Below, piece by piece: positions 1-64,000 of a DNA stretch of 64,000 nt. The stretch covers positions 70,900 through 134,899 of the forward strand of contig DYQY01000006.1 in the NCBI GenBank assembly GCA_020719045.1, written 5' to 3'. The notes beneath the pieces were generated by a model. That model had not been told where the DNA came from. It was given only the letters and a program-made list of their open reading frames with translations, and made no database searches. The DNA is from Candidatus Termititenax sp. GTDB lineage: Bacteria > Margulisbacteria > Riflemargulisbacteria > GWF2-35-9 > DYQY01. The position numbers were made by a program, and so were the translations under genes. How positions within the stretch are numbered: position 1 is the stretch's first letter; each line of letters starts with the position of its first letter.

Positions 1-3000
1 TGCGCTTACTGCCATCTAATGGATATAATTCCGGATCTATTGTTGGAGCAGTGGCATCATAAGTTACGTAAATATGCGTTGAATAGCTGTGCCCTGCTTT
101 ATCCCTTATATATGCCTCATAAACATAACTGTCCTCAGTAATTACATTATTAATAGCATTAAATGAAACAATACTGGCATTATCACTTAAGGCAATTCTT
201 TTAACACTAGAAACATCTCTTTCATTTGTATTAGCTATCTTTAAAGAATTATCCCACCACGTTGAAGAGGATTTTCCTTCTAGTGTAAATAACCTGAAGA
301 ATACCCTCTTATCCATATCAGCAAATCCATTTGATGTTACCAAGGAGTCATACGAAACATGGGCTCTGATAAACGAGGAATCATAGAAACCGAACTCTGG
401 CAGAATACCGTTTTGATTATTATCATCACAATCTTCAAGCGTAAAAACAAAAGCTGCTGGATGATTAACGGTAGGAGCATTAAGGTCGATTGTTATTCTT
501 GTTTCAAATCTTTCTTGTCTCTTAACACCTGCCCTATCAATTAGCTGAAAGCTTAAATTTGCTGCTAATCCTCTGAATTCATTATTTGAGTAGTACTCTA
601 ATAGATTTTGAAAATCAATATCAACGGTTATACCAACTTGATTCTGGAAATATGCAACCTCATTATAGGTAATATAATAATCGTATAAACCACTATCTAT
701 CGTTACATATCCATTTGATGTTGCATATTGAACCAAAATATTCTTTGTTGATATTCCAGTTACTTCAGCTACAGAATCAAAAGTAATATAAAAAGATATT
801 GTTGTTTGATCAAAATATCCGTAATAAGGAATAAGTCCATCTTTAGGAGATGAGTTATCTGTTCTATCAGGGATAAAACCAAACCCTTGTGTTGGAGGAA
901 CATTTTGCCAGTCAAAAACCAAATTCATATAATTAACGGCACTATTACCTGCATAATCGTATACTGTTATCGTAAAAGTAACGGCTCCTTGCTTAATGTC
1001 ATCAGAAATATCATCTGCTGATAAGAACCATTCCATACCACTAAATAGCATGCCTTTAGTAATAATCTCACCTCGAGAAACTGCACCAGTCGTACTAGTT
1101 TCCCACGACAACTCAACATACCAAATACCAGCGGTTGGAACTATTCCTAATTGATTATTATCTTCTCCCAAGTTATCAAACATATCCCAAGTTAGCCAAA
1201 TAGCTTGCTTATTATAAAAATTATCTTCTTCTGGCAAATAACTATCTTCATCTACATCTATACGAGCTGTTCTGTTAAAAGTTGTTATTTCTGGACTAAC
1301 CCTGTCTATATATAATCGTTGTTGATTCCAAGTAACGATACCAGCAGAATTATTAACCTTCATAACGATATCCAAGGAAATAACATCATAATCTAAACTT
1401 GAAACACCATATAAGCCCTGACTAGTTAAGTTAAAAGTATTATTAGCTTGCCAATTAGAGAAAACACCTAACACTCCCAAATTACCAGAACCATCTCTTG
1501 TTGCAACTGAATTGCCTGTTGCAAATAGGTAATATGGATTTTCAGCAAGACCTGAATGACTATCAGCAAACATACTAAACGTAATTACAAAATTAGCTGT
1601 GTTTGAAAATAATCTTCTTTCATAACCTGCGGGAATGCCTTCGCTGTTATTAGTAACACCAGTAACACCAACATTCCAAGGTGTAGTTGCCGATGATGTA
1701 GGAGCTGATAAATCCACAGTAACAATCAAGTTCTTTTTATCATAACCACTTAACATACCTACACCATCAACAAATTTAAATGTTAGCTGGAATCTACCCT
1801 GATATCCATCAACTACATTAATCGTTTGTTGAACGTCAAGCGTTACGTCTATTGTAAGACCAGCTATTGTTCTTCCGTTCAATAAATCCTGTACTCCAAC
1901 AATATTGTATGTAACTTGCACAAACTCTGGACTAACAGTAACTATACTATTGTTGAAGGAAACAAATGCTACTATTGGATGTTGGTACATTAAATAACTA
2001 AGAGCAGTGATATCCCCAGCATCACCAGTTAATACTATCTGTAAATTAATCGTTGGCTGGTCATAAACCCCAACCATATAACGCGAATTAGAAGGTGTTC
2101 TATCATCAAAAAGATATCCATGACTATCCGTAACTGATAAATTAGAAATGTTATCATATGTTACTATAATATCTTTAATTTGCAGATTTATAGTATTACT
2201 CCAGTCAAACCAAACAACATTATAGGTAGTTGTAACATTACCTGCAAAATCAATTATATCTACACCAATCGTAACAATCCCCTGCATTATTGTATTTTCT
2301 ATATATCCGGTGGTAATTACATGCTGATTAACCATATCTAGATGGTTAATAGTAATTATGTTCGTTCTGCTACTATTCTTACTAAAATAAATTACTGCAT
2401 TATAAATACCTTGGTGGTTAGCTGTTGCAAACCCAAAGAAACTCTGACCAGCTAAATCAACATAATAATTATCTGAAGCTCTCCAATTAATTGTTAGTGG
2501 TTGTAGACTATAGTAGCTTGACGTAGAGCTAGACATGTAGTCTCCAGCCATTTGCTCACTAAAATAATACTCATTAACTGTTGGCACAATAGTATCAACG
2601 ACTATCCATCTGTCAAAAGAAGTAACCAGCGCCACATTATTACGGACTTGATATTCAATGCGATAAATACTATTTGGTGTTAATGATGTATACACCAGAC
2701 CATCCCCTGTAGCGATATCTATATCATAAGTGCTCATCCAGCTTAAGTTCTTATAGTCCTCACTAATACTTAAACTATTAAAAGGATATCTTCTAGCCTG
2801 ATAATAATACTTATTTTCTGGCAACCCAGAATGACTGTCATTAAAATCAGCACTAAGCCTAATATTGCGAGTTGAACGACTAAAGGCTGTTCCATCAACT
2901 ATTCCATATTCCGTATAGTCCCTAGTTGCAATAAAGAAATAGTCACTAGCCCTAAATACCGCAGAGCCCGTCGGAGGCGTCACGTCTACAGTTATTACAA

Positions 3001-6000
3001 TGCTGTTTTCTGGCACCAATGCACTATCAAGATTACCAGCTCCGTCAACAAATAAGAAGGATACACTAACTGGTCCTTGATATTGTCCTTCTCTACCAAT
3101 CCACTCTGACATATCAAATGTAACATTAACGGTTAACCATGCAAGATTATTAGCCATGTTTCGATTGCTTTTCATGTCTGCTAAGTTATAAGAAGCAACC
3201 ACTGTTTTAGTACAAATATATGGCGATCCATTTATTGTTGCACATATTTCTATTGGAATATGGTTACGCGTAAGATAGCTTAGCTGAGTAATATCATTAG
3301 CATTTGAGCCAAACTCTAGAATAAATGTCACCGTTGGCGAATCATAATATCCAGCATTAATACTTATTGGTGCTCCACCCAAACCATCCTCATTACTATT
3401 ATCACTTACATTAATTATAGCTATCTGAGAATTCATTGTATTTATTGAATCAAAAATCAATGGTCCAATAGTTCCAGTTCGCATATTATATGCAAAATCA
3501 TAAAAATCTAAATTAACAGATATCAGTTTCCCATTAAAAAACTCTAATACAAAATCACGAGATAACTGCTTACTGCTTGAAGGTGAGATTCCTGAATCCA
3601 TGCTAACTATGTTGTTTGTAAGAACAAATACTTTAGGTCCAGACGCTATAATGTCCTGATAACTAATATCAAAATGGTGTATGCCAAAATGCGTATTTTG
3701 CCTATTATTAGCAAAAATTCCAGCTGTAATAATATTATCAGAAGCAACATATCGTATTGTACTTGTTGCAACTTGAACATAAAGCGGATCACTCTTAGGA
3801 TAGGCCGTTGCTCCATCTGGGATATCTAATGTTGGAGTCTGAACCACTGGTATTTCAGAGTCGAAAACAACGTTGAAAGTAGCGCCCTTCGATACTGCCC
3901 CAACATTATTCCAAGCATACGTAAACAAATGATACAAGCTGTTAGCTGATAATACATTGTTAACACTTGCAATACTCATCAGCTCACTAGTTCCGTTTCG
4001 CGTGCTTATAGTGCTTAAGTTTCTTGAAAGAAGAACCAGCTGATTAAATGTTGTTGGTAGCATACTATGTGAATCAACGAACAATACCTTTAGTTTTGGA
4101 GTACTATTGCTGCTAATAAACACAGTGTTTGTACTTAATCCATAGTGACCAAACATTGACGCGTTTCCTTGATATCCAAACCCAACATCAAAACTTACAC
4201 CACCGAAAACAGATGTGGTTGGCGAGGAAAGATCTACTGTTGAAATAAAAGCCATTGAGCTCGTTGCTGAAAGATTACCTGCACCATCAATAACCTTAAG
4301 TTTTATTGCTGTTTGACCTTGATAGCCTGTCTCTTTAACAAACTCCTCCAGGTTAACTGTTACTGATACAGTCAAGGATCTCAAATTGCCTGTCTGAAAA
4401 ATATCCTCAGTAAAACTATAAGTTGAAATAACCTTATCAAGACTAACTGGCACAAAAATTTCTGAATTAGCTGTAGAAACAAAAACCTCAAAAGGGATAT
4501 GTGGGATACGTAAGTAACTAAGTTGGGTTCTATCATTTGCAGTAATTGTGAAATGAACTATAAAATCTACAGTCGTCTGATCATAGTAGCCAGACATCCC
4601 GCTTGCCTCATAAGGATTAATGGTTAGCATGCCCCCAACACCTAAATTCTTCACATTATCAGTTACTGCTTCATATCTTTCTATTTGCGCATTTAAAGTA
4701 TTATTGATATCTATAATAAATGGACCAATATTAAAGGTAGCTATGTTGCCAGCAAAGTCTATGGCTATTAATGAAAAAGTAATTGAATGTTCACCAATGC
4801 CTTCTAAATATTCCTTAGATATAACAAAGTTATTCTGAGTATTTGGATTCAAATCACTTGAAGCGATCGACACATACTTATTAGAAGTAATATACTTAAG
4901 TTCATAGCTAAATATGCCCAAATTATTGTTATTATTAAATATATTTGAAGAAGCGATATAGGCATTATCAGAAACTATCCATCGAACATTTATGGTTGAT
5001 AACTGAATAAAATTCTCAGATGAAGAACTATAGGTAGACCCTCCACCCTGTTGTTTTGCTTCAAACAAGGATGAAGTTGGTGGAACATTGTCAATAACTA
5101 TATACTTTGGCTCTGACTTATTTACAACTCCTGCCATATTTGCTACATAATTATGAACAACATAGTAATAATTTGGACTAGCACCACCAAAACTATTAAA
5201 ACTAGCGATTGAAACTGTTGGCGAATTATTCCAACCAGTATTCCATGATGCAATATGTCCACCCGATAAACTAAACTTATCTATTAAATAATTATTCCAA
5301 GTTACTTTTAAACTACTATGTATATCTGTTGCAGAAGAACTTATAATTAACTGATTGCTAGTATTATGGAAAGCAAAATTAACTGAAATACCATAATTCA
5401 ATAAAGAGTTTTCTGTTGATACAAAGAAATAATTATTATTCTCAGTTATAAAGATAAATTCTTGCTCTGGAGGAGTAAGGTCAACAGTAACTAAGATAGC
5501 ATTAGATGTTGGAGACAAGTTGCCAGCACCATCTATTATTTTAAATGACAAAGAAACTATTCCCTGATAAAGACTAGTTCCAATATATTCCTTAAGATCA
5601 ATTGTGACTGAAATAGTTACACCTGCCAAATTAGGAACTAAGATTATACTTGGCAACTTGTTATAAGTAGCCATAACATTTACGGAAGATACTTCTTTCC
5701 ACTGCAAATCTGAAGTTGCAACGTAAACAACCAACGGAATATGATTAGCTGTCAGGTAACTTAACTGAGTCGTGTCATGAGCATTTAAACTCAAGTGAAT
5801 AACAATATTAACTGATGTTTGATCATAGTACCCAACAGTAAGAGCTGCTTGGTATGGGGTAAGCTCAAATCCAGTATAATTAGTAACATTGGCAACATTA
5901 TCTGTAACTTTCTCAAAAAACTTAATCTGTTCATTTAATGTATTTGACCAATCAAAAAAGTAGTAAGAAGAATTTTGGGACGCAATGTTTCCGCAAAAAT

Positions 6001-8200
6001 CCTGTGCAAAAATAGTCATACTTACAGAACCTTCGCGAATATTATCACTTACATATAAAACAGATAAATTATATGAAGACTGATTGTACCTTGAATAAGC
6101 ATAGTTAACATTTAAACTAATCCCACTATCAATAGTAATCCTTGAGCTATTCTTATTATAAAATAACTCATAATTATAAATGCCATTAAAGGAAGGTCTT
6201 TGGCTCTTTTCATTAAATATTTCGTCACCTAATAAATCATAAGCATTATCCGAAACTCTCCACCTAACAGAAACTGATTCGTTAGAAATAAAATTTAAAG
6301 AACTTCTTTGGAATGCTGATAATTGTGAACCAGCTGCTTCTATATAAAAACTGTTAATTGTTGGCGCTTTTGTATCAAAAACATAATTCTTTGTATTAAT
6401 AACAACTCTACCTACCTTATTCCTAATAGAAGAAACTATTTGATACAACTGGTTTTCGGAAACAAAAAGTTCTGGAGTAAATTTATCACTTAATCTAACA
6501 CGGGGATAAGATTCCCATCCATCAAAAGATTGAACCTTTTGCTCTAATGCTAAATCTGAAAAATCTTTTTGTATAAACTTATACCAGTATGCTTCTCCTG
6601 CTAAACCAGAATGAGAGTCAGCAAAATCTTCAACTGTTTGCCCTACGTTTGTAGTTATAATAAAAGCCGTGTTGCTGCTAATACCATAAACGTCAAACAA
6701 GTTATTGTAAATTTCTCCATTATAGAAAATATCTGAGGAATTAACAAATAAAGATGAACCTGTTGGGGGACTAAGGTCAACTGTGATTCGACTAGTCATA
6801 TTGGCCGTACTAGATAAATAGCCTGCACCATCAACTAGCTTAAAGGATAAAGTTACAGGTCCTTGATAGCTATTTAGACTAACGACTTCGCTTAAATCTA
6901 CAGTTATAAAAACAGCTACGTTCTCTAAGTTGCCTGTTAAATAATCTGTATTAAAATACTTATTACTACCATCTAGTATTGGAGGCATTTGACCAATAGA
7001 AGCAGTAACATAGTTGAATGATACTCGTAATTGCCGTGAGCCAGTAGCAACAAAAACCTCTACCGGTAAATGAGAAGGAGTTGTAAGAGTATTTATCTGA
7101 GTAACATCATACGCGTCTTTTGTTAAGTGAATAACAACACTTACCTCTTCTTGGTCAAAATAACCAGAACCACCTGCATCTGAAGGTGCTACTCCATCCA
7201 TCTGACCATCAGTGTTATCAGTCACTGGAATGATTTGCTTTATACTATTCTCTAATGCATTTCCAGTGTCAAGATATAGTACCATCTGAGTAACAGCATA
7301 GTTAAGAGCATAGTCCCAAGCATATATACTGAAGGTCACTTTACCCTCCAATATATGGCTCATAACATCTGACCAGTTGATTGTCACTGATGTAGAAATC
7401 GTAGGAACAAACCCTTGTGCAGATTCTCTTACTCCATCAATGTTCATAATTGAAGTATTTCTGGAACTAAAAATATATCCTGATGTTGGATTATTAGCGT
7501 CTATGTGGTCGTATTCTAACTCATAAAACCATATACCTTTTCTGTCTGCACCAGTTAGCCAACCACCAGATTTAACAGCCAAATCATCAGTTGCTTTCCA
7601 AGAAATAACCAAATTCTGACTACCATAAAAATTCCAAGTTGCTGGAAGATAATTCCTGTCTTCTGAAACAGACTGCCTTATACTAAATGCACTAATAGTA
7701 GGTGGTGTAGTATCTCTTACTACTAAAAAGCTGTTTCTTGTAATAATTCCTGCATTGTTAGCATAGTAATTATCAACCATATACAGTTTGTCATACTCTT
7801 TATTTAGGTATACGCCGATATCTAACGTAACAGTAGTAGAACTTTTTTTACTATTCTTTGTGTACAATAAACTACCACCATAGGAACCCTCAATATATGC
7901 ATTTTGTGCTAAATTGCTGGTTATAGCCGTGGCATACACTTTTGTTCTTAGGTATTTGTCATTCGTTGGAACTCCAGAATCAACATCAATAAACTGTGCC
8001 ATGTTAAAACTAACCTGATTAGTTTTAACATAAACGATACTATTAACTGAAGCAAAAATGTTCAATGAGGCAATCTGAAAGTTATTTACTGTGGGAAGGT
8101 TGCCTGTTACTTGACCATAATAAATATATAAACCCTTGTCTTTATTTAAAACATTGCCAGAATGAATATCAAAAATTAATCCACCAGATAGCTCTGGAGG
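1..8200 (-). repeat. six copies of a ~1.25-kb (about 420 aa) multi-domain super-repeat
   Basis: The encoded signature G-Y-Y/F-D-Q followed by D-x-T-Q-L-S-Y-L occurs near 810, 2,068, 3,340, 4,585, 5,823 and 7,170, spacings of 1,238 to 1,347 bp. A second signature, F-x-D-G-A-G-N-L-S then T-V-D-L-x-P-P-T, follows each copy (near 540, 1,760, 3,020, 4,275, 5,520 and 6,820). Within a unit other fixed landmarks appear in order: DSHSGL, RN-x-AG, a DN-containing I-x-W strand, DFAGN and DWSNTLN. So the unit is a block of about four beta-sandwich domains duplicated as a whole, unlike the single-domain array at the N-terminal side. It continues past the window edge. Confidence 0.8.
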
Positions 8201-11200
8201 GGTAATATCAATGGTAATTATTGACCATTTTGAACTCGCAGTTGGAAATACGGGGTTACCTGCAGCATCTGCCAAACTAACATAGAACCTAACTATCTTT
8301 GTGCTTTCAGTAATAACGGTTGTGGTGTTAATAGACGTATATTTCCCCTTACCATCAACAAAAGTATCCATAGTAACTTTTATTGTTCCTGGTTTTGGAT
8401 TAAACACGTCAAAAGTAAACGATGCGGTTACAATAATGCTAGAATTTATTGTTCCCCAATTACTTGTTGCATAACCATAATAGGCATAAAAAACATTTCC
8501 GTTATTATTATAAGAATCATTAGTTGTCCAAACACACACAAACTGTGCGCCTGGTTTAGCATAAATCAGACTATCCATAGTTGCCCTAAAACTGAAACTT
8601 ACAACCCCAGAATTGTAGATACGATTCTGTAAATCACCTGAACTACAATGAACTGGAGCTAATAGTTCATTGTTCAGCAACTGTGCTCCAAGTACAGAAG
8701 CTGTTGCTAACCTAGAATTTCCATCTGAACGATAGGTTGTGTCTGGCAAAACATCCACGGTGATAATTAAAGACGCTGTTGGATTTACATTATTAACCCA
8801 TAACATGTCCGAATAATCTGTTGTTGTTATATTGCCAGCATAGTCAACTATTGATAGTTTAAACTGGAATAAAGCATCTTTGGTGGAACCAAAAATAGCA
8901 TTATTAGAGATAACACTGTCTCTGGTTACAAAGAAACAATAATTAAAAGGTGTTACTTGTCTATTATTAGTTGTGAATCTATCTCCGGAAGGTCTCTTTG
9001 TTAAAATATCATATGGAGAGCTTGCTAATACTTTATATATTCCATAATTATTTGAAACTAAGCTACCAAAATTATTAAAAGCAATATCTAAAGTGGCTAC
9101 TTCCTGTCCATTTCTAGAAACTAAAACTCTTATAAAAGAAAATTCATAAACATTGGTACTATTTATACTAAGAACTTTTTCATTATAAGCATCATCATGC
9201 ACTGTAAAATATAGTCTTATCCCTTTATGCCCGTCTATATAGAAAGTTGGAGTAGTTACTAATGAATGATTGGGCATTAAAGGCTGAATACCCCAAGTGC
9301 TCACATATGGTTTTTCAAAAAGTAGCTTTCTTTGGTTTTCATTTTTCCACCAAGATTCTTTAACACTTATTGAGCTTATAACAGGCGAGTTAGCATCATA
9401 AACAACTATAGCATTGCTTGTACCAGAATAATTCCTAGCCTTATCCTCCCAAATTAAATCGATCCAGTTAATTCCAACATTAATATTAGCCGTAATACTA
9501 TCCCATGCGTCATACCATCTCTGATGAGAAGCTCCCTTATTCCCTTGAGTGTCGCTTGTTATTACTCTATATCTAAACGGATTCACCGGAAGACCAATGC
9601 CTCCATTATCTGTAATATTTCCAACAAACGCCACACTATTTGCTGTTACCCAATTCTGTTTAGCTAATGCATTTAAAGTATTAACGTATATCATTTCTTT
9701 ATACCCAAAGAAAGCTGGCATTATCTTCGATTTAAATTCTGTTGAAGGAACATCAAACGTAATTCTTTGCTCTGAGATTATAATTCTATTATTTGTTGCG
9801 CTTAAGGCACCAAGGTTCTTCTCAATATCCAAATCTAATAATTTTTCATATAAATAATATGAATTTAAAGTAACCGTCGGATTCCTTGTATCTACATAAT
9901 ATGGAACGACAATGCTAATCGCACGGTCGCCATACATGTTGGGGATATTTACGGAAAGATACTGCTGTGCATTTACAGATAGCCTATCTCTATTTGCTGT
10001 AATTAATGTTCCAGTTGTATTCTTTGTTGAATAACCATAAAAACTATTGTAGTTATAGGTAATAAGTATTGGTGCTGTAGACCAATTATTATGGGTGGGT
10101 AAAGCCATGTTTGATGAAATAGCATTAAGTCCACTATAAGCATTCACAGATGAGCCATTAGAGAAAAATATAGGACGCTGATTCCATGCTCTTAACTGGT
10201 ATGGCTCACCAGATACAACTATCTGCATGGAAACACGAATATCATTTGTGTTTGTACCTATCACGCCATCTACTAACCATGGCTGAACTTGATAATCCAT
10301 CCATGGTTCACTATTAATTGAATAACGTGAAGCATAGGTTTGTTGAGTAGGAACGCCAGCAGAAGTCATGTACAAAAACTCCATTTGAGTTTGTGCTGTT
10401 ACAAGCTCTATTGGTTTAGACTTATAAACATGTGAGAATTTAATCTCGTCAATATTCTTCCCATAGTCCATTGCCCCAAGATTTAAAGTCGCCCCATCCT
10501 CTAAGCCATTAATGCTTACTTGAACTAAATCTCTAGCCCAGTCCCACCCCCCAAGACTTAAGTTAAAAGAAATATCATGAGTTGTCCTGCCAGTTGACAT
10601 ATTATAATAAGCACCTTGAAGTGGCTCACCATTAACATTTTTAATAGATAAACTCTCGTTATTAGATAAAGAATTCGATGCATTTACCCATGATTTCTCA
10701 AACCTATCCTGCGTATTCTGATAGAAAGCGAGCTGTTCAGATGACTCATCAAAGCCCCTTAGATAGAACTTAGCAGAACTGGAAACTACTATAAAATCCC
10801 GTCCCCACCTTCCTGCAACAGTTTCTACATATGGAAAATAATTCTGACTTGGGAATATCCCCCAAGCATGTTGCAGTCCAGCTGATAAAGTATCAAAAGC
10901 TGAATATATATACCTTGCACTATTACCTGTTGGAAACACATTCATTCTGTTGGTCTCAGAAGCGTAATGATTAATCTTATAATCATTGTTCTGCTCTGGT
11001 TGCTTTGTGTCATAACCATTCTCGCCACCAAAATTAAGATGCCCTTGTTCGCCTAAAATATTCTTTACTTTAAACTTATAGTCTGAATCTAAATAAACAA
11101 ATCCACTAAACTTTTTATCTAAAGTAGGTGCATTAAGGTCAGTATAGAAGTAAAAGTCTTTTGTTGCAGAATTACCCGCCCAGTCTTCGGCATATAGTCT

Positions 11201-14200
11201 AAGTCTATAGAACTGATCTCGTTCTCTAACATTAAAAGTTATTTGATTCATTGTAATCGTTGTATAAATAATATTCGTTGTACTAAACCAATTATTTGAA
11301 ATAACCAAATCATTACTAATAAGAGCAAACTGAGCTAAATTAATAGTTTGGTCAGAGTGAAAGGAATTTATAGTAAGACCTGACGGCGCCTCCGAGGTTA
11401 TTCGTTTGACAATATCCTGTGCAAAATTAAAGGTAAGTCCAGCTAAATTATATGTAGCATATTCTGACAAACTATTCATGCTTAAAAAGCTACCATTTTC
11501 TTGCCTTTCAGAAAGATCAAAACTAATCTTCTTTATCCCTGATCCAACGTTACCTGTTTGAGTTGCAGAATAATCTTTCATAAAAACTTGTATACCAACA
11601 TTGTTACTAATAACTAAAGCATACTCGATACCACCAACAGTTCTTCTGGCATTATTCGCACTATACTCTGAATGTAGTACTAAGTTCAAAGAAGGCTTAA
11701 TGGTATCTATAAGCACGGACTGACCTTGCGAAATATTACCAGTATTACCAGCATTATCCGTTACCCTAATATAAAAACTATAAAGGTTGTCAGTAAGAGG
11801 CTTAGAAAAATAGTAATTCTTAGAATTTACTTGATTCATGGTTATCCTGACTGATTCAGTAACCTTACTGCCATCCTCTGGGAATGGTGCAATATATGCA
11901 TAATAACAAGCTATCCCTGAACCACCAGGATCATAAGGGTTGGTCCAATTCCAAGTTAAAGATTGAGCTGTTTTAACAATACCAATATCCTCTCCAGTGT
12001 TATCCAAGGTTGGCTGAAAAACAGCGTTTGGTGTATTTCTGTCCATCCAGAACATATAAGACCTAACTAGCGGTTGCGACTTATTCCCAATCTTATCTTC
12101 AATTAAAATATAGAAATAAACATTCTTACTACTAACATCTACACCATTAAGTGATAGAGTATCCAATGAACAAGTATACAAATATCCCTTTGTTACAGGT
12201 ACGCTGTTAATAAGATGTCTTAATCTGGGGTCACCATAATCAACAGTAACCGTCTTAATTAAAACTGCTTCATGCGCATTAGAAATATCATTCCCAGTTG
12301 CATAAATTTCTATATAAAACTTTGATATCCCTGCTTCTTCTTGATAATCTGGCCAGATAATATCGACAGTAACTCCATTATAGAATCTACCATCAACGCT
12401 TTTAGAAAAACTATTGCTGTTGCCATCTATCTGGTTGATACAATCTTGAAAAGGTAATACCCATAAAGAATCTACAGGATGAATAAACGTATCATACTTA
12501 GTTATATAAACTGTTTTCATCGATGTCCAGTTCCCTGCATTATCACATGCTCTTATTCTCAAATGATGTTGAACCTGACCTAGATTAGGCATAACACTTT
12601 CTGGTTTATAACCTTGGGATCCGACAGATATCTTAGCTCCATATTGTCTATTTAGCTCTGGCCCCCAATATATCTCAAACTGACTAATTCCTGAGTCACC
12701 ATCATCCGCAAAACTAGTAGCCAATTGACCAAAATTAAAGCTTACAGCGTTTGTAACAGATTGCCATACATCATGAGGAATCCCATTTAATTCATTTACT
12801 GTAAAACCTTGTTTAAAACTTGGCGGTGTTGAATCAATCTTCAATGGGAAATCCGAACTAGCCCAAGGTGACTCATTACCTGCATAATCCACTGCTTTAA
12901 CTTTACAACGAATTTCTCCAGTTAAATTGATAAAACTATTATCTGACAAGGACAGAAAAGATGCGGTAACTATTGCAATAGAAGAATAGGAACCATCAGA
13001 TATCTCCACTACATATTGAGAAACTCCAAACTCATTTTCCTCTGGTGGCGTCCAAGAAAAAACACTCTGGGGAATGCTTTTACCCCAATATTTACCACCA
13101 ACGGCTACTCCAGAATTTGCCCATACCCTAGATATATTCCCAGGAGCAACTGTGTCGATAGCAAAATCAATAGACTTAATAGCGTCACCCTCTAGATCTG
13201 CTTTATTAATGCCACTTACCTCTACCCTAAATCTCTTTCCATTATTACCTGTTATTGGGATACTAATACCAGTACCGCCAATAAGCTTAGTATCCACTTC
13301 TTTATTATCTAAATTTACCAACGCATAACAGTACTCCTTTAATGGTGCTTTTGTATCCGTATACTCATAATTTGTTCCAAGAATACTGAGGTTAGAGCTC
13401 AAATAACTATTAACACCAACAACCGTAGTTACTCCTTGTTTAGGTATTGGTTTAGTTCTATCAAATTTATAAGATATACCAGCGCTCGTCGTCTTATAGA
13501 AATTATTAAGTTCAAGAGCATAATTTTTGTTACCTTCAGAATCATTAAGTATTGCGAAATCTACAAACCTATTAGAAAATTTTGTTAAAAAGTTATTGGT
13601 AGAATATATATGATCTGGCGGTTCATTATATGAATACCAACTCAGATTTTTTCCTTGGTTCCAAAGGGACTTTCTAGGATGATTGCTACTCCAAGAATGC
13701 TCTCTATTTGGTAATAGAATATCCTCTGCAAAATAATGGACTACAAGACGACCAGGTGAGTTTTCATCGATAAAAATATTATCATGATAGTCACCATCTC
13801 CTGACCAACCTGAAGTATTCCCTGCAAAATCAGTTACTCTTAATTTAATTGTAGAATTAACATTTAAAGTTGCTAACCCAAAATTACTAGCACTAATAGT
13901 TGGGGTAAAAGCATCACAAACAATAATATCTTCATTCTTTTGATTTGGAGAAACATCTATCTCAACCTTTGCTATACCAGAACCTAATGAATGATCATCA
14001 TAGCCTCGAATCTTCCAAACAAAATAACCATCCATGTTTAAAAAGTCTTTAGAAACTAAAGCGAAGCTTGAAGGATTTTCAACATCATGTTCTCTTAGGA
14101 ACTTCCCTAAATTTAATCTTAACTCATCAACCTGACCATCAATGGAAACAACTATACTTGTAATTATCTCTTTATAGTCAACAGTAATTTTATTAAATAA

Positions 14201-17200
14201 TATATTTAGATTCGTTGTGCTAAGCTTAGATTCAGATAGCACTAAATTATTATATAAATACTCACCATTAATAATAAACCAACCGCTATAATCACCCGCA
14301 GGAAGCAAGGCCCCCACAGCTGTCATATCTTTCGTAAGAGCATCTAGTTCATCTATGCTTACTCCTGATTGCTCAAATATATTTTTAGAACTTACCACCC
14401 CAAAAGGTATGATTCCGGCAAAATGAATATTCTGTATTGCATCTTTTGTGTCTCTTACTTCATCTCTAATTCTATAAAAAGGAGATGAAACTTCCTCTGA
14501 AGATAAATAATCTTCACTAAATGCTATTACTATCTCTTCAGCTAAAAACTCTGGAATATCATACGTAACGCCTGCTTCTGTAGCTTCAGCTGTAATAACA
14601 TCAACAAACAACTGCTTATTTATAACTCCATTATTCTTAATAGCATTTTTTAAAGAAACTAGGCTCCCTTCTGTATTAATATCATCGTCATAATAGCTTT
14701 TCCTAAAAATATTCCCACCACTAATAAATGGATTCTCTCTAACATACTTCATTTCATCTTTTAGTTTTACCAATAACTCTGCATAAGTATAGTCTCCTTT
14801 ACCATTTTCTGTTGATAAAAGACCTCCTGCTTGAAACTCAGCAATCATATTTGCTGATGTAAGCCGTCCATACTTAAAATAATCTACTATTGGATCTATT
14901 CTTTGTTCCCAGTTATTAATAATTAAATCACTGAAAGATTGGTTTGATTGAAAGTAAACATCTTGATATTTATCTCCGTTTTCACCAGCAACTACCTTTC
15001 TAATAATCTCATTAGGTAAATTAAAGTCTCCTCCTGTTCCTCCATCAACGTCATTTTCTTCAATAAACTTAAAAATATTCTTCATCTGCGCTACATTTGT
15101 AGTGGAGATTCCACCCTGATAAAGCTCCAAGTATTTATCTGGAGCAGAAGGTGTCGCTGGACTGGTCTTATCTACGTTAAACCATTGTGAAAGTAAAGCA
15201 AAATCTGTTCTAGGATTCTTACCAAAATCTTGGTTTCCAGGAACATTATATGCTCCAGTATCTTCTAGCTCAAACTGTCTTATTTTATTCCCAAAACTAT
15301 CATAAGCATTAACCAACGCACAGTATCTACCCTCGGAAATATCAGTAGAAACATATTCTGTACCATTCAGTGTTATCATTAATTTATTTTCCAATCCTCC
15401 ACTCTGCTTAGCCATATAGATATCTAACGAATAATAAGACACAGCCCCACCCGCCTGGTCTGCAACCGCTGTCCAACTAAAAGTAACGCCTGTTGAGTTT
15501 ACTGTATTAGTTGCAGGACTTGTAAAAACTGGTTTATTTGGTGGGTATCTGTCAATTTTAGTTTGGAATATTTTCTTCCATGTAGCGCTCTTATTTCCTG
15601 TTTTATCAATTGCTTTGATACACAGATATTTAACATCACCAGATATAAAAGTTGTATTGTTTTCGGCTAATCCTTCCTTTTTAAATCTCGTATTAAATGG
15701 GTTCAAATTTAAACCAATATTACCAAAAGGATAACCTCCTAATAAAACAACTTGATTCTCGTTAGCTAATAGCGTACCAGTTTCATAATAATAAGCGGCT
15801 ACGGAGGGAGTATTTACTTCCCCATCAAGATTATAATATCCGTAATAATACTCATAGCCATCTACCCCACTATCGTCTGATGGCCTATCCCACGAAAATC
15901 GGAAATTAAATCCTTTAACAATACCATTTATGCTTACGTTATTATAATCATATCTTGAACCTGGAGCCTCTCCAACAAAAGCATATACCATTATATTATC
16001 CAAAGTAGGTGCATTACTATCATAAATGCAAACATTGCTAGTATCACTCCAAGCCCCAAAATTCCCCGCTCTGTCTATAGCCCTAATCTTCACTGAAAAC
16101 TCATCAAGTTGTTTAGGTGGAAAACTCACATCCTTAGTAGAATATAAATCCCGAACTCGATTAATTGCACCAAAAGGTATTTCCACGTATGGATTATGCA
16201 CGGAACCATTTACATATCTTTGCACTTGATACTTCTCTATTCCACTTCCAGCAAAGAAACTATTGTCATCATTAGTATCCCTCTTTGGTAAATAAACCAT
16301 TTTTAAATTATTCTTAGAAACATAAACCTCTCCATCTGCTATTATTGGAGAATCCATCGTTGGAGGATTCTGCGTATCAACAAAAACATAATCTGACCCA
16401 TAACTCCATCCAGATATAGAATCTCCAGAACTTCCATACTGAACACGATACTTCACAAAATACTGAGCATTTGGCGATAAGTTATAAATAGTAATATCAG
16501 TGTTATCTGTTGGGAAATTTAAGGTTACTATGTCTCCACCCTCACTTAAGCTACCGAAGGCAGGTTGAACATAATGTGCTTTATACACGCTTACTTCATA
16601 CTTTGGATACGCTGGATTTATATCTCTGTAGTAGCTTTCTGCTCCTTTATTGTCCTTACTCGTTATTGTAAAGCTAAAGCTATTTTTACTTGTATACAAA
16701 GGTGTTTCAATAACTGGTGAAACTGGTCTAGTTGGAGAAGTTCCAGATGAACCAAAATCAACACTATAACGATAAACTTCTTCCCAATCTGTAGCCTGAT
16801 TCTTCGCGAAATCTTCACTCTTTAAAAGAAGGCTATACGTACCATTTACGCTCGCAGAAAGATTTAAGGTACGGTCTGTCGTGGTCCCGGTAGTTTGTGA
16901 AGAATTATCTTTCAGCCACCGGTATTGGTAACTGTAAATACCAAACCCTTCGTCTTCACCTGGCATCCAAATAAAATGAAAGAAATCCTCTTGTCCACCT
17001 TTAAAGGCTCTTGGTTTTGGCAAACCTTGGATAGCATCATTAGCATAAATTGAATATAGTGACTCATCTTTAGTTGTAGCTATTGGTGGGTTAATTGGAG
17101 CTTTAATATCAATAGGTAGCTGTCTGACTGTAGCAGTCACAGACTCGTTCCCAGCATAATCTATAGCCCAAATCTTACTAATAAAATCTATCTCTATTGG

Positions 17201-20200
17201 GACATTATATATAAGCTGGGTATCTGTTATCATATCATAAGAAGTTCTCAATGCACCTAATGGTTCACCAATAAACTCGGTATCCTCTGTCGCATAATTA
17301 TACATAGCTAGCCTATATCCTTTTATACCTGAGCCATTCGTTCCTTCTGGGTTATCTAAGGGCTCCTGCCATACTATCTTCACAGAGGAATCAGTTCGCT
17401 GAACAGCTTTTGGATTAATAGCTGCTTGTGGTGAACTCCTGTCAATAAGCACAGGAGTACCTCCTTTGATAGTAACATTTCCTGCATTGTCATAGATATG
17501 TACTACAGGCTCAAATTCACATTCATTCACGCCATCTGAGTTGAAAGCTACTGTATAAGCATGATTGACAGTTGCAGTCAACCAAGTATTTATCGTTGTC
17601 TTTAATGATTTATCAATTTTATAAACATAAAAATTATAATGACTTATTTCTGACCCACCATAATCTATCGCTTCTCCAAATGAGAAAGTAATCTGACCAC
17701 TATCTCCTCTAGTATATGGATAATTATTATTACCATAAATATATGATGGACTCTCTGGCTTCAGTCCATCGTACTTTAATTGTGCTATGTTTTTCCAATC
17801 CCATTCATTCGCAACATTATCTCTTAATTTTATCCATAAATTATAAACATCTGCAGAAACTGAACTTATTAAATCAGGCTTAATACTATATTTAAATCCT
17901 GAAGTTTCTCCGTTTAATGCTTGCGCTGGAGTGTCTTCCCTAGTTAAACAATACCTTTTTGCCCTCCAATCCACTAAGGAACCAGTAGGAGGCTCCCCTT
18001 CTAAGTCTTTACTAACTGAAACACCTGCTATTATCTCAATACGAGTATTATTAAACCATTTTGATTTATCAATAACTTGCGAACTATATCTATCTCGAAT
18101 CTCTACTGTAAAATCTGAGGTAGTAATATTAGGAGTTGAAACATCTATAGTATAAATATAATACTTAAGGTCAGCAGTATTCCCAGCATTGTCTATTACT
18201 CTTAACAGCCAATAAAACTCTTGATATTCATTCCTAATACTAAACTGATTAAAATTTGGTTCTGCCTCAGTTAACAGATTACTAGTTATCTCATATTTAT
18301 TAGTAGAATCTCTAACTAAACGTTCAGTGAAAGTTGAGTAATCAACTTCAATATTAGTGGTTAGCATCCCATAACAAGCACTAACGCCAGAACCAGCATC
18401 TGATATCTTAATAAAGAATTTAAAATCTGTTTCAACTAATTCTGGAATCCAACTTAATAAACTTAAACTTCTTTTTATTAAAGTTACGTCTTTATTAGCA
18501 GTGCTAAACACAGGACTAATAGAGTCAACTTGCAAACGATAAATTAATCTCAATCCATCATATAGATTTCCTGCATTATCAATTGGTCTAACATATATAT
18601 AATATGTACCATTAGATATATTAATATTTATAGTAACCTTGCATTCTGTTGCACCTGCTTGTTGAAAATTAAAACTTGCGTTTACTATCTCTATTGTTTG
18701 TAATGTCTCATTTTGCGTAATAACATAGTAATAGCCTAAAACTCCAGATAATGACTGATTACGCGCTGAGTTCTGATCTCTAATAGCATCAAAAGTTATT
18801 ACCTTTGGCCCTTGCTCTTTAGTTAATAAATACCCTGGTTTATTATCTTCATTTTCATAATCATACATTGAATATGGAGCAATATTATCCCAACTAACTA
18901 TCATCATTAAGTTCTTCGATGTATTCCCTGCATTATCTTCTAAATAACTGTATATATAATTAATCGTCTCACGTAGTTCTGATACTTCTATACTCCACGT
19001 TACGGGATTGCTAGTAATTGTTTTAACAAAAGTCCCAAGAAGAGCATAAGCTGATTCTATGGTGTACCCAACATCTTTTAGTCCAGAAAACCCTCGGTCA
19101 CTAAACTGAACCGTAACTATCTCCATCCACTCTTTATTGCCTTCAGTTGTAAATCTAAAGCCTGAATAATCTACTGGATTTAGTTGATTAAAAGATGGCG
19201 CTAATGAGTCTTTTAAAAATGTAAAAAGATAGCTCTCTGTAACTTGATAGCGCTGACTATTATTAAAAGAAACGAAGATATCATTTGTCCCTTCTGAAAG
19301 ATGTTCCCACTGAATAGAGAAAGTTGGGCTATACTCATTACGACTAACTCCACTAGCGAATATAGTCCAAGTAATAGGTTGCCCATTAGCAGAAACACCA
19401 TATTGTAAAACATTTAGAGTAGAAATCCCTGAAATATCTTTAAATGTAGTTAGAACATTATAAATTAAATCATTCGTCGAACTATTATGCCAATTTTTAT
19501 AACGGTATGTAGCATAAGCTGTATAATTATATGTTAATGCTGATTCCCATCTATATACTGAAAACAACTTATCGGTTGTTATTGTATTCCCAGCTCTATC
19601 GCTAATCACTAAGAAAACATTATTTGTTCCATTATAAAAATCATTTGCCTGCATAGCCCAAGGTGGAACTTCAGGATAACGTATCTTCCCGCTTTTTACA
19701 TAATCTGGGCCAACACTGATATCTGTTGTAATCCAATAATAAACGTCTCCTATTCCTGAATCACCTATATCAGTAAAACTAATGGTTACTTGTTTATACA
19801 TCTCTGGCAAATGCCAATACTGACCCTCTTTAACTCCTTTATGAACTTTGTTTTCAACTGAAGAACTATCATAAGTTGGAACCCCAGTGTCAACTTTTAC
19901 TTCAAAAGCAAACCGGCCTATAGCGTTCCCTGCATTGTCGGTAACAAAAATATATATATTATTCGTTCCTGCTGATAAATTATTAAATGAGAGTGGCCAT
20001 TCAGAAACATAACTAACAGAGTTAACCGAGGTTGCAATAACTACAGGAACACCTGTAGCTGTGATCCTATAAGAGATACTTGCAATTCCTGATAGGCCAG
20101 CCTGATCAAAAATATTTAAACTAACTGTCGCTAACCATTGGTTATTAAATGTTGAATACCAGCCTGTATGTTTACTATTAACTAGGTAACCTAACTCAAA

Positions 20201-23200
20201 ATTTGGCGTTAATGTATCCTTTTTCACTGTAGCAATTATTGCACTATTGGTGTTCCCTGCATTATCTGTAATGGCTACATGTATCTCTGAAATACCGTTT
20301 GTAATAATATCCCAAGTAATAGTCCAATCATTAGCAAGGGAGATTGTTGAGGTTGGGATATTATAAAAACCTGTATAGAAAGCTGAATTTCCACTAACCC
20401 TTAAGGCAAACTTAACAGAATTAATCCCTGATAAGTTATCATTAAATGTTGCTATACTTTCTACATTATGACCTAACCAATCGGGGGTATTCCTATACCA
20501 AATATCACTCAAAGCGCTTGTGGTATTAATGCTTGGAATAAACGAATCTTTTTTAATTGAAAATGCTTTATTACTTGATACATTACCAGCTCTGTCTGAA
20601 ACTATTATCCAGACGTCATTTGTGCCTTCTCTTAAATCTTCCCAGTTTATACTAAAAGTAGGACTAAACTCAATAAGCACCACATCATTAGAAGAAATAT
20701 TTACAGTAGGGCCTATGCTACTAGTTACTATCTTATAAGAAACAGTAACTATCCCAGAATATCCGACTTCTTTAATGTTAATAGTAACATTTGTTAACCA
20801 TCCTGGAGCGACTCTATACCAATTAGTATCGAAAGTCCTTTCACTTGGTATGCTAAAACTAGGAGCCGTGTCATCATACTTGATGGTAAAAAGAAGATTG
20901 CTAGTCACTTGCCACCCAGCATTATCAGTAACTCTTACATAAATATCATTGCTTCCACTATGAATATTTGTCCACGCTATATCCCAAGTAGTAAAACTCT
21001 CTATCATTACACTGTGAGTTATGCTATGCCACTGAGTATTTGGATTAAAATTATTGTTATAAACTCCGTACTGGATTCCTGAAATATTAGAACTACCAGT
21101 ATCCGTAAATACACAAGCTGTAATACTAGATATAAAACTTGGTTGATTGCCTAACCTATACCAAATATCAGTGTCATAGCTATTTAGTCTATCATAATTA
21201 ATTGCAATGGTTGGAGAGATTGTATCCTTGAGTAGCGTGACTAAATGATTATTGGTAATATTCCCTGCGCCATCAGCTATCATAATGGTTATGTCGTTTG
21301 TACCATTATGTAGCGCTGTCCAATCAATAGTTAATCCACTAATAAACAAATGATCAACCACGAAATTCGTAGTAAAAATACTTGCATCAGAATATCTATA
21401 AACGCTATATGTCACTGACTTCATGCGAGAACCTTCTAAATCTGACATATCTACAGATGTTTTACTTAACCATGATGGGGTAATCATATGCCACTTATCA
21501 TAACCTTTTCCTGTTGTTGGGTTATTCAAAGAAAATGATGGCGCTACGTTATCATAAAAAACCCTAAAAACTTTATCTGAAGTAACCACCCATCCAGCAT
21601 TATCACTAACAACTACATAGATATCGTTAGTTCCATTAAAAAAAGCTGCTGAGTTTAAGTTCAGAAATTCACTAGAACCATAATCAATCAAGTTGCTATT
21701 AACATTCTCATAGGGAAGACCCCATTGACCACCAGAAAAACGATAATTAAAGGTAATAAAAGTATTTGTGTTACCAGAAATCCAATACATATAATCATCG
21801 ATTAATGACCCACTTGCATCATCAGAAACTTTTACTTGTAACTCTCTAATATTTATAGAGTTATTTTCAAACCATTGAAGATTATTCCAAGAATTCACTA
21901 AACCTTGTTTAGGACCAAGATTAGTCCCTAATGAAATATTTGGGCTAATACTATCTTTCTTAATATAAAATAATAAATCTGAAGTATTATTATTTGCCCT
22001 ATCGTAGACATCTATATATACATTAGTTGTTCCCTCTTTAAACCAATTCCAATTAAAATAAGCTGAAGAATTGATTGTTTGAACGCTTTCATCTGTTGGC
22101 AAAAGAACATTCACTGACCTAAAATATTCTTGCTTGTCACCCGTGCTAAGTAAAAACTGAATAGTAGCTAAAAGAGCTGGGCCAATATCATTTATTGTAA
22201 TAGACACATTGCTTAAAAATGAAGCATCTTTAGAAGACTTAAACCAAATATTTTGATAGCTAAAAGTTACATCAGTGAAAACAGGGTTCTTAGTATCTAT
22301 AAGTAAAGTAAAAGCCGCAACTTCAAGCGTATTACCTGCATTATCGCTTATATTTATCCAAATATTATTTGTGCCTTGCTCTAATTCATCAAAGGAAATC
22401 CTTAGCTCTATATTCTTCGTTGTTAAGTTTATACCTAGAGAGATCTCTTTTACTACAGGCTGACTACCATTTCTTGTTACTAAACTCCAAGAATAACCAT
22501 CCAACAGTGAGCCACCATTATCAGATATGAGAATACCAATAGTAATTACGCCACCTTCAAAACTGTTATACCAAGAATTCTGGCCATAATTACCTCCAGC
22601 TGTCATTTTATAAAAAGGAATAATAGTATCTTTTCTAATTGTACCGATCAGCGTATCTAACACATTGCCAACACCATCAGCTACGTTTAGATAAATATCA
22701 TTCTCCCCATTATCTAATATCGACCAAGAAACAGCCCATAACTTGTCATAACTAACAACTGACATGTTCCAAGATATTTTATGAGCTTCTCCATTAACAC
22801 TGATTCTGTAACTTATGGAACTTAACAGAGAATTCTGTTTGTCTAAATCTACAGGATCTTCGATTATCATGTTAAAAGTAATAATATTCTCAGGTGTTTT
22901 ATACCATGAATTAAATGTTGGAATAATCCTCCAACCGTAAGAAGGAGATATGGTATCTTTTCTTACTATAAAGTATGACCCATCATCAAAATTATGACTA
23001 CTGATACTATTATTAGCATGGTCTCTCACCATAAAGCTAATAGTAGTTATTCCTTCCCCTAGTGAATTAAAAAATCCTTTTTCAAAATTATGAGTAGCTA
23101 CAACATTTAAAGAACTACCAGAAACCGTTTTAATAAGAACTGACCATGACTTATCTTCATAATTAATTACGTATATGCCAGAATGAGAATCAGCTACATT

Positions 23201-26200
23201 TATAGTAACTACCTTATAAGTGTTTCCTTCTAAAATGTTTATTATAGCCTCTGACAACCAACCATCTAAAAACATCTTAAACCGAGAATCTCTAGTAATT
23301 GAAACAAAATTTGGGGTAACAGTATCTTTCCAAACCTCGCAAAGAACGTCTTGGGTTTGCTGACCTGCCCAATCTGATGCAGAAATAATTATCTCATTAA
23401 CACCTTGGGTTAAAGCATTCCAATTAATTTGCCAACCATCTTCAGGATATACCCTTGTAATTGGACTATTCGGTCTTTGGTCTGTTTGCCTAACTGTGGC
23501 AATATACTGACCACTATTTGCACTTGTAAAATAATTAATCTCTTTTAACCCAGAACCCAAGACAGTCTCATATGCAAAGGCATTAAGCTTATAGTTAGAT
23601 TCATTTGACCAAACATTTACCCAAGATCTAAATGGAGACTCATTCTTAATAATATTATTTGATACATTCGGAGCACCATCATCTCTTTTAACATAAAACA
23701 CAAAACCATAATATTTATTATCTGCAAAATCATTCATGGAAATCCACACTTCGTTTACTCCTACAGATAACTGATTATTCCAACTAATACTCCAATTTTC
23801 TGTTACAAACAATAAACCAGTAGTGGCATTACTAAAGATAGTGTTACGAGATATGATTTCACCATTAACGCTTGTTATAACCTCTATTTCTTTTATACCT
23901 GAAAGTCCTAATTCGTTAAAATCTATATCTATTGAGGTTATCCAACTAGGTTCGTTTATATACCAAACATTAAAAGTTGCCTCAGGAATATTCTTAGATA
24001 CAACTGGAGATTTTGAGTCCTTACTAATCCTAAACCATAACTCTGACCTTGTTACTAATCCAGCATTATCAATTGCCCATAAATAAAGGTCTATCACATC
24101 ATCGGTTAAATCTCCCCAATTAATTGTTATTGCCTGAAGATTACTCGTTCCAATATTATAAGCATATGTATAAGTAACTATTTGATTACTAAATGAAACA
24201 ATATATCCAACCTGATTTAAATTAGAATATCCTTCATCCAAAAATCTTACATTAATTGAGGTTAACTGAAGACCATTTTGCGTTGCACTGTTGTACCAAG
24301 TATTAGGAGCAATATTCCTACTAGCAATAATTATAGACGGAGTGAGCACGTCTTTCCTAAACTCAATTCCTGTAATACCGCTCGTTATATATGAATGATT
24401 GCCAGCAACGTCATTAAAGGAAATAATAAGCTCATTTACACCATTTGTTATAGCTGCCCAATCAATATTGAACCAATTTCTAATTCCCTGATTATTGATA
24501 ACATCTGCTCTATCAACTGTAGTGGATATTCCTGTACTTCTATTAAAATAAATAAATTGTCCATAATTAACTCCTGAGGAGTTCAGCCCATCACTGAACA
24601 TTAGCTTAACTCTATGAGAAAGTTCATTATTTGCATTAAACCATGTACTCTTTTCATATCCTATTTGATTAACAGTCACGCTCGGGGAAGTCCAGTCCTG
24701 CCTTATATCAATTAACTTATTTGTTGTAAGAATATTACCTGCTGTATCCTTTAATAATGAATATACTCTATTAGTTCCCTCTCGTATATCTCGAGAGCTA
24801 ATACCCCAAGGAACAGCAAATCTAAGTCGAGAAAAAACATCTTGGGAAATAATCCTAGTAGCTAAACCAACAACTGTGGAATCAATATCATTAGTAGAAA
24901 TTAAATAACTTACTGAAACAAGCCCTGAAGTTTCATCCTTAAAAGAAATATTAATCGCATCAAAAGTAGTATAGTTTGTACTTAACCATTTTGCATTATG
25001 CCACTGATATCTATTATGTCCTGAACCTAATGTACTATCCTCTAAATTGCTTGAAACTGAAGGAAGCACAGTATCTCTTTTAATATATAAATTATTAACA
25101 ACTGATTCTGTACTATTATCTGCATTGTCAACGATTCTTAAATATACATTATTTGTTCCTTCTCCTAAAACGCCCCAAGAAACTATAATCCTATTGTTAT
25201 ACGTTGTCGACTTAATACCTGAAGTAATCTCTTGCCATAGACTTGAATGAACTGGCACATCCATTGAAACTTTATACCAAATATTCTTAATACCTGAATG
25301 ACCATTATCTGTAATTATAATGCTTACTGTTGATATCCATTCTGGCTCAACATTATGCCAAGTTGGGTGCAGTTGTTCATTATTGCTAAATCCTGGAGCA
25401 ATATCATCCTTTAAAATGTGAATCGCTTTTCTGCTAATAAAATTATTTGCCCAGTCATTTACTGAAATAATAATATTATTTGTTCCTACTGATAAATAAT
25501 CCCAAGTTATATAAAAAGACCCTTGATATGTTTGACTATCATGGCTTATCTTTATTGGAATCCATGCTTGTTGTCCACTTGTAACAACTGAATACATTAT
25601 GTCTTTTAAATTAGAACTGCCTATATCATTAACACTAACAACAACTGCGCTTAACCAATCTGGAGAAGATTTGTACCAATACTCATTCCACGCTGAATCT
25701 ACTGGTGTGATTATTTCAAAATCTGGACATCCATTATCCTTTTTTATTGTCATTACAACAGATGAACCAGTAAGAGCATTGCCAGCATAATCATTTCCTG
25801 AAATTAATATCTCATTAATTCCGTTATTCAATAAATTCCAAGAAATATTAACAGGGGTAGTGTATGTAGAATGATTTAATTGGCTATTAAGTGTTTGCCA
25901 TGTTCCATTATTTACTAATCCTCCATTCCAAGAAACAGTATAGTAAACTGCTTGCAAATTTGAACTACCAATATCATTAAAAGTAATAATCAAAGGATTA
26001 GATATCAGTGTAGCCTCAAAATCACTTGTTAAACTTATCCATCTATTAAAGGCATTAAAAGAAACGCTTGAAACGTAAGTTGGAGCAACCTCATCTTTTC
26101 TAACATAAAATGCAAAGTTAAACGTAGAATTATTTGCCCAGTCGAGAAGCTCAACATATACATTATTTGTTCCATTATCCAAAGCAGACCAACTTACATC

Positions 26201-29200
26201 CCAATTATTACTATAAGAATTGTTGCCTGATACCGATGGCATAATATCAGTTGTTACTTTTGCTTGACCCGAGTCATGACTAACTATATACCTTGCTACC
26301 TGAAGCTTTGAGTACCCTGTATCACTAAAGTCTATATCTATTGCACTTAACCAACTCGCGCTTGGAACACTTGGTGAACGCAACCACCAATTGAAAGTTG
26401 ATGTCCATCCGATTATATTATTAGTAATGTTTGGACTAATTGTATCCTTTAAAACTTGGAAAACAGAACCAGACAATACTCTATTGCCAGCTCTATCATT
26501 AAAAGAAACAAATATCTCATTGACACCATTTGTTAATAAACTCCAATCAACCACCCAATTAACTGTAAATGCTGATTGATTATAAACTGCTTCATTTTTA
26601 GTTATGCCAACAATAGACCTATATCCATTATTAAAAGAAACGACATACTGTATGGTTGATAAGTTAGAGTATCCCACATCATAAAAATCAATATTAACTT
26701 CTGATATATAAGCAGGAACTACTCGATGCCACCTATTAATTTCACTAATATTATTAACTAACCAATTACCAGAAACATCATAATGTGGAGAAACAACGTC
26801 TTTCTTAATCTGGAACTCATATACAGAAGACGTATTAAATTGTTGCCTTGAGAGATCTCCTGCATTATCAGCCACAACTATTGCAATATTGTTGGTGCCA
26901 TTATTTAGGTATTCCCAATATCCTAGACTATTATTTGTTACAAAATTATTTAATAACAAATTATTTATACTCGCAACATCTCTATTGCTAGTTACCCAAT
27001 AGGTAAATGGATTTGTTGTTACTAATATCCTATTAAATGTCAAAATCTGTAACTTAACATACTGAATATTGGCTGACCCCTTATCACTAACGTTAACCGT
27101 AAGTGTGTTTATCCAGTTTGCAGATGTATTATACCAATGGGTTGGAGAGCTATTGTTAATAATAAAAGCACTATCTATTGAGAGGTTTGGCGTAAGAGTA
27201 TCTTTCTTATAAGAAAATAGGTTGCCACTCAATACCTCATTACCAGCATAATCCTTAAAATAAACATAAATATCATTAATGTCGTTTGTTAATAGACTCC
27301 AATGAGATATGCTCCAATTAGTATCATATAAACTATCTCCTCGCCAGGATGTACCGCTTCCTGCATTAACTGTCTTAATGTTTGTTGTTATCCTGTATCT
27401 ATTAGCAGACACGACAAAATTTATAGAAACCAGTCCAGAATAATTGTAATCATAAAAATTAAAGTCTATGTTAGAAAGCAGATTATTGCTTTCTCTATAC
27501 CAATAATTATAGGATGACTGAGGGTTAGTATTTATATAACTAGCCGTAGGATTCTGTGTATCAATTTTTATAGTAAATACTGAGTTAGTTAAAGCATTAA
27601 ACCCTCTATCTTCTACTCTAATAAATATTTCATTCCACCCTATGTTTAACGATGCCCAAGCAATATTAATAGAAGTATATACATCAACACTACTTAAATT
27701 ATTTGTAATAACTGTCCATGCACTATCAAACACACTATTCCTTGATATTCTATAAGAAATAGTTGAGATATGTGCGCCACCATTATCTGTTATTTTTATT
27801 GGTATGCTTGACCACCACGAAGGAGTACCGTTATACCACCTATTCAAAGTAACATTGCTATTTAATGGCAACACCTCCGTTACCATAATAGTCGGAATTG
27901 TTGTGTCTTTCTTAATAAAATAACAATTCTTTGAGGCAGAAAAACCCGATTGGTCGGATGCATAATAATAAATAGCATTAGTACCTTCACATAAAGCATT
28001 AAAGCTTATACCAATTGGTGCAGTATAAACATAATTCCCTTCACTTGAAAAATCATTAACCGTTACCCATACAAAAGCATTATTTTCACTGACTTTCTTT
28101 ATCCCATACTTAATTAGTTTTAATCCTGAGCTCCCCTCGTCCTCTGAAAAAGTAACTATGAATGGCGTCACAGTTAATGGCCTTAATGCTAAAGGATAAT
28201 AGGCCTCAAAAACTTGCCCTACGTTAAATGTATGATTTATATTTGGTGGCTCAGTATCTTTTCTTAAAGTAAAAACACTTTGTTGTGTTCTTGTATTGTT
28301 ACCTGCTAAATCGTTAACTGAAATAAATACTTCATTAATGCCATCTGTTAAATTTAACCAGTGTAACTGAACATTGTTAACACTTGCTACCCTATTATAT
28401 GTAGCACTACCAAACCATCTAGTGCCAACATATTTATTACAACTAACCCCATATTGAACAACATAAATTCCTGAATAGCCATTATCTGTTATGGTAATAG
28501 GAAAGTTTAAAGATGCAGCGGAGTCACCATAGCCTGGGAATCGATAACCATAAACATCTGGAGAATTTACATTGCTACTAATTTTCGGTGCAATTGTATC
28601 TTTATAAATTGTAAGCACCTGCTGAGAGTAGCTATTTAATGCATAATCATTAAAAGATACTGTTATATTGTTTGTACCATTATCCAATGAAGTCCAACTA
28701 ATGGACCAACTATTAATTGTCGCTACGCCATGTGCATCTCTTGTAATGTCTGCCCAAGCACCTGAGTTTACTTGATAAGAAATGCTAGCTAATCCGGAAC
28801 CTCCTCTGTCAAACAAAACAACATCAAACGTTGCCATTCCATTTGGAGTAGCAGATGAGTACCATAATCCAAACTTTACGTTCTTTGGTGATAATGCTTC
28901 ATTATTAATTAAGCTTGGGACCACGACATCCTTCCGCACACTAAACACATAAGAGCTAGTTGAATTTAAAGCAAAATCATTTACAGATACAAATATTTCA
29001 TTAACACCATTTGTTAATACATCCCAGCTAATTGGCCACTGCTGAGTATACGAATTATACCTTCTTATAAAATCCTGAGAAATCCCTTCGCTGTTAGTTA
29101 TCGTATACCACTTAATTGCGTTATTTATTGAAACACCGTATTCAATCTTATAGATATTTGAGGAACCTGAATCATTAAAAGCAACCATTACTTGAGACAA

Positions 29201-32200
29201 CCATGCAGGATATCTGGAATCACTATACCAACCACTTGACCCTGTTTCACTGTTTACAATTTGTGGCAACTCTCCATCTTTTACTACCTTAAAAAGATTT
29301 CTTGTACTTACATTGCCTGCATTATCATTAACTGTTACAAAAATATCTGTATATCCATTATTGATTGATGCCCAAGCAAAACTCCATTGAGCAACATTAT
29401 AGGTAACCGCATCCCTTAGTAAAGTGACCTCATTTTTAGCAACATTGTGTGAAACCCAAAATACAATATCCTTTATTCCTGATCCAGGGTTAGAATCCGT
29501 AAACGAAACAGCTATATTCTTGGTTGGGTTATCATAAAACGCTTTATTGTAGTAAACAAACTGTTTCTCACTATTATTTATATTAGGTGTAATGCTATCT
29601 TTTTTTATAGTCAATGATTGTTGTGCTGACAGGTTCTCTGCATTATCCTGAATGGTAATTTGAATAGTTGATGTTCCCTGATTTAACAAATTCCAACTTA
29701 TTGGCATCATATAAACAAAATTACTTGAAGCAGTTAAGAACCCTACGCTTTGACTTGAAAAAATCTCAGTACCATAGATGTACCCCTGACTTAATACATA
29801 CTTAACTTCTTTAATCCAAGACTGTCCACCATCCATAATATGAAGAGTAACTCCAAGGTAACTTGGCTTCTGCATATTCCAGCCTAAAGAATTATATCCA
29901 ACTGAAATTATTGAAAAGCTAGGAACTAATGTGTCCTTATTAATAGTTAAAACAAAGCTCATTGTTGAATTACCAGCAAGGTCATTAAAACTTATAAATA
30001 ATTCATTAACTGAATCAGAAACTAAAGCCCAGTTTCCTGCATCCTTTAGATTCAATCCTACTTTCTTAGTAAAACCATCTATCTGAGATATTGCAGGCTG
30101 ATCAAGTAAAAACCCACCATTAGCAGAAATCTTCCACTCAACTAAATTTAATCCACTACCTCCTGTATCATTTAAGGTAACAACTACTGCATTCATTAAC
30201 GACCACCCTGAACCTCTTAGCCATCCAGCAAACAAGCTCTTGTTGATATTTTCAGTAACAGTTGGAGTCTCTGTATCCTTGTTTATCGAAAAAACATGAT
30301 GTGTGACGGTGATATCAACAGAATCAACCAATACAACCAATACCTCGTTTACTCCATTTGATAATGTATTCCAAGTTATTCCCCATGGCTGTACATACCA
30401 ATTAGCACCCCAAATATTACTACTTAAATTTTGAGCAAACTCTCTATTCGCAGAAACATTTGAAACCACATACTTTGCTGACTTAAGACCTGAGTAAGTA
30501 TCATAAAAATTAATAGACACCCTATTTAATAGATTTACAGGAGCAGTATTTTCTTTATACCAAACATCGAAAGAAGCCGTCCTGAAATCTCCAGTAACTG
30601 CCCACCATGCCTCGCTAATATCTTTTCTGACCTTTAAATAATTTACTGCTGTAAGTGTATTGTTCGCACTATCTACTGCTACCAATGTAATATTATTGGT
30701 TCCTTCTGCTAAGTCGCTCCATTGTACATCCCAATCTCTAATGAAGTTCTTAGAGGTTCCATCCATATTAGTAAACACATCTGTTTGCTTTGAATAAGCA
30801 CCAACACTATTAGTAACCAAATAATAAAATTGTTTTATACCTGAATCACCAAATCTATTGTCAGCGAAATCAATATCTATTGATTCTATCCAGCTTGGAG
30901 TTGATGCATACCATATATTTTGAATTGCGCTACTTACATTTTCTTTATCGTTCATTGTTGGTCCGAATGAATCCTTTTTAACAATAAATACATTATCGGT
31001 TGTTATATTCCCAGCGTAATCAATAACAACCACCTGAACAGTATTAATGCCCTCCTCAAAATAAGACCAGGATAAAGACCAAGCAGTAGTATAACTTGAC
31101 TGTCCTACCGATAAACTAACAATTACACTAGAAGATACTGAACCATCTTGATGAAATACGTTATAAGACACTTGCCTAATATTACTATAACCAGAATCAA
31201 AAAATGATATATTTATTCCATCAAACGACGCAGGAACAGCATTGTACCAAATTGCAAAGTCACTTACCTGATTGTTAGAAACTACTGGCTTAATTATGTC
31301 TTTCTTAACAGTAAATACAGGAGATAACGAATTCCTTGAATTGCTTGCAAAATCCGTAACAGATACATAAACATCATTTATCCCATTAGTTAGAACGTTC
31401 TGCCAGTCGATAGACCAATCAGCTGTTAACGCTAATATTCTTTCTGCTGAGGATTTAGTTATAATAACTTGATTAGTTCCGTCAACATTTACAACTATAT
31501 ATGATATTGTTGAAACTCCTGAATATGTGTCATAGAAATCAACATTTATGCTATTCATCCAGTTTTGCGATGTATTAAACCAATTATTAAACTTACTATC
31601 TCCCTGCTCTATATTATCATAGGATGGCTTAACAACGTCTTTTTTGAAAATAAATTCATTATTATAATCTCTTGTATTTGTTGCTCTATCCTCAAGCTTA
31701 ATAGAAATATAGTTAACACCATTTTGTAACGGATAATAAGATCCTTTCTGTGTTTCAAACTCAATAATCCAAGGAGTAGTATAGTTAGAAGAATTTATGT
31801 TTGTCCTAATAGGAATCTCTTGCTTTCTTATATCATTTGAAATAACCTGAGATGCATTTTTAAGACCAGAACCACCTAAGTCTCTAAAGCTGATTGTTAC
31901 ACTCTTTAACCAATAAGGAGAATAGTTATACCAATTAACTTGGTCAATTACATAGTCGCTGGTATCAGCCTCTGGGTGGATCGTGTCTCTATTAACATAA
32001 ATAAACTTATCAGATGTTGTTATATTACCTGCATAATCACTAATAAACAAAACAAGCTCATTCACTCCTTCAGTTAAAACATTCCAAGACACACTCCAAC
32101 TATTGTTATTAAAGACATAATAACTTGCAGTTGCAAAATCATTACTATAAACATTACCACTAATATCTTGTGTAACACCATTATGTACTAGCTGATATCT

Positions 32201-35200
32201 TGAATTTTTAAGACCAGAACCTGGATTTGTATCACTGAAAGACAAATCAATGTATTCTGGTAATTGGTTAGCAGTATTTAACCATCTTCCACCATATACA
32301 TTTAAATGATACGCAGGGTTGTAACCTGGATATATAGTATCTCTATTTATCGTCAAACTAGTTGCTGATTCAACTAAGTTACCAGCTAAATCCAAAGCTT
32401 TAATTTTTATTTTATTCTTACCATCAACTAAATTATTCCAAGGGATAAATATCTTATTATTATAAGTTGGAGTATCTTGCTCAATTACTACTGGACTCCA
32501 AGTAACAGAAGCATTATTGGCTTCTTGTACACCATAGTTAAGAGAAGCAAGATGGCTTGCAGGGTCGTAAACGACTATATCTAATGAATTTGCAAAATAA
32601 GTGAGATATGTACTACTAGAATTAATCCATACTTTAAACTTATTATCATCAACGCTCTCATTTACAGAAACCCTCGGAGACGTTACATCCCGTCTAAATA
32701 GGTACATAAACGCATCAGAATATAGCCCAACATAATCTTTAACCCAAACACTAATTGTTGATACTTCCTCATCAAATATATTACTAAAGCCTACATTGAA
32801 TACACTTGTATTAAAAGAAACTGCATTTAACTGACTATTAACTGTATGGGTATATGTATTTGATAATTTTCGTACTTCATAACCGAAACTACCTAAGCCA
32901 GATTCCTTATCCTCCATATTCACAGTAATATTTGTTAGCCAGTTTTGAGTGGTTCTATACCATATATTCTGAGAACCAATTGTATTTATAACTACATTAA
33001 AAGATGGTGGATTTGTATCTCTTTTTATTGCAAACAGAAACTGCTCCTTCGTATTGCCTGCATTATCCGTAGCAACAACATAAACATCATTTGTTCCACC
33101 GTTTACTAAATTCCAAGAAATAAATAATGGTTCCACATATAAATAATTGTTAATGTTTGTGCTTACAATCTCATAAAAGACTCCATGCCTATTTACAACT
33201 TTATACCTAATCTCTTTAAGTAATGAAGTACTATCGCTAAAATTAACTGTAAGTGCGCTTAAGTAGGTTACCCAATTCTCATTACCTAAAAATATGTTAC
33301 TCACACCTTGGCTAACAAGAGAAACATCAATTAGTGGGGACACATCGTCAAACTTGATTGTAAAAAGCTTATTCGTGGTTACAGTATTTGCGGCCCTATC
33401 AGCAACATTAACATATAAATTATTTGTTCCTTGCAATAGATTTAGTGAAGAAACATCCCATGGAATATAATATGACAAAATTCCTAATTGATTTTCAGTA
33501 ACTGTTCCATACGCCTCTTCAAAATAAGCATTTCTGGACGTAACATAGTATCTAATATGCTTTAATGTTGAAAAATCAAAATCTTCGGCTCCTACAGCAA
33601 CTGCTTTTGCATAAGTAGGCACAAAATTATACCAAATTGCTTGCTCACCTTCGGTAGGGGAAACGTAATTATTGCTAATAATTGGAAAAACAGTATCTTT
33701 CTTTATTGTTAGTACTTTAGCCGAACTTGTAATACTATTTCCAGCCCAATCCAATGCCCCAACAAAAATATCATTAGTGCCATTTACTAAATCAATCCAA
33801 GATATTGACCAATCACCAGAATAAGACTGAAACCTAGAACTATAGACCTGTTCATTAAGTGTGACAACCTTACGACCGCTAGTAACAATCTCATACCAGC
33901 ATGACTTCAACCAAGAATAACCTTGGTCTGAAAAATCAATATTAATTCTTTGATTAGCCCAATCTGGAGTTACAGAGTACCAAGAATTTTGGCTTGGTAC
34001 TGACACCACAGTTTGAACGCTATATGTTGGAAGTAAGTCATCTTTCCTAAGAATAAAAGTTGCTGTTTCTGTTACGTTACCAGCTCTATCCTCTAATAAA
34101 AATGAAATCAAATTTGTTCCTTGATATAAAGCATCCCAACTAACAGATATCGCAGAATAGCCAAATTTATCCATACCAATTACATCGTCATAAGCTATCG
34201 TTACTGTCTTATACTGTCCTGGAGTTTCTTCTCTAGAAAATTTCCACTTAACTGATTTTAATAATGAATAACCACTATCAGAAAAATTGGCTGATATTTG
34301 CGTTGCCCAAGTTGGTAATGTTCCATGCCAAACTGTACTACTATCTGCCGTCACATTATATGAACAAGCAGGTGCAGTTTCATCTTTTCTAACATTAAAA
34401 ACTTCCAATTGTCTTGTATTTCCAGCCCAATCCTCTACTCTTATGGAAACAGTATTCACTCCATCACTTATTTCATCCCAATTCCATATAAAAGCAGGGC
34501 TTAAGTTAGATGTTGAACTTTCATGATCAACAAAACTTGCCATATTTATAGTTGCTTTTGTTCTATTATGCCTCTCAATAATATAATCCATGCTCCTAAG
34601 CCTTGAATATCCAAAATCATTAAAAGTAACAACAACTGCATAATCTGCATTCAATTGATATGCTGGTGAGTCTTGATGATATTTCTTATACCACTTCTGC
34701 TGATATGATGATGACACTGTGCTAATGGTAAAGGTAGGAATAATAATATCTTTTCTAATTACAAACATCGCACTGCTAACCACTCTATTAGTTGCATGGT
34801 CTTCCACCATAACATCAACAGTATTAACATTATTTGTAAGATTTGACCAATAAATAACCCAATTACTTAAATATGAAGGAGTGCCTAGTGTGTTCGTAAA
34901 AATATCGAATGTATTAATCCCAACATCATTATAAACAATATAAGACGACCTACTTAACTGAGAATGAAGCGAATCGTAAAAATCAATGTTTATTGACTCA
35001 CAAAAACTAGGAGTTGCTCTATACCATATATTAAAACTAGCTACATTTAAATTCCTATTGTCAACAATTAATGGATTGATTGTATCCTTATTAATAGTTA
35101 ACACACGGACTTCAGTCCTATTCTTTGCATTATCAGAAGCGAATAATAATACACTGTTTCTTCCATCATTCATTCCAGAAAATGATAAGGCAAAATCTGC

Positions 35201-38200
35201 ACTTAAATTTAAAGATGCCATACCAGATTGTAGTACAAATGAAACACCATTAGCTAAATAACCAATCGCATTGAGGGATGAAACAGCGCCATTTCTTGCA
35301 TTTATCGTTATTTCAATAGCATCAAAAGTTACACCAGACATCCACTCCTGGTCAGTGTTATACCATCTATCTTGTTTTGAAACATCTACACTAACTGAGC
35401 TATTTAGAACTGGGTATGTTGTATCTTTCTTAATGGTAAACAAGACTGAAGACACTGATACATTCCCAGCACCATCCTCCACCTTTATTCTAATATCATT
35501 ATAGCCCTGTGATAATAAGTTCCAGCTAATGCTCCATCCAACAGGATAACTATTGCTATTTACTGAACGACTTATTACAAACCAGGTCGTATTATCAGTA
35601 ACAACAGCATAAGAAACTGTGGAAATCCTTGATCCTCCACTATCACTAAAGCTCAACTGAATACTACTTAACCAGCTAGGAGCTGTTCCATGCCACAATT
35701 GTGCTTCAGCATTATGCTCACCAGAATAACTCCAAGAAGGAAATGACTGATCCTTCCGTACCGAAAAAATAATTGGTGATAATAAATTATTTCCAGCATT
35801 ATCAGTAAGAGCTAATCTGACATCAGTTTGGCCTTCATTAAAGGAATTCCAATTAGTTGTAATTGAAGAGTACACTCCACCATAATTACCCATAGCCTCT
35901 TTTATTATTATATTTCTTGTTGCTCCACTGTTTATAAAAAACAAACCTATATCCTCAAGACCTGAATAGCCCATGTCCTGTACCCTAAGTGGTAACTCAT
36001 CATAAATATTTGTGGTGTTATACCATATACTATATGGTGCTGTTGAAAAACGATTATCAGTAACGTTATAACTAGGGACAAGTGTATCTTTTTTAACTGA
36101 GAAAATCACATTAGTTGTTGCTACGTTAGCGGCATTATCTGAAACATAAGCTAATATATCATTAGTACCCTCGGCTAATACAGCAAAGCTAATAGCCCAG
36201 TTTTGTAAAAAATTATTAGAAGGTGAATTGTACTCTCCAATAGCATTCCTAGTTAATGTCCCATTAATTGAAACAACATAATCTATTCTATTAATTAAAG
36301 ACATCCCGCCATCATGAAAATCTATATCAAGATCAGTCATCCATGATTGTAAGTTTTTATACCATATATTCTGAAGAGACAAAGTAGGCACAGCATTAAT
36401 AACTATTGTAGGTACAGCTATGTCCTTTCTAATCTTAAACAACAGCTCGCTATGGTTATTGCCTGCATTGTCAGTAATAGATGCATAGATAATATTTAAG
36501 TCAGAAGTGATGTCAGCCCAAGGAATTGTCCATTTACTATTAAATACGCGCTGTCTATTTGGTAAACCGCTAGCAATATTAACTCTCTTATTAAAAACAC
36601 TATCATGATACAAAATGTAATCAATAGAGCCCAACCCTGAATATTCATAACTTGCGCCACCAGCGTCTGCAAATTGAATAGGCATTGTTGGCCACCATTC
36701 AGGCTGTAAGCTAGACCATGAGCCCTCGTTATTCCAAAAATATGGCTCACCAAATAATTGATTAATTACAACCGGTGCCCATGTATCTTTGTTAAATGAA
36801 GCGACGATTGTTGTATATTCTTTTTTGTTCCCTGCAAAGTCTTCTAACCCAACTACTATATCATTTGGTCCTTGGTTTGCGCTTTCAAAACTAAAACTAA
36901 AAGATGAGATAGCCATATCATATGTTACATACTCGTTTCTTGTTAAAGACTCATAAGCATTTATAACTACTGGAGAAAGACCTGCTCTACTATACTTATA
37001 ATAAACTTTTTTAATCTTTGAAAGCTCTTGATCATAGAATATAAAATCATTGCGAGTCACATTTAAGTACATCCAATTAAGAGTAGAGCTAAAATAAGAG
37101 TCACTCTGTGTAAAGCTAAAACTAACAACATCATAGCTTGGAACTACCGTGTCTCGCTTAATGCTAAACAACACATTACTTATATTATTGTTGCCTGCAT
37201 TATCCGTAACAGATACCTTAACATTATTCGTTCCCTCACCAAATAAAGACCAATTCATTCCCCAATTCTCATATGTTTGATAGTTCCCATTGGAAAAAAT
37301 AACGGACATTGTTGTATTTGAACCATTCTCAATAATGTATCTAGCTTCTTTAAGATTAGAGCTACCAATATCTACAAATACAGCAGGAACATCTGAAATA
37401 TCAGCCTCTTCATAAAAAACCCCTTCGTAGAAAAAGGCATCTGCTGGATTTGCTAATGGCTCGTGGTTATACCACCTCCAAATATACTTAAGGTCTTGAG
37501 TATTTATGCTTTGAATAACATCAGGAGAGGTAATATCTTTTTTAATCCAGAATAAAACACTAGATGATGTAATATTTCCAGCATTATCAGAAACAACTAC
37601 TGAAATTGTATTAACTCCATTAACTAAAATACCCCAAGATACAGCCCAATTATTGCTATAACTCATTACTGACGAACCAATATTATCACTAATTACCATA
37701 AAAATAGAGCCAGAGGCATTTTCAACCTTATAATATATCTTAGAAATACCTGAGCCACCTAAATCAGTAAAACTAACAGAAATACTGTTCATCCAGTTCT
37801 GAGGTTTATTGTACCAAGTATTATATGTTGCAACTGGTAGCGTCATCCCATTATTATAAGAAGGAGGCACAATATCTTTTAAAACAGTAAAAGCTTTACT
37901 TACTATTGACCATCCCGCATTATCATTAAAGGAAACATATACCTCGTTAACACCATTTGTTAACAAACTCCACGACATGTTCCATGTAGTGCTTCTAACA
38001 GCTAGGTTTACATTTGTATCTAGTGTAGTTGTTCTTGTCCAAGAAGAAACATTGTTAGAAACAATATAATAAATATCTTTTAATAGAGAATACCCTTCAT
38101 CATAAAAATTAATGCTTATCGTATTAAAGAAGTCTGGTGTTGTGTTAGTCCAAACTGGAGAATAATTAACATTATTACTAAAAGATGGCGCCTTAGTATC

Positions 38201-41200
38201 TAGCTTAATATTAAACAGTAAATCCGTTCCAAGTAAAACTAAGTTTCCAGCATTATCAGAAATAACCACATATATATTATTCGTGCCATCCTCAAAATAG
38301 TCTGTTGTTAATATCCAACTACTACTATACGATTCAATATTCATATTTCGTGAAATATCATACTGTCTCATTCCACCTGTAAGTACCGCTACAATGTACC
38401 CAAGATAATTTAAACTTGAACCACCAAAATCATAAAAATTTACATCCTGAATAGAAATTTCTGATGGCAACTCTCTATACCAAATATTAAAAGTATTAAT
38501 ACTTGAACCAGTTACAAATCCTGGTCTAGTTGTATCCTTCCTAATTGTAAATAGCTTGTCCGAATATTCTACGTTACCAGCATTGTCCTCTATTGTTGCA
38601 TAAATATCATTTATTCCCTGCTGAACCCAGCCCCAAGCAAAACTATCGCCTAGATCATATGTTTTACCAGAAACTCCTAATAATAAACGATTAGTTGTTG
38701 TATTAGTTACTCTATCATAAACGTTTAAAGTCACCACTTTAAGGTTAGAGTATCCTTCATCATTACAAGTTACACTTAGCTCATCCATCCAACTAGGTCT
38801 AGCAGAATACCAGCTGCTATATTTAACATCATCTACACTTTCTGCACTTATTATGTTTGGAGAAGTTATATCCTTCATTATATAAAAAAGAATCGGAGAA
38901 ATTGTTTCGTTATTTGCATTATCTTTAATTCTTAATTTAATATTATTTGTACCATTACTTAAGTTTAGCCAACTAATGCCCCACTCCTGAGTATAATTGT
39001 AGCTATTAATTGGAGTTACTCCAGGCAACTGAACAGCCGTCTGCCCTCCTCCCTGAGTCTCAACTATATACTCTACTGTTTTAAGTAATGAATGACCTGA
39101 ATCTGAAAAAGTCACAGCTATATTACTTAAAAAACTTCTATCTCTCGACTCGTTATACCAATAACTATACTGTGCATCCAATGAATTAACAGCAGAAGAA
39201 TAATTTGGCGACGTAAAGTCCAATTTCACTAACAAGGTATCACTTGTAGTGTTTCCAAGCATATCATCCCTAGAAATAACTATAGTATTTAACCCTTCAG
39301 CTAAAACTGAATAAGATACGATCCATAAAGAAGAAGCATAATTTGATGAACCACTAAGCGAAGCAACAGAATACCAATTATGAGTATTATTATTTGAAAC
39401 CAGATACTCAATATCCTTAATTCCTGTTTCAGAATCACTAAAGCTAAGTGGATTATTGTAGCTTACCCAGCTTGGATAATAATTCATCCAAGAACCGTAA
39501 GTCTCAAAAAAGTTAGTTCTAACTGTATCTATTCCACTCATTACAGGCGCTACAATATCACGCTGAAATGAAAATATTTTCTGCTCAACACTATTTCCTG
39601 CATTATCCTGAACTATAATATAGAAATTATTTGTTCCATGTCCCATATAATCAGGAGAAGGAACATTGGCTAAACTAAATGAAAAACTTGAAGTAACAGC
39701 ATTCTCGGTAATATATTTCGTTGATACTACTACTGCACCAGCAGCATTCTTCACATAATATCCAACTTTACTTAACCGAGAATACTGGTTATCAGATGCA
39801 ACAAAGTTAATTGTAGCAATATTATTTGGAACAACTCTATACCAAGAATTAAAATATGAGGTATTATCTGGACTTCCAACATAAGATAACTCTGGCTGAA
39901 CTATATCTTTCTGAAAAAAGAAAACATTCTTGTATTCAGAAAATCCAGCTCTATCATTAAACGAAACATAAACTTCGTTATAGCCATTACTGAAACTAGC
40001 AAAAGGAATTGACCAATTAACAGAAGCATTAGCAATCGCAGATTGACTAACAATGCTACCACTAGCAATAATTGAATTATTATTTGAAACAATGTACCTA
40101 ATATTTTCTATATATGACTGCGTATCAACAAAATCAATATCTATTGCTTGTAAATTGACACCACCACCATCACCATCTGCCTCGAAACCATTTATATTAC
40201 TAAACCACCTACTCTCATAAGAGGCTGTAGGTAAGTACCTTGAAATGTATGGAAGCGTCAAATCTTTTCTAATTTGTAAAGGTGTTATATTCCTTGTATT
40301 CGTTGCATTATCGTCTATGGAAATAAGTAACTGACTTAATCCCTCGGGTATTTCTGACCATGCAAAACCCCAAGGTGCATTATATGAATCGCTATTAATA
40401 TTCAAGGAAATAACTTTATTCGTACTACCATTTTCACTATACAATCTAGCTCTAATATCTTTTAAACCAGACATACCAAGATCATAAAAAGAAATACTAA
40501 TCGTTTGATAAAAAGTAGTGTTTTGGGTTATCCAACTTGAGAAAAAAGTATTTAATTCCAAGTTAGCACTTACATTAATCGACGATGGCTGAGTGTCTTT
40601 GTTAATATTAAAATAATAAGTTAATATATTGCCTGCATTATCACTAACTACAACTGTTATCGTATTAATACCTTCATTTAATCGCGAGAAACTAACAACA
40701 AGCTGTTTGGTAACGCTTGACTGATCCTTTAAAGAAGTTATTTGCACAGTAACGCCATTATAAAAATAATACCCACTATCCAATTTTGCTTCGCTTGGGT
40801 GGGAAAAATTAACAGTTATTCCTAGCATCCAGTTCTTTGTTGAGTTATGCCATGCATTAAGGTCGCTTGTAGGCACCTTAATACTTATACTTGGAATGTT
40901 ATTATCAAACACCCTAAAAGAAGCATTTGCCGTTGGACTCCATACAGGGTTCTCGTCCCTAAATAAAATGCCCCAATTATATGTTACCTTCCACTCCAAT
41001 GGAAACCAGTTCCCGTTGGAAAGTGCAATGTTACCTGCCGGATAATAAATCTTGGGGGATAATTGATTCTCCGTTACAGTAACAACGCGTGGTTCAGACC
41101 AAAAAATGAAATCATTGGTTCCAAATTCATTTTGAGAGGTAATTATTATTTTATAACTATCAGCTGGTCCTTGATCTGAATTATACACTGCCTGAAAATA

Positions 41201-41374
41201 TACATTGGAACCACCTAGCTCATTTATAGTTACGGCACTATTTGCTGTCACTCCTTGTACTCTAAGGTCTGTAGGGGTTATTGTTGCTGAAAAAACATAG
41301 CTGTTTCCTAATAAAAATAGGAAAAATAAAGACACTACTAGATTATGTAAGGCTTTACGAACCGCTATAAACAA
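1..41374 (-). CDS. giant secreted Ig-like repeat surface protein, partial (at least 13,791 aa)
   Basis: One frame stays open from the TTG at 41374 to the left edge. I read it codon by codon at both ends, and the ORF track lists no terminated ORF in this frame, which agrees. The start is TTG with AAGGGGG six bases upstream. It gives a basic N-terminus, a hydrophobic core (LVVSLFFLFLLG) and a likely cleavage after YVFSA, a classic Sec signal peptide. Residues about 30-160 are an N-terminal domain I do not recognise. Residues about 200-7,500 are Ig-like repeats marked by D-x-A-G-N. Residues about 7,500-10,900 mix fibronectin-like and Ig-like modules with one non-repeat insert. Residues about 11,000-13,791 are six super-repeats. 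Bacterial Ig-like arrays usually form long extracellular stalks or adhesins; adhesion, prey contact or a cell envelope coat are inferences. The C-terminus, with any anchor, lies outside the window. The ORF is certain, the function is not. Confidence 0.93.
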   Translation of the reverse strand, partial: MFIAVRKALHNLVVSLFFLFLLGNSYVFSATITPTDLRVQGVTANSAVTINELGGSNVYFQAVYNSDQGPADSYKIIITSQNEFGTNDFIFWSEPRVVTVTENQLSPKIYYPAGNIALSNGNWFPLEWKVTYNWGILFRDENPVWSPTANASFRVFDNNIPSISIKVPTSDLNAWHNSTKNWMLGITVNFSHPSEAKLDSGYYFYNGVTVQITSLKDQSSVTKQLVVSFSRLNEGINTITVVVSDNAGNILTYYFNINKDTQPSSINVSANLELNTFFSSWITQNTTFYQTISISFYDLGMSGLKDIRARLYSENGSTNKVISLNINSDSYNAPWGFAWSEIPEGLSQLLISIDDNATNTRNITPLQIRKDLTLPYISRYLPTASYESRWFSNINGFEADGDGGGVNLQAIDIDFVDTQSYIENIRYIVSNNNSIIASGSIVSQSAIANASVNWSIPFASFSNGYNEVYVSFNDRAGFSEYKNVFFFQKDIVQPELSYVGSPDNTSYFNSWYRVVPNNIATINFVASDNQYSRLSKVGYYVKNAAGAVVVSTKYITENAVTSSFSFSLANVPSPDYMGHGTNNFYIIVQDNAGNSVEQKIFSFQRDIVAPVMSGIDTVRTNFFETYGSWMNYYPSWVSYNNPLSFSDSETGIKDIEYLVSNNNTHNWYSVASLSGSSNYASSLWIVSYSVLAEGLNTIVISRDDMLGNTTSDTLLVKLDFTSPNYSSAVNSLDAQYSYWYNESRDRSFLSNIAVTFSDSGHSLLKTVEYIVETQGGGQTAVQLPGVTPINSYNYTQEWGISWLNLSNGTNNIKLRIKDNANNETISPILFYIMKDITSPNIISAESVDDVKYSSWYSARPSWMDELSVTCNDEGYSNLKVVTLNVYDRVTNTTTNRLLLGVSGKTYDLGDSFAWGWVQQGINDIYATIEDNAGNVEYSDKLFTIRKDTTRPGFVTGSSINTFNIWYRELPSEISIQDVNFYDFGGSSLNYLGYIVAVLTGGMRQYDISRNMNIESYSSSWILTTDYFEDGTNNIYVVISDNAGNLVLLGTDLLFNIKLDTKAPSFSNNVNYSPVWTNTTPDFFNTISINFYDEGYSLLKDIYYIVSNNVSSWTRTTTLDTNVNLAVRSTTWNMSWSLLTNGVNEVYVSFNDNAGWSIVSKAFTVLKDIVPPSYNNGMTLPVATYNTWYNKPQNWMNSISVSFTDLGGSGISKIYYKVENASGSIFMVISDNIGSSVMSYSNNWAVSWGILVNGVNTISVVVSDNAGNITSSSVLFWIKKDITSPDVIQSINTQDLKYIWRWYNHEPLANPADAFFYEGVFYEEADISDVPAVFVDIGSSNLKEARYIIENGSNTTMSVIFSNGNYQTYENWGMNWSLFGEGTNNVKVSVTDNAGNNNISNVLFSIKRDTVVPSYDVVSFSFTQSDSYFSSTLNWMYLNVTRNDFIFYDQELSKIKKVYYKYSRAGLSPVVINAYESLTRNEYVTYDMAISSFSFSFESANQGPNDIVVGLEDFAGNKKEYTTIVASFNKDTWAPVVINQLFGEPYFWNNEGSWSSLQPEWWPTMPIQFADAGGASYEYSGLGSIDYILYHDSVFNKRVNIASGLPNRQRVFNSKWTIPWADITSDLNIIYASITDNAGNNHSELLFKIRKDIAVPTIVINAVPTLSLQNIWYKNLQSWMTDLDIDFHDGGMSLINRIDYVVSINGTLTRNAIGEYNSPSNNFLQNWAISFAVLAEGTNDILAYVSDNAANVATTNVIFSVKKDTLVPSYNVTDNRFSTAPYSIWYNTTNIYDELPLRVQDMGYSGLEDIGLFFINSGATRNIIIKEAMGNYGGVYSSITTNWNSFNEGQTDVRLALTDNAGNNLLSPIIFSVRKDQSFPSWSYSGEHNAEAQLWHGTAPSWLSSIQLSFSDSGGSRISTVSYAVVTDNTTWFVISRSVNSNSYPVGWSISWNLLSQGYNDIRIKVEDGAGNVSVSSVLFTIKKDTTYPVLNSSVSVDVSKQDRWYNTDQEWMSGVTFDAIEITINARNGAVSSLNAIGYLANGVSFVLQSGMASLNLSADFALSFSGMNDGRNSVLLFASDNAKNRTEVRVLTINKDTINPLIVDNRNLNVASFNIWYRATPSFCESINIDFYDSLHSQLSRSSYIVYNDVGINTFDIFTNTLGTPSYLSNWVIYWSNLTNNVNTVDVMVEDHATNRVVSSAMFVIRKDIIIPTFTISTVSSSYQQKWYKKYHQDSPAYQLNADYAVVVTFNDFGYSRLRSMDYIIERHNRTKATINMASFVDHESSTSNLSPAFIWNWDEISDGVNTVSIRVEDWAGNTRQLEVFNVRKDETAPACSYNVTADSSTVWHGTLPTWATQISANFSDSGYSLLKSVKWKFSREETPGQYKTVTIAYDDVIGMDKFGYSAISVSWDALYQGTNLISFLLEDRAGNVTETATFILRKDDLLPTYSVQTVVSVPSQNSWYSVTPDWANQRINIDFSDQGYSWLKSCWYEIVTSGRKVVTLNEQVYSSRFQSYSGDWSISWIDLVNGTNDIFVGALDWAGNSITSSAKVLTIKKDTVFPIISNNYVSPTEGEQAIWYNFVPTYAKAVAVGAEDFDFSTLKHIRYYVTSRNAYFEEAYGTVTENQLGILSYYIPWDVSSLNLLQGTNNLYVNVADRAANTVTTNKLFTIKFDDVSPLIDVSLVSQGVSNIFLGNENWVTYLSALTVNFSDSTSLLKEIRYKVVNRHGVFYEIVSTNINNYLYVEPLFISWNLVNGGTNDVYVVATDNAGNTKEQFLFAIKRDTNPPSFNVVINTIGSQNIWYRTTQNWLTNITVNMEDKESGLGSFGYEVRKLSNTYTHTVNSQLNAVSFNTSVFNVGFSNIFDEEVSTISVWVKDYVGLYSDAFMYLFRRDVTSPRVSVNESVDDNKFKVWINSSSTYLTYFANSLDIVVYDPASHLASLNYGVQEANNASVTWSPVVIEQDTPTYNNKIFIPWNNLVDGKNKIKIKALDLAGNLVESATSLTINRDTIYPGYNPAYHLNVYGGRWLNTANQLPEYIDLSFSDTNPGSGLKNSRYQLVHNGVTQDISGNVYSNDFATASYYVFNNNSWSVSWNVLTEGVNELVLFISDYAGNITTSDKFIYVNRDTIHPEADTSDYVIDQVNWYNYSPYWLKSVTISFRDLGGSGLKNASQVISNDIRKQEIPIRTNINSSNYTTPWIIEFETQKGSYYPLQNGVNYISIKLEDRATNTRDYNNEFIFKKDVVKPSYDNIEQGDSKFNNWFNTSQNWMNSINVDFYDTYSGVSTISYIVVNVDGTNQVIITKSSAERILALTADWSIDWQNVLTNGINDVYVSVTDFASNSRNSLSPVFTVKKDIIKPVVSNNQVSDFAIWYNAVPASFDGINISFFDSGYSNIRQVSYNVFHQDGSVSSSVIVSLSVGQSSYTTAWSLSWSYFEEGINTVQVVVIDYAGNITTDNVFIVKKDSFGPTMNDKENVSSAIQNIWYASTPSWIESIDIDFADNRFGDSGIKQFYYLVTNSVGAYSKQTDVFTNMDGTSKNFIRDWDVQWSDLAEGTNNITLVAVDSANNTLTAVNYLKVRKDISEAWWAVTGDFRTASFDVWYKENTAPVNLLNRVSINFYDTYSGLKSAKYVVSNVSANREFAQNLSSNIWGANWYVQPWGITWNTLSNGVNEVLVVLVDSVDITVTHHVFSINKDTETPTVTENINKSLFAGWLRGSGWSLMNAVVVTLNDTGGSGLNLVEWKISANGGFLLDQPAISQIDGFTKKVGLNLKDAGNWALVSDSVNELFISFNDLAGNSTMSFVLTINKDTLVPSFSIISVGYNSLGWNMQKPSYLGVTLHIMDGGQSWIKEVKYVLSQGYIYGTEIFSSQSVGFLTASSNFVYMMPISWNLLNQGTSTIQITIQDNAENLSAQQSLTIKKDSITPNINNSEKQFVYYNKAFYDNPTKNIAVSFTDSNPGSGIKDIVFWVSHNVAKNEVTLLRDAVTYNVAQWSFAWASINNGYTDIFVTVNDNAGNVSTRNLFKVVKDGELPQIVNSETGSSGWYSDSRYPAWLSQVMVAFNDSGSSNIYKIEYGVSINNAIKWYTITNSEGISQDFIRRYNSYTQQWPISWDVLTNGVNEIFVSVNDFALNSTSSYVFSVRKDVVVPSLINNEALSPKNVKFGLWYSSATPNGMATFDVVLFDRGGSGLASISYQVNSGAWADITRDAHGVATINSWSISWTSLDNGTNNITVSFNDYALNSYSQQVLTIYKDTIAPKISSNVNSPDVYGYRFPGYGDSAASLNFPITITDNGYSGIYVVQYGVSCNKYVGTRWFGSATYNRVASVNNVQLHWLNLTDGINEVFISVNDLAGNNTRTQQSVFTLRKDTEPPNINHTFNVGQVFEAYYPLALRPLTVTPFIVTFSEDEGSSGLKLIKYGIKKVSENNAFVWVTVNDFSSEGNYVYTAPIGISFNALCEGTNAIYYYASDQSGFSASKNCYFIKKDTTIPTIMVTEVLPLNSNVTLNRWYNGTPSWWSSIPIKITDNGGAHISTISYRISRNSVFDSAWTVITNNLSSVDVYTSINIAWASLNIGWNEIFIRVEDRGFNALTNSVFTIKIDTQNPTASYINTNPQSSYNYWYRESNNLLSNIDFNFYDYNYSGLVSINFVVSANRYRITTNIKTVNAGSGTSWRGDSLYDTNWSISHWSLLTNDINDIYVYFKDYAGNEVLSGNLFSYKKDTLTPNLSIDSAFIINNSSPTHWYNTSANWINTLTVNVSDKGSANIQYVKLQILTFNRILVTTNPFTYWVTSNRDVASINNLLLNNFVTNNSLGYWEYLNNGTNNIAIVVADNAGDLSRQQFNTSSVYEFQIKKDVVSPHYDVSGNWLVNNISEINRWHRVVPAYISEVNIDFYDVGYSNLSTIQYVVSFNNGYRSIVGITKNEAVYNQSAFTVNWVVDWSLLTNGVNEIFVSFNDRAGNRVLSGSVFQVLKDTISPNITNNIIGWTSTFNWWLRSPSVPSASWLSAIDIDFSDTGYSKLQVARYIVSHDSGQAKVTTDIMPSVSGNNSYSNNWDVSWSALDNGTNNVYVELLDWANNSTFNFAFYVRKDEVAPTYVSSVSFNAFNRWISLTSDFEATLISNPLIITFNDIGSSNLQAVYYTVSWNGGLVNNGTWQTLNSQLNHSTYTTPVNISWNLLNNGINEILISGNDYAGNALTGSSVVMTIKKDNGCPDFEIITPVDSAWNEYWYKSSPDWLSAVVVSVNDIGSSNLKDIMYSVVTSGQQAWIPIKISHDSQTYQGSFYITWDYLSVGTNNIIISVNDWANNFISRKAIHILKDDIAPGFSNNEQLHPTWHNVEPEWISTVSIIITDNGHSGIKNIWYKVSMDVPVHSSLWQEITSGIKSTTYNNRIIVSWGVLGEGTNNVYLRIVDNADNSTESVVNNLYIKRDTVLPSVSSNLEDSTLGSGHNRYQWHNAKWLSTNYTTFDAINISFKDETSGLVSVSYLISTNDIDSTVVGLATRIISQDVFSRLRFAVPWGISSRDIREGTNRVYSLLKDTAGNILTTNKLIDIRQDWTSPSVTVNQIGYEKSTWFNANNELSHRVKLMFSDGLNSSGVNYGQFIYFNRSTGISTTVDRADVINNQGIRNWFNIDWAAITNGVNELIISFNDVAGNHSYITSGITGIEFRKDVLTPSIIIASRNIAPNTWYNSATQNGLQLTSINVRFLDEGYSNLNQVGYIVSFSNQIVTYTYAYNIGTSNLQAITINWGDLTDDVIDLYLWAIDNAGLVTRSELWFRISKDSKSPVVSKNIPEATFNVWYINEPSWITSIDIDFNELGLSGIKEIEVITSVNGEIISRNTIFSNATTGLLFVTENWSISWNNQLSVGVNEVWISMNDFADNKYYGFVFYVKRDDGAPNVSNNIIKNESPFRSWVNVWSNESNYKLNAFAYETVLGSGLKEINYFTSANSGQYIATVRQTDQRPNSPITRVYPEDGWQINWNALTQGVNEIIISASDWAGQQTQDVLCEVWKDTVTPNFVSITRDSRFKMFLDGWLSEAIINILEGNTYKVVTINVADSHSGIYVINYEDKSWSVLIKTVSGSSLNVVATHNFEKGFFNSLGEGITTISFMVRDHANNSISSHNFDDGSYFIVRKDTISPSYGWRIIPTFNSWYKTPENIITFNMIIEDPVDLDKQNSLLSSISYRISVNGEAHKISWNMSVVSYDKLWAVSWSILDNGENDIYLNVADGVGNVLDTLIGTIRKDTIIPFYKMTAGGNYGQNSWYNSFEGGVITIGILISDNGGSLLDGYSWSLVTRNGSQPVVKEISLGINLTTKNIELRISFDELEQGTNNIWINISDNAGNTLEVAAFTLLIDTKNPVFTDVTFSYQNIWFKSSKDASFLSNVSITINDIGPALLATIQFLLSTGDKQEYFRSVNVLLPTDESVQTINSSAYFNWNWFKEGTTNVYIDVYDRANNNTSDLLFYIKKDSISPNISLGTNLGPKQGLVNSWNNLQWFENNSINIRELQVKVSDDASGSLIDDYMYWISGNTNTFITFNYRFSGGQWGLPYENVNSNLIDYGSSEFLNLNSAAFFNGTNDIYVVVSDNAGWVVTSDKVFRVFYDNVAPSFSLNNPTTGKGYDKWHMITPSWLSKTSVDMSDLEGSRMKSVTYSVYRYSDASIFTTNFVVDHLFISGLTIDWTALHNGTNDITIMIADGAGNITNNHLVTLLKDTISPTIAINYDRLNSYDTDIWYRLGNQPSFISSITACVFTDTGSSNISGIQYGVYNNNFNPNTQWHSITHSVMIESFTTWDIAWTNIHSGSNDIYVRVTDNAGWQVTSNLLFTIKYDDTAPSFSIPSERTFDTNWYRVAPGWLTNVTINIKEVGYSGIVTVSYKIVTSSIGPTVNISSNDVVLIEFSPTFSINWEDLREGTNDVWIIVSDRAGNVSSNKAFSIKKDSFIPSINTTSALSDIWYRNTPDWLGHNVESIATFNDNLSGINSVKFALRVSGNSAFYTGFYNIPTSTISLANDWTITWDIITNGISEIHVAITDNAGNTNSAIIATVKKDTLTPNFELGYLVNSKHTGWYSTFNNQWLATVSLNIFDQAGLSGIASISYRITATGVPVVIATSVNSVSYVSEWPLSFNNLSAGTNNIYIFVTDNAGNAIGRFAFEVKVDTGVPTYDSSSVENKVHKGVKEGQYWHLPEMYKQVTISFTDIGDSGIGDVYYWITTDISVGPDYVKSGKIRYPEVPPWAMQANDFYNGTNNVFLVISDRAGNTITTDKLFSVYRWESALTYNYTAYATYRYKNWHNSSTNDLIYNVLTTFKDISGISTLNVLQYGVSANGQPITWTIFASGVSRNEYSPTFSIQWEHLSEGTNDIFVSFNNSQRYQVTESYLFTFLKDSLAPSFNQLNPVDYSGFRFTTEGNKEWMEIVTVQFSDRGFSGLKDVGYTIESAYALLGTFVKTITSNPVTWSIEVSELRETINYIYSYLEDNAGNTSKNLMMIVSWDNIAPYSMYDYENEDNKPGYLLTKEQGPKVITFDAIRDQNSARNQSLSGVLGYYYVITQNETLQTIEIVNASFNFQQAGATECKVTININISNGTYYIYVRPIDNAGNLYDGLRLIYRLQVDSISPVFSTANKDVTLIKRSLSLLSWIPELVETDFKFFIKISDAGSGVSACYGMLTTNIEVDYSTFTERLVRDSTNKYEITSNLLTEAEPNFNQFSIRNEYQEFYWLLRVIDNAGNTADLKYYIYTIDVSTPNITTSDFTVEIRDRYSSQVIDKSKWFNNTRIEIIAGVSVSKDLEGEPPTGSLVDWRAKRYCLTREDTPAQALNGETSGFKYSIKPDLISSVSADVYNLWIKLRDNVANEWDWKNIAQLKYDGLKPESPSYIYGNNNYPYTRGDSGQITFSFGEAIDYGGSEISHYNFYVYKIDKSLKTTINTWLTATVNHAYTVAFNSDGVNECEFEPVVHIYDNAGNVTIKGGTPVLIDRSSPQAAINPKAVQRTDSSVKIVWQEPLDNPEGTNGSGIKGYRLAMYNYATEDTEFIGEPLGALRTSYDMITDTQLIYNVPIEIDFISKIWAIDYAGNESVTATVRQLPIDIKAPINPPIATTKDESLYSIYANDAIQGLPKPRAFKGGQEDFFHFIWMPGEDEGFGIYSYQYRWLKDNSSQTTGTTTDRTLNLSASVNGTYSLLLKSEDFAKNQATDWEEVYRYSVDFGSSGTSPTRPVSPVIETPLYTSKNSFSFTITSKDNKGAESYYRDINPAYPKYEVSVYKAHYVQPAFGSLSEGGDIVTLNFPTDNTDITIYNLSPNAQYFVKYRVQYGSSGDSISGWSYGSDYVFVDTQNPPTMDSPIIADGEVYVSKNNLKMVYLPKRDTNDDNSFFAGSGIEKYQVQRYVNGSVHNPYVEIPFGAINRVRDLYSTKDVSFPPKQLDEFSVKIRAIDRAGNFGAWSDTSNVCIYDSNAPTLDNIMVYAFVGEAPGSRYDYNNVSINGIVKGFNFRFSWDRPSDDSGVDGYEYYYGYYNLDGEVNTPSVAAYYYETGTLLANENQVVLLGGYPFGNIGLNLNPFNTRFKKEGLAENNTTFISGDVKYLCIKAIDKTGNKSATWKKIFQTKIDRYPPNKPVFTSPATNTVNSTGVTFSWTAVADQAGGAVSYYSLDIYMAKQSGGLENKLMITLNGTEYVSTDISEGRYCALVNAYDSFGNKIRQFELEDTGAYNVPGNQDFGKNPRTDFALLSQWFNVDKTSPATPSAPDKYLELYQGGISTTNVAQMKNIFKFIEENDVDGGTGGDFNLPNEIIRKVVAGENGDKYQDVYFQSNQSFSDLIINNWEQRIDPIVDYFKYGRLTSANMIAEFQAGGLLSTENGKGDYTYAELLVKLKDEMKYVRENPFISGGNIFRKSYYDDDINTEGSLVSLKNAIKNNGVINKQLFVDVITAEATEAGVTYDIPEFLAEEIVIAFSEDYLSSEEVSSPFYRIRDEVRDTKDAIQNIHFAGIIPFGVVSSKNIFEQSGVSIDELDALTKDMTAVGALLPAGDYSGWFIINGEYLYNNLVLSESKLSTTNLNILFNKITVDYKEIITSIVVSIDGQVDELRLNLGKFLREHDVENPSSFALVSKDFLNMDGYFVWKIRGYDDHSLGSGIAKVEIDVSPNQKNEDIIVCDAFTPTISASNFGLATLNVNSTIKLRVTDFAGNTSGWSGDGDYHDNIFIDENSPGRLVVHYFAEDILLPNREHSWSSNHPRKSLWNQGKNLSWYSYNEPPDHIYSTNNFLTKFSNRFVDFAILNDSEGNKNYALELNNFYKTTSAGISYKFDRTKPIPKQGVTTVVGVNSYLSSNLSILGTNYEYTDTKAPLKEYCYALVNLDNKEVDTKLIGGTGISIPITGNNGKRFRVEVSGINKADLEGDAIKSIDFAIDTVAPGNISRVWANSGVAVGGKYWGKSIPQSVFSWTPPEENEFGVSQYVVEISDGSYSSIAIVTASFLSLSDNSFINLTGEIRCKVKAVDYAGNESPWASSDFPLKIDSTPPSFKQGFTVNELNGIPHDVWQSVTNAVSFNFGQLATSFADDGDSGISQFEIYWGPELNRQYGAKISVGSQGYKPESVMPNLGQVQHHLRIRACDNAGNWTSMKTVYITKYDTFIHPVDSLWVLPFQDCINQIDGNSNSFSKSVDGRFYNGVTVDIIWPDYQEEAGISKFYIEIYATGNDISNAHEAVLIKTVTVDYGDPRLRHLINSVPVTKGYLYTCSLDTLSLNGVDVSSKNVYFYILIEDKIGNKSQPLVRSYMFWMDRNTPNAVFQPTLDNTGEDIGIVKTAQSLTWNWTNPYDPGGSGIACYYAYIAPFPEDGSKVTESVRITMNQVNSKNYYFSKPLTDNLYSFYIRVTDNAGNTGNISQGQSVLIDTIKPSLNLVLHSEYSANNARRTVGGIEYALVISNNVGIQVFMKDYSATQTGNVGSGIKKISFDLSERQENGSFLSMNSLSEYATYNLAGLTFNFAQDIVKRITSEAPSGLTINSFHSDQTINLAQFALISNDLVISNNWFSTTNIIYTTITMNQITFNVRERDQFYRLRLYAEDWAGNSATKDFYFYTDLNAPTLDKKFSGFVYLDSDYKFKVKNILGEQGHLNFGGENGYDTKQPEQNNDYKINHYASETNRMNVFPTGNSARYIYSAFDTLSAGLQHAWGIFPSQNYFPYVETVAGRWGRDFIVVSSSAKFYLRGFDESSEQLAFYQNTQDRFEKSWVNASNSLSNNESLSIKNVNGEPLQGAYYNMSTGRTTHDISFNLSLGGWDWARDLVQVSINGLEDGATLNLGAMDYGKNIDEIKFSHVYKSKPIELVTAQTQMEFLYMTSAGVPTQQTYASRYSINSEPWMDYQVQPWLVDGVIGTNTNDIRVSMQIVVSGEPYQLRAWNQRPIFFSNGSSVNAYSGLNAISSNMALPTHNNWSTAPILITYNYNSFYGYSTKNTTGTLITANRDRLSVNAQQYLSVNIPNMYGDRAISIVVPYYVDTRNPTVTLNSYYLYEKLLDLDIEKNLGALSATNNRIIISEQRITFDVPSTEFKSKIMPAFFGYKEMIYVNTLNALAKQNWVTANSVAFVGNITDNGGIGLPVNPFRYRVITSDTQGNKGASHQRWYDAWDSITANINVGINWIDLIWEDKARNYSGTSNAIVVYDANSPVISSISVKESWWKNENQRKLLFEKPYVSTWGIQPLMPNHSLVTTPTFYIDGHKGIRLYFTVHDDAYNEKVLSINSTNVYEFSFIRVLVSRNGQEVATLDIAFNNFGSLVSNNYGIYKVLASSPYDILTKRPSGDRFTTNNRQVTPFNYCFFVTRDSVISNNAIFGSTKDALFQFKLSIVDYAGNITTTDYSDMLWVNNVNPTASLIITVDVLPDTTYRSDGNSRLATASVLGAQLLNNELLAPVHCSSGDLQNRIYNSGVVSFSFRATMDSLIYAKPGAQFVCVWTTNDSYNNNGNVFYAYYGYATSNWGTINSSIIVTASFTFDVFNPKPGTIKVTMDTFVDGKGKYTSINTTTVITESTKIVRFYVSLADAAGNPVFPTASSKWSIITIDITPPELSGGLIFDIHSGNVLNKDKGLYIYYGQVTGNLPTVNNFQIASLNIFASVNSIVYVKTNQVSFNMAQFIDVDSGVPTNDKYLRTKVYATAITSNLAQNAYIEGSYGGSLLYTKNSKKSSTTVTLDIGVYLNKEYDKLYMVDNYYANNAGIITRNSFLVVRDTTPPTISAFSIRQSVSEDRNYLPATWNFYGSQNLVISWKATDDLAVKSGGWLTGADRKGIWFYELEYDHIDANNPTSGYIFSSRNTSIMNIDGVRESAQGFVPTISTSVTINWSDVMSHILEGKVTFSIYAWDYALNYAVTQMVLYLDTGNALENSIKQIIPVTDNTDGQMDGVAPSDAGGSGYFDQEEVSVVIHLTKDAYDVTQINTLTTPSHLPVEVFVATGSRQLRVSFNYVTASIGQMPPILDGSNKYFNTDYLTGNLENVAVFITVDLSEVVSLNSYQGPVTLSFKLVDGAGYLSSTANMTSRITVDLSPPTGSSLFVNSSDIFYNGEIYNNLFDVYGISSNTAFIITTNVGQTVEDFADSHSGLAGEAYWYKFIQKDFSDLALEQKVQSFDGWESYPRVRLSDKFTPELFVSENQLYQIVSSIRNKVGRVVINTKNYVFDTKAPTINSFYIEAAGSQLSAFQRSSLNFISNESVSVRWRVSDNAYDLLGDEIFNEKSQRPSFNGIYNYELFYNKNSSRITIDSGISLNVNYAYSRYNQSSYNLSVLYVSDNIREGSVSMTIFAQDFCGNIASQNSSYYFFDWSNTLNEQIKFFEKVTDNVANVTNYTGFELTPYQAALTVGYYDQTSVNIVIHLSLNAHDTTQLSYLTANHIPLVVYVATSDLQWKEVSSVNVMATYNKLPSIILVPNLAGVTISVTIDLKEYIGTSLYQGIVSLSFKIIDGAGNLSPTSNAILVTVDLTPPEQEFIFITENNNYFFVSTENSLLNYGISVNFAFHNTSNQLIISSSATDIHSSLKVTWNNYLIDKFSLSGGHIASWNTGWNNSPTVSIASFNSFGGASPNYYYVVHNYVANMAGVVNKSEPKYIVIDNVPPTSSLFEAKQQGGGSTYSSSSENFIQLSTINVRWIVSDNAYIASSNIFNNNNNLGIFSYELKYITSNKYVSIASSDLNPNTQNNFVISKEYLEGIGEHSITFSLIAIDFAGNIATFNIGPFIIDINNTLNAQIERYEAVTDNVKNLGVGGMLTINPYEASGMSGYYDQTTVDFIVHFTITANDRTQLSYLRIPHIPFEVFVSTANSEIFVPVSLDKVISTYSFTEDIFQTGNLRSLTVSVTVNLEEFVKETGYQGQTAIKLKVIDGAGNLSATSSMAFISTVDLSSPTTSVFGGVSFDVGFGYQGNASMFGHYGLSTNTVFISSNSTPKLKVLFVDSHSMLPTTFNQLVLLSRNLSTISTRNGTSELMSIASVNNVLSANSLYHLFTYAWNNVGAVSKGATFNVVFDSEIPVVQTPTLDIPDGATAYPKSDPLYVQVATSTIRYVASDNIITAGIFANNRQNTHFGIHHFDISYQDIIASGPKVFVLTNNIVSMDSGISPSSSKQLSRDFVLEFFNGKLISVNLDFYDFAYNMRTGTIGPLIFDSINTMNSQIAIINVSDNSNEDGLGGAPISINAGYYDSPTVTFILEFGSNANDITQLSYLTRNHIPIEICATINGSPYICTKTVVASYNLADMKSNRNMANNLAWLTVNVTFDMSEWIGREGQYQGPVSVSFLFVDGAGNLDSALVPENSIVITVDVTPPTGSAVFRASDYFFIATRDYTEYGIVDGTAFSRSTRNIRLSADFNDSHSGLPENKYYYQARRYPFNSLSISEDYKNLSWMSTYDIDIATGDGLVYTSLTPNSIYRIEYQVRNNVALVTSFDRWIVVDTIVPTVNEYYFSEQMAGDYMSSSTSSYYSLQPLTINWRASDNYYVDLAGQSFFGFATANHQGIYNAVIYFSKNSSRTNIITINHLDMVNQHVITTGYIENTIMQGIVTIGVDIIDFAGNVTTTYNVVWFDWSNTINLQIKDIIVTYDNISNLSVTDSHGYLFDDRTPSNSRYMVGVYDQPTINLQIVLTGDAGDITALSYLMYQHPIVAFVSFNNSIVTVSPEFVQVTYNIVGVQDLLNGRTIAGLTIDVTLDVQQTINVVDGYQGRFQLTFKFVDGVGMLSGYDKKNLIVTVDLSAPTSSATTPWNVGVTGVTNNSEGIPAGYERRLFSNTANFVITFSMFADSHSGLAENPYYLFATGNSVATRDGSGNLGVLGVFSNWQANNTFNLTSQGLYGVSSLDYDVISLDIVMKVNNSAGIVTWNQQRLYIDRVSPEITTFNRTARIDVDEDSYLPEEDNFYNKQAIWLTWDMFDNLGEDNNQLGIVPTAGIWYVELSWETSTTGAVSRGEIITKGMLFSGMEWFLSADDISDDIKQGAVTFTITVYDYAGNSAVNYMNLVFDWQNVPPTQGFGFIPDRTDNSSPKDGLIPYYGYFDQTTISFYITFDSVAEVTGISTKNILVQYATSNGYVTIDSGLYDYYITYNEVAYFQNQVGITVDIDFQNLLEYYSNNEFRGLAANLSFQLIDRAGVKRQERFETRITIDLNAPTVNHPAAFVFTLEDCDDNNQNGILPEFGFYDSSFIRAHVSYDSLVTSNGFADMDKRVFFRLFTLEGKSSSTWWDNSLKIANTNERDVSSVKRIALSDNASIVSFNAINNVITEDSYVYEAYIRDKAGHSYSTHIYVTYDATAPTIDPELYPLDGSKR
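8300..18900 (-). repeat. mixed Ig-like / fibronectin-like zone of the giant protein
   Basis: D-x-A-G-N turns continue here but with irregular spacing (for example near 18,185, 17,815, 17,475, 17,150, 16,062, 15,590, 12,885, 12,535, 11,745, 11,175, 8,830 and 8,265). Between them are stretches such as FSWDRPSDDSG and WNWTNPYDPGGSGI followed by Y-x-Y, which resemble bacterial fibronectin type III-like or related beta-sandwich modules. Part of this zone (about 9,000-11,000) has long segments without a clear repeat and may hold a distinct domain. The domain naming is by pattern only. Confidence 0.55.
13950..15240 (-). other. non-repeat, acidic, helix-rich insert within the giant protein
   Basis: About 400 codons (roughly residues 8,712-9,142) lack the beta-sandwich signature and instead read as charged, probably helical sequence: for example TNVAQMKNIFKFIEEND, NAIKNNGVINKQLF and RIRDEVRDTKDAI. 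Two Asp/Asn/Gly-rich stretches (NDVDGGTGGDFN and ENGKGDYTYAEL) resemble EF-hand or dockerin-type calcium loops without matching all canonical positions. The same frame continues on both sides into Ig-like sequence, so it is an in-frame module. I do not recognise the family. Confidence 0.5.
18900..40900 (-). repeat. array of about 62 Ig-like domains, 345 bp mean period
   Basis: The encoded motif D-N-A-G-N (with variants DRAGN, DWAGN, DYAGN, DFAGN) can be followed from about 40,636 to about 19,588 in 62 successive units, a mean spacing of 345 bp or 115 residues; a few weaker units continue to about 18,570. A typical unit has a Trp-rich start (W-Y/F-x-x-x-P-x-W), then F-x-D-x-G-x-S-G-L, a Y-x-V/I strand, L-x-x-G-x-N-x-I-x-V, the DNAGN turn and a KKDT-x-x-P linker. 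This is the usual layout of bacterial Ig-like domains. The units are strongly diverged at DNA level, so they are old and not a recent slippage product or an assembly artefact. The count is by eye and may be off by two or three. Confidence 0.85.
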
Positions 41375-41626
41375 AAAAATCCCCCTTAAATGATGCACCA
41401 ACGCTATCCATAATACCTAATAAATCCAAGTTTTATAAGGGTTTTATATTAATTTTTATTAATATAAAATGACCAAAACCACTACATTACATTTTCAGAT
41501 ATGCCCACCCAAATAATTATATAACACAGAAGCCATGAAACCCCTACAAACATTGGGATACAGAAATAACATAATAACACGATATATGCTTTTGAAATTA
41601 TTTTAAAAAGAGTGAGAGATTAAACC
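41375..41626 (-). promoter_or_regulatory. upstream/leader region of the giant gene
   Basis: This AT-rich gap separates the giant gene from the terminator of the rubredoxin group. It contains the ribosome binding site AAGGGGG at 41381-41387, an AT-only hairpin (listed separately) and a TATAAT on the minus strand at 41516-41521 that could be a -10 element, although no convincing -35 stands at 17-19 bases. An alternative promoter, TTGGTC-19-TAATAT, would overlap the hairpin. No gene is supported here. Confidence 0.4.
41442..41469. repeat. 12-bp perfect AT-only inverted repeat in the giant gene leader
   Basis: TTTTATATTAAT and ATTAATATAAAA are exact reverse complements around a TTTT loop. It lies about 70 bases upstream of the TTG start of the giant gene. 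It could be an operator, a cruciform-prone promoter element or an mRNA hairpin. Its AT-only composition means chance occurrence in this AT-rich genome is not negligible. Confidence 0.5.
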
Positions 41627-41667
41627 AAAAAAAAACGATATAAGGCAGAGGGACCCTCTGCCTTATA
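41627..41667 (-). terminator. Rho-independent terminator of the perR-rbr-rubredoxin group
   Basis: A 14-bp perfect stem (TATAAGGCAGAGGG paired with its complement across one central base, so the real loop is about 5 nt) is followed on the minus strand by CG and nine T residues. It lies just after the rubredoxin stop and insulates the giant gene from read-through. Confidence 0.9.
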
Positions 41668-41675
41668 AAAACAAA

Positions 41676-41813
41676 CTACACTTTCTCGAATTGATCCTTA
41701 CCTACACCACATTCTGGACAAGTCCAATCCTCTGGAAGATCTTCAAACGCTACGTTATCATTATCTGCTGGATTATAAATATAACCACATATCGAACATT
41801 CGTATTTATCCAT
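41676..41813 (-). CDS. rubredoxin
   Basis: This 45-residue protein is too short for the ORF track. It shows the two rubredoxin knuckles CSICGY and CPECGVGK with DLPEDWTCP between them, ending GKDQFEKV. Four cysteines bind a single iron, and the protein is a small cytoplasmic electron carrier. The family is usually 45-55 aa, so it is complete. The ATG has AAGGAG seven bases upstream. It sits 14 bases after the rubrerythrin stop, in an operon with rubrerythrin and a PerR-type regulator, and is followed by a strong terminator. The natural job, by family knowledge, is to pass electrons to rubrerythrin and to the flavodiiron protein encoded across the divergent promoter, for peroxide and oxygen reduction. 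Confidence 0.95.
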
Positions 41814-41827
41814 TTATTGCTCCTTAA

Positions 41828-42400
41828 TTAATAATTTATGTCATGAACTTCAAAAAACTTCTTAGCATGTAAACACGCAGGGCACTTGTCTGGTGCTACT
41901 TTACCACTTGCTACATAGCCACAGTTTCTACATTTCCAATCAACTGAACTATCTTTGCTAAAAACCTTACCGCTCTTAACATTCTCTAGTAATTTTGTAT
42001 ATCTTTCTTCATGAGCCTTTTCCACTTTCGATATTTCCTCATAACAAATAGCGATATCTTCAAATCCTTCTTTTCTAGCTATTTTTGCAAACTCAGGATA
42101 AATCAGAGCCCATTCTTCATGTTCTCCACCTGCTGATGCTGCTAAATTCTCTATTGTTGTACCAATAGACCCAGCTGGATAGGTTGCTGTAATTTCAAGC
42201 ATTCCACCCTCAAGAAACTTAAAGAATCTTTTTGCATGCTCTTTCTCGTTGTCTGCTGTTTCTAAAAATATTGCAGCTATCTGTTCATATCCCTCATTTT
42301 TAGCTACACTAGCAAAAAAAGAATACCTATTTCTTGCCTGTGACTCACCAGCAAATGACTTTAATAAATTTTTCTCTGTTTCTGTACCCTTTATACTCAT
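41828..42400 (-). CDS. rbr: rubrerythrin
   Basis: Rubrerythrin reduces hydrogen peroxide to water in the cytoplasm of anaerobes, using electrons from rubredoxin. The 190-aa length is normal. Residues 1-145 are the ferritin-like four-helix domain with the metal-binding Glu/His pattern (FAGESQARNRY, DNEKEHAKRFF, CYEEISKVEKAHEERY). Residues about 155-190 are the C-terminal rubredoxin-like domain with CRNCG and CPAC knuckles. It starts 5 bases after the regulator's stop codon with AGGAGGTAA in front, so it is co-transcribed with the PerR-type gene and the rubredoxin. Control by peroxide through the PerR boxes at 42880-42911 is likely. Confidence 0.96.
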   Translation of the reverse strand: MSIKGTETEKNLLKSFAGESQARNRYSFFASVAKNEGYEQIAAIFLETADNEKEHAKRFFKFLEGGMLEITATYPAGSIGTTIENLAASAGGEHEEWALIYPEFAKIARKEGFEDIAICYEEISKVEKAHEERYTKLLENVKSGKVFSKDSSVDWKCRNCGYVASGKVAPDKCPACLHAKKFFEVHDINY

Positions 42401-42405
42401 ACTAT

Positions 42406-42867
42406 TTACCTCCTAGTAAAAATTTTAACCTTCTGTTTAAACAAATTCAACAAATTACTTTTCTTCACCCCCTTATTACATTGATTACACTCTCCCTCGA
42501 AATATCCATGAAACTCCACAGCCCTATGTCCACCTAAATCAATGGTTAATGGCTCCTTAAAGTTCTCTGAAAGGTCGTAAACTTTATGGCAGACGTTACA
42601 ATGAAAATGCAAATGATTAGAAATATTAATATCGAAGATTGCTTTATCACCTGGCCCGTTTAGCTTTTTTACTATACCCTTTTCTATAAAAATGGACAAA
42701 GTATTATAAACCGTTGCCAATGACAAAATATCCTTCTTATCATATATTGATGAAAATATTTGCTCTGCAGTTGGGTGTATTCGTTCTGCTAGTAGGTAAT
42801 TGAGAACCTTAAGCCTCTGACCTGTAACCCTAATTTGATTATTCTTTAAAATTTCTATTGCTTCCAT
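42406..42867 (-). CDS. perR: Fur-family peroxide regulator, PerR type
   Basis: This is a 153-aa Fur-family repressor: an N-terminal winged helix (about 1-80; TGQRLKVLNYLL, HPTAEQIF, SLATVYNTLSIF) and a C-terminal dimerisation domain. FDINISNHLHFHC reproduces the PerR spacing of Asp, His and His (D-x5-H-x-H), the residues whose metal-catalysed oxidation senses peroxide in Bacillus PerR. Two CxxC pairs (CNVC, CNQC) form the structural zinc site. It heads the rbr-rubredoxin operon, and a double PerR box lies directly upstream, so it probably represses itself and the divergent mutM-fprA genes until peroxide appears. A general Fur role is possible, but the box sequence and neighbours favour PerR. 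Confidence 0.9.
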   Translation of the reverse strand: MEAIEILKNNQIRVTGQRLKVLNYLLAERIHPTAEQIFSSIYDKKDILSLATVYNTLSIFIEKGIVKKLNGPGDKAIFDINISNHLHFHCNVCHKVYDLSENFKEPLTIDLGGHRAVEFHGYFEGECNQCNKGVKKSNLLNLFKQKVKIFTRR

Positions 42868-42879
42868 AATCTTTCTTCT

Positions 42880-42911
42880 TTATAATTATTCTAAGTTTAG
42901 AATGATTATAA
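42880..42911. promoter_or_regulatory. double PerR box, 32-bp palindrome between divergent operons
   Basis: TTATAATTATTCTAA and TTAGAATGATTATAA each differ by one base from the 7-1-7 PerR box TTATAATnATTATAA known from Bacillus. They are separated by GT and together make a near-perfect 32-bp palindrome. The site is 13 bases from the perR start and 33 bases from the mutM start, so it can control both directions. Confidence 0.85.
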
Positions 42912-42944
42912 ACTTAAGAAAAATAAAAAGCAAGGATTCATACA

Positions 42945-43769
42945 ATGCCAGAACTACCAGAAGTTGAAACAATTAGCAGGGACCTAAACTCATATATATC
43001 AGGAAGAAAAATCATAAGTGCTGACGTATATGATAGTAGAAATTTAAAAAACATAAGCAGCGAGCTATTCATTAATAGTATTACTGGTACGACTATACTA
43101 AGGGTTTATCGGGCTGGAAAGGCTTGTGTGTGGGATCTGTCAAACAACCTATCAATAATATTCCACCTTAGAATGACTGGCAAATTTATAATACAAGCAA
43201 TTGGAATCCAATCAGAAAAACACACCATGATCAGAATTAACACCGACAAAGAGGATATTATATTTATAGATATAAGAAAATTTGCAACAATAAACTTAGT
43301 TAAAACATCAGAGCTTAATAGCAATAACTATATTAAGAATATTGGCATTGACCCAACAACTGAAGCTTTTACTATTGAATACTTTAGATCAATTGTAAAC
43401 AAGCTCCCTAGAATGAATATAAAACAATTTCTTCTTGAACAAAAGCACGTTACGGGGATTGGGAATATTTACGCTTCAGAAATTCTCTTTGCATCAAGGA
43501 TTTTACCAACAAGACTTATCGAAGGCCTATCTAAAACTGAGATTAATCTACTATATACTTCCATAATCACAATTCTCAATAAAGCCATTGAGTTAAGAGG
43601 AACAACCTTTTCTGACTATAGAGATAGTTTTGATAAAAAAGGGGGGTTCCAAAATGAATTAAAAGTATATAATAACACTAAAGGTAAGTGTTCTAACTGT
43701 AACAATACTATAACCAAAATTAAACAAAACGGCAGAAGCACCTTCCTATGTAGCCAATGCCAAAAGTAA
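42945..43769 (+). CDS. mutM: formamidopyrimidine-DNA glycosylase
   Basis: This base-excision repair enzyme removes 8-oxoguanine and formamidopyrimidines and nicks the abasic site. The start MPELPEVETISRDL carries the catalytic Pro1/Glu2 after Met removal. RAGKACVWDL carries the conserved lysine of the beta-elimination step, QKHVTGIGNIYASEILF is the H2TH signature, and CSNCNN plus CSQC form the C-terminal zinc finger. The 274-aa length is normal. The start has AAGGA eight bases upstream. It is the first gene of the plus-strand group leading to fprA and a DUF1858 protein. Its position behind the PerR box makes sense, as it repairs oxidised guanine. Confidence 0.95.
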   Translation: MPELPEVETISRDLNSYISGRKIISADVYDSRNLKNISSELFINSITGTTILRVYRAGKACVWDLSNNLSIIFHLRMTGKFIIQAIGIQSEKHTMIRINTDKEDIIFIDIRKFATINLVKTSELNSNNYIKNIGIDPTTEAFTIEYFRSIVNKLPRMNIKQFLLEQKHVTGIGNIYASEILFASRILPTRLIEGLSKTEINLLYTSIITILNKAIELRGTTFSDYRDSFDKKGGFQNELKVYNNTKGKCSNCNNTITKIKQNGRSTFLCSQCQK

Positions 43770-43781
43770 AGGAGTATCAAC

Positions 43782-44951
43782 ATGAAGGCCTATAAACTAT
43801 CTGAAAACATTTACTGGGTAGGAGCTATTGACTGGAATCTAAGAAACTTTCATGGATACCTTACACAAAAAGGATCTACATATAACGCATACTTAATAAT
43901 TGATGAAAAAATAACATTAATAGACACAGTAAAAAGCTACCTTACAGATGAAATGCTAAGAAGAATATCCTCAATCATTGATCCAGCTAAAATAGACATT
44001 ATCATAGCTAACCACGTAGAAATGGACCACTCTGGTGCACTCCCTGCACTATTAAACATTTGCCCAAAAGCAAAAGTATACTCCTCAATTGCTGGTGTTC
44101 AAGGATTGAAAGAACATTACAAAAAAGACTGGGATTTTGTACCGGTCAAAACCGGAGATAGCCTATCATTAGGAAAGAAAACCATCAATTTTATTGAAAC
44201 AAAAATGGTTCATTGGCCAGACAACATGGTCTCATACCTGGTGGAAGACCAAATCCTATTTTCTAACGACTCATTTGGTCAACATATAGCTTCTTCAGAA
44301 AGAACAGACGAGGATTACCCTATTGATATAACAATGCAAGAAGCTAAAAAGTACTATGCCAATATAGTTCTCTCATTTGGAGCACAAGTTCAAAAAGCAA
44401 TGCAATCACTCGCTGGCTTAAAATTCAAAATGATTGCACCAAGCCACGGTATCATATGGAAAAAACACATTAAGGAAATATTAAAAAGCTACTCTAAATG
44501 GATGGTTAACGAGACAAAAGAAAAAGCCATTATCGTTTATGACACAATGTGGGGATCAACTGAGAAGATAGCCAAGTCTCTTGTAGATTTTTTTGAAAAA
44601 AATAACGTCTCAGTAAAAATGTTCAACATTCAAGAAACTCATATGTCAGATATTATGACCGAGCTTATTGATACAAAATATATTTGTATTGGCTCAGCTA
44701 CCCTCAACAACAATATGCTACCGACTATAGCGGGTTTTTTAACCTACATGAAGGGTCTAGCACCAAAAAACAGAATAGGGCTCGCTTTTGGCTCTTTTGG
44801 TTGGGGTGGACAAAGTGTTGGACAAATAGAAAATGTGTTAAAAGAACTTGAGTTCACAATACTTCCACAAATTAGACTTAAGTTTATACCAGACCAAAAA
44901 GATATTGATATAAATTTAGAAAAAATACAAAACGAGTTAAATAATTTTTAG
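43782..44951 (+). CDS. fprA: A-type flavoprotein (flavodiiron protein), oxygen/NO reductase
   Basis: Flavodiiron proteins reduce oxygen or nitric oxide in the cytoplasm of anaerobes with electrons from rubredoxin. Residues 1-245 are a metallo-beta-lactamase-like diiron domain with HVEMDHSGALP (ligands H-x-E-x-D-H), FSNDSFGQH and the late ligand in SHGIIW. Residues about 248-389 are a flavodoxin domain: VYDTMWGSTEKIA binds the FMN phosphate and FGSFGWGGQSV lies in the second loop. The 389-aa length is normal, with no extra rubredoxin domain, so the separate rubredoxin at 41676 is a likely donor. SD AAAGGAG is seven bases before ATG, 12 bases after mutM. Known alternative names are FprA or ROO. 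Confidence 0.94.
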   Translation: MKAYKLSENIYWVGAIDWNLRNFHGYLTQKGSTYNAYLIIDEKITLIDTVKSYLTDEMLRRISSIIDPAKIDIIIANHVEMDHSGALPALLNICPKAKVYSSIAGVQGLKEHYKKDWDFVPVKTGDSLSLGKKTINFIETKMVHWPDNMVSYLVEDQILFSNDSFGQHIASSERTDEDYPIDITMQEAKKYYANIVLSFGAQVQKAMQSLAGLKFKMIAPSHGIIWKKHIKEILKSYSKWMVNETKEKAIIVYDTMWGSTEKIAKSLVDFFEKNNVSVKMFNIQETHMSDIMTELIDTKYICIGSATLNNNMLPTIAGFLTYMKGLAPKNRIGLAFGSFGWGGQSVGQIENVLKELEFTILPQIRLKFIPDQKDIDINLEKIQNELNNF

Positions 44952-44964
44952 AAAGGAGAGAACT

Positions 44965-45162
44965 ATGGGAATATCGAAAAAAGCAAACATAATAGATGTT
45001 ATTAATGAATACCCTACTGCTATGGATGTACTAAGAAAACATGGCGTTCATTGTGTAGGTTGTATGATGGCTCATTCAGAGAGCTTAGAAGAAGGTCTTT
45101 CAGCTCACGGTCTAGACGTAGATGAAATTATCGCTGAAATAGAAGAAACAAGCGCTGAGTAG
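44965..45162 (+). CDS. DUF1858 small redox protein (hybrid-cluster-associated)
   Basis: This is a 65-aa protein with the DUF1858 pattern: an N-terminal helix region (DVINEYPTAMDVLRKHG), then HCVGCMMAHSESLEEG and HGLDVDEI. The CxxC (CVGC) and the A-x-x-E-x-L-x-E-G-x-x-x-H-G-L layout match the family often found beside hybrid cluster proteins or in ScdA/RIC iron-sulfur repair proteins. Its biochemical role is not established; binding or repair of Fe-S or di-iron centres after oxidative or nitrosative stress is an inference. SD GAAAGGAGAG precedes ATG, 13 bases after fprA, so it is probably co-transcribed. Its stop codon abuts the guaA stop on the other strand. Confidence 0.85.
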   Translation: MGISKKANIIDVINEYPTAMDVLRKHGVHCVGCMMAHSESLEEGLSAHGLDVDEIIAEIEETSAE

Positions 45163-46698
45163 CTACTCCCATTCAATAGTACTAGGTGGTTTTGAGGTAA
45201 TATCATAAACCACCCTGTTTATTTCAGGTATTTCGTTTATTATCCTCGAAGAAATATTTTCTAAAACATCATATGGCAAATGTGTCCAATTTGCAGTCAT
45301 TGCATCTTGGCTACTTACTGCCCTTACAGCAATTGTATGACTATAAGTCCTTTTATCACCCATAACACCAACAGTCTTAATAGGTAGTAAAACAGCAAAA
45401 GATTGCCATACTTCTCTGTACAAGCCTGCTTTCTTTATCTCATCCATAACTATATCATCAGCTTCCTGAAGAACTCTTACTCTTTCAGGGTCTATCTCGC
45501 CTATAATTCTTATTGCTAATCCTGGACCTGGGAAAGGATGTCTAAAAACAATTTTCTCTGGCATTCCAAGCTCCAGACCTACTCTTCTAACTTCATCCTT
45601 AAATAACTTCTTAAATGGCTCAACAATCTTAAACTCTATATCATCAGGCAAACCACCTACATTATGATGAGTTTTTATCTTTACAGCGTTTTTAGAGACA
45701 CCAGTAGTAGCACTCTCAATAATATCTGGATACAAGGTTCCTTGTGCTAAAAACTTAACATCTTTAGCAACCTTAGCAACTTCTGTTTCAAAGACTCTTA
45801 CAAACTCATTACCAATTTTTTTACGCTTTTCTTCAGGATCAGTAACACCTTTAACTGCTTTAAAGAAACGTTCTTTGGCATCAACGTGGATTAAATGGAT
45901 ATTAAAGTGATTATTAACTGTAGCTACTATTTGTTCTGCTTCGTTCTTACGCATAAACCCTTGATCAATAAACATACATATAAGTTGATCACCAATAGCT
46001 TCATGTAGCAATACTGCAGCAGTCATAGAGTCAACTCCACCGCTTAAGCCTAATAATACTTTTTCTTTTCCAACGACTTTTCGAATATCTTCGATTTCTT
46101 GCTTAATAAAATCCTTCATATCCCAATCTTTTTGAAGCTTACAAATCTCAAAAAGAAAATTTCTAATAATCTGCATACCCATCGTAGAATGTGACACCTC
46201 TGGATGAAACTGCACACCGTAGATTTTCTTTTCTTTATTTGCAATTGAAACAAAAGGGGTATTCTCTGAATGAGCTAATTTAACATATCCAGCAGGTAAT
46301 GCCTCTACGCTATCCCCATGACTCATCCACACTGTTGTTTTAGTATCTATGCCAAAAAATAAATCAGAAAAATCATCGATCGAAATCTCTGTTCTTCCGT
46401 ATTCTCTTTTAGAGTAATGTTTTACTATCGCACCTGAAAAATCTGCTATCATCTGCATTCCATAGCAAACACCTAAGACAGGAACACCTAGCTCAAGTAT
46501 TGCTTTGTCACATTTTGGCGCATCTTTCTCATAAACAGAAGAAGGTCCACCAGATAAAATAATTGCAGTAGGCTTCTTCTCAAGAACCTTATCTAAGGAA
46601 ACATGACCATCTAAAACCTCGGAATATATCCCACACTCTCTTACTCTTCGAGCTATTAAATGAGAATACTGAGAACCATAATCCAAAATTATTAGCAT
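45163..46698 (-). CDS. guaA: GMP synthase (glutamine-hydrolysing)
   Basis: GMP synthase converts XMP, glutamine and ATP to GMP. Residues 1-190 are the class I glutamine amidotransferase with nucleophile Cys in GVCYGMQ and the His/Glu of VQFHPEVSHS. Residues about 200-390 are the ATP pyrophosphatase with the P-loop GLSGGVDSMTAA. The C-terminal dimerisation domain has HPFPGPGLAIR and ends PPSTIEWE as in the family. The 511-aa length is normal. Its ATG follows the tsf stop by only 4 bases, with AGGAT overlapping that junction, so it is translated from the rpsB-tsf-guaA message. This is an unusual partner for ribosomal genes. It converges with the DUF1858 gene and no terminator hairpin with a T-run is evident. 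Confidence 0.97.
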   Translation of the reverse strand: MLIILDYGSQYSHLIARRVRECGIYSEVLDGHVSLDKVLEKKPTAIILSGGPSSVYEKDAPKCDKAILELGVPVLGVCYGMQMIADFSGAIVKHYSKREYGRTEISIDDFSDLFFGIDTKTTVWMSHGDSVEALPAGYVKLAHSENTPFVSIANKEKKIYGVQFHPEVSHSTMGMQIIRNFLFEICKLQKDWDMKDFIKQEIEDIRKVVGKEKVLLGLSGGVDSMTAAVLLHEAIGDQLICMFIDQGFMRKNEAEQIVATVNNHFNIHLIHVDAKERFFKAVKGVTDPEEKRKKIGNEFVRVFETEVAKVAKDVKFLAQGTLYPDIIESATTGVSKNAVKIKTHHNVGGLPDDIEFKIVEPFKKLFKDEVRRVGLELGMPEKIVFRHPFPGPGLAIRIIGEIDPERVRVLQEADDIVMDEIKKAGLYREVWQSFAVLLPIKTVGVMGDKRTYSHTIAVRAVSSQDAMTANWTHLPYDVLENISSRIINEIPEINRVVYDITSKPPSTIEWE

Positions 46699-46702
46699 AT
46701 GT

Positions 46703-47527
46703 TTATCCTATGCAGAATCTTACAAATTTAACTATTTTAGACTTTCCTAAAACTTCAGAAATCTTCTTTTCAGTATCAATAACATACTTTTGTTCAAGAA
46801 GACAAACTTCTTCAAAGTATTTACGAATCTTTCCATCAACTATTTTTTCTGCAACAGCTTCTGGCTTGCCCTCATTAATAACTTGTTCTTTTAGAATTTC
46901 TCTTTCTTTATTTATCTCAGCTGTAGGCACTTCTTCTTTAGAAATGTACAAAGGAGCTGCAGCAGCGATATGCATACATATCTGCTTAACAAAAGCATCT
47001 TCACCTTCACTTACTACTAAAGCTACACCTATCTTTTGATTTGAGTGTATGTAGTAACCTAACACTTCACTACTAGCAACGCTTAATACCTTAGCGCTTG
47101 TTAATTCAATCTTTTCACCAATAACGCCACTTAGTTCTTCAACTTCCTGCGCTACTGTATGACCAGAAGCAAGAACCATGTCTCTTACTTGCTCGATCTC
47201 AACATCTCCCTTGCTTTTCTTCATTACCTCAAGGATTTCTTTTGCTAAGTTTTGGAACTTATCATTTCTTGATACGAAATCTGTTTCAGAACAAAGTTGT
47301 AACATATAAGCTGTTTTATTATCTTTACTAAGCTCTATTTTAACTACACCCTCTGTTGCTTTTCTATCACTTCTTGTTGCAGCCTTTGCCATACCTTTTT
47401 TTCTCAAAATATCTACAGCAGCTTCCATGTCACCATTTGCATCTTTAAGTGCCTTTTTGCAATCCATAATTCCACAATTTGTTTTGGCTCTTAAAGTTTG
47501 TATCTCTTGCATTGTTACTTCAACCAT
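46703..47527 (-). CDS. tsf: translation elongation factor Ts
   Basis: EF-Ts is the nucleotide exchange factor that recycles EF-Tu from GDP to GTP form. The N-terminal UBA-like domain has AKTNCGIMDCKKAL and the hallmark DILRKKGMAKAATRSDR (about residues 38-55). The core shows LCSETDFVSRND and IGVALVV, and the C-terminal part carries the usual EEVCLLEQKYV segment. The 274-aa length is typical. The chosen ATG has GGAGG nine bases upstream; an internal ATG at codon 6 (MQEIQ) is the only other candidate. It follows rpsB by 21 bases, the classical order, and precedes guaA. Confidence 0.97.
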   Translation of the reverse strand: MVEVTMQEIQTLRAKTNCGIMDCKKALKDANGDMEAAVDILRKKGMAKAATRSDRKATEGVVKIELSKDNKTAYMLQLCSETDFVSRNDKFQNLAKEILEVMKKSKGDVEIEQVRDMVLASGHTVAQEVEELSGVIGEKIELTSAKVLSVASSEVLGYYIHSNQKIGVALVVSEGEDAFVKQICMHIAAAAPLYISKEEVPTAEINKEREILKEQVINEGKPEAVAEKIVDGKIRKYFEEVCLLEQKYVIDTEKKISEVLGKSKIVKFVRFCIG

Positions 47528-47548
47528 GTTTATAAACCTCCGAAAATA

Positions 47549-48487
47549 TTACTTACTCTTCTTTATTTCTTCCAAAATCTCATCATCACCTAATAATTCA
47601 TCAAGTGATACTTCTACTTCAGTATCCCCAACAACTGCTTCTGCGCTTTTTACAAAAACTTCCTCTACTTCTTGAGTTATAGCCTCATCGCCACTTAGTC
47701 TTGATTTCTTGCCTTCGATAACTGCATTTGCAACAATACTAACTAATAGCTTAATTGTTCTTATTGCATCATCATTTGCAGGAATTGGATGATCTACTAA
47801 GTCTGGGTCACAGTTTGTATCTACAACGCCAACAATAGGCATTTTTAAAACATTTGCTTCATGAACTGCAATTTCTTCTTTCTTTGTATCAACAATAAAA
47901 ATAATATCTGGTAACTTCTTCATATCTTTTATACCATCAAAATGGTAATGAAGTTTGCTAAGTCTCTTATTTAATACTGATTGTTCTTTGGTAACAAAAG
48001 CATCAAATAGACCAGAAACTTTCCAGCTTTCTATTTCTTCCATTCTTTTAATAGATTTTTTAATTGTTTCAAAATTTGTTAACATTCCGCCTAACCATCT
48101 GTTACAAACATATGGCATTTCGCATCTCTTTGCTTCTTCTTCAATTGCAACTTGCGCTTGCTTCTTTGTTCCAACGAATAAAACAGTTGCACCTTTAGCT
48201 ACTTCATCTCTTACATAGTCATATGCTTTATTGATATAGCCTAATGTTTTTTGTAAATCGATAACGTGGATATCGTTTCTTGAAGTATAAATAAATGGAG
48301 CCATCTTTGGGTTCCATCTTCTTGTTTGGTGGCCGAAATGAACTCCTGTTTCTAAAAGCTGTCTCATTGTTACAACTCTTTCAGAAATGCTTGTCTTAAG
48401 CTGTTCCTTGTGTGGTTTTGCTTTCTTTATATCTTTTTCTTCTGTGGAAATAACTTCAACTTTATCTATGGACTTTTCTTCTGACAT
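47549..48487 (-). CDS. rpsB: 30S ribosomal protein S2, with N- and C-terminal extensions
   Basis: S2 is a 30S subunit protein. The core begins at VTMRQLLETGVHFGHQTRRWNPKM and shows the family motifs FVGTKKQAQ, RWLGGMLTNF and GVVDTNCDPDLVDHPIPANDDA. I place the start at 48487 (MSEEKSIDKV), where AAAGGAG stands 6 bases upstream, giving 312 aa; the longer track start at 48544 has no ribosome binding site. Even so, the protein has about 38 extra residues before the core, rich in Lys and Glu, and an acidic C-terminal tail (DELLGDDEILEEIKKSK). The family is usually 230-260 aa. It leads the rpsB-tsf-guaA operon. Confidence 0.96.
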   Translation of the reverse strand: MSEEKSIDKVEVISTEEKDIKKAKPHKEQLKTSISERVVTMRQLLETGVHFGHQTRRWNPKMAPFIYTSRNDIHVIDLQKTLGYINKAYDYVRDEVAKGATVLFVGTKKQAQVAIEEEAKRCEMPYVCNRWLGGMLTNFETIKKSIKRMEEIESWKVSGLFDAFVTKEQSVLNKRLSKLHYHFDGIKDMKKLPDIIFIVDTKKEEIAVHEANVLKMPIVGVVDTNCDPDLVDHPIPANDDAIRTIKLLVSIVANAVIEGKKSRLSGDEAITQEVEEVFVKSAEAVVGDTEVEVSLDELLGDDEILEEIKKSK

Positions 48488-48593
48488 TTTTTGCTCCTTT
48501 TGTTTTTCTTCTACCTTGCTTAAACATAACAACCATAGGGTCACAAGTTATGTTCATTAAATACAAAGTATGTTTATTACGGATTTTTTCCGC

Positions 48594-48609
48594 GTGATAA
48601 GTTTATCAC
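48594..48609. promoter_or_regulatory. short palindrome upstream of rpsB
   Basis: GTGATAAGTTTATCAC has 7-bp perfect arms around two bases. It lies in the gap between the small membrane protein stop (48632) and rpsB (48487), about 107 bases before rpsB. There is no T-run on either side, so it is not a standard terminator. It could be an operator or part of the rpsB leader, where S2 feedback control is known in other bacteria. Weak evidence. Confidence 0.3.
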
Positions 48610-48631
48610 ATCGTTATTTATTAGCCAACCG

Positions 48632-48820
48632 CTATATAGTTAAACTGATCAGCTGAGGAAAAAACATGGCGGATATAAAGAAGTACAGACTAGCAACAAT
48701 TAGCCCAATACCTATCCAAAAAGAAGCTAAACTGACAGCAGATTCACCTTCTGTCAGATTAACCAACATCGTACCTATTCCAATTGAAATCAAAGTTAAT
48801 AAACCTATGATGATAATCAT
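48632..48820 (-). CDS. small two-helix membrane protein, unknown function
   Basis: The 62-aa product consists almost entirely of two hydrophobic segments (MIIIIGLLTLISIGIGTMLV and IGIGLIVASLYFFISAMFF) joined by a polar turn (NLTEGESAVSL). Both ends are short, so it would sit in the inner membrane as a hairpin. It starts 16 bases after the RsbW-like gene on the same strand with only a weak ribosome binding site (GGA), so it may be translated by coupling. I do not recognise a family. The hydrophobic pattern and tight placement favour a real gene, but a chance ORF cannot be excluded. Confidence 0.5.
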   Translation of the reverse strand: MIIIIGLLTLISIGIGTMLVNLTEGESAVSLASFWIGIGLIVASLYFFISAMFFPQLISLTI

Positions 48821-48836
48821 ATGGCTATCAAATCCA

Positions 48837-49244
48837 CTATAGGCTAACTTTTTTTACCAAAGTAACGACAGTTCCATTTGCAGAAGTTTCATAATCAACA
48901 TGATCCATTAAACTTCTCATAAAAACTATCCCTAAACCTAATCCAATTTTTTCAGGATCATCTTCTTTTGTTTTAACTTCTGCATCAATATCAAAACCCT
49001 TACCAGAGTCTGATATTCTTATTTCTAACTTATCGTCATAAATATTAAAACTAATCTCGATATCTCCTGGAGAATCACCGTATGCGTATTGTACAGAATT
49101 CGTACAAGCCTCTGAAACGGCTATTTTTATGTCTTCAATATCCTCATGAGTAAACTTCATTCTATTAGCAATTCCAGAAGCAGTTAATCTTGCCACCCCA
49201 ACATAATCAGAAATACTTGGGATTGTTAATTTAATACTATTCAT
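48837..49244 (-). CDS. RsbW-like anti-sigma factor / serine protein kinase
   Basis: This 135-aa protein of the GHKL HATPase_c_2 family would hold a sigma factor or other target inactive and phosphorylate a STAS-domain antagonist. Motifs: N-box EDIEDIKIAVSEACTNSVQYAY (about residues 35-56), G1 box ISDSGKGFD, and GLGLGIVFMRSLMDHVDY as the G2-like segment, all in family order. The start has a purine-rich GGGGGGAAG site, 11 bases after the STAS gene, so the two are co-expressed, as in rsbV-rsbW operons. No sigma factor gene follows, so the target may be encoded elsewhere. It could equally act on a PP2C phosphatase-driven switch not involving sigma factors. Confidence 0.87.
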   Translation of the reverse strand: MNSIKLTIPSISDYVGVARLTASGIANRMKFTHEDIEDIKIAVSEACTNSVQYAYGDSPGDIEISFNIYDDKLEIRISDSGKGFDIDAEVKTKEDDPEKIGLGLGIVFMRSLMDHVDYETSANGTVVTLVKKVSL

Positions 49245-49255
49245 TAGCTTCCCCC

Positions 49256-49618
49256 CTACTTACTCAAACTACTTACAGCATCATCTTCATTATCAAATAT
49301 TTTAAAATTTGCAGAAATCAATCCGGATACATCAAATATTTTTTTAATCTGAGGCGTTGCGTTAGTAATATTTATATAACCATTGTTTATCTTTTTAATC
49401 TGATTAGCACCATTAGCAATTACACCTAAACCAGTACTATCAATATATCTAATTCTATCTAAATTCACGATAAGGTCTTTGGCGTTTGGATATGTTTCAA
49501 AAACATACTGAAGCGCATCACTTAATTTGGGATAAGTATACACATCAATTTCGCCCTCTAAATCAATAACTGGAATACTCTTATTTTCTCTGATAGATAC
49601 ATTTAAATCTAAAACCAT
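49256..49618 (-). CDS. STAS-domain anti-sigma factor antagonist (RsbV/SpoIIAA type)
   Basis: This is a 120-aa single STAS domain. The segment IRYIDSTGLGVIANG (about residues 56-70) contains the conserved Asp-Ser, with the Ser as the expected phosphorylation site, and VIDLEGEIDVYTYPKL forms the first strand and helix. In its unphosphorylated form it would bind the RsbW-like kinase encoded 11 bases downstream and free that kinase's target. The start has AGAGGTGG in front. A promoter (TTGCCA-18-TATATT) lies 50-80 bases upstream, so this gene begins the transcription unit with the kinase and the small membrane protein. Confidence 0.9.
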   Translation of the reverse strand: MVLDLNVSIRENKSIPVIDLEGEIDVYTYPKLSDALQYVFETYPNAKDLIVNLDRIRYIDSTGLGVIANGANQIKKINNGYINITNATPQIKKIFDVSGLISANFKIFDNEDDAVSSLSK

Positions 49619-49667
49619 GTTACCACCTCTCGCCTGTAAATTTTTAATCTTACTTTCATATTACCAA

Positions 49668-49697
49668 AATATAACAAATTTGTTTATAGTCTGGCAA
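49668..49697 (-). promoter_or_regulatory. sigma-70-type promoter of the STAS/RsbW unit
   Basis: On the minus strand TTGCCA (49692-49697) and TATATT (49668-49673) are separated by 18 bases, upstream of the STAS gene. Spacing and hexamers fit a vegetative promoter and match the 18-base spacing seen at the tRNA-Ser and gltX promoters in this window. Confidence 0.6.
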
Positions 49698-49701
49698 TAA
49701 A

Positions 49702-50127
49702 TTACAGTATTTCTACTAATTGTACATCAAAAATTAAATTCTTGCCTGCTAGATCTGAATTAGCATCTAAAAAAACCTCTGTATCAGTAAGCTCTTTAAC
49801 TGTTATAGGAATCATAACTCCATGCTCAGATGGCATTTGAAGCTTCATTCCAACCTGAAAATCTATATCAGGAGGTAGTTGCTCTTTTAAAAAAGATACG
49901 ACTAATTCTTCTTGATACTCACCATAGGCTTTCTCCATTGGAATAAAAATCTCTTTCTTTTCATTAATCTTCATACCAACTACGCCCTCATCAAAACCAG
50001 CAATGACATGCCCAACTCCAACCTTAAAAGTTAATGGCTCTCTGCCTTCTGAAGAATCAAATACCGTACCATCCTCTAATTTGCCAGTGTAATGCACCCT
50101 AATGTTATCGTTACTTTTTACAACCAT
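49702..50127 (-). CDS. FKBP-type peptidyl-prolyl isomerase, SlyD-like
   Basis: This 141-aa cytoplasmic FKBP with an inserted chaperone flap catalyses proline isomerisation and assists folding. VHYTGKLEDGTVFDSSEGREP and VIAGFDEGVVGM (residues about 10-50) are the FKBP core; the insert (about 65-120) matches the IF domain of SlyD, and DANSDLAGKNLIFDVQLVEI is the returning core strand, with SDLAGK in place of the usual HPLAGK. It lacks the His-rich, Cys-rich metal-binding tail of E. coli SlyD, as in many other lineages. A ribosome binding site (AGAGGAG) precedes the ATG. It lies 88 bases after an unknown gene on the same strand. Confidence 0.92.
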   Translation of the reverse strand: MVVKSNDNIRVHYTGKLEDGTVFDSSEGREPLTFKVGVGHVIAGFDEGVVGMKINEKKEIFIPMEKAYGEYQEELVVSFLKEQLPPDIDFQVGMKLQMPSEHGVMIPITVKELTDTEVFLDANSDLAGKNLIFDVQLVEIL

Positions 50128-50215
50128 ACCTTACGCTCCTCTCTAGATATAGATACAATCATAACATAATTTATTGATATATATTAGTTTGGTGAGAATG
50201 TTACAAAAGCTTCAC

Positions 50216-50644
50216 TTACATGTCTGCAAAAAGCTCTGCCATTTGACGGATACCCTCTGTTGGCTGAACGGCATCTGGTCTAAAACTAGCACCGTGACCT
50301 TCATATCCTGGAGGAGCAGCTCCACCAACACCCTGCATCGCAAATATTTCTTTTGCATCATCATATCCTAACTCTGATGAAGCAGGCATCGAAAAATTAA
50401 ACCCGCCAGAATCTAATCCTTGCATAGAAACACTGGAAGATATTGAAAGATCACCAAGCCCAGCAAATTCATTTATTGCCGGCGAAGAATACTCTGTTGA
50501 GGCAGCCTTATCCGCGGGGTAAAAAGACGTAGGCAAAGACTGAAGGTTGTCACTATCTACCTTTGGTATTGATATCTGAGAACTTATATTTCTTGTGTCA
50601 CTAAGTCCTACATTTATACTTCCGATACTTATTCCATCACTCAT
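50216..50644 (-). CDS. Ser/Gly-rich protein of unknown function
   Basis: This is a 142-aa protein without cysteine, hydrophobic segment or signal peptide. The first two thirds are low in charge and rich in Ser, Ile, Gly and Pro (ISIGSINVGLSDTRNISSQ, LSISSSVSMQGLDSGG), so they are probably disordered; the C-terminal part (DDAKEIFAMQG, TEGIRQMAELFADM) may be helical. A strong AAGGAGG eight bases before ATG shows it is translated. I recognise no family. It lies upstream of the SlyD-like gene and could share its transcript. The composition suggests an export substrate, scaffold or tether, but there is no direct evidence. Confidence 0.65.
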   Translation of the reverse strand: MSDGISIGSINVGLSDTRNISSQISIPKVDSDNLQSLPTSFYPADKAASTEYSSPAINEFAGLGDLSISSSVSMQGLDSGGFNFSMPASSELGYDDAKEIFAMQGVGGAAPPGYEGHGASFRPDAVQPTEGIRQMAELFADM

Positions 50645-50870
50645 TCAGTTTTCCTCCTTACCCAACAATCTTACTAACGTGATATGACAAAGCATTTTTG
50701 TATCCATTGTTTCTGGTGAATAAGGCTTGAGAGCTTTTACAAATCCTAACGATATATTTATATGTACACTAAATTAGTATCATTACCGTTAAAAGAACCA
50801 AAAAAAGAATACTTATTCTTTATCCCATGGTGTCATTTAATATGATTCAATTCGGACTACCAATGAACCA

Positions 50871-50900
50871 TTGAACTAAAGAACGATTGAACGGTATAAT
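50871..50900 (+). promoter_or_regulatory. promoter of tRNA-Ser
   Basis: TTGAAC (50871-50876) and TATAAT (50895-50900) are separated by 18 bases, and the tRNA begins 14 bases after the -10 element, as expected for a short precursor leader. Confidence 0.85.
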
Positions 50901-50914
50901 ATGTTTTCCATTGT

Positions 50915-51004
50915 GGAGAGATCGCCTAGTCCGGTTTATGGCGCACGCCTGGAAAGTGTGTATACCGCAAGGTATCGAGGGTTCGAATCCCTCTCTCTCC
51001 GCCA
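50915..51004 (+). tRNA. tRNA-Ser (anticodon GGA)
   Basis: The acceptor stem GGAGAGA pairs with TCTCTCC, with discriminator G and an encoded CCA end. The anticodon stem-loop is CACGC-CTGGAAA-GTGTG, placing GGA at positions 34-36, which reads Ser UCC/UCU codons. A long variable arm (ATACC-GCAA-GGTAT) confirms a class II tRNA, and GGTTCGAATCC is the T-loop. The accessory stretch with recombinase remains begins right after it, so its 3' end is a candidate former integration site. Confidence 0.96.
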
Positions 51005-51092
51005 GTAAGTCAAAATCTGCGATACAGATGGCACTAAGCTTACATTGTATTTTGCAATCCAAAAATCATTAAAAAAGTCGAACGCTTTGGAT

Positions 51093-51679
51093 TTATGGTG
51101 GAAACTCCAGCTGGATAGTTATAGGCCACGGTAACGCTTTAAACTGTAGGTCTAGATGGCTTTTATAAAAGATTATTTGGCTCAAGTGTTGGGACAGAAA
51201 AACTTTGTGTTCTGAGACGGAAAATTGTCCAGAAATCAGGCTGTCGAAGAATTTGTCTTTGCGTGTTTCTAGCTGATTTAGTTGGGCTTCTTGCAGGCGT
51301 ATACTTTCTTGGATGGCTTGGATTTCTTTTTCTATTGCTAGGTTGTGCTTAAGAATCTGGTTTTCAACTGGCGTAAAACCTTGTTCGTTAGTGAGGCTCA
51401 GAAGGCTTTGGCGGTCAAGGTTGTTGAGTGGTTGTCCAAGAATTTATTGAAGATAAACTCAACCAGATCTTTTTCTTTTTTATAGGGCACTAACTCTTTA
51501 TTGAGGTTGGTATTTCCACCAGATTTGCCACGTTCAATGTAGAGATTATGGATCTCGAAATTACGGAAATCGCAAAACTTCTTAAGTTCTTTTTCTTGTT
51601 CTTCCAAAGAATCCCCTTCATTAGCTTGGCGTTCTGTAGATACTCGAAGATATAACGCTACTTTAAAATTGTTTTTCAT
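51093..51679 (-). pseudogene. decayed large serine recombinase
   Basis: The N-terminus (ALYLRVSTERQ with the catalytic Ser, then RGKSGGNT) is a resolvase/invertase catalytic domain of a large serine recombinase. After about residue 60 it jumps to a sequence typical of the recombinase domain (KKEKDLVEFIFNKF) and stops at 51398, so the middle of the catalytic domain is deleted. A second frame from about 51385 to 51093 encodes a coiled-coil C-terminus (LAIEKEIQAIQESIRLQEAQ, then KDKFFDSLISGQFS). The two parts lie in different frames (codon phase differs), so at least one frameshift and a large deletion separate them. A complete enzyme would be about 450-550 aa. It is a remnant of an integrative element beside tRNA-Ser. 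Confidence 0.85.
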
Positions 51680-51724
51680 TCATTTCTTTTCACCTTTCAC
51701 TGTTCACTTTTCACTCAAAGCTGG

Positions 51725-52223
51725 CTACTTTAGGTAGACAGCTTTGTAAGCACCTTCCCAGCAACCACCACAAAGAAGAGGCTTCCATTTGATATTAGGA
51801 AACTCTGGAAGAGCACAATCCAGACAAAAGATAACGACCTGCAACTGTCCAGCAAGTGCCTTGCGGATAGTGAACAAACTTCCCTTGCTCTCGCCATGCA
51901 AAAAGGCAACTATACCAGATACAGCCTCGATTAACCGCATGTTACGTTGCAGGAGCCCAGTGCGAACTATGGAATATTCTTCCTTACCTTGGAGACTGCC
52001 CCAAATAACTGAACCACCATACTGCTTGAACTGCCTAGTGAGTGCGCGGACTTTGAATGGAAAACCCTCATAGGTACTCCAAGGACTATACAAGGTGCCT
52101 TTACAACTTTCGCCAAGATGAACTAACTGGCTAAGACAATATTCATCTGCACCAATAGCCCCACCACTAGCTATATGGTAACGACCTAGAACCTATAACC
52201 CCGATATGTTTTACTACTGACAT
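51725..52223 (-). pseudogene. decayed DprA/SLOG-like Rossmann-fold protein
   Basis: The ATG at 52223 (AAGGAGG six bases upstream) begins HIGVIGSRSLPYS and then meets a stop. A second frame resumes at ASGGAIGADEYCL and continues to 51725 with KQYGGSVIWGSLQGKEEYS, GLLQRNMRLIEA and GIVAFLHGESKGSLFTI. The GVIGSR start, SGG-x-x-G-A-D and late GLL-x-R-N pattern is that of DprA-like nucleotide- or DNA-binding Rossmann folds (SLOG superfamily). A short deletion, roughly 30 residues judging by related folds, removed the piece between the first strand and the SGG motif and shifted the frame. The ORF track's 122-aa ORF is only the distal part. It lies 45 bases upstream of the recombinase remnant on the same strand, so the two probably came from one mobile element. 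By eye the pair looks less AT-rich than its neighbours. Confidence 0.7.
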
Positions 52224-52542
52224 TTGTGCCTCCTTTTGTCGCAGCTCTAGCTGGAACTGCTTTGATGGGGCACAGAAAAACCAGAAAAAGAAATACTTGT
52301 CAAAGCACTTTTTTATTTATTTTTTAGGGAAAACAACAATTAGTTATAATATTATTCTTTAATCAACGACACTAGCCGTCATACCAAGTATGATATATAT
52401 ATAGGTTGTGGGATGCTTTGCTTTATAAAAGGAGCTTATTAACATATAATATTAGGTATTACATAAACTGGAGAAAAGATGACAATACCAGACTACCAAA
52501 ACATAAAGAATCGATACTGATTATTTTGAAGAAGGATTAATT
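52224..52542 (+). other. AT-rich gap before hsdR with a vestigial ORF start
   Basis: This gap of about 320 bases holds no complete gene. At 52479-52520 GGAGAAAAG precedes a 13-codon ORF beginning MTIPDYQNI; that opening resembles the start of Mrr-type restriction proteins (Mrr_N, M-x-I-P-D-Y/F-Q), then stops. It may be a relic of a deleted restriction gene or a leader. TATAAT at 52345-52350 is a possible -10 for the restriction operon but has no good -35. Confidence 0.35.
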
Positions 52543-54930
52543 TTGAATAAAAAAGAATTATCAGAAAGAGACATTTGCACAAAATATATTACACCTGCAA
52601 TTCAACAAGCCGGATGGAATATTGAAACTCAATTTAGAGAAGAAGTCAGTTTTACTGCCGGTCGTATTTATGTAAAAGGAAAACAATACAAAAGAGGAAA
52701 ACAAAAAAGAGCCGATTACATCCTGTACTATAAACCAAATATCCCGATAGCAGTTATTGAAGCCAAAGATAATAAACATTCCGTAAGAGCAGGCATTCAG
52801 CAAGCATTAGATTATGCTATTTCTTTAGATGTTCCTTGTGCATTCAGTAGCAATGGAGACGGTTTTTATTTTCATGACAGAACAGTAAAAGAAGGGAAAA
52901 TTGAAACAGAAATCTTTATGAACGATTTCCCAACACCTGAAGAATTATGGGAGAAATATAAAACTTACAAAGGGATTGAATCTAAACAAGAAGAAAATAT
53001 AGCTTCACAAGATTACTTTTATGACAAAACAGGACGAAGCCCAAGATACTATCAACAAATTGCTATAAACAGAACGGTAGAAAGTATTGCGAAAAATAAT
53101 GGAAATAACAGACATTTATTAGTAATGGCAACTGGAACTGGGAAAACCTATACTGCATTTCAGATTATTTATCGTTTATGGAAAAGTGGAATTAAAAAAA
53201 GAATTCTTTTTCTTGCAGACAGAACTTCTCTAATTGACCAAACTGCTCGTGGAGATTTTAGGCATTTTAAAGATGCGATGACCATTATTAGACATAAAAA
53301 AATTGATCATGCATACAATGTTTATTTGTCCTTATATCAAGGATTATCTGACAGTAAAACCGAAGAAGATGCTTACAAACAATTTTCTCGTGATTTCTTT
53401 GATCTTGTTATTGTAGATGAGTGTCATCGAGGTAGTGCCAAAGAAGACAGTAAATGGCGAGAAATATTAGATTATTTCAACTCGGCAACCCACGTTGGGT
53501 TAACAGCTACTCCTAAAGAAACCAGTGAAGTTTCCAATACTCATTATTTTGGCGACCCTGTTTATACCTACTCATTAAAACAAGGTATTGATGATGGCTT
53601 TCTTGCACCCTATAAAGTCGTAAAAATAACCTTAGATATTGATGCAGAAGGATGGAGACCACCTATAGGTTATCTCGACAAAAACGGCAATCCAGTTGAG
53701 GATAGAGTTTATAACCAGACAGACTTTGATAGAAATATTATTGTTGATGAACGTCGAGAAATAGTTGCAAAAAAGATAACGGAATTTCTTAAAGGATACG
53801 ACCGTATGGCGAAATCTATTGTTTTTTGTATTGATATTGAACATGCAGAGGGTATGCGAACGACTTTAGCAAACGAAAATAGTGATTTAGTTTCTATAAA
53901 TAGTAAATATGTTATGCAAATTACCGGCGACAATGAGGAAGGAAAAAGAGAACTAGATAACTTTATTAATCCTGAAGAGCCTTACCCTGTTATTGCCACT
54001 ACTTCAAAACTCATGACCACGGGGGTTGATGCTCAAACCTGTAAATTAATTGTATTGGATAGCAACATTGGTTCAATGACTGAATTTAAACAGATTATCG
54101 GCAGAGGTACCAGGGTTAATGAAGAACATGATAAAACCTATTTTACGATTATGGATTTTCGCAATGTAACCAACCTATTTGCTGATCCTGGTTTTGATGG
54201 CGACCCAGTTATGGTTAAAGAATTTGGTGAAGATGAGGATATCTCGGTTATAGAAGATGAAGTTTCAGATGAACCAATAATTGACATTATTGATGGTGAA
54301 GAAGTGGATTTTCCTGCTGATACACCAGAGATTATTGAAGGTGGAATAATTGAAGAAGGAAAACGCAAAAAAATTAGAGTTAATGGCGTTGAAGTTAAAA
54401 TCATTAATGAAAGAGTCCAATACCTGGGTGATAACGGGAAAATTATTACCGAAAGCTTAAAAGACTACACCAAAAAAAACATACTAAAAGAATATGCTAC
54501 ATTAAGCGAATTTTTAAACAAGTGGAATACCTCCGATAAAAAAGAAGCTATCTTAGTTGAGCTTCAGGAACATGGAGTGTTCTTGCATGAACTACAGGAA
54601 GAAGTTGGAAAGGAATATGACTTATTTGACCTAGTATGCCATGTGGCTTTTGAAAAACCACCTCTTACTAGGAAAGAACGGGCTATGAATGTGAAAAAAA
54701 GAAGTTATTTTGGCAAATATGGTGAAAAAGCTAAGCAAGTATTAGACGCTTTACTTAAAAAATATTCAGATGAAGGTCTTGGCAATATTGAAAGTATGGA
54801 AGTACTCAGACTTGATCCTATAAATAAACTGGGTTCACCAATTGAACTCGTAAATGCTTTTGGTGGAAAAGATAAATATTGGAAAGCAATAAAAGAACTA
54901 GAGAAAGAACTATACAGGGAGGCAGCATAA
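52543..54930 (+). CDS. hsdR: type I restriction enzyme R subunit (HsdR, EcoEI-like)
   Basis: This is the ATP-driven translocase and nuclease subunit of a type I restriction-modification complex. Residues about 20-80 are the PD-(D/E)xK nuclease (RADYILYYKP, then AVIEAKDN). Helicase motifs follow: Walker A MATGTGKTYTA at about 195, DECHRGS (motif II) at about 291, GLTATPKE (III), and TGVDAQTCKLIVLD with IGRGTRV (V/VI). The C-terminal 200 residues (LFDLVCHVAFEKPPLTRKER) match the EcoEI R C-terminal domain. The 795-aa length is normal for this subgroup. The start is TTG with GAAGGA upstream. hsdM begins 3 bases after its stop. It appears intact, unlike hsdS downstream. Confidence 0.95.
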   Translation: MNKKELSERDICTKYITPAIQQAGWNIETQFREEVSFTAGRIYVKGKQYKRGKQKRADYILYYKPNIPIAVIEAKDNKHSVRAGIQQALDYAISLDVPCAFSSNGDGFYFHDRTVKEGKIETEIFMNDFPTPEELWEKYKTYKGIESKQEENIASQDYFYDKTGRSPRYYQQIAINRTVESIAKNNGNNRHLLVMATGTGKTYTAFQIIYRLWKSGIKKRILFLADRTSLIDQTARGDFRHFKDAMTIIRHKKIDHAYNVYLSLYQGLSDSKTEEDAYKQFSRDFFDLVIVDECHRGSAKEDSKWREILDYFNSATHVGLTATPKETSEVSNTHYFGDPVYTYSLKQGIDDGFLAPYKVVKITLDIDAEGWRPPIGYLDKNGNPVEDRVYNQTDFDRNIIVDERREIVAKKITEFLKGYDRMAKSIVFCIDIEHAEGMRTTLANENSDLVSINSKYVMQITGDNEEGKRELDNFINPEEPYPVIATTSKLMTTGVDAQTCKLIVLDSNIGSMTEFKQIIGRGTRVNEEHDKTYFTIMDFRNVTNLFADPGFDGDPVMVKEFGEDEDISVIEDEVSDEPIIDIIDGEEVDFPADTPEIIEGGIIEEGKRKKIRVNGVEVKIINERVQYLGDNGKIITESLKDYTKKNILKEYATLSEFLNKWNTSDKKEAILVELQEHGVFLHELQEEVGKEYDLFDLVCHVAFEKPPLTRKERAMNVKKRSYFGKYGEKAKQVLDALLKKYSDEGLGNIESMEVLRLDPINKLGSPIELVNAFGGKDKYWKAIKELEKELYREAA

Positions 54931-54933
54931 ACC

Positions 54934-56379
54934 ATGGCAAATGTAGGAGCAGTCATTAACAATATAAGAAATATCATGAGGCAGGATAGAGGCATTAGCG
55001 GAGATGCTCAACGTTTAGAACAGCTTGGATGGATGCTTTTTTTAAAAATTATAGATGATAAAGATCAAGAACTGGAGTTAATTAAAGAAGATTACGTTTC
55101 TGTAATCCCTTCTAAATTCCAATGGCGAAATTGGGCGTCTGACCCAGAAGGCATAACCGGCGATGAATTGCTTAATTTTATTGATAGCAACAGTGAATTA
55201 AATAAAGGTCTATTTGCTTCTTTAAAAGAACTAACAAAAACAAATCAAAGTAAACGAGCTGAACTAGTACAAGAAGTTTTTGAAGGAAATAACAATTACA
55301 TGAAATCCGGCTATGAAATGAGAAAAGTAATTAATAAATTAAATGAAATTGATTTTAATAGTTCTGAGGATAAGCATATTTTTGGTACTATCTATGAAGG
55401 AATACTTGAAGAGTTACGTGATGCCGGTAATAAAGGAGAATATTATACTCCAAGAGCTATAACTAAATTAATGACTATGATGACCGCCCCAAAGCTGGGA
55501 AATTCAGTTCTTGACCCAGCTTGCGGAACTGGTGGATTCCTAACTGCTGCTATTGACCATATTCGAGAAAACTACGTCCATAATGTAGAAGAAGAGCAAA
55601 TACTACAAAAAAGCATTACTGGTTGGGAATTAAAGCCTGTTGCTTATGTTTTAGGATTAACTAATCTTATCCTGCATGGAATGGACGTGCCGAATTATCA
55701 TTATATAGATAGTTTAAAAAAAGAATATAATTCTATCTCTAATAAAGATCGCGTGGATGTAATACTTGCTAATCCCCCATTTGGAGCTTCAATTGCGGAT
55801 GGCGTAGAAACAAACTTTCCAGCAACTTATCGTTGTAAAGAAAGTGCCGATTTATTTGTTATATTAATGGTTCAACTATTAAAATCTACCGGTAAAGCTA
55901 CCATTGTTTTGCCAGACGGTTCTATTACTGGTGATGGTGTTAAAGCAAGAATTAGAGAACGATTACTTACGGAGTGCAATCTACATACTATTGTTCGATT
56001 GCCACAAAGTACTTTCTTCCCTGCTACGGTGAGTACTAATTTGCTTTTTTTTGAAAAAGGAACACCAACAAAAGAAATCTGGTATTATGAACATCGTTTA
56101 CCAGAGGGACAAAAAAGTTATTCTAAGAATAAACCGATTCAGTTCGAAGAATTTGAACCATTGTTAAGTTGGTGGAATGACCGAAAAGAAAATGATATTG
56201 CTTGGAAAGTTCGAATAGAAAATTTAAAAGACTGGGATTTAGATATTAAAAATCCTACAAAAGCAAAAGAAGAAGATACTCTAAGTAGTAGAGAAATATT
56301 GGATTTACTACATGCCTCTTTTTCAAAAAGTGATGGATTGTTAGCAAAGTTAAAGGAAGAATTGAATGCCACTCATTAA
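54934..56379 (+). CDS. hsdM: type I restriction-modification DNA methyltransferase subunit (HsdM)
   Basis: This subunit is an N6-adenine methyltransferase using S-adenosylmethionine, acting in an M2S complex. The N-terminal helical domain spans about 1-150. GEYYTPRAITKLM leads into the SAM motif LDPACGTGGFL (about 193) and the catalytic motif IV ANPPFG (about 279). VLPDGSITGDG and RLPQSTFFPATVSTNLLFF are further family motifs. The 481-aa length is normal. The start codon lies 3 bases after hsdR, and its end overlaps the AlbA_2 gene by 14 bases, indicating one operon. Activity needs a specificity subunit, and the only one here is truncated. Confidence 0.95.
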   Translation: MANVGAVINNIRNIMRQDRGISGDAQRLEQLGWMLFLKIIDDKDQELELIKEDYVSVIPSKFQWRNWASDPEGITGDELLNFIDSNSELNKGLFASLKELTKTNQSKRAELVQEVFEGNNNYMKSGYEMRKVINKLNEIDFNSSEDKHIFGTIYEGILEELRDAGNKGEYYTPRAITKLMTMMTAPKLGNSVLDPACGTGGFLTAAIDHIRENYVHNVEEEQILQKSITGWELKPVAYVLGLTNLILHGMDVPNYHYIDSLKKEYNSISNKDRVDVILANPPFGASIADGVETNFPATYRCKESADLFVILMVQLLKSTGKATIVLPDGSITGDGVKARIRERLLTECNLHTIVRLPQSTFFPATVSTNLLFFEKGTPTKEIWYYEHRLPEGQKSYSKNKPIQFEEFEPLLSWWNDRKENDIAWKVRIENLKDWDLDIKNPTKAKEEDTLSSREILDLLHASFSKSDGLLAKLKEELNATH

Positions 56380-57823
56380 TACAATACAACAAGCCATTTC
56401 CAGAGGTGAAGGGCTGACTGTGGAATTTAAAAAATGTAAATCTGTACTGAACAAAGATGTGTTTGAAAGTGTATGTGCATTTCTTAACCGTGCCGGAGGA
56501 GAACTACTTTTAGGTGTTAATGATAACGGAACAATCGAGGGGGTTAGCCCAGACGCTGTTCAGAAAATAAAAGAAGAATTTGTTACATCTATAAATAATC
56601 CACAAAAGATTAACCCACCAGTTTATTTATCTATAGAAGAAATCAAAATAGAAGGTAAGCATATTTTATATGTTTACATCCCTGAAAGCTCACAAGTTCA
56701 TTATTGCAAAGGTAAAATATATGACCGTAATGAAGACGGCGATCTAGATATAACCAACCACCAAAATATTGTAGCTAATATGTTTTTAAGAAAACAGAAG
56801 GGTCATTCCGAGAATGAAGTTTATATTCATGCTGAAATGTCAGACTTAAATCCTGAGGTTATCGACTATGCCCGTAAGTTAGCTACAGTTAGACAAAAAC
56901 AACATCCATGGGAAAACTTATCAGACCTAGAACTTCTACAGAGTGCTGGACTATATAAAAAAGATTGGGAATCTGGCAAATACGGTGTTACTTTGGGAGG
57001 CATCTTATTATTTGGTAAGGATGCAACTATTCTTTCAGTGCTTTCCCATCATCGAACAGATGCTATTTTAAGGAAAGAAAATGTTGATCGTTATGATGAC
57101 CGTGACTTTATTGAGACGAATCTTATCCATAGTTTTGACCGCCTAATTGCCTTTGGGATAAAACATTTAAATGACCCTTTTTATTTAGAAAAAGAAACTC
57201 GTATAAGTCTGCGAGATAACATCATGCGTGAAATAAGCAGTAATATTTTAATTCACAGAGAATACATGAACGCTTTTCCGGCTAAGCTAATCATAGATAA
57301 TGAGGGACTAAAAACAGAAAATGCCAATAGACCACACGGATATGGAGCTATCAATCCAAATCAATTTACACCCTTCCCTAAGAACCCAACAATTGCTAAA
57401 GTTTTTCGTGAAATTGGGCGAGCTGATGAACTTGGCTCAGGCGTTAGAAACCTTTTTAAATACTGCAAAGCCTATGCAAAAAATGACCCACAACTCGTTG
57501 AAGGAGACATTTTTAAGTTTTTTCTACCATTTACCCAGCAAGTAACCCAGCAAGTAACCCAGCAAGTAACCCAGCAAGTAAAAGAAAAGGAACTGGAGTT
57601 ACTAAAATATGCGTTTAATCCAAAGTCACGGCAAGATCTTCAAGAATTTATTGGTATAAAAGATAGAGAATATTTTAGGAATAATTACCTAAATGCTATG
57701 ATAAATCATGGGTGGTTAGCGCCAACTAACACAAGCTCATTTACAGCCCCTAATCAACAATACTATACAACAGAAGCAGGAAAAGAGATTCTTAATGAAC
57801 TCCTAGGTGGCCACGGTGAGTAA
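56366..57823 (+). CDS. AlbA_2 (Schlafen-like) ATP-binding protein within the restriction operon
   Basis: This 485-aa protein has an N-terminal AlbA_2 domain (GLTVEFKKCKSVLNKDVFESV, FLNRAGGELLLGVNDNG, residues about 13-130) and a central HATPase_c_4-type region (RDNIMREISSNILIHREYM and GRADELGSGVRNLFKYC), as in proteins often mislabelled RecG-like or transcriptional regulator. A four-fold QQVT linker (about 390-405) precedes a C-terminal winged-helix-like part. Such genes are often found between hsdM and hsdS and in phage-defence loci; their function there is not established. Control of the restriction operon or a toxin-like defence role are possibilities. It overlaps hsdM by 14 bases and hsdS by 17 and has its own site AAGGAAG six bases before ATG. 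Confidence 0.85.
   Translation: MPLINTIQQAISRGEGLTVEFKKCKSVLNKDVFESVCAFLNRAGGELLLGVNDNGTIEGVSPDAVQKIKEEFVTSINNPQKINPPVYLSIEEIKIEGKHILYVYIPESSQVHYCKGKIYDRNEDGDLDITNHQNIVANMFLRKQKGHSENEVYIHAEMSDLNPEVIDYARKLATVRQKQHPWENLSDLELLQSAGLYKKDWESGKYGVTLGGILLFGKDATILSVLSHHRTDAILRKENVDRYDDRDFIETNLIHSFDRLIAFGIKHLNDPFYLEKETRISLRDNIMREISSNILIHREYMNAFPAKLIIDNEGLKTENANRPHGYGAINPNQFTPFPKNPTIAKVFREIGRADELGSGVRNLFKYCKAYAKNDPQLVEGDIFKFFLPFTQQVTQQVTQQVTQQVKEKELELLKYAFNPKSRQDLQEFIGIKDREYFRNNYLNAMINHGWLAPTNTSSFTAPNQQYYTTEAGKEILNELLGGHGE
57533..57580 (+). repeat. four perfect 12-bp tandem repeats in the AlbA_2 gene
   Basis: The unit ACCCAGCAAGTA is repeated four times without a mismatch, encoding a T-Q-Q-V run. Since 12 is a multiple of 3, slippage changes the linker length without breaking the frame. 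Q-Q-V-T repeats at this position are a familiar feature of the family. Confidence 0.97.
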
Positions 57824-58262
57824 ATGGGAAAAGGTCAAAATCGGGGAATTTCTATTTGAAAGAAAAGGTAGATATAAACCTGATGACCAAGAAATCGCTA
57901 ACTTACAACGGATTGATAAAATAGATTTTTCAGGTAATTTTTTCTTTTCAAATAAGCCATCAAGAACAGATATGATTCTTATAAAAAACGGTGACTTGGT
58001 AATATCCGGGATAAATGTATCAAAAGGAGCAATGGGAATATATTCAGGTAGCAATGATGTCTGCGCAACCATTCATTACTCTTCTTATACCTTCGATGAA
58101 AATCAAATTGATCTAGAATACTTTAAGCGATTTTTAAAAAGTGATGAATTTACAAAATTACTCAAAGAAAATACAACGGTTCAATATGCTACTTTCTTTA
58201 CTAACAAAACAAGTATAGCAATAATCTACGATTTTTTCAATGTATGGTTTTTAATTTTGTAG
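57807..58262 (+). pseudogene. truncated type I specificity subunit (HsdS fragment)
   Basis: The 151-aa product starts at GTG (57807) inside the previous gene. It opens like an HsdS target recognition domain (KWEKVKIGEFLFERKGRYKP), followed by LIKNGDLVISGINVSKGAMG and TVQYATFFTNKT, the end of TRD1. It then runs into unrelated codons and a stop just where the central conserved helix (PP-L-x-EQ) should begin. A full HsdS is about 380-450 aa with two TRDs; even functional half-subunits keep the helix. The missing part is not found downstream to gltX. So specificity is probably lost, or supplied by another hsdS in the genome. The next 200 bases look like decayed non-coding sequence. Confidence 0.82.
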
Positions 58263-58476
58263 TCGCCATTCAACTTTAGCAAGAATGAAGACGAGACTCA
58301 AAACATCACTATCACCTCACCTTTGGCGAACCACTGTTACTGCTGCCCGTTTGTCGGGTTTGTTTCAAAAAAGGTTCGAATTTTGTACAATAGACACCGC
58401 CACTTAATAAACCCAAATGACAAATTACAAAATCCAAAAGTCAATAATCCACCAGAAATAATCGGCGAATGAGCAA
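58263..58476. other. non-coding junction between the restriction locus and gltX
   Basis: About 210 bases without a supported ORF. The composition shifts from GC-richer patches (GCTGCCCGTTTGTCGGG) to AT-rich sequence. I looked here for a copy of the tRNA-Ser 3' end that would mark an attachment site and found none beyond CCGCCA, which is too short to mean anything. It probably contains the scar of the hsdS deletion. Confidence 0.4.
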
Positions 58477-58506
58477 TTGAACTAATTAACATCTGAGGGC
58501 TATAAT
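58477..58506 (+). promoter_or_regulatory. gltX promoter giving a leaderless mRNA
   Basis: TTGAAC (58477-58482) and TATAAT (58501-58506) are 18 bases apart, the same hexamers and spacing as the tRNA-Ser promoter. The -10 ends 6 bases before the ATG, so transcription should begin at or next to the A of the start codon, and no ribosome binding site is present. Confidence 0.8.
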
Positions 58507-58512
58507 ACAGCC

Positions 58513-59727
58513 ATGATTATTACACGTTTTGCACCAAGCCCTACAGGGAACTTACATATCGGAGGAGCAAGAACAGCTCTATTTAATTACCTTTATGCAA
58601 AACATTGTAATGGCAAATTTCTTCTTCGTTTTGAAGATACTGATGCTGAACGATCCAAAGAAGAATATGCAGTACAAATAAGAGAATCTCTACGCTGGAT
58701 AGGAATAAACTGGGACAACGAAGACATCCCTTATCAATCCAAAAGGTTACATATCTATGAATCCTACAAAAATCATCTATTAGAAAAAGGTCTTGCTTAC
58801 CACAAAGACGGTGCAATATTTCTTAAAGGAAAAGACAATGTAGAGGATTTTGTTATCTGGCGATCTGACGGGATGCCAATATTCCATTTCACGGTCGTAA
58901 TAGATGACCATGAAATGAATGTTAACTGCATTATTCGTGGCGTTGACCATCTAACAAACACTGACAAACATAAAATAATCTATGATTACCTTGGTTTTCC
59001 TAAACCAGAGTGGTTTCACATCCCACTAATTGTTGATGAAAACAACAAACCTCTAAGTAAACGTAGAGATGATGCTAGCGTTACCTTTTACCAAGAAAAA
59101 GAATACCTACCAGAAGCGGTTATGAATTACTTAGCAAGACTAGGATGGGGACATGAAAATCAAGAAATATTCTCTGAACAAGAATTAATATCAATGTTTG
59201 ATGTACATAAAGTGTCCAAAAATCCAGCTAAAATAGACCTTAAGAAACTTAACTGGTTAAACGCACAATATATTAGCAAAGCGGAACCATCTTTTTTCAC
59301 AAAATATTCTAAATATCAAAACATTCAAAAAGCTGTAGACCATGCTACCCGCTCTGAAATATGCAAAGAATGCATGAAGAAACTACAAGCAAAAGCATTT
59401 AGCCTTGAGGAACTAAATGGGCTTCTTGCTCCTTTTGTTAATGATTTTCTTGCAGATGAGAATCTTCTTAACGAGCATAAGGTTTTTATATTAAGCCTTT
59501 TACCTCAAATCAAAAAAACTCTTGAGAACATTCCACAAGATAAATGGACAGAACATGAAATAGACGAAAAACTAAGTCAACTAGTTGAAAATAATAGTAT
59601 TACATTTAAAGATATCGCTATGCCTCTAAGAGAAATAATGACTGGTCAAAAAAAGTCACTCGGCATAGGAGAAATACTTTTCTATTTAGGTAGAAAGACA
59701 GTACTAAGTAGATTACATATACTTTAA
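58513..59727 (+). CDS. gltX: glutamyl-tRNA synthetase (compact form)
   Basis: This class I synthetase charges tRNA-Glu (and, if non-discriminating, tRNA-Gln). The HIGH signature is FAPSPTGNLHIGGARTA (residues 6-22) and the KMSKS equivalent is PLSKRRDD (about 180). RFEDTD, FVIWRSDGMPIFHFTVVIDDHEM and CIIRGVDHLTNT are further family motifs. At 404 aa it is about 60-90 residues shorter than usual. The missing residues lie in the connective region after LLEKGLAYHKD, where other enzymes have a zinc-binding or extended loop, and in the C-terminal helical part; the normal ending (LGRKTVLSRL) is present, so it is compact, not broken. Translation is probably leaderless. Confidence 0.95.
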   Translation: MIITRFAPSPTGNLHIGGARTALFNYLYAKHCNGKFLLRFEDTDAERSKEEYAVQIRESLRWIGINWDNEDIPYQSKRLHIYESYKNHLLEKGLAYHKDGAIFLKGKDNVEDFVIWRSDGMPIFHFTVVIDDHEMNVNCIIRGVDHLTNTDKHKIIYDYLGFPKPEWFHIPLIVDENNKPLSKRRDDASVTFYQEKEYLPEAVMNYLARLGWGHENQEIFSEQELISMFDVHKVSKNPAKIDLKKLNWLNAQYISKAEPSFFTKYSKYQNIQKAVDHATRSEICKECMKKLQAKAFSLEELNGLLAPFVNDFLADENLLNEHKVFILSLLPQIKKTLENIPQDKWTEHEIDEKLSQLVENNSITFKDIAMPLREIMTGQKKSLGIGEILFYLGRKTVLSRLHIL

Positions 59728-59999
59728 TTTTTTAATTATTCTTTAAACGCAAATTTTTTTGTTAGTGAGAATAACATAGCTATTAAAAAGTAAACTTTTT
59801 GATTCTTTTTCATAAGGGCTTCCGTAGCCCTTATGAACCCCTCGTCCCTTCGCAACTCACTTCATTAAAATCTGGAATATTTCTTGTCACCTTGTAAGCT
59901 CATGCCATTTTCAAGAGTTAACATTCAACCTGCAGGCAGATTTAAAAAAGAAATAATTACTCCACTTTCTCCAAAAAATCCTTGGCTAAACTGGTTTTA
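59728..59999. other. convergent intergenic region between gltX and the thioesterase gene
   Basis: No ORF is supported. It holds a weak AT-rich hairpin (AAAAAGT-AA-ACTTTTT, 59785-59800) shortly followed by a further T-rich run, which may end gltX transcription, and a strong 12-bp hairpin listed separately. Confidence 0.5.
59809..59837. terminator. 12-bp perfect hairpin between convergent genes, atypical terminator
   Basis: TTCATAAGGGCT and AGCCCTTATGAA pair perfectly around TCCGT. The placement between two converging genes suggests a bidirectional terminator, but neither strand has the usual downstream T-run, so it could instead be an intergenic repeat element or an mRNA-stabilising hairpin. 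Confidence 0.5.
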
Positions 60000-60413
60000 C
60001 TAAAATATAGAATCTTTTTTCACATAAGCTGTTCCTTGAAAAACAGCAATCAGTTCATCTTTTTGATTAGTAACTTTTACTTCATAAGTACCAATAGTTC
60101 TTCCCCTTGAAACCTCTTTTGCTTCAGCAGTAAGCACATCGCCAGCAAACCCTGGCTTTAAATAATTAATATAATTGTTCATCCCAACAGAAACATATCC
60201 ATGAGAGTTGCTTGCAAGCGCAAAAGCCAAATCTGCAAGCGTAAAAATCGCACCACCTTGCACACTTCGAACACCGTTTAAATGACGCTCCTGCGCAATC
60301 ATCTTAGCTTTGCCATAGCCTTCTGACACATCAACTATTGTCATGCCGTTGCTTCTAGCAAAGTCGTCATGAATAAAAAAATCTTTTAATACCTGTTTCT
60401 TTGTCTCATGCAT
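60000..60413 (-). CDS. hot-dog fold acyl-CoA thioesterase, PaaI family
   Basis: This 137-aa single hot-dog domain has the PaaI signature VQGGAIFTLADLAFALASN, then SVGMNNYINYLKP and RTIGTYEVKVTNQKDELIAVFQGTAYVK. Family members hydrolyse aryl- or acyl-CoA thioesters; the substrate here is unknown. In the active-site loop the usual HGG is QGG, a change seen in some family members, so activity is likely but not certain. The ATG at 60413 has no ribosome binding site; TACAAT ends 6 bases upstream, so the mRNA is probably leaderless. It diverges from nadC across only 31 bases. Confidence 0.87.
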   Translation of the reverse strand: MHETKKQVLKDFFIHDDFARSNGMTIVDVSEGYGKAKMIAQERHLNGVRSVQGGAIFTLADLAFALASNSHGYVSVGMNNYINYLKPGFAGDVLTAEAKEVSRGRTIGTYEVKVTNQKDELIAVFQGTAYVKKDSIF

Positions 60414-60419
60414 ACTTTT

Positions 60420-60437
60420 ATTGTATCATGTTATACT
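60420..60437. promoter_or_regulatory. face-to-face -10 elements for the thioesterase gene and nadC
   Basis: On the minus strand TACAAT (60420-60425) ends 6 bases before the thioesterase ATG. On the plus strand TATACT (60432-60437) ends 7 bases before the nadC ATG. The -35 regions would lie inside the opposite gene's start and are poor matches (no TTG core). So the promoters overlap, if both are real. Confidence 0.45.
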
Positions 60438-60444
60438 AATTTTT

Positions 60445-61308
60445 ATGGATAACTTGATGCAAGAAATAAAAATATCAGTAAAAACAGCGCTGGAAGAAGA
60501 CATTGGCTCTGGCGACATTACCACGCTACTAACCATGCCAAACAATGAATTCTGCTCCGCAAAAATAATAGCTAAAGAATCTGGGGTAATCAGTGGGATG
60601 CTTCCTGTTAAGTACATCATTAATGAATTTTCTATTCTACAATACTCTATTTTGAAGAATGACGGCGACTCAGTGAAAAAAGGTGATGTTGTTTTGGAGC
60701 TTCAAGGCCACTGTCATGAAATACTAAAGCTTGAAAGAACAATTCTAAACTATCTTCAACAACTGAGCGGAACAGCATCGCTTACAAAAAAATATGTTAA
60801 CATCGTCGAACCATATTCCGTTAAGATTCTTGATACCAGGAAAACCATTCCTGGCTTAAGATATCTACAAAAAAAAGCAGTTACTGATGGCGGCGGAGAG
60901 AACCATAGAATTGGTCTGTTTGATGCTATTTTAATTAAAGAAAACCATATTAAGGCCGCAGGTAGTATAAAAAAAGCGATTCAAAATATTAAAAAATCTG
61001 AAGCATATGCTACTTTAAAAAATATAAACGGTTTCTTTTTAGAAATAGAAACTGAAACTTTTGAAGAGGTACAGGAAGCTTGTCTAGAAAGCCCTGACAT
61101 CATAATGCTAGACGATATGAATGATAGCGTTACTCAAAAATGCATAAATTTTATTAAACTTAACTACCCAAACATAAAAACTGAAATATCTGGCGGAGTT
61201 AATGAAGCAAATTTAGAAAAAAAAGCCCAACTTAGGCCTAATAGAATTAGTGTTGGCGGTATAACTAACTCAGCCAAAACATTAGACCTCTCACTTTTAT
61301 TATCTTAA
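60445..61308 (+). CDS. nadC: nicotinate-nucleotide pyrophosphorylase (quinolinate phosphoribosyltransferase)
   Basis: NadC makes nicotinate mononucleotide from quinolinate and PRPP in de novo NAD synthesis. Motifs: EEDIGSGDITT, LQGHCHEILKLERTILNYLQ with LSGTAS, DTRKTIPGLRYLQKKAVTDGGGENHRIGLFDA (PRPP and quinolinate site), ILIKENH, IMLDDM, and EISGGV with RISVGGIT at the phosphate-binding end. I take ATG 60445 (MDNLMQEIK, 287 aa, normal length) instead of the track's TTG at 60421, because the region between contains the likely -10 TATACT and no ribosome binding site. nadA and nadB are not in the window. The 3' end leaves about 40 bases before the next leaderless gene. Confidence 0.95.
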   Translation: MDNLMQEIKISVKTALEEDIGSGDITTLLTMPNNEFCSAKIIAKESGVISGMLPVKYIINEFSILQYSILKNDGDSVKKGDVVLELQGHCHEILKLERTILNYLQQLSGTASLTKKYVNIVEPYSVKILDTRKTIPGLRYLQKKAVTDGGGENHRIGLFDAILIKENHIKAAGSIKKAIQNIKKSEAYATLKNINGFFLEIETETFEEVQEACLESPDIIMLDDMNDSVTQKCINFIKLNYPNIKTEISGGVNEANLEKKAQLRPNRISVGGITNSAKTLDLSLLLS

Positions 61309-61313
61309 ATGCT

Positions 61314-61342
61314 TTTACAACACTCCTTTAATTAAGTAAAAT
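61314..61342 (+). promoter_or_regulatory. promoter of the formyltransferase-ROK unit, leaderless
   Basis: TTTACA (61314-61319), 17 bases, then TAAAAT (61337-61342), ending 6 bases before the ATG at 61349. There is no ribosome binding site. The geometry equals that of gltX. Confidence 0.7.
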
Positions 61343-61348
61343 CAGACT

Positions 61349-62272
61349 ATGCGTATATTAATGTTTGGAATGACCCAGCTTGCGGTTAAAGGGCTTAAGC
61401 ATTTAATCTCCATAAATGAAAAACCTGTTGGGTTTGTTATTGTTCCTATTGCTAACCAAGACATAGAAACACTGAAGCAACTCTGTAAAGAAAACTCCAT
61501 CCCAATATACTGCTTTGAACACATTAATAACCACGAGTTCATTACTATTGTAAAAAATGAACTTAAACCTGACCTTATCCTAACCTACACCTTCCCACAA
61601 AAACTAGGAGAACAACTGTTGTCTACTGCTAAACTTGGAATCAACATGCACCCTGCTTTACTCCCAGCTTACCGTGGCTCTAATCCATACTTCTGGACAA
61701 TTGCTAACGGCGAAACAAAAACAGGCATAACTTATCATTATCTAACCAGTGAATTTGATGCTGGAGATATTATCCTGCAAGAAGAAATTCCAATCCAACC
61801 AAGAGATACTTGCGGCTTGGTGCTACACAAGCAAGAAACAGTGGCTGCTAATATGCTTGATAAGCTACTTGAACTAATCAAAACCAACTCAATTACGTCA
61901 ACTCCACAACCAAAAGGAGACTTTCCCAAGGCACCAAAACCATACCTTAACGAAACATTTATTCACTGGGAATGGCCATCGAAGAAAATAATAGACAGAA
62001 TTAGAGCTCTTAACCCATTTAATGGGGCTTTAGCTCAATACAAAAACCAGCTTGTTGCCATTTATGAAGCATCGGAGACTCACTTCTATGGTACAGGAAA
62101 AGAAGAAAACGGGGAAACCGTTGGTCTTACCCCAGAAGGACCTATGATAAAATGTAGTAATGGTGCGATAATTATACGAATTCTTGCTGTAGGAAAAAAA
62201 TATTTACTTTCCGGCGGTGATTTTATAGAATACGAAAAAGTAATGATTGGAGATAAATTTATAGCATGGTGA
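61349..62272 (+). CDS. methionyl-tRNA formyltransferase-like protein
   Basis: This 307-aa protein has an N10-formyl-tetrahydrofolate-dependent transferase domain and an FMT C-terminal-like domain (from about 205). The catalytic Asn/His are in GINMHPALLPAYRG (about 97-110) and the Asp in EFDAGDIIL. The length equals Fmt (about 310). However the loop after YRG reads SNPYFWTIANGETKTG where true Fmt has GAAP, so it could be a formyltransferase for a sugar nucleotide or another amine. No def gene stands beside it, although fmt is often paired with def. It overlaps the ROK kinase by 7 bases, forming an operon, and is probably translated without a leader. Confidence 0.8.
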   Translation: MRILMFGMTQLAVKGLKHLISINEKPVGFVIVPIANQDIETLKQLCKENSIPIYCFEHINNHEFITIVKNELKPDLILTYTFPQKLGEQLLSTAKLGINMHPALLPAYRGSNPYFWTIANGETKTGITYHYLTSEFDAGDIILQEEIPIQPRDTCGLVLHKQETVAANMLDKLLELIKTNSITSTPQPKGDFPKAPKPYLNETFIHWEWPSKKIIDRIRALNPFNGALAQYKNQLVAIYEASETHFYGTGKEENGETVGLTPEGPMIKCSNGAIIIRILAVGKKYLLSGGDFIEYEKVMIGDKFIAW

Positions 62273-63168
62273 AAAACTACTTAGCACTCGATATTGGTGG
62301 AACAAAAATACTTGGAGCTATTATTTCTGATAAAAAAATATTAGCAAAAGAAAAAATCAAAACAACTTCATCTCAAGACCAAGAAGAGGTTTATGGAAGA
62401 ATAAAAAACGTTATTACTACTTTGCTAAAAAAAGTTCCAAACATTGATGGTATTGGGATAGGAATTCCTGGCAGAGTTAACGAAGAAGGCGTAATAACCT
62501 TTTCTCCAAACTTACCATTTGAAAACTTCCATTTAAAAAACAAACTTCAAGAAGATTTCGGTGTAACAAATATTGTAATCGACAACGACGTTAACGTTGG
62601 CATGCTAGGGGAGCAATGGATTGGCGCTGCTGCTGGACATGCAAACGTTTTAGGAATCTTTGTCGGGACAGGGATTGGAGGAGCAGTTATCATTAACAAT
62701 AAGCTTCTTCGTGGAGCACAAAGCATAGCTGGTGAAGTTGGCCACATGAAACTTTCTTTTGACGGACCAAAATGCAACTGTGGAGAAAAAGGTTGCCTAG
62801 AAGCTTACTCTTCTAAAATTGCTATGCAAAGATACATGGAAGAACAAGGAATGAAGTTTGACTCTATCCTAAAAAGCTCAGTATTAAAAAATGGCATTGC
62901 TGAACAAAATAAAACCATAAAAGATGCAATAAAAAAATCAGCAAACTATTTAGGAGAAGCAATCGGAAGCTTAGTAAATTGCCTTGACCCTGATGTTGTG
63001 GTTCTTGGCGGTGGAGTATCAACAGCAATTGGTGAATATATGCTTAAAACTATAGAACCTGTCGCTAATGCTCGTGCACTAGTTAAGCCAAACATTAAAC
63101 TATCTGTTCTTGGTGATGAAGCGGGACTATTCGGGGCTGTTAAACTACTTCTTTCTGATAACAAATAA
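62266..63168 (+). CDS. ROK-family sugar kinase (glucokinase-like)
   Basis: This 300-aa ROK protein phosphorylates glucose or a related hexose with ATP in the cytoplasm. LALDIGGTKILGAI (residues 4-17) is the phosphate-binding loop; GIGIGIPGRV, FVGTGIGGAVIINNKLLRGA and GEVGHMKL follow, the last with the sugar- and zinc-binding E and H. CNCGEKGCLE (about 169) is the ROK zinc motif, and VVVLGGGVS the adenosine site. It has no N-terminal winged helix, so it is a kinase and not a ROK repressor. The substrate could also be N-acetylmannosamine or fructose. ATG overlaps the preceding stop by 7 bases, so translation is coupled. Its 3' end overlaps the pseudopilin gene on the opposite strand by 24 bases. 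Confidence 0.92.
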   Translation: MVKNYLALDIGGTKILGAIISDKKILAKEKIKTTSSQDQEEVYGRIKNVITTLLKKVPNIDGIGIGIPGRVNEEGVITFSPNLPFENFHLKNKLQEDFGVTNIVIDNDVNVGMLGEQWIGAAAGHANVLGIFVGTGIGGAVIINNKLLRGAQSIAGEVGHMKLSFDGPKCNCGEKGCLEAYSSKIAMQRYMEEQGMKFDSILKSSVLKNGIAEQNKTIKDAIKKSANYLGEAIGSLVNCLDPDVVVLGGGVSTAIGEYMLKTIEPVANARALVKPNIKLSVLGDEAGLFGAVKLLLSDNK

Positions 63169-63447
63169 CGAGCTAAATACGTTATCACTGACAACCTTTA
63201 CTTTATAATGGGTTTCATCCATGACTTCAGTTACAAGCCTTGGAGATGCCATTACATCGAACATACCGACTGTCATGGCCAAATAATAATCTTGCTTTAA
63301 TAAGTCTATCTTCTTTTGTTCCTTAACTATCCTATCTGTTGTCTTTAGGATTTTTGTTTCAAACAAATAAAAGGAACCCCCAAAAGAGCTCACTACAATA
63401 ATAAAAACCATCAACTCAAAAAGCAAAAAACCTTTCCTTCTTACCAC
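63145..63447 (-). CDS. type II secretion / type IV pilus minor pseudopilin
   Basis: This 100-aa protein starts MVRRKG, then FLLFELMVFIIVVSSFGGSFYLF: a short basic leader ending in Gly, a Phe at +1, Glu at +5 and a hydrophobic helix, the class III signal processed by prepilin peptidase. The rest is short and charged, with no recognisable head domain. It overlaps the upstream pseudopilin gene by 7 bases and completes a set with prepilin peptidase. At 100 aa it is shorter than most pseudopilins, resembling GspI-type minor subunits. It is inner-membrane inserted, with its head in the periplasm. It converges with, and overlaps, the ROK kinase gene. Confidence 0.75.
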   Translation of the reverse strand: MVRRKGFLLFELMVFIIVVSSFGGSFYLFETKILKTTDRIVKEQKKIDLLKQDYYLAMTVGMFDVMASPRLVTEVMDETHYKVKVVSDNVFSSLFVIRKK

Positions 63448-63860
63448 AAACGTATCCTGCCAGTTGAAGGGTCTATTGTTATCTTTCTCGTTTTTTTGCC
63501 ACTTATTAGTGTAATAGTTTTGCCTTGCTTTGGTCTAATCTGCTCATTAAATTCTACACTATCACCCTGAACCTTGATGTGTTTTGGCATTGCTCTTTGT
63601 TTTAACACTACATTATCTTCTATGTCTATAATTTGATAATTACTAGTTAGCATCTCCCAACGAACATCTCTACTGTATATTTCGGCAGTACTCTGAGCGT
63701 TCTTTAGATAGTGATGCAAAAGCTCTGCCTCATTGTTTAAACTTAAGCTTGTTAATACTGACTTATACATAAAAAGTCCACCGGCAGTAATAACGGCAAT
63801 AATGGCTATCGTCAAAACAAGCTCAGATAATGCCACTCCTTGTCTTTTAATTAACTTCAT
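63441..63860 (-). CDS. GspH-like minor pseudopilin
   Basis: This 139-aa protein starts MKLIKRQG, then VALSELVLTIAIIAVITAGG: a prepilin peptidase site after Gly with Glu at +5 and a hydrophobic N-terminal helix. The rest (NNEAELLHHYLKNAQSTAEIYSRDV, then beta-rich sequence ending TIDPSTGRIRLW) matches the layout of GspH/FimT proteins, where early helix residues pack as in L-x-x-A-x-x-x-A. GGAGGA stands eight bases before ATG, and that ATG overlaps the stop of the prepilin peptidase gene (ATGA). It is part of a type II secretion or competence pseudopilus assembled in the inner membrane. Confidence 0.82.
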   Translation of the reverse strand: MKLIKRQGVALSELVLTIAIIAVITAGGLFMYKSVLTSLSLNNEAELLHHYLKNAQSTAEIYSRDVRWEMLTSNYQIIDIEDNVVLKQRAMPKHIKVQGDSVEFNEQIRPKQGKTITLISGKKTRKITIDPSTGRIRLW

Positions 63861-64000
63861 ATTAATTGTCCTCCAATAATAACAAATATATATCCAAAAA
63901 AAAGTAATGGAAAAAACGGTAGCATTTTCTTCCTAAAAACAATAGAAACCAGGATACCAAGCAACGAAGAAAACAGCATTAGATTAAGAATCTGATTATG
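63857..64000 (-). CDS. prepilin peptidase (GspO/PilD), C-terminal part
   Basis: The last 47 codons are visible. They form two hydrophobic segments around KKMLPFFPLLFFGYIFVII, which corresponds to the conserved K-x-P-F-G-P-F-L-x-x-G ending of prepilin peptidases (here the central Gly is Phe). It is a polytopic inner membrane aspartic protease that would process the two pseudopilins encoded directly downstream, with which it overlaps by four bases. The active-site aspartates lie outside the window. Confidence 0.7.
   Translation of the reverse strand, partial: HNQILNLMLFSSLLGILVSIVFRKKMLPFFPLLFFGYIFVIIGGQLI

Follow-up and report, generated by a model that had tools for sequence, protein, structure and literature searches.

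A giant gene conserved across an order of Margulisbacteria encodes a probably secreted chain of Ig-like repeats with constant repeat number and order

Giant bacterial genes have mostly been viewed, in the accounts consulted, as strain-specific or poorly conserved (PMC11573180, PMC10066038), so that their length could either serve a function or be a by-product of expanding repeats. Does the length of such a gene ever matter enough to be kept? We analysed a 64,000-nucleotide window (bases 70900-134899 of the 134,899-base contig C3) from a draft genome (G000; 1.75 Mb, 31 contigs, 99% complete, with no 16S rRNA found in the assembly) whose order, judged from named matches, is a little-known, uncultured group within the Margulisbacteria (GWF2_35_9). 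The window holds most of a complete 51-kb gene that occupies one genomic place and retains ~30% identity order-wide, making it a natural test of length selection: length and repeat order are conserved over the order, so that selection on length becomes directly testable. The protein of about 17,000 residues is a stable, vertically inherited component, encoded by ~2.9% of the 1.75-Mb genome.

A minus-strand frame free of stops covers window positions 1..41416 (13,805 codons stop to stop), and the second-longest open run anywhere in the window is 807 codons. From its TTG start at 41374 to the window edge the gene has 13,791 codons, a figure that a sequence-only reading of this stretch had given as the minimum for an unterminated frame. 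The frame is indeed open to the edge, but 'unterminated' describes only an effect of that edge, because on the parent contig the frame runs on leftwards until it meets a stop at C3:61346. In full, the ORF has 16,989 codons with zero Ns, or 16,975 aa counted from TTG 41374, and the computed protein has a mass of 1.895 MDa and a pI of 4.7. It is huge, as that reading held, but at its complete length it lies well under known giants, for which PMC12057145 cites sizes of up to 85,800 aa. The ribosome binding site and signal peptide that had been proposed are both present, with AAGGGGG 7 nt before the TTG and a signal peptide at the N terminus. A strong terminator separates the rubredoxin gene from the start, so the giant gene probably heads its own transcription unit. 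The gene and its upstream side are laid out as follows.

1..41374, minus strand: giant gene, window part, codons 1-13,791 of 16,975 aa (open frame, completed on the parent contig)
C3:61346-70899: giant gene, part outside the window (parent contig)
41382..41388, minus strand: Shine-Dalgarno-like AAGGGGG, 7 nt 5' of TTG 41374 (from sequence)
41639..41667, minus strand: intrinsic terminator, 13 pairs then a T run, which ends the rubredoxin unit upstream
41676..41813, minus strand: upstream neighbour, rubredoxin-like small protein of 45 aa (from sequence; CxxC-type rubredoxin motifs by eye)
41828..42400, minus strand: upstream neighbour, rubrerythrin (PF02915, E 2.7e-30; synteny)

With 0.0697 stops expected per codon from the base composition, a stop-free run of 16,989 codons would arise by chance with a probability of ~10^-533. 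The longest exact repeat within the 50.9-kb coding sequence is 19 bp (15-17 in shuffled versions), which makes short-read misassembly via repeats unlikely, and no TRF arrays were found in the ORF. Codon usage resembles that of the neighbouring genes (r 0.865). Pieces of the gene in G001, a genome of the same genus, share 58-60% amino acid identity with it and are most diverged at third codon positions (differences by position of 0.31/0.25/0.53 and 0.29/0.23/0.54); dN/dS was 0.05-0.31 in 300-codon windows with estimable dS, a rough measure only because dS is near saturation. These comparisons indicate purifying selection on the gene. That it is an assembly or annotation error, or a decaying frame, has a negligible probability: the comparison used draft assemblies, of which those with names are metagenome bins, and the gene is fragmented at contig ends in G001, G003 and G005, but the same end-to-end gene recurs in independent assemblies, has no long exact internal repeats, uses neighbour-like codons and shows dN/dS far under 1. 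Assembly collapse and chance are ruled out by the 19-bp longest repeat, the lack of TRF arrays and the independent assemblies.

The encoded chain consists mainly of Ig-like domains on either side of a central insert.

41285..41374, minus strand: signal peptide, ~aa 1-30 (MFIAVRKALHNLVVSLFFLFLLGNSYVFSA), the strongest hydrophobic segment of the protein (from sequence)
40955..41284, minus strand: N-terminal non-repeat region, aa 31-140 (outside the repeat profile)
18884..40954, minus strand: array 1, 64 uninterrupted Ig-like repeats of ~113 aa each, aa 141-7497 (repeat profile)
15200..18883, minus strand: heterogeneous Ig-like domains, aa 7498-8725 (second profile; Big_3_3, DUF6991 and fn3 matches)
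14087..15199, minus strand: non-Ig insert near the middle, aa 8726-9096 (no repeat match)
2..14086, minus strand: second-half Ig-like domains, aa 9097-13,791 at the edge, continuing to ~aa 16,000 on C3

Each repeat of array 1 scored 46-108 bits against the repeat profile, gap-free, and the array matched Pfam Big_13 (PF19077) with E values down to 1.7e-25 (89.9 bits vs a cut-off of 27). From aa 7498 to ~16,000 the Ig-like domains are longer and more varied, with ~45 detected by a second profile; those of the second half match Big_3_2, Big_13 and Glucodextran_B and share ~25-47% identity with their counterparts in G002, G004 and G006. Big_3_3 and Glucodextran_B exceed the cut-off in several pieces of the protein. 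An AF2 model of three array repeats (pLDDT 92.8) was almost all beta and formed Ig-like beta-sandwiches. Foldseek searches with this model returned SiiE as the best match (E 8e-11, probability 1.00), then an adhesin extender and MpAFP RII, with the Deinococcus HPI S-layer at rank 24; TM-scores were low across the whole three-domain chain, as flexible strings would be expected to give. By profile and by model, the repeats are bacterial Ig-like (Big_13/Big_3) tandem domains with a predicted beta-sandwich fold. The non-Ig insert stands apart from the remainder of the protein: all compared orthologues carry a segment at this site (aligned slice 240-441 aa), but these segments are barely alignable, with low identity and the biggest length differences among orthologues. 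By eye, the insert is probably helical. A hydropathy scan of the full protein revealed, besides the signal peptide, only a single marginal peak, and full-length Pfam scans detected no enzyme (hydrolase, peptidase), glycan-binding, discoidin, laminin G or lectin domains.

Matching giant genes are present in all six other genomes of the order that were compared (G001-G006), with further parts of the gene on additional contigs of G001, G003 and G005; when the C-terminal region was searched against 75 genomes, orthologue-grade matches fell within the same order. G002 has a complete frame of 16,438 codons inside a 124,639-base contig, starting with a signal peptide. Its product is collinear with the G000 protein end to end at 29-30% identity (1-8618 with 1-8739 and 8805-16438 with 9100-16975), rising to 39% over G000 aa 1-250. 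The proteins of G006 (frames of 10,929 and 3,271 codons with a short N run between them, running off the contig) and G004 (a frame of at least 12,153 codons that runs off the contig start) are also collinear with that of G000 but truncated by contig ends, and a four-way alignment of G000, G002, G004 and G006 has ~25-45% identity almost throughout. The locus is syntenic among members of the order as far as each genome's contigs extend. On the start side, rubrerythrin lies just upstream in G001, G002 and G005, those with this side assembled; on the other side are genes for a hexapeptide transferase, FliM, YmdB, RNase Y and RecA, of which the hexapeptide transferase gene had no match at the giant loci of G002 and G003.

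The repeat family was found in 7/7 genomes of the order (E down to 1e-110) and elsewhere in the phylum gave four weaker matches only, so that it appears essentially confined to the order. Within G000, the matches listed for this family all lie in the giant gene. In G004, a frame of 4,313 codons (G004:C7:46854-59333) holds a second, separate array of these same order-specific repeats.

Repeats within the array are only ~30% alike, and their positions can be compared between genomes. In G001, the best match lay at the same position for 32/32 array repeats; in G006, 43 repeats aligned at a single offset of 21 (z 17.6); and in G002 the ordered repeat chain scored 2550, compared with a shuffle maximum of 1276. 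The G002 array contains 63 strong repeats plus one weak slot about one repeat long, and it therefore probably also has 64. The positional match in these three genomes implies that the number and order of repeats predate the family split, and the array therefore appears, within these few genomes, to have been neither homogenised nor resized since the families of the order diverged. An origin by successive doubling (64 = 2^6) was rejected, as no self-comparison offset among 1, 2, 4, 8, 16 and 32 stood out. Conservation of length and repeat order across the order suggests that length itself matters. A stronger version of this idea, which we regard as possible but doubtful, is that the protein acts as a molecular ruler under selection on length itself, with the 64-repeat array and the chain of 16.4-17.0 thousand residues kept without net repeat change across family-level divergence; the chain might then form a hairpin in which the central insert would be the outer, receptor-contacting tip and the two arms fixed spacers.

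What might such a chain do? We propose, with a probability of roughly two-thirds, that it is a single-chain, titin-like secreted fibre of the cell surface, most likely an adhesin or tether of great length. The signal peptide seen in the sequence would direct the protein through Sec; ~64 plus at least 45 Ig-like beta-sandwich domains of predicted fold would build an extended, adhesin-like stalk of ~0.3-0.5 micrometre, at ~3.3-4 nm per domain. Stalk length would be fixed by the constant repeat number, with the repeat order apparently unchanged since the ancestor of the order. The FlgD-Ig/T9SS-like tail may act as a signal for outer-membrane export and retention, with PorV-family barrels as the probable carrier or anchor of the tail, and the fast-evolving central insert would be the best candidate for contact with a partner or surface. 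Surface exposure, an extended shape and adhesion or tethering are what we infer from this architecture.

The C terminus comprises an fn3 domain followed by a FlgD_ig domain (E 9.8e-7, 29.1 bits vs a cut-off of 27) with weak Por-secretion-tail character, as Por_Secre_tail (E 6.5e-4, 20.4 bits vs 27) and TIGR04183 (17.4 bits vs 23) matched below threshold. Profile comparison related the tail to the PorU C-terminal domain (E 0.0098), and the tails of six orthologues share near-invariant stretches including SFYPNP and KIYDALGHFV. The tail resembles a type A or FlgD_ig domain rather than type B, an assignment that draws on sequence profiles only because the C-terminal model was poor (pLDDT 59). Extending the contig leftwards, a check that the sequence-only reading had proposed, thus located the stop but revealed no C-terminal membrane anchor at the sequence level; the protein ends in a tail of the FlgD-Ig/Por-secretion-tail type. 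The PorV family (NF033709) was above cut-off in 6/6 genomes searched, and 10/24 genes with such C-terminal domains lie within 3 kb of a PorV gene (0.9 expected), although the giant gene itself adjoins none. Among canonical T9SS components in G000, SprA/Sov reached only 24 bits vs 200 for TIGR04189 and had no PF14349 match, and neither a PorU-type C25 sortase (PF01364) nor GldM/PorM (TIGR03517) was found; control genomes were also silent for all of these, and absence of SprA, the C25 sortase and GldM is therefore unproven. Full membership of the canonical T9SS was set aside, with SprA, C25 sortase/PorU and GldM not found at curated cut-offs. The tail, the PorV family and the closeness of tail genes to PorV genes suggest T9SS-like export, and because the canonical machine was not found we liken the protein's working to that of a surface adhesin that carries a T9SS-like tail and do not call it a T9SS substrate. 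Together, purifying selection, syntenic end-to-end orthologues, the signal peptide and the T9SS-like tail strongly support a real protein that is exported. Elsewhere in the genome, a 1,692-aa ORF (G000:C17:83740-88818) with repeated 'DYxIxYxxGxIxF' motifs and a beta-strand-rich appearance gave a sub-threshold SprA match and no significant PDB match; it is probably an outer-membrane barrel.

The leading alternative, though an unlikely one, is that many copies of the protein pack side by side into a sheath or S-layer-like fibrous cell cover, with the packing fixing length and repeat order. A frozen repeat number and order is no less suited to a packed lattice than to an adhesin, a coat has been proposed for the giant of V. 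archaeovorus (PMC10066038), the Deinococcus S-layer appears among the fold matches and the Pfam scans contain no ligand-binding domain. However, the nearest folds are adhesin extenders rather than S-layer proteins, a 1.9-MDa subunit would make a costly S-layer, and no SLH-type anchor was found in Pfam scans of the protein.

It is improbable that the giant is a motility-linked surface protein, moved by, or attached to, flagellar or MotAB machinery. FliM lies a few genes downstream of the giant gene, contig C17 carries a row of fliG-fliG-motA-motB with a 2,617-aa relative directly behind it, the giant C-terminal domain is FlgD_ig-like, and Flavobacterium moves SprB, a giant adhesin exported by the T9SS, in order to glide (PMC7918930). 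Against this, G000 has ordinary flagellins, so the motor genes may simply serve the flagellum, and FlgD_ig is a widespread domain, with matches to the giant's C-terminal region in 73/75 genomes searched. The C17 row itself (G000:C17:92204-103956) comprises two FliG-like genes (one a 535-aa form that is extended at its N terminus), MotA, MotB and the 2,617-aa surface-type protein, which shares the giant's C-terminal region at 29% identity and has similar-sized relatives in G001, G002, G004 and G006.

A predatory or wall-degrading surface weapon, as proposed for Omnitrophota giants, is very improbable: in its favour are the size class and a case from lifestyle that has been argued for other giant genes (PMC10066038, PMC12057145), but the full-length Pfam scans show no hydrolase, peptidase or glycan-binding domain and the hydropathy scan no multi-helix membrane part. 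An enzymatic weapon was set aside because those scans found no enzyme domain.

Giant surface proteins are already known, and what is unusual here is the frozen repeat number and order. SiiE of Salmonella (595 kDa, 53 bacterial Ig domains; PMC5466336), the best fold match to the repeats, is likewise a long Ig-like chain that acts as an adhesin stalk; however, the giant is ~three times larger, and SiiE is a type I substrate, whereas the giant has a Sec-type signal and a FlgD/T9SS-like tail. MpAFP of Marinomonas primoryensis, a 1.5-MDa protein with ~120 Ig-like repeats, each 104 aa long (PMC4083281), is similar in mass and repeat size and is also built of Ig-like extender repeats, but its RII repeats are described as identical copies (PMC4083281), whereas those of the giant are ~30% alike and fixed in number and order across the order. 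Relative to the giant-adhesin kind (SiiE/LapA/MpAFP), the protein thus has the extender array, with 64 plus ~45 domains, but not the type I secretion; its C-terminal piece has no RTX family match, and a T1SS-type adhesin is ruled out by the Sec-type signal peptide and the FlgD_ig/Por_Secre_tail tail. SprB of Flavobacterium johnsoniae (669 kDa) offers a parallel as a giant surface adhesin whose export through a C-terminal domain takes place in a T9SS setting (PMC9143113, PMC7918930), but in G000 no SprA, PorU or GldM was found at cut-off and the giant's tail resembles type A/FlgD_ig rather than type B.

The sequence-only reading had likened the gene to the giants of Omnitrophota, which reach 39,678 aa in V. 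archaeovorus, have peptide evidence and many TM helices, and were called poorly conserved (PMC10066038). The likeness holds for a single ORF of huge size, probably extracellular, within the small genome of a lineage that is mostly uncultured, and for a real giant protein that is probably exported; it fails in that the host is a Margulisbacterium and the protein has, apart from one marginal hydropathy peak, no TM helices beyond its signal peptide and is well conserved and collinear across the order. A UniProt survey found Candidatus Margulisbacteria enriched in proteins >5,000 aa (PMC11573180); it gives counts, with the huge Margulisbacteria proteins lacking COG assignment (PMC11573180). We found no description of this family, its architecture or its conservation in the literature consulted on such proteins.

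Other features of the window include a tRNA-Ser (GGA) at 50915-51004, which lies in a region of higher GC that separates the rpsB/tsf side from the restriction genes. An AlbA/Schlafen-type ORF directly follows the type I restriction genes HsdR (52543-54930) and HsdM (54934-56379), and within it a 12-bp unit (ACCCAGCAAGTA) occurs four times without a mismatch at positions 57533-57581.
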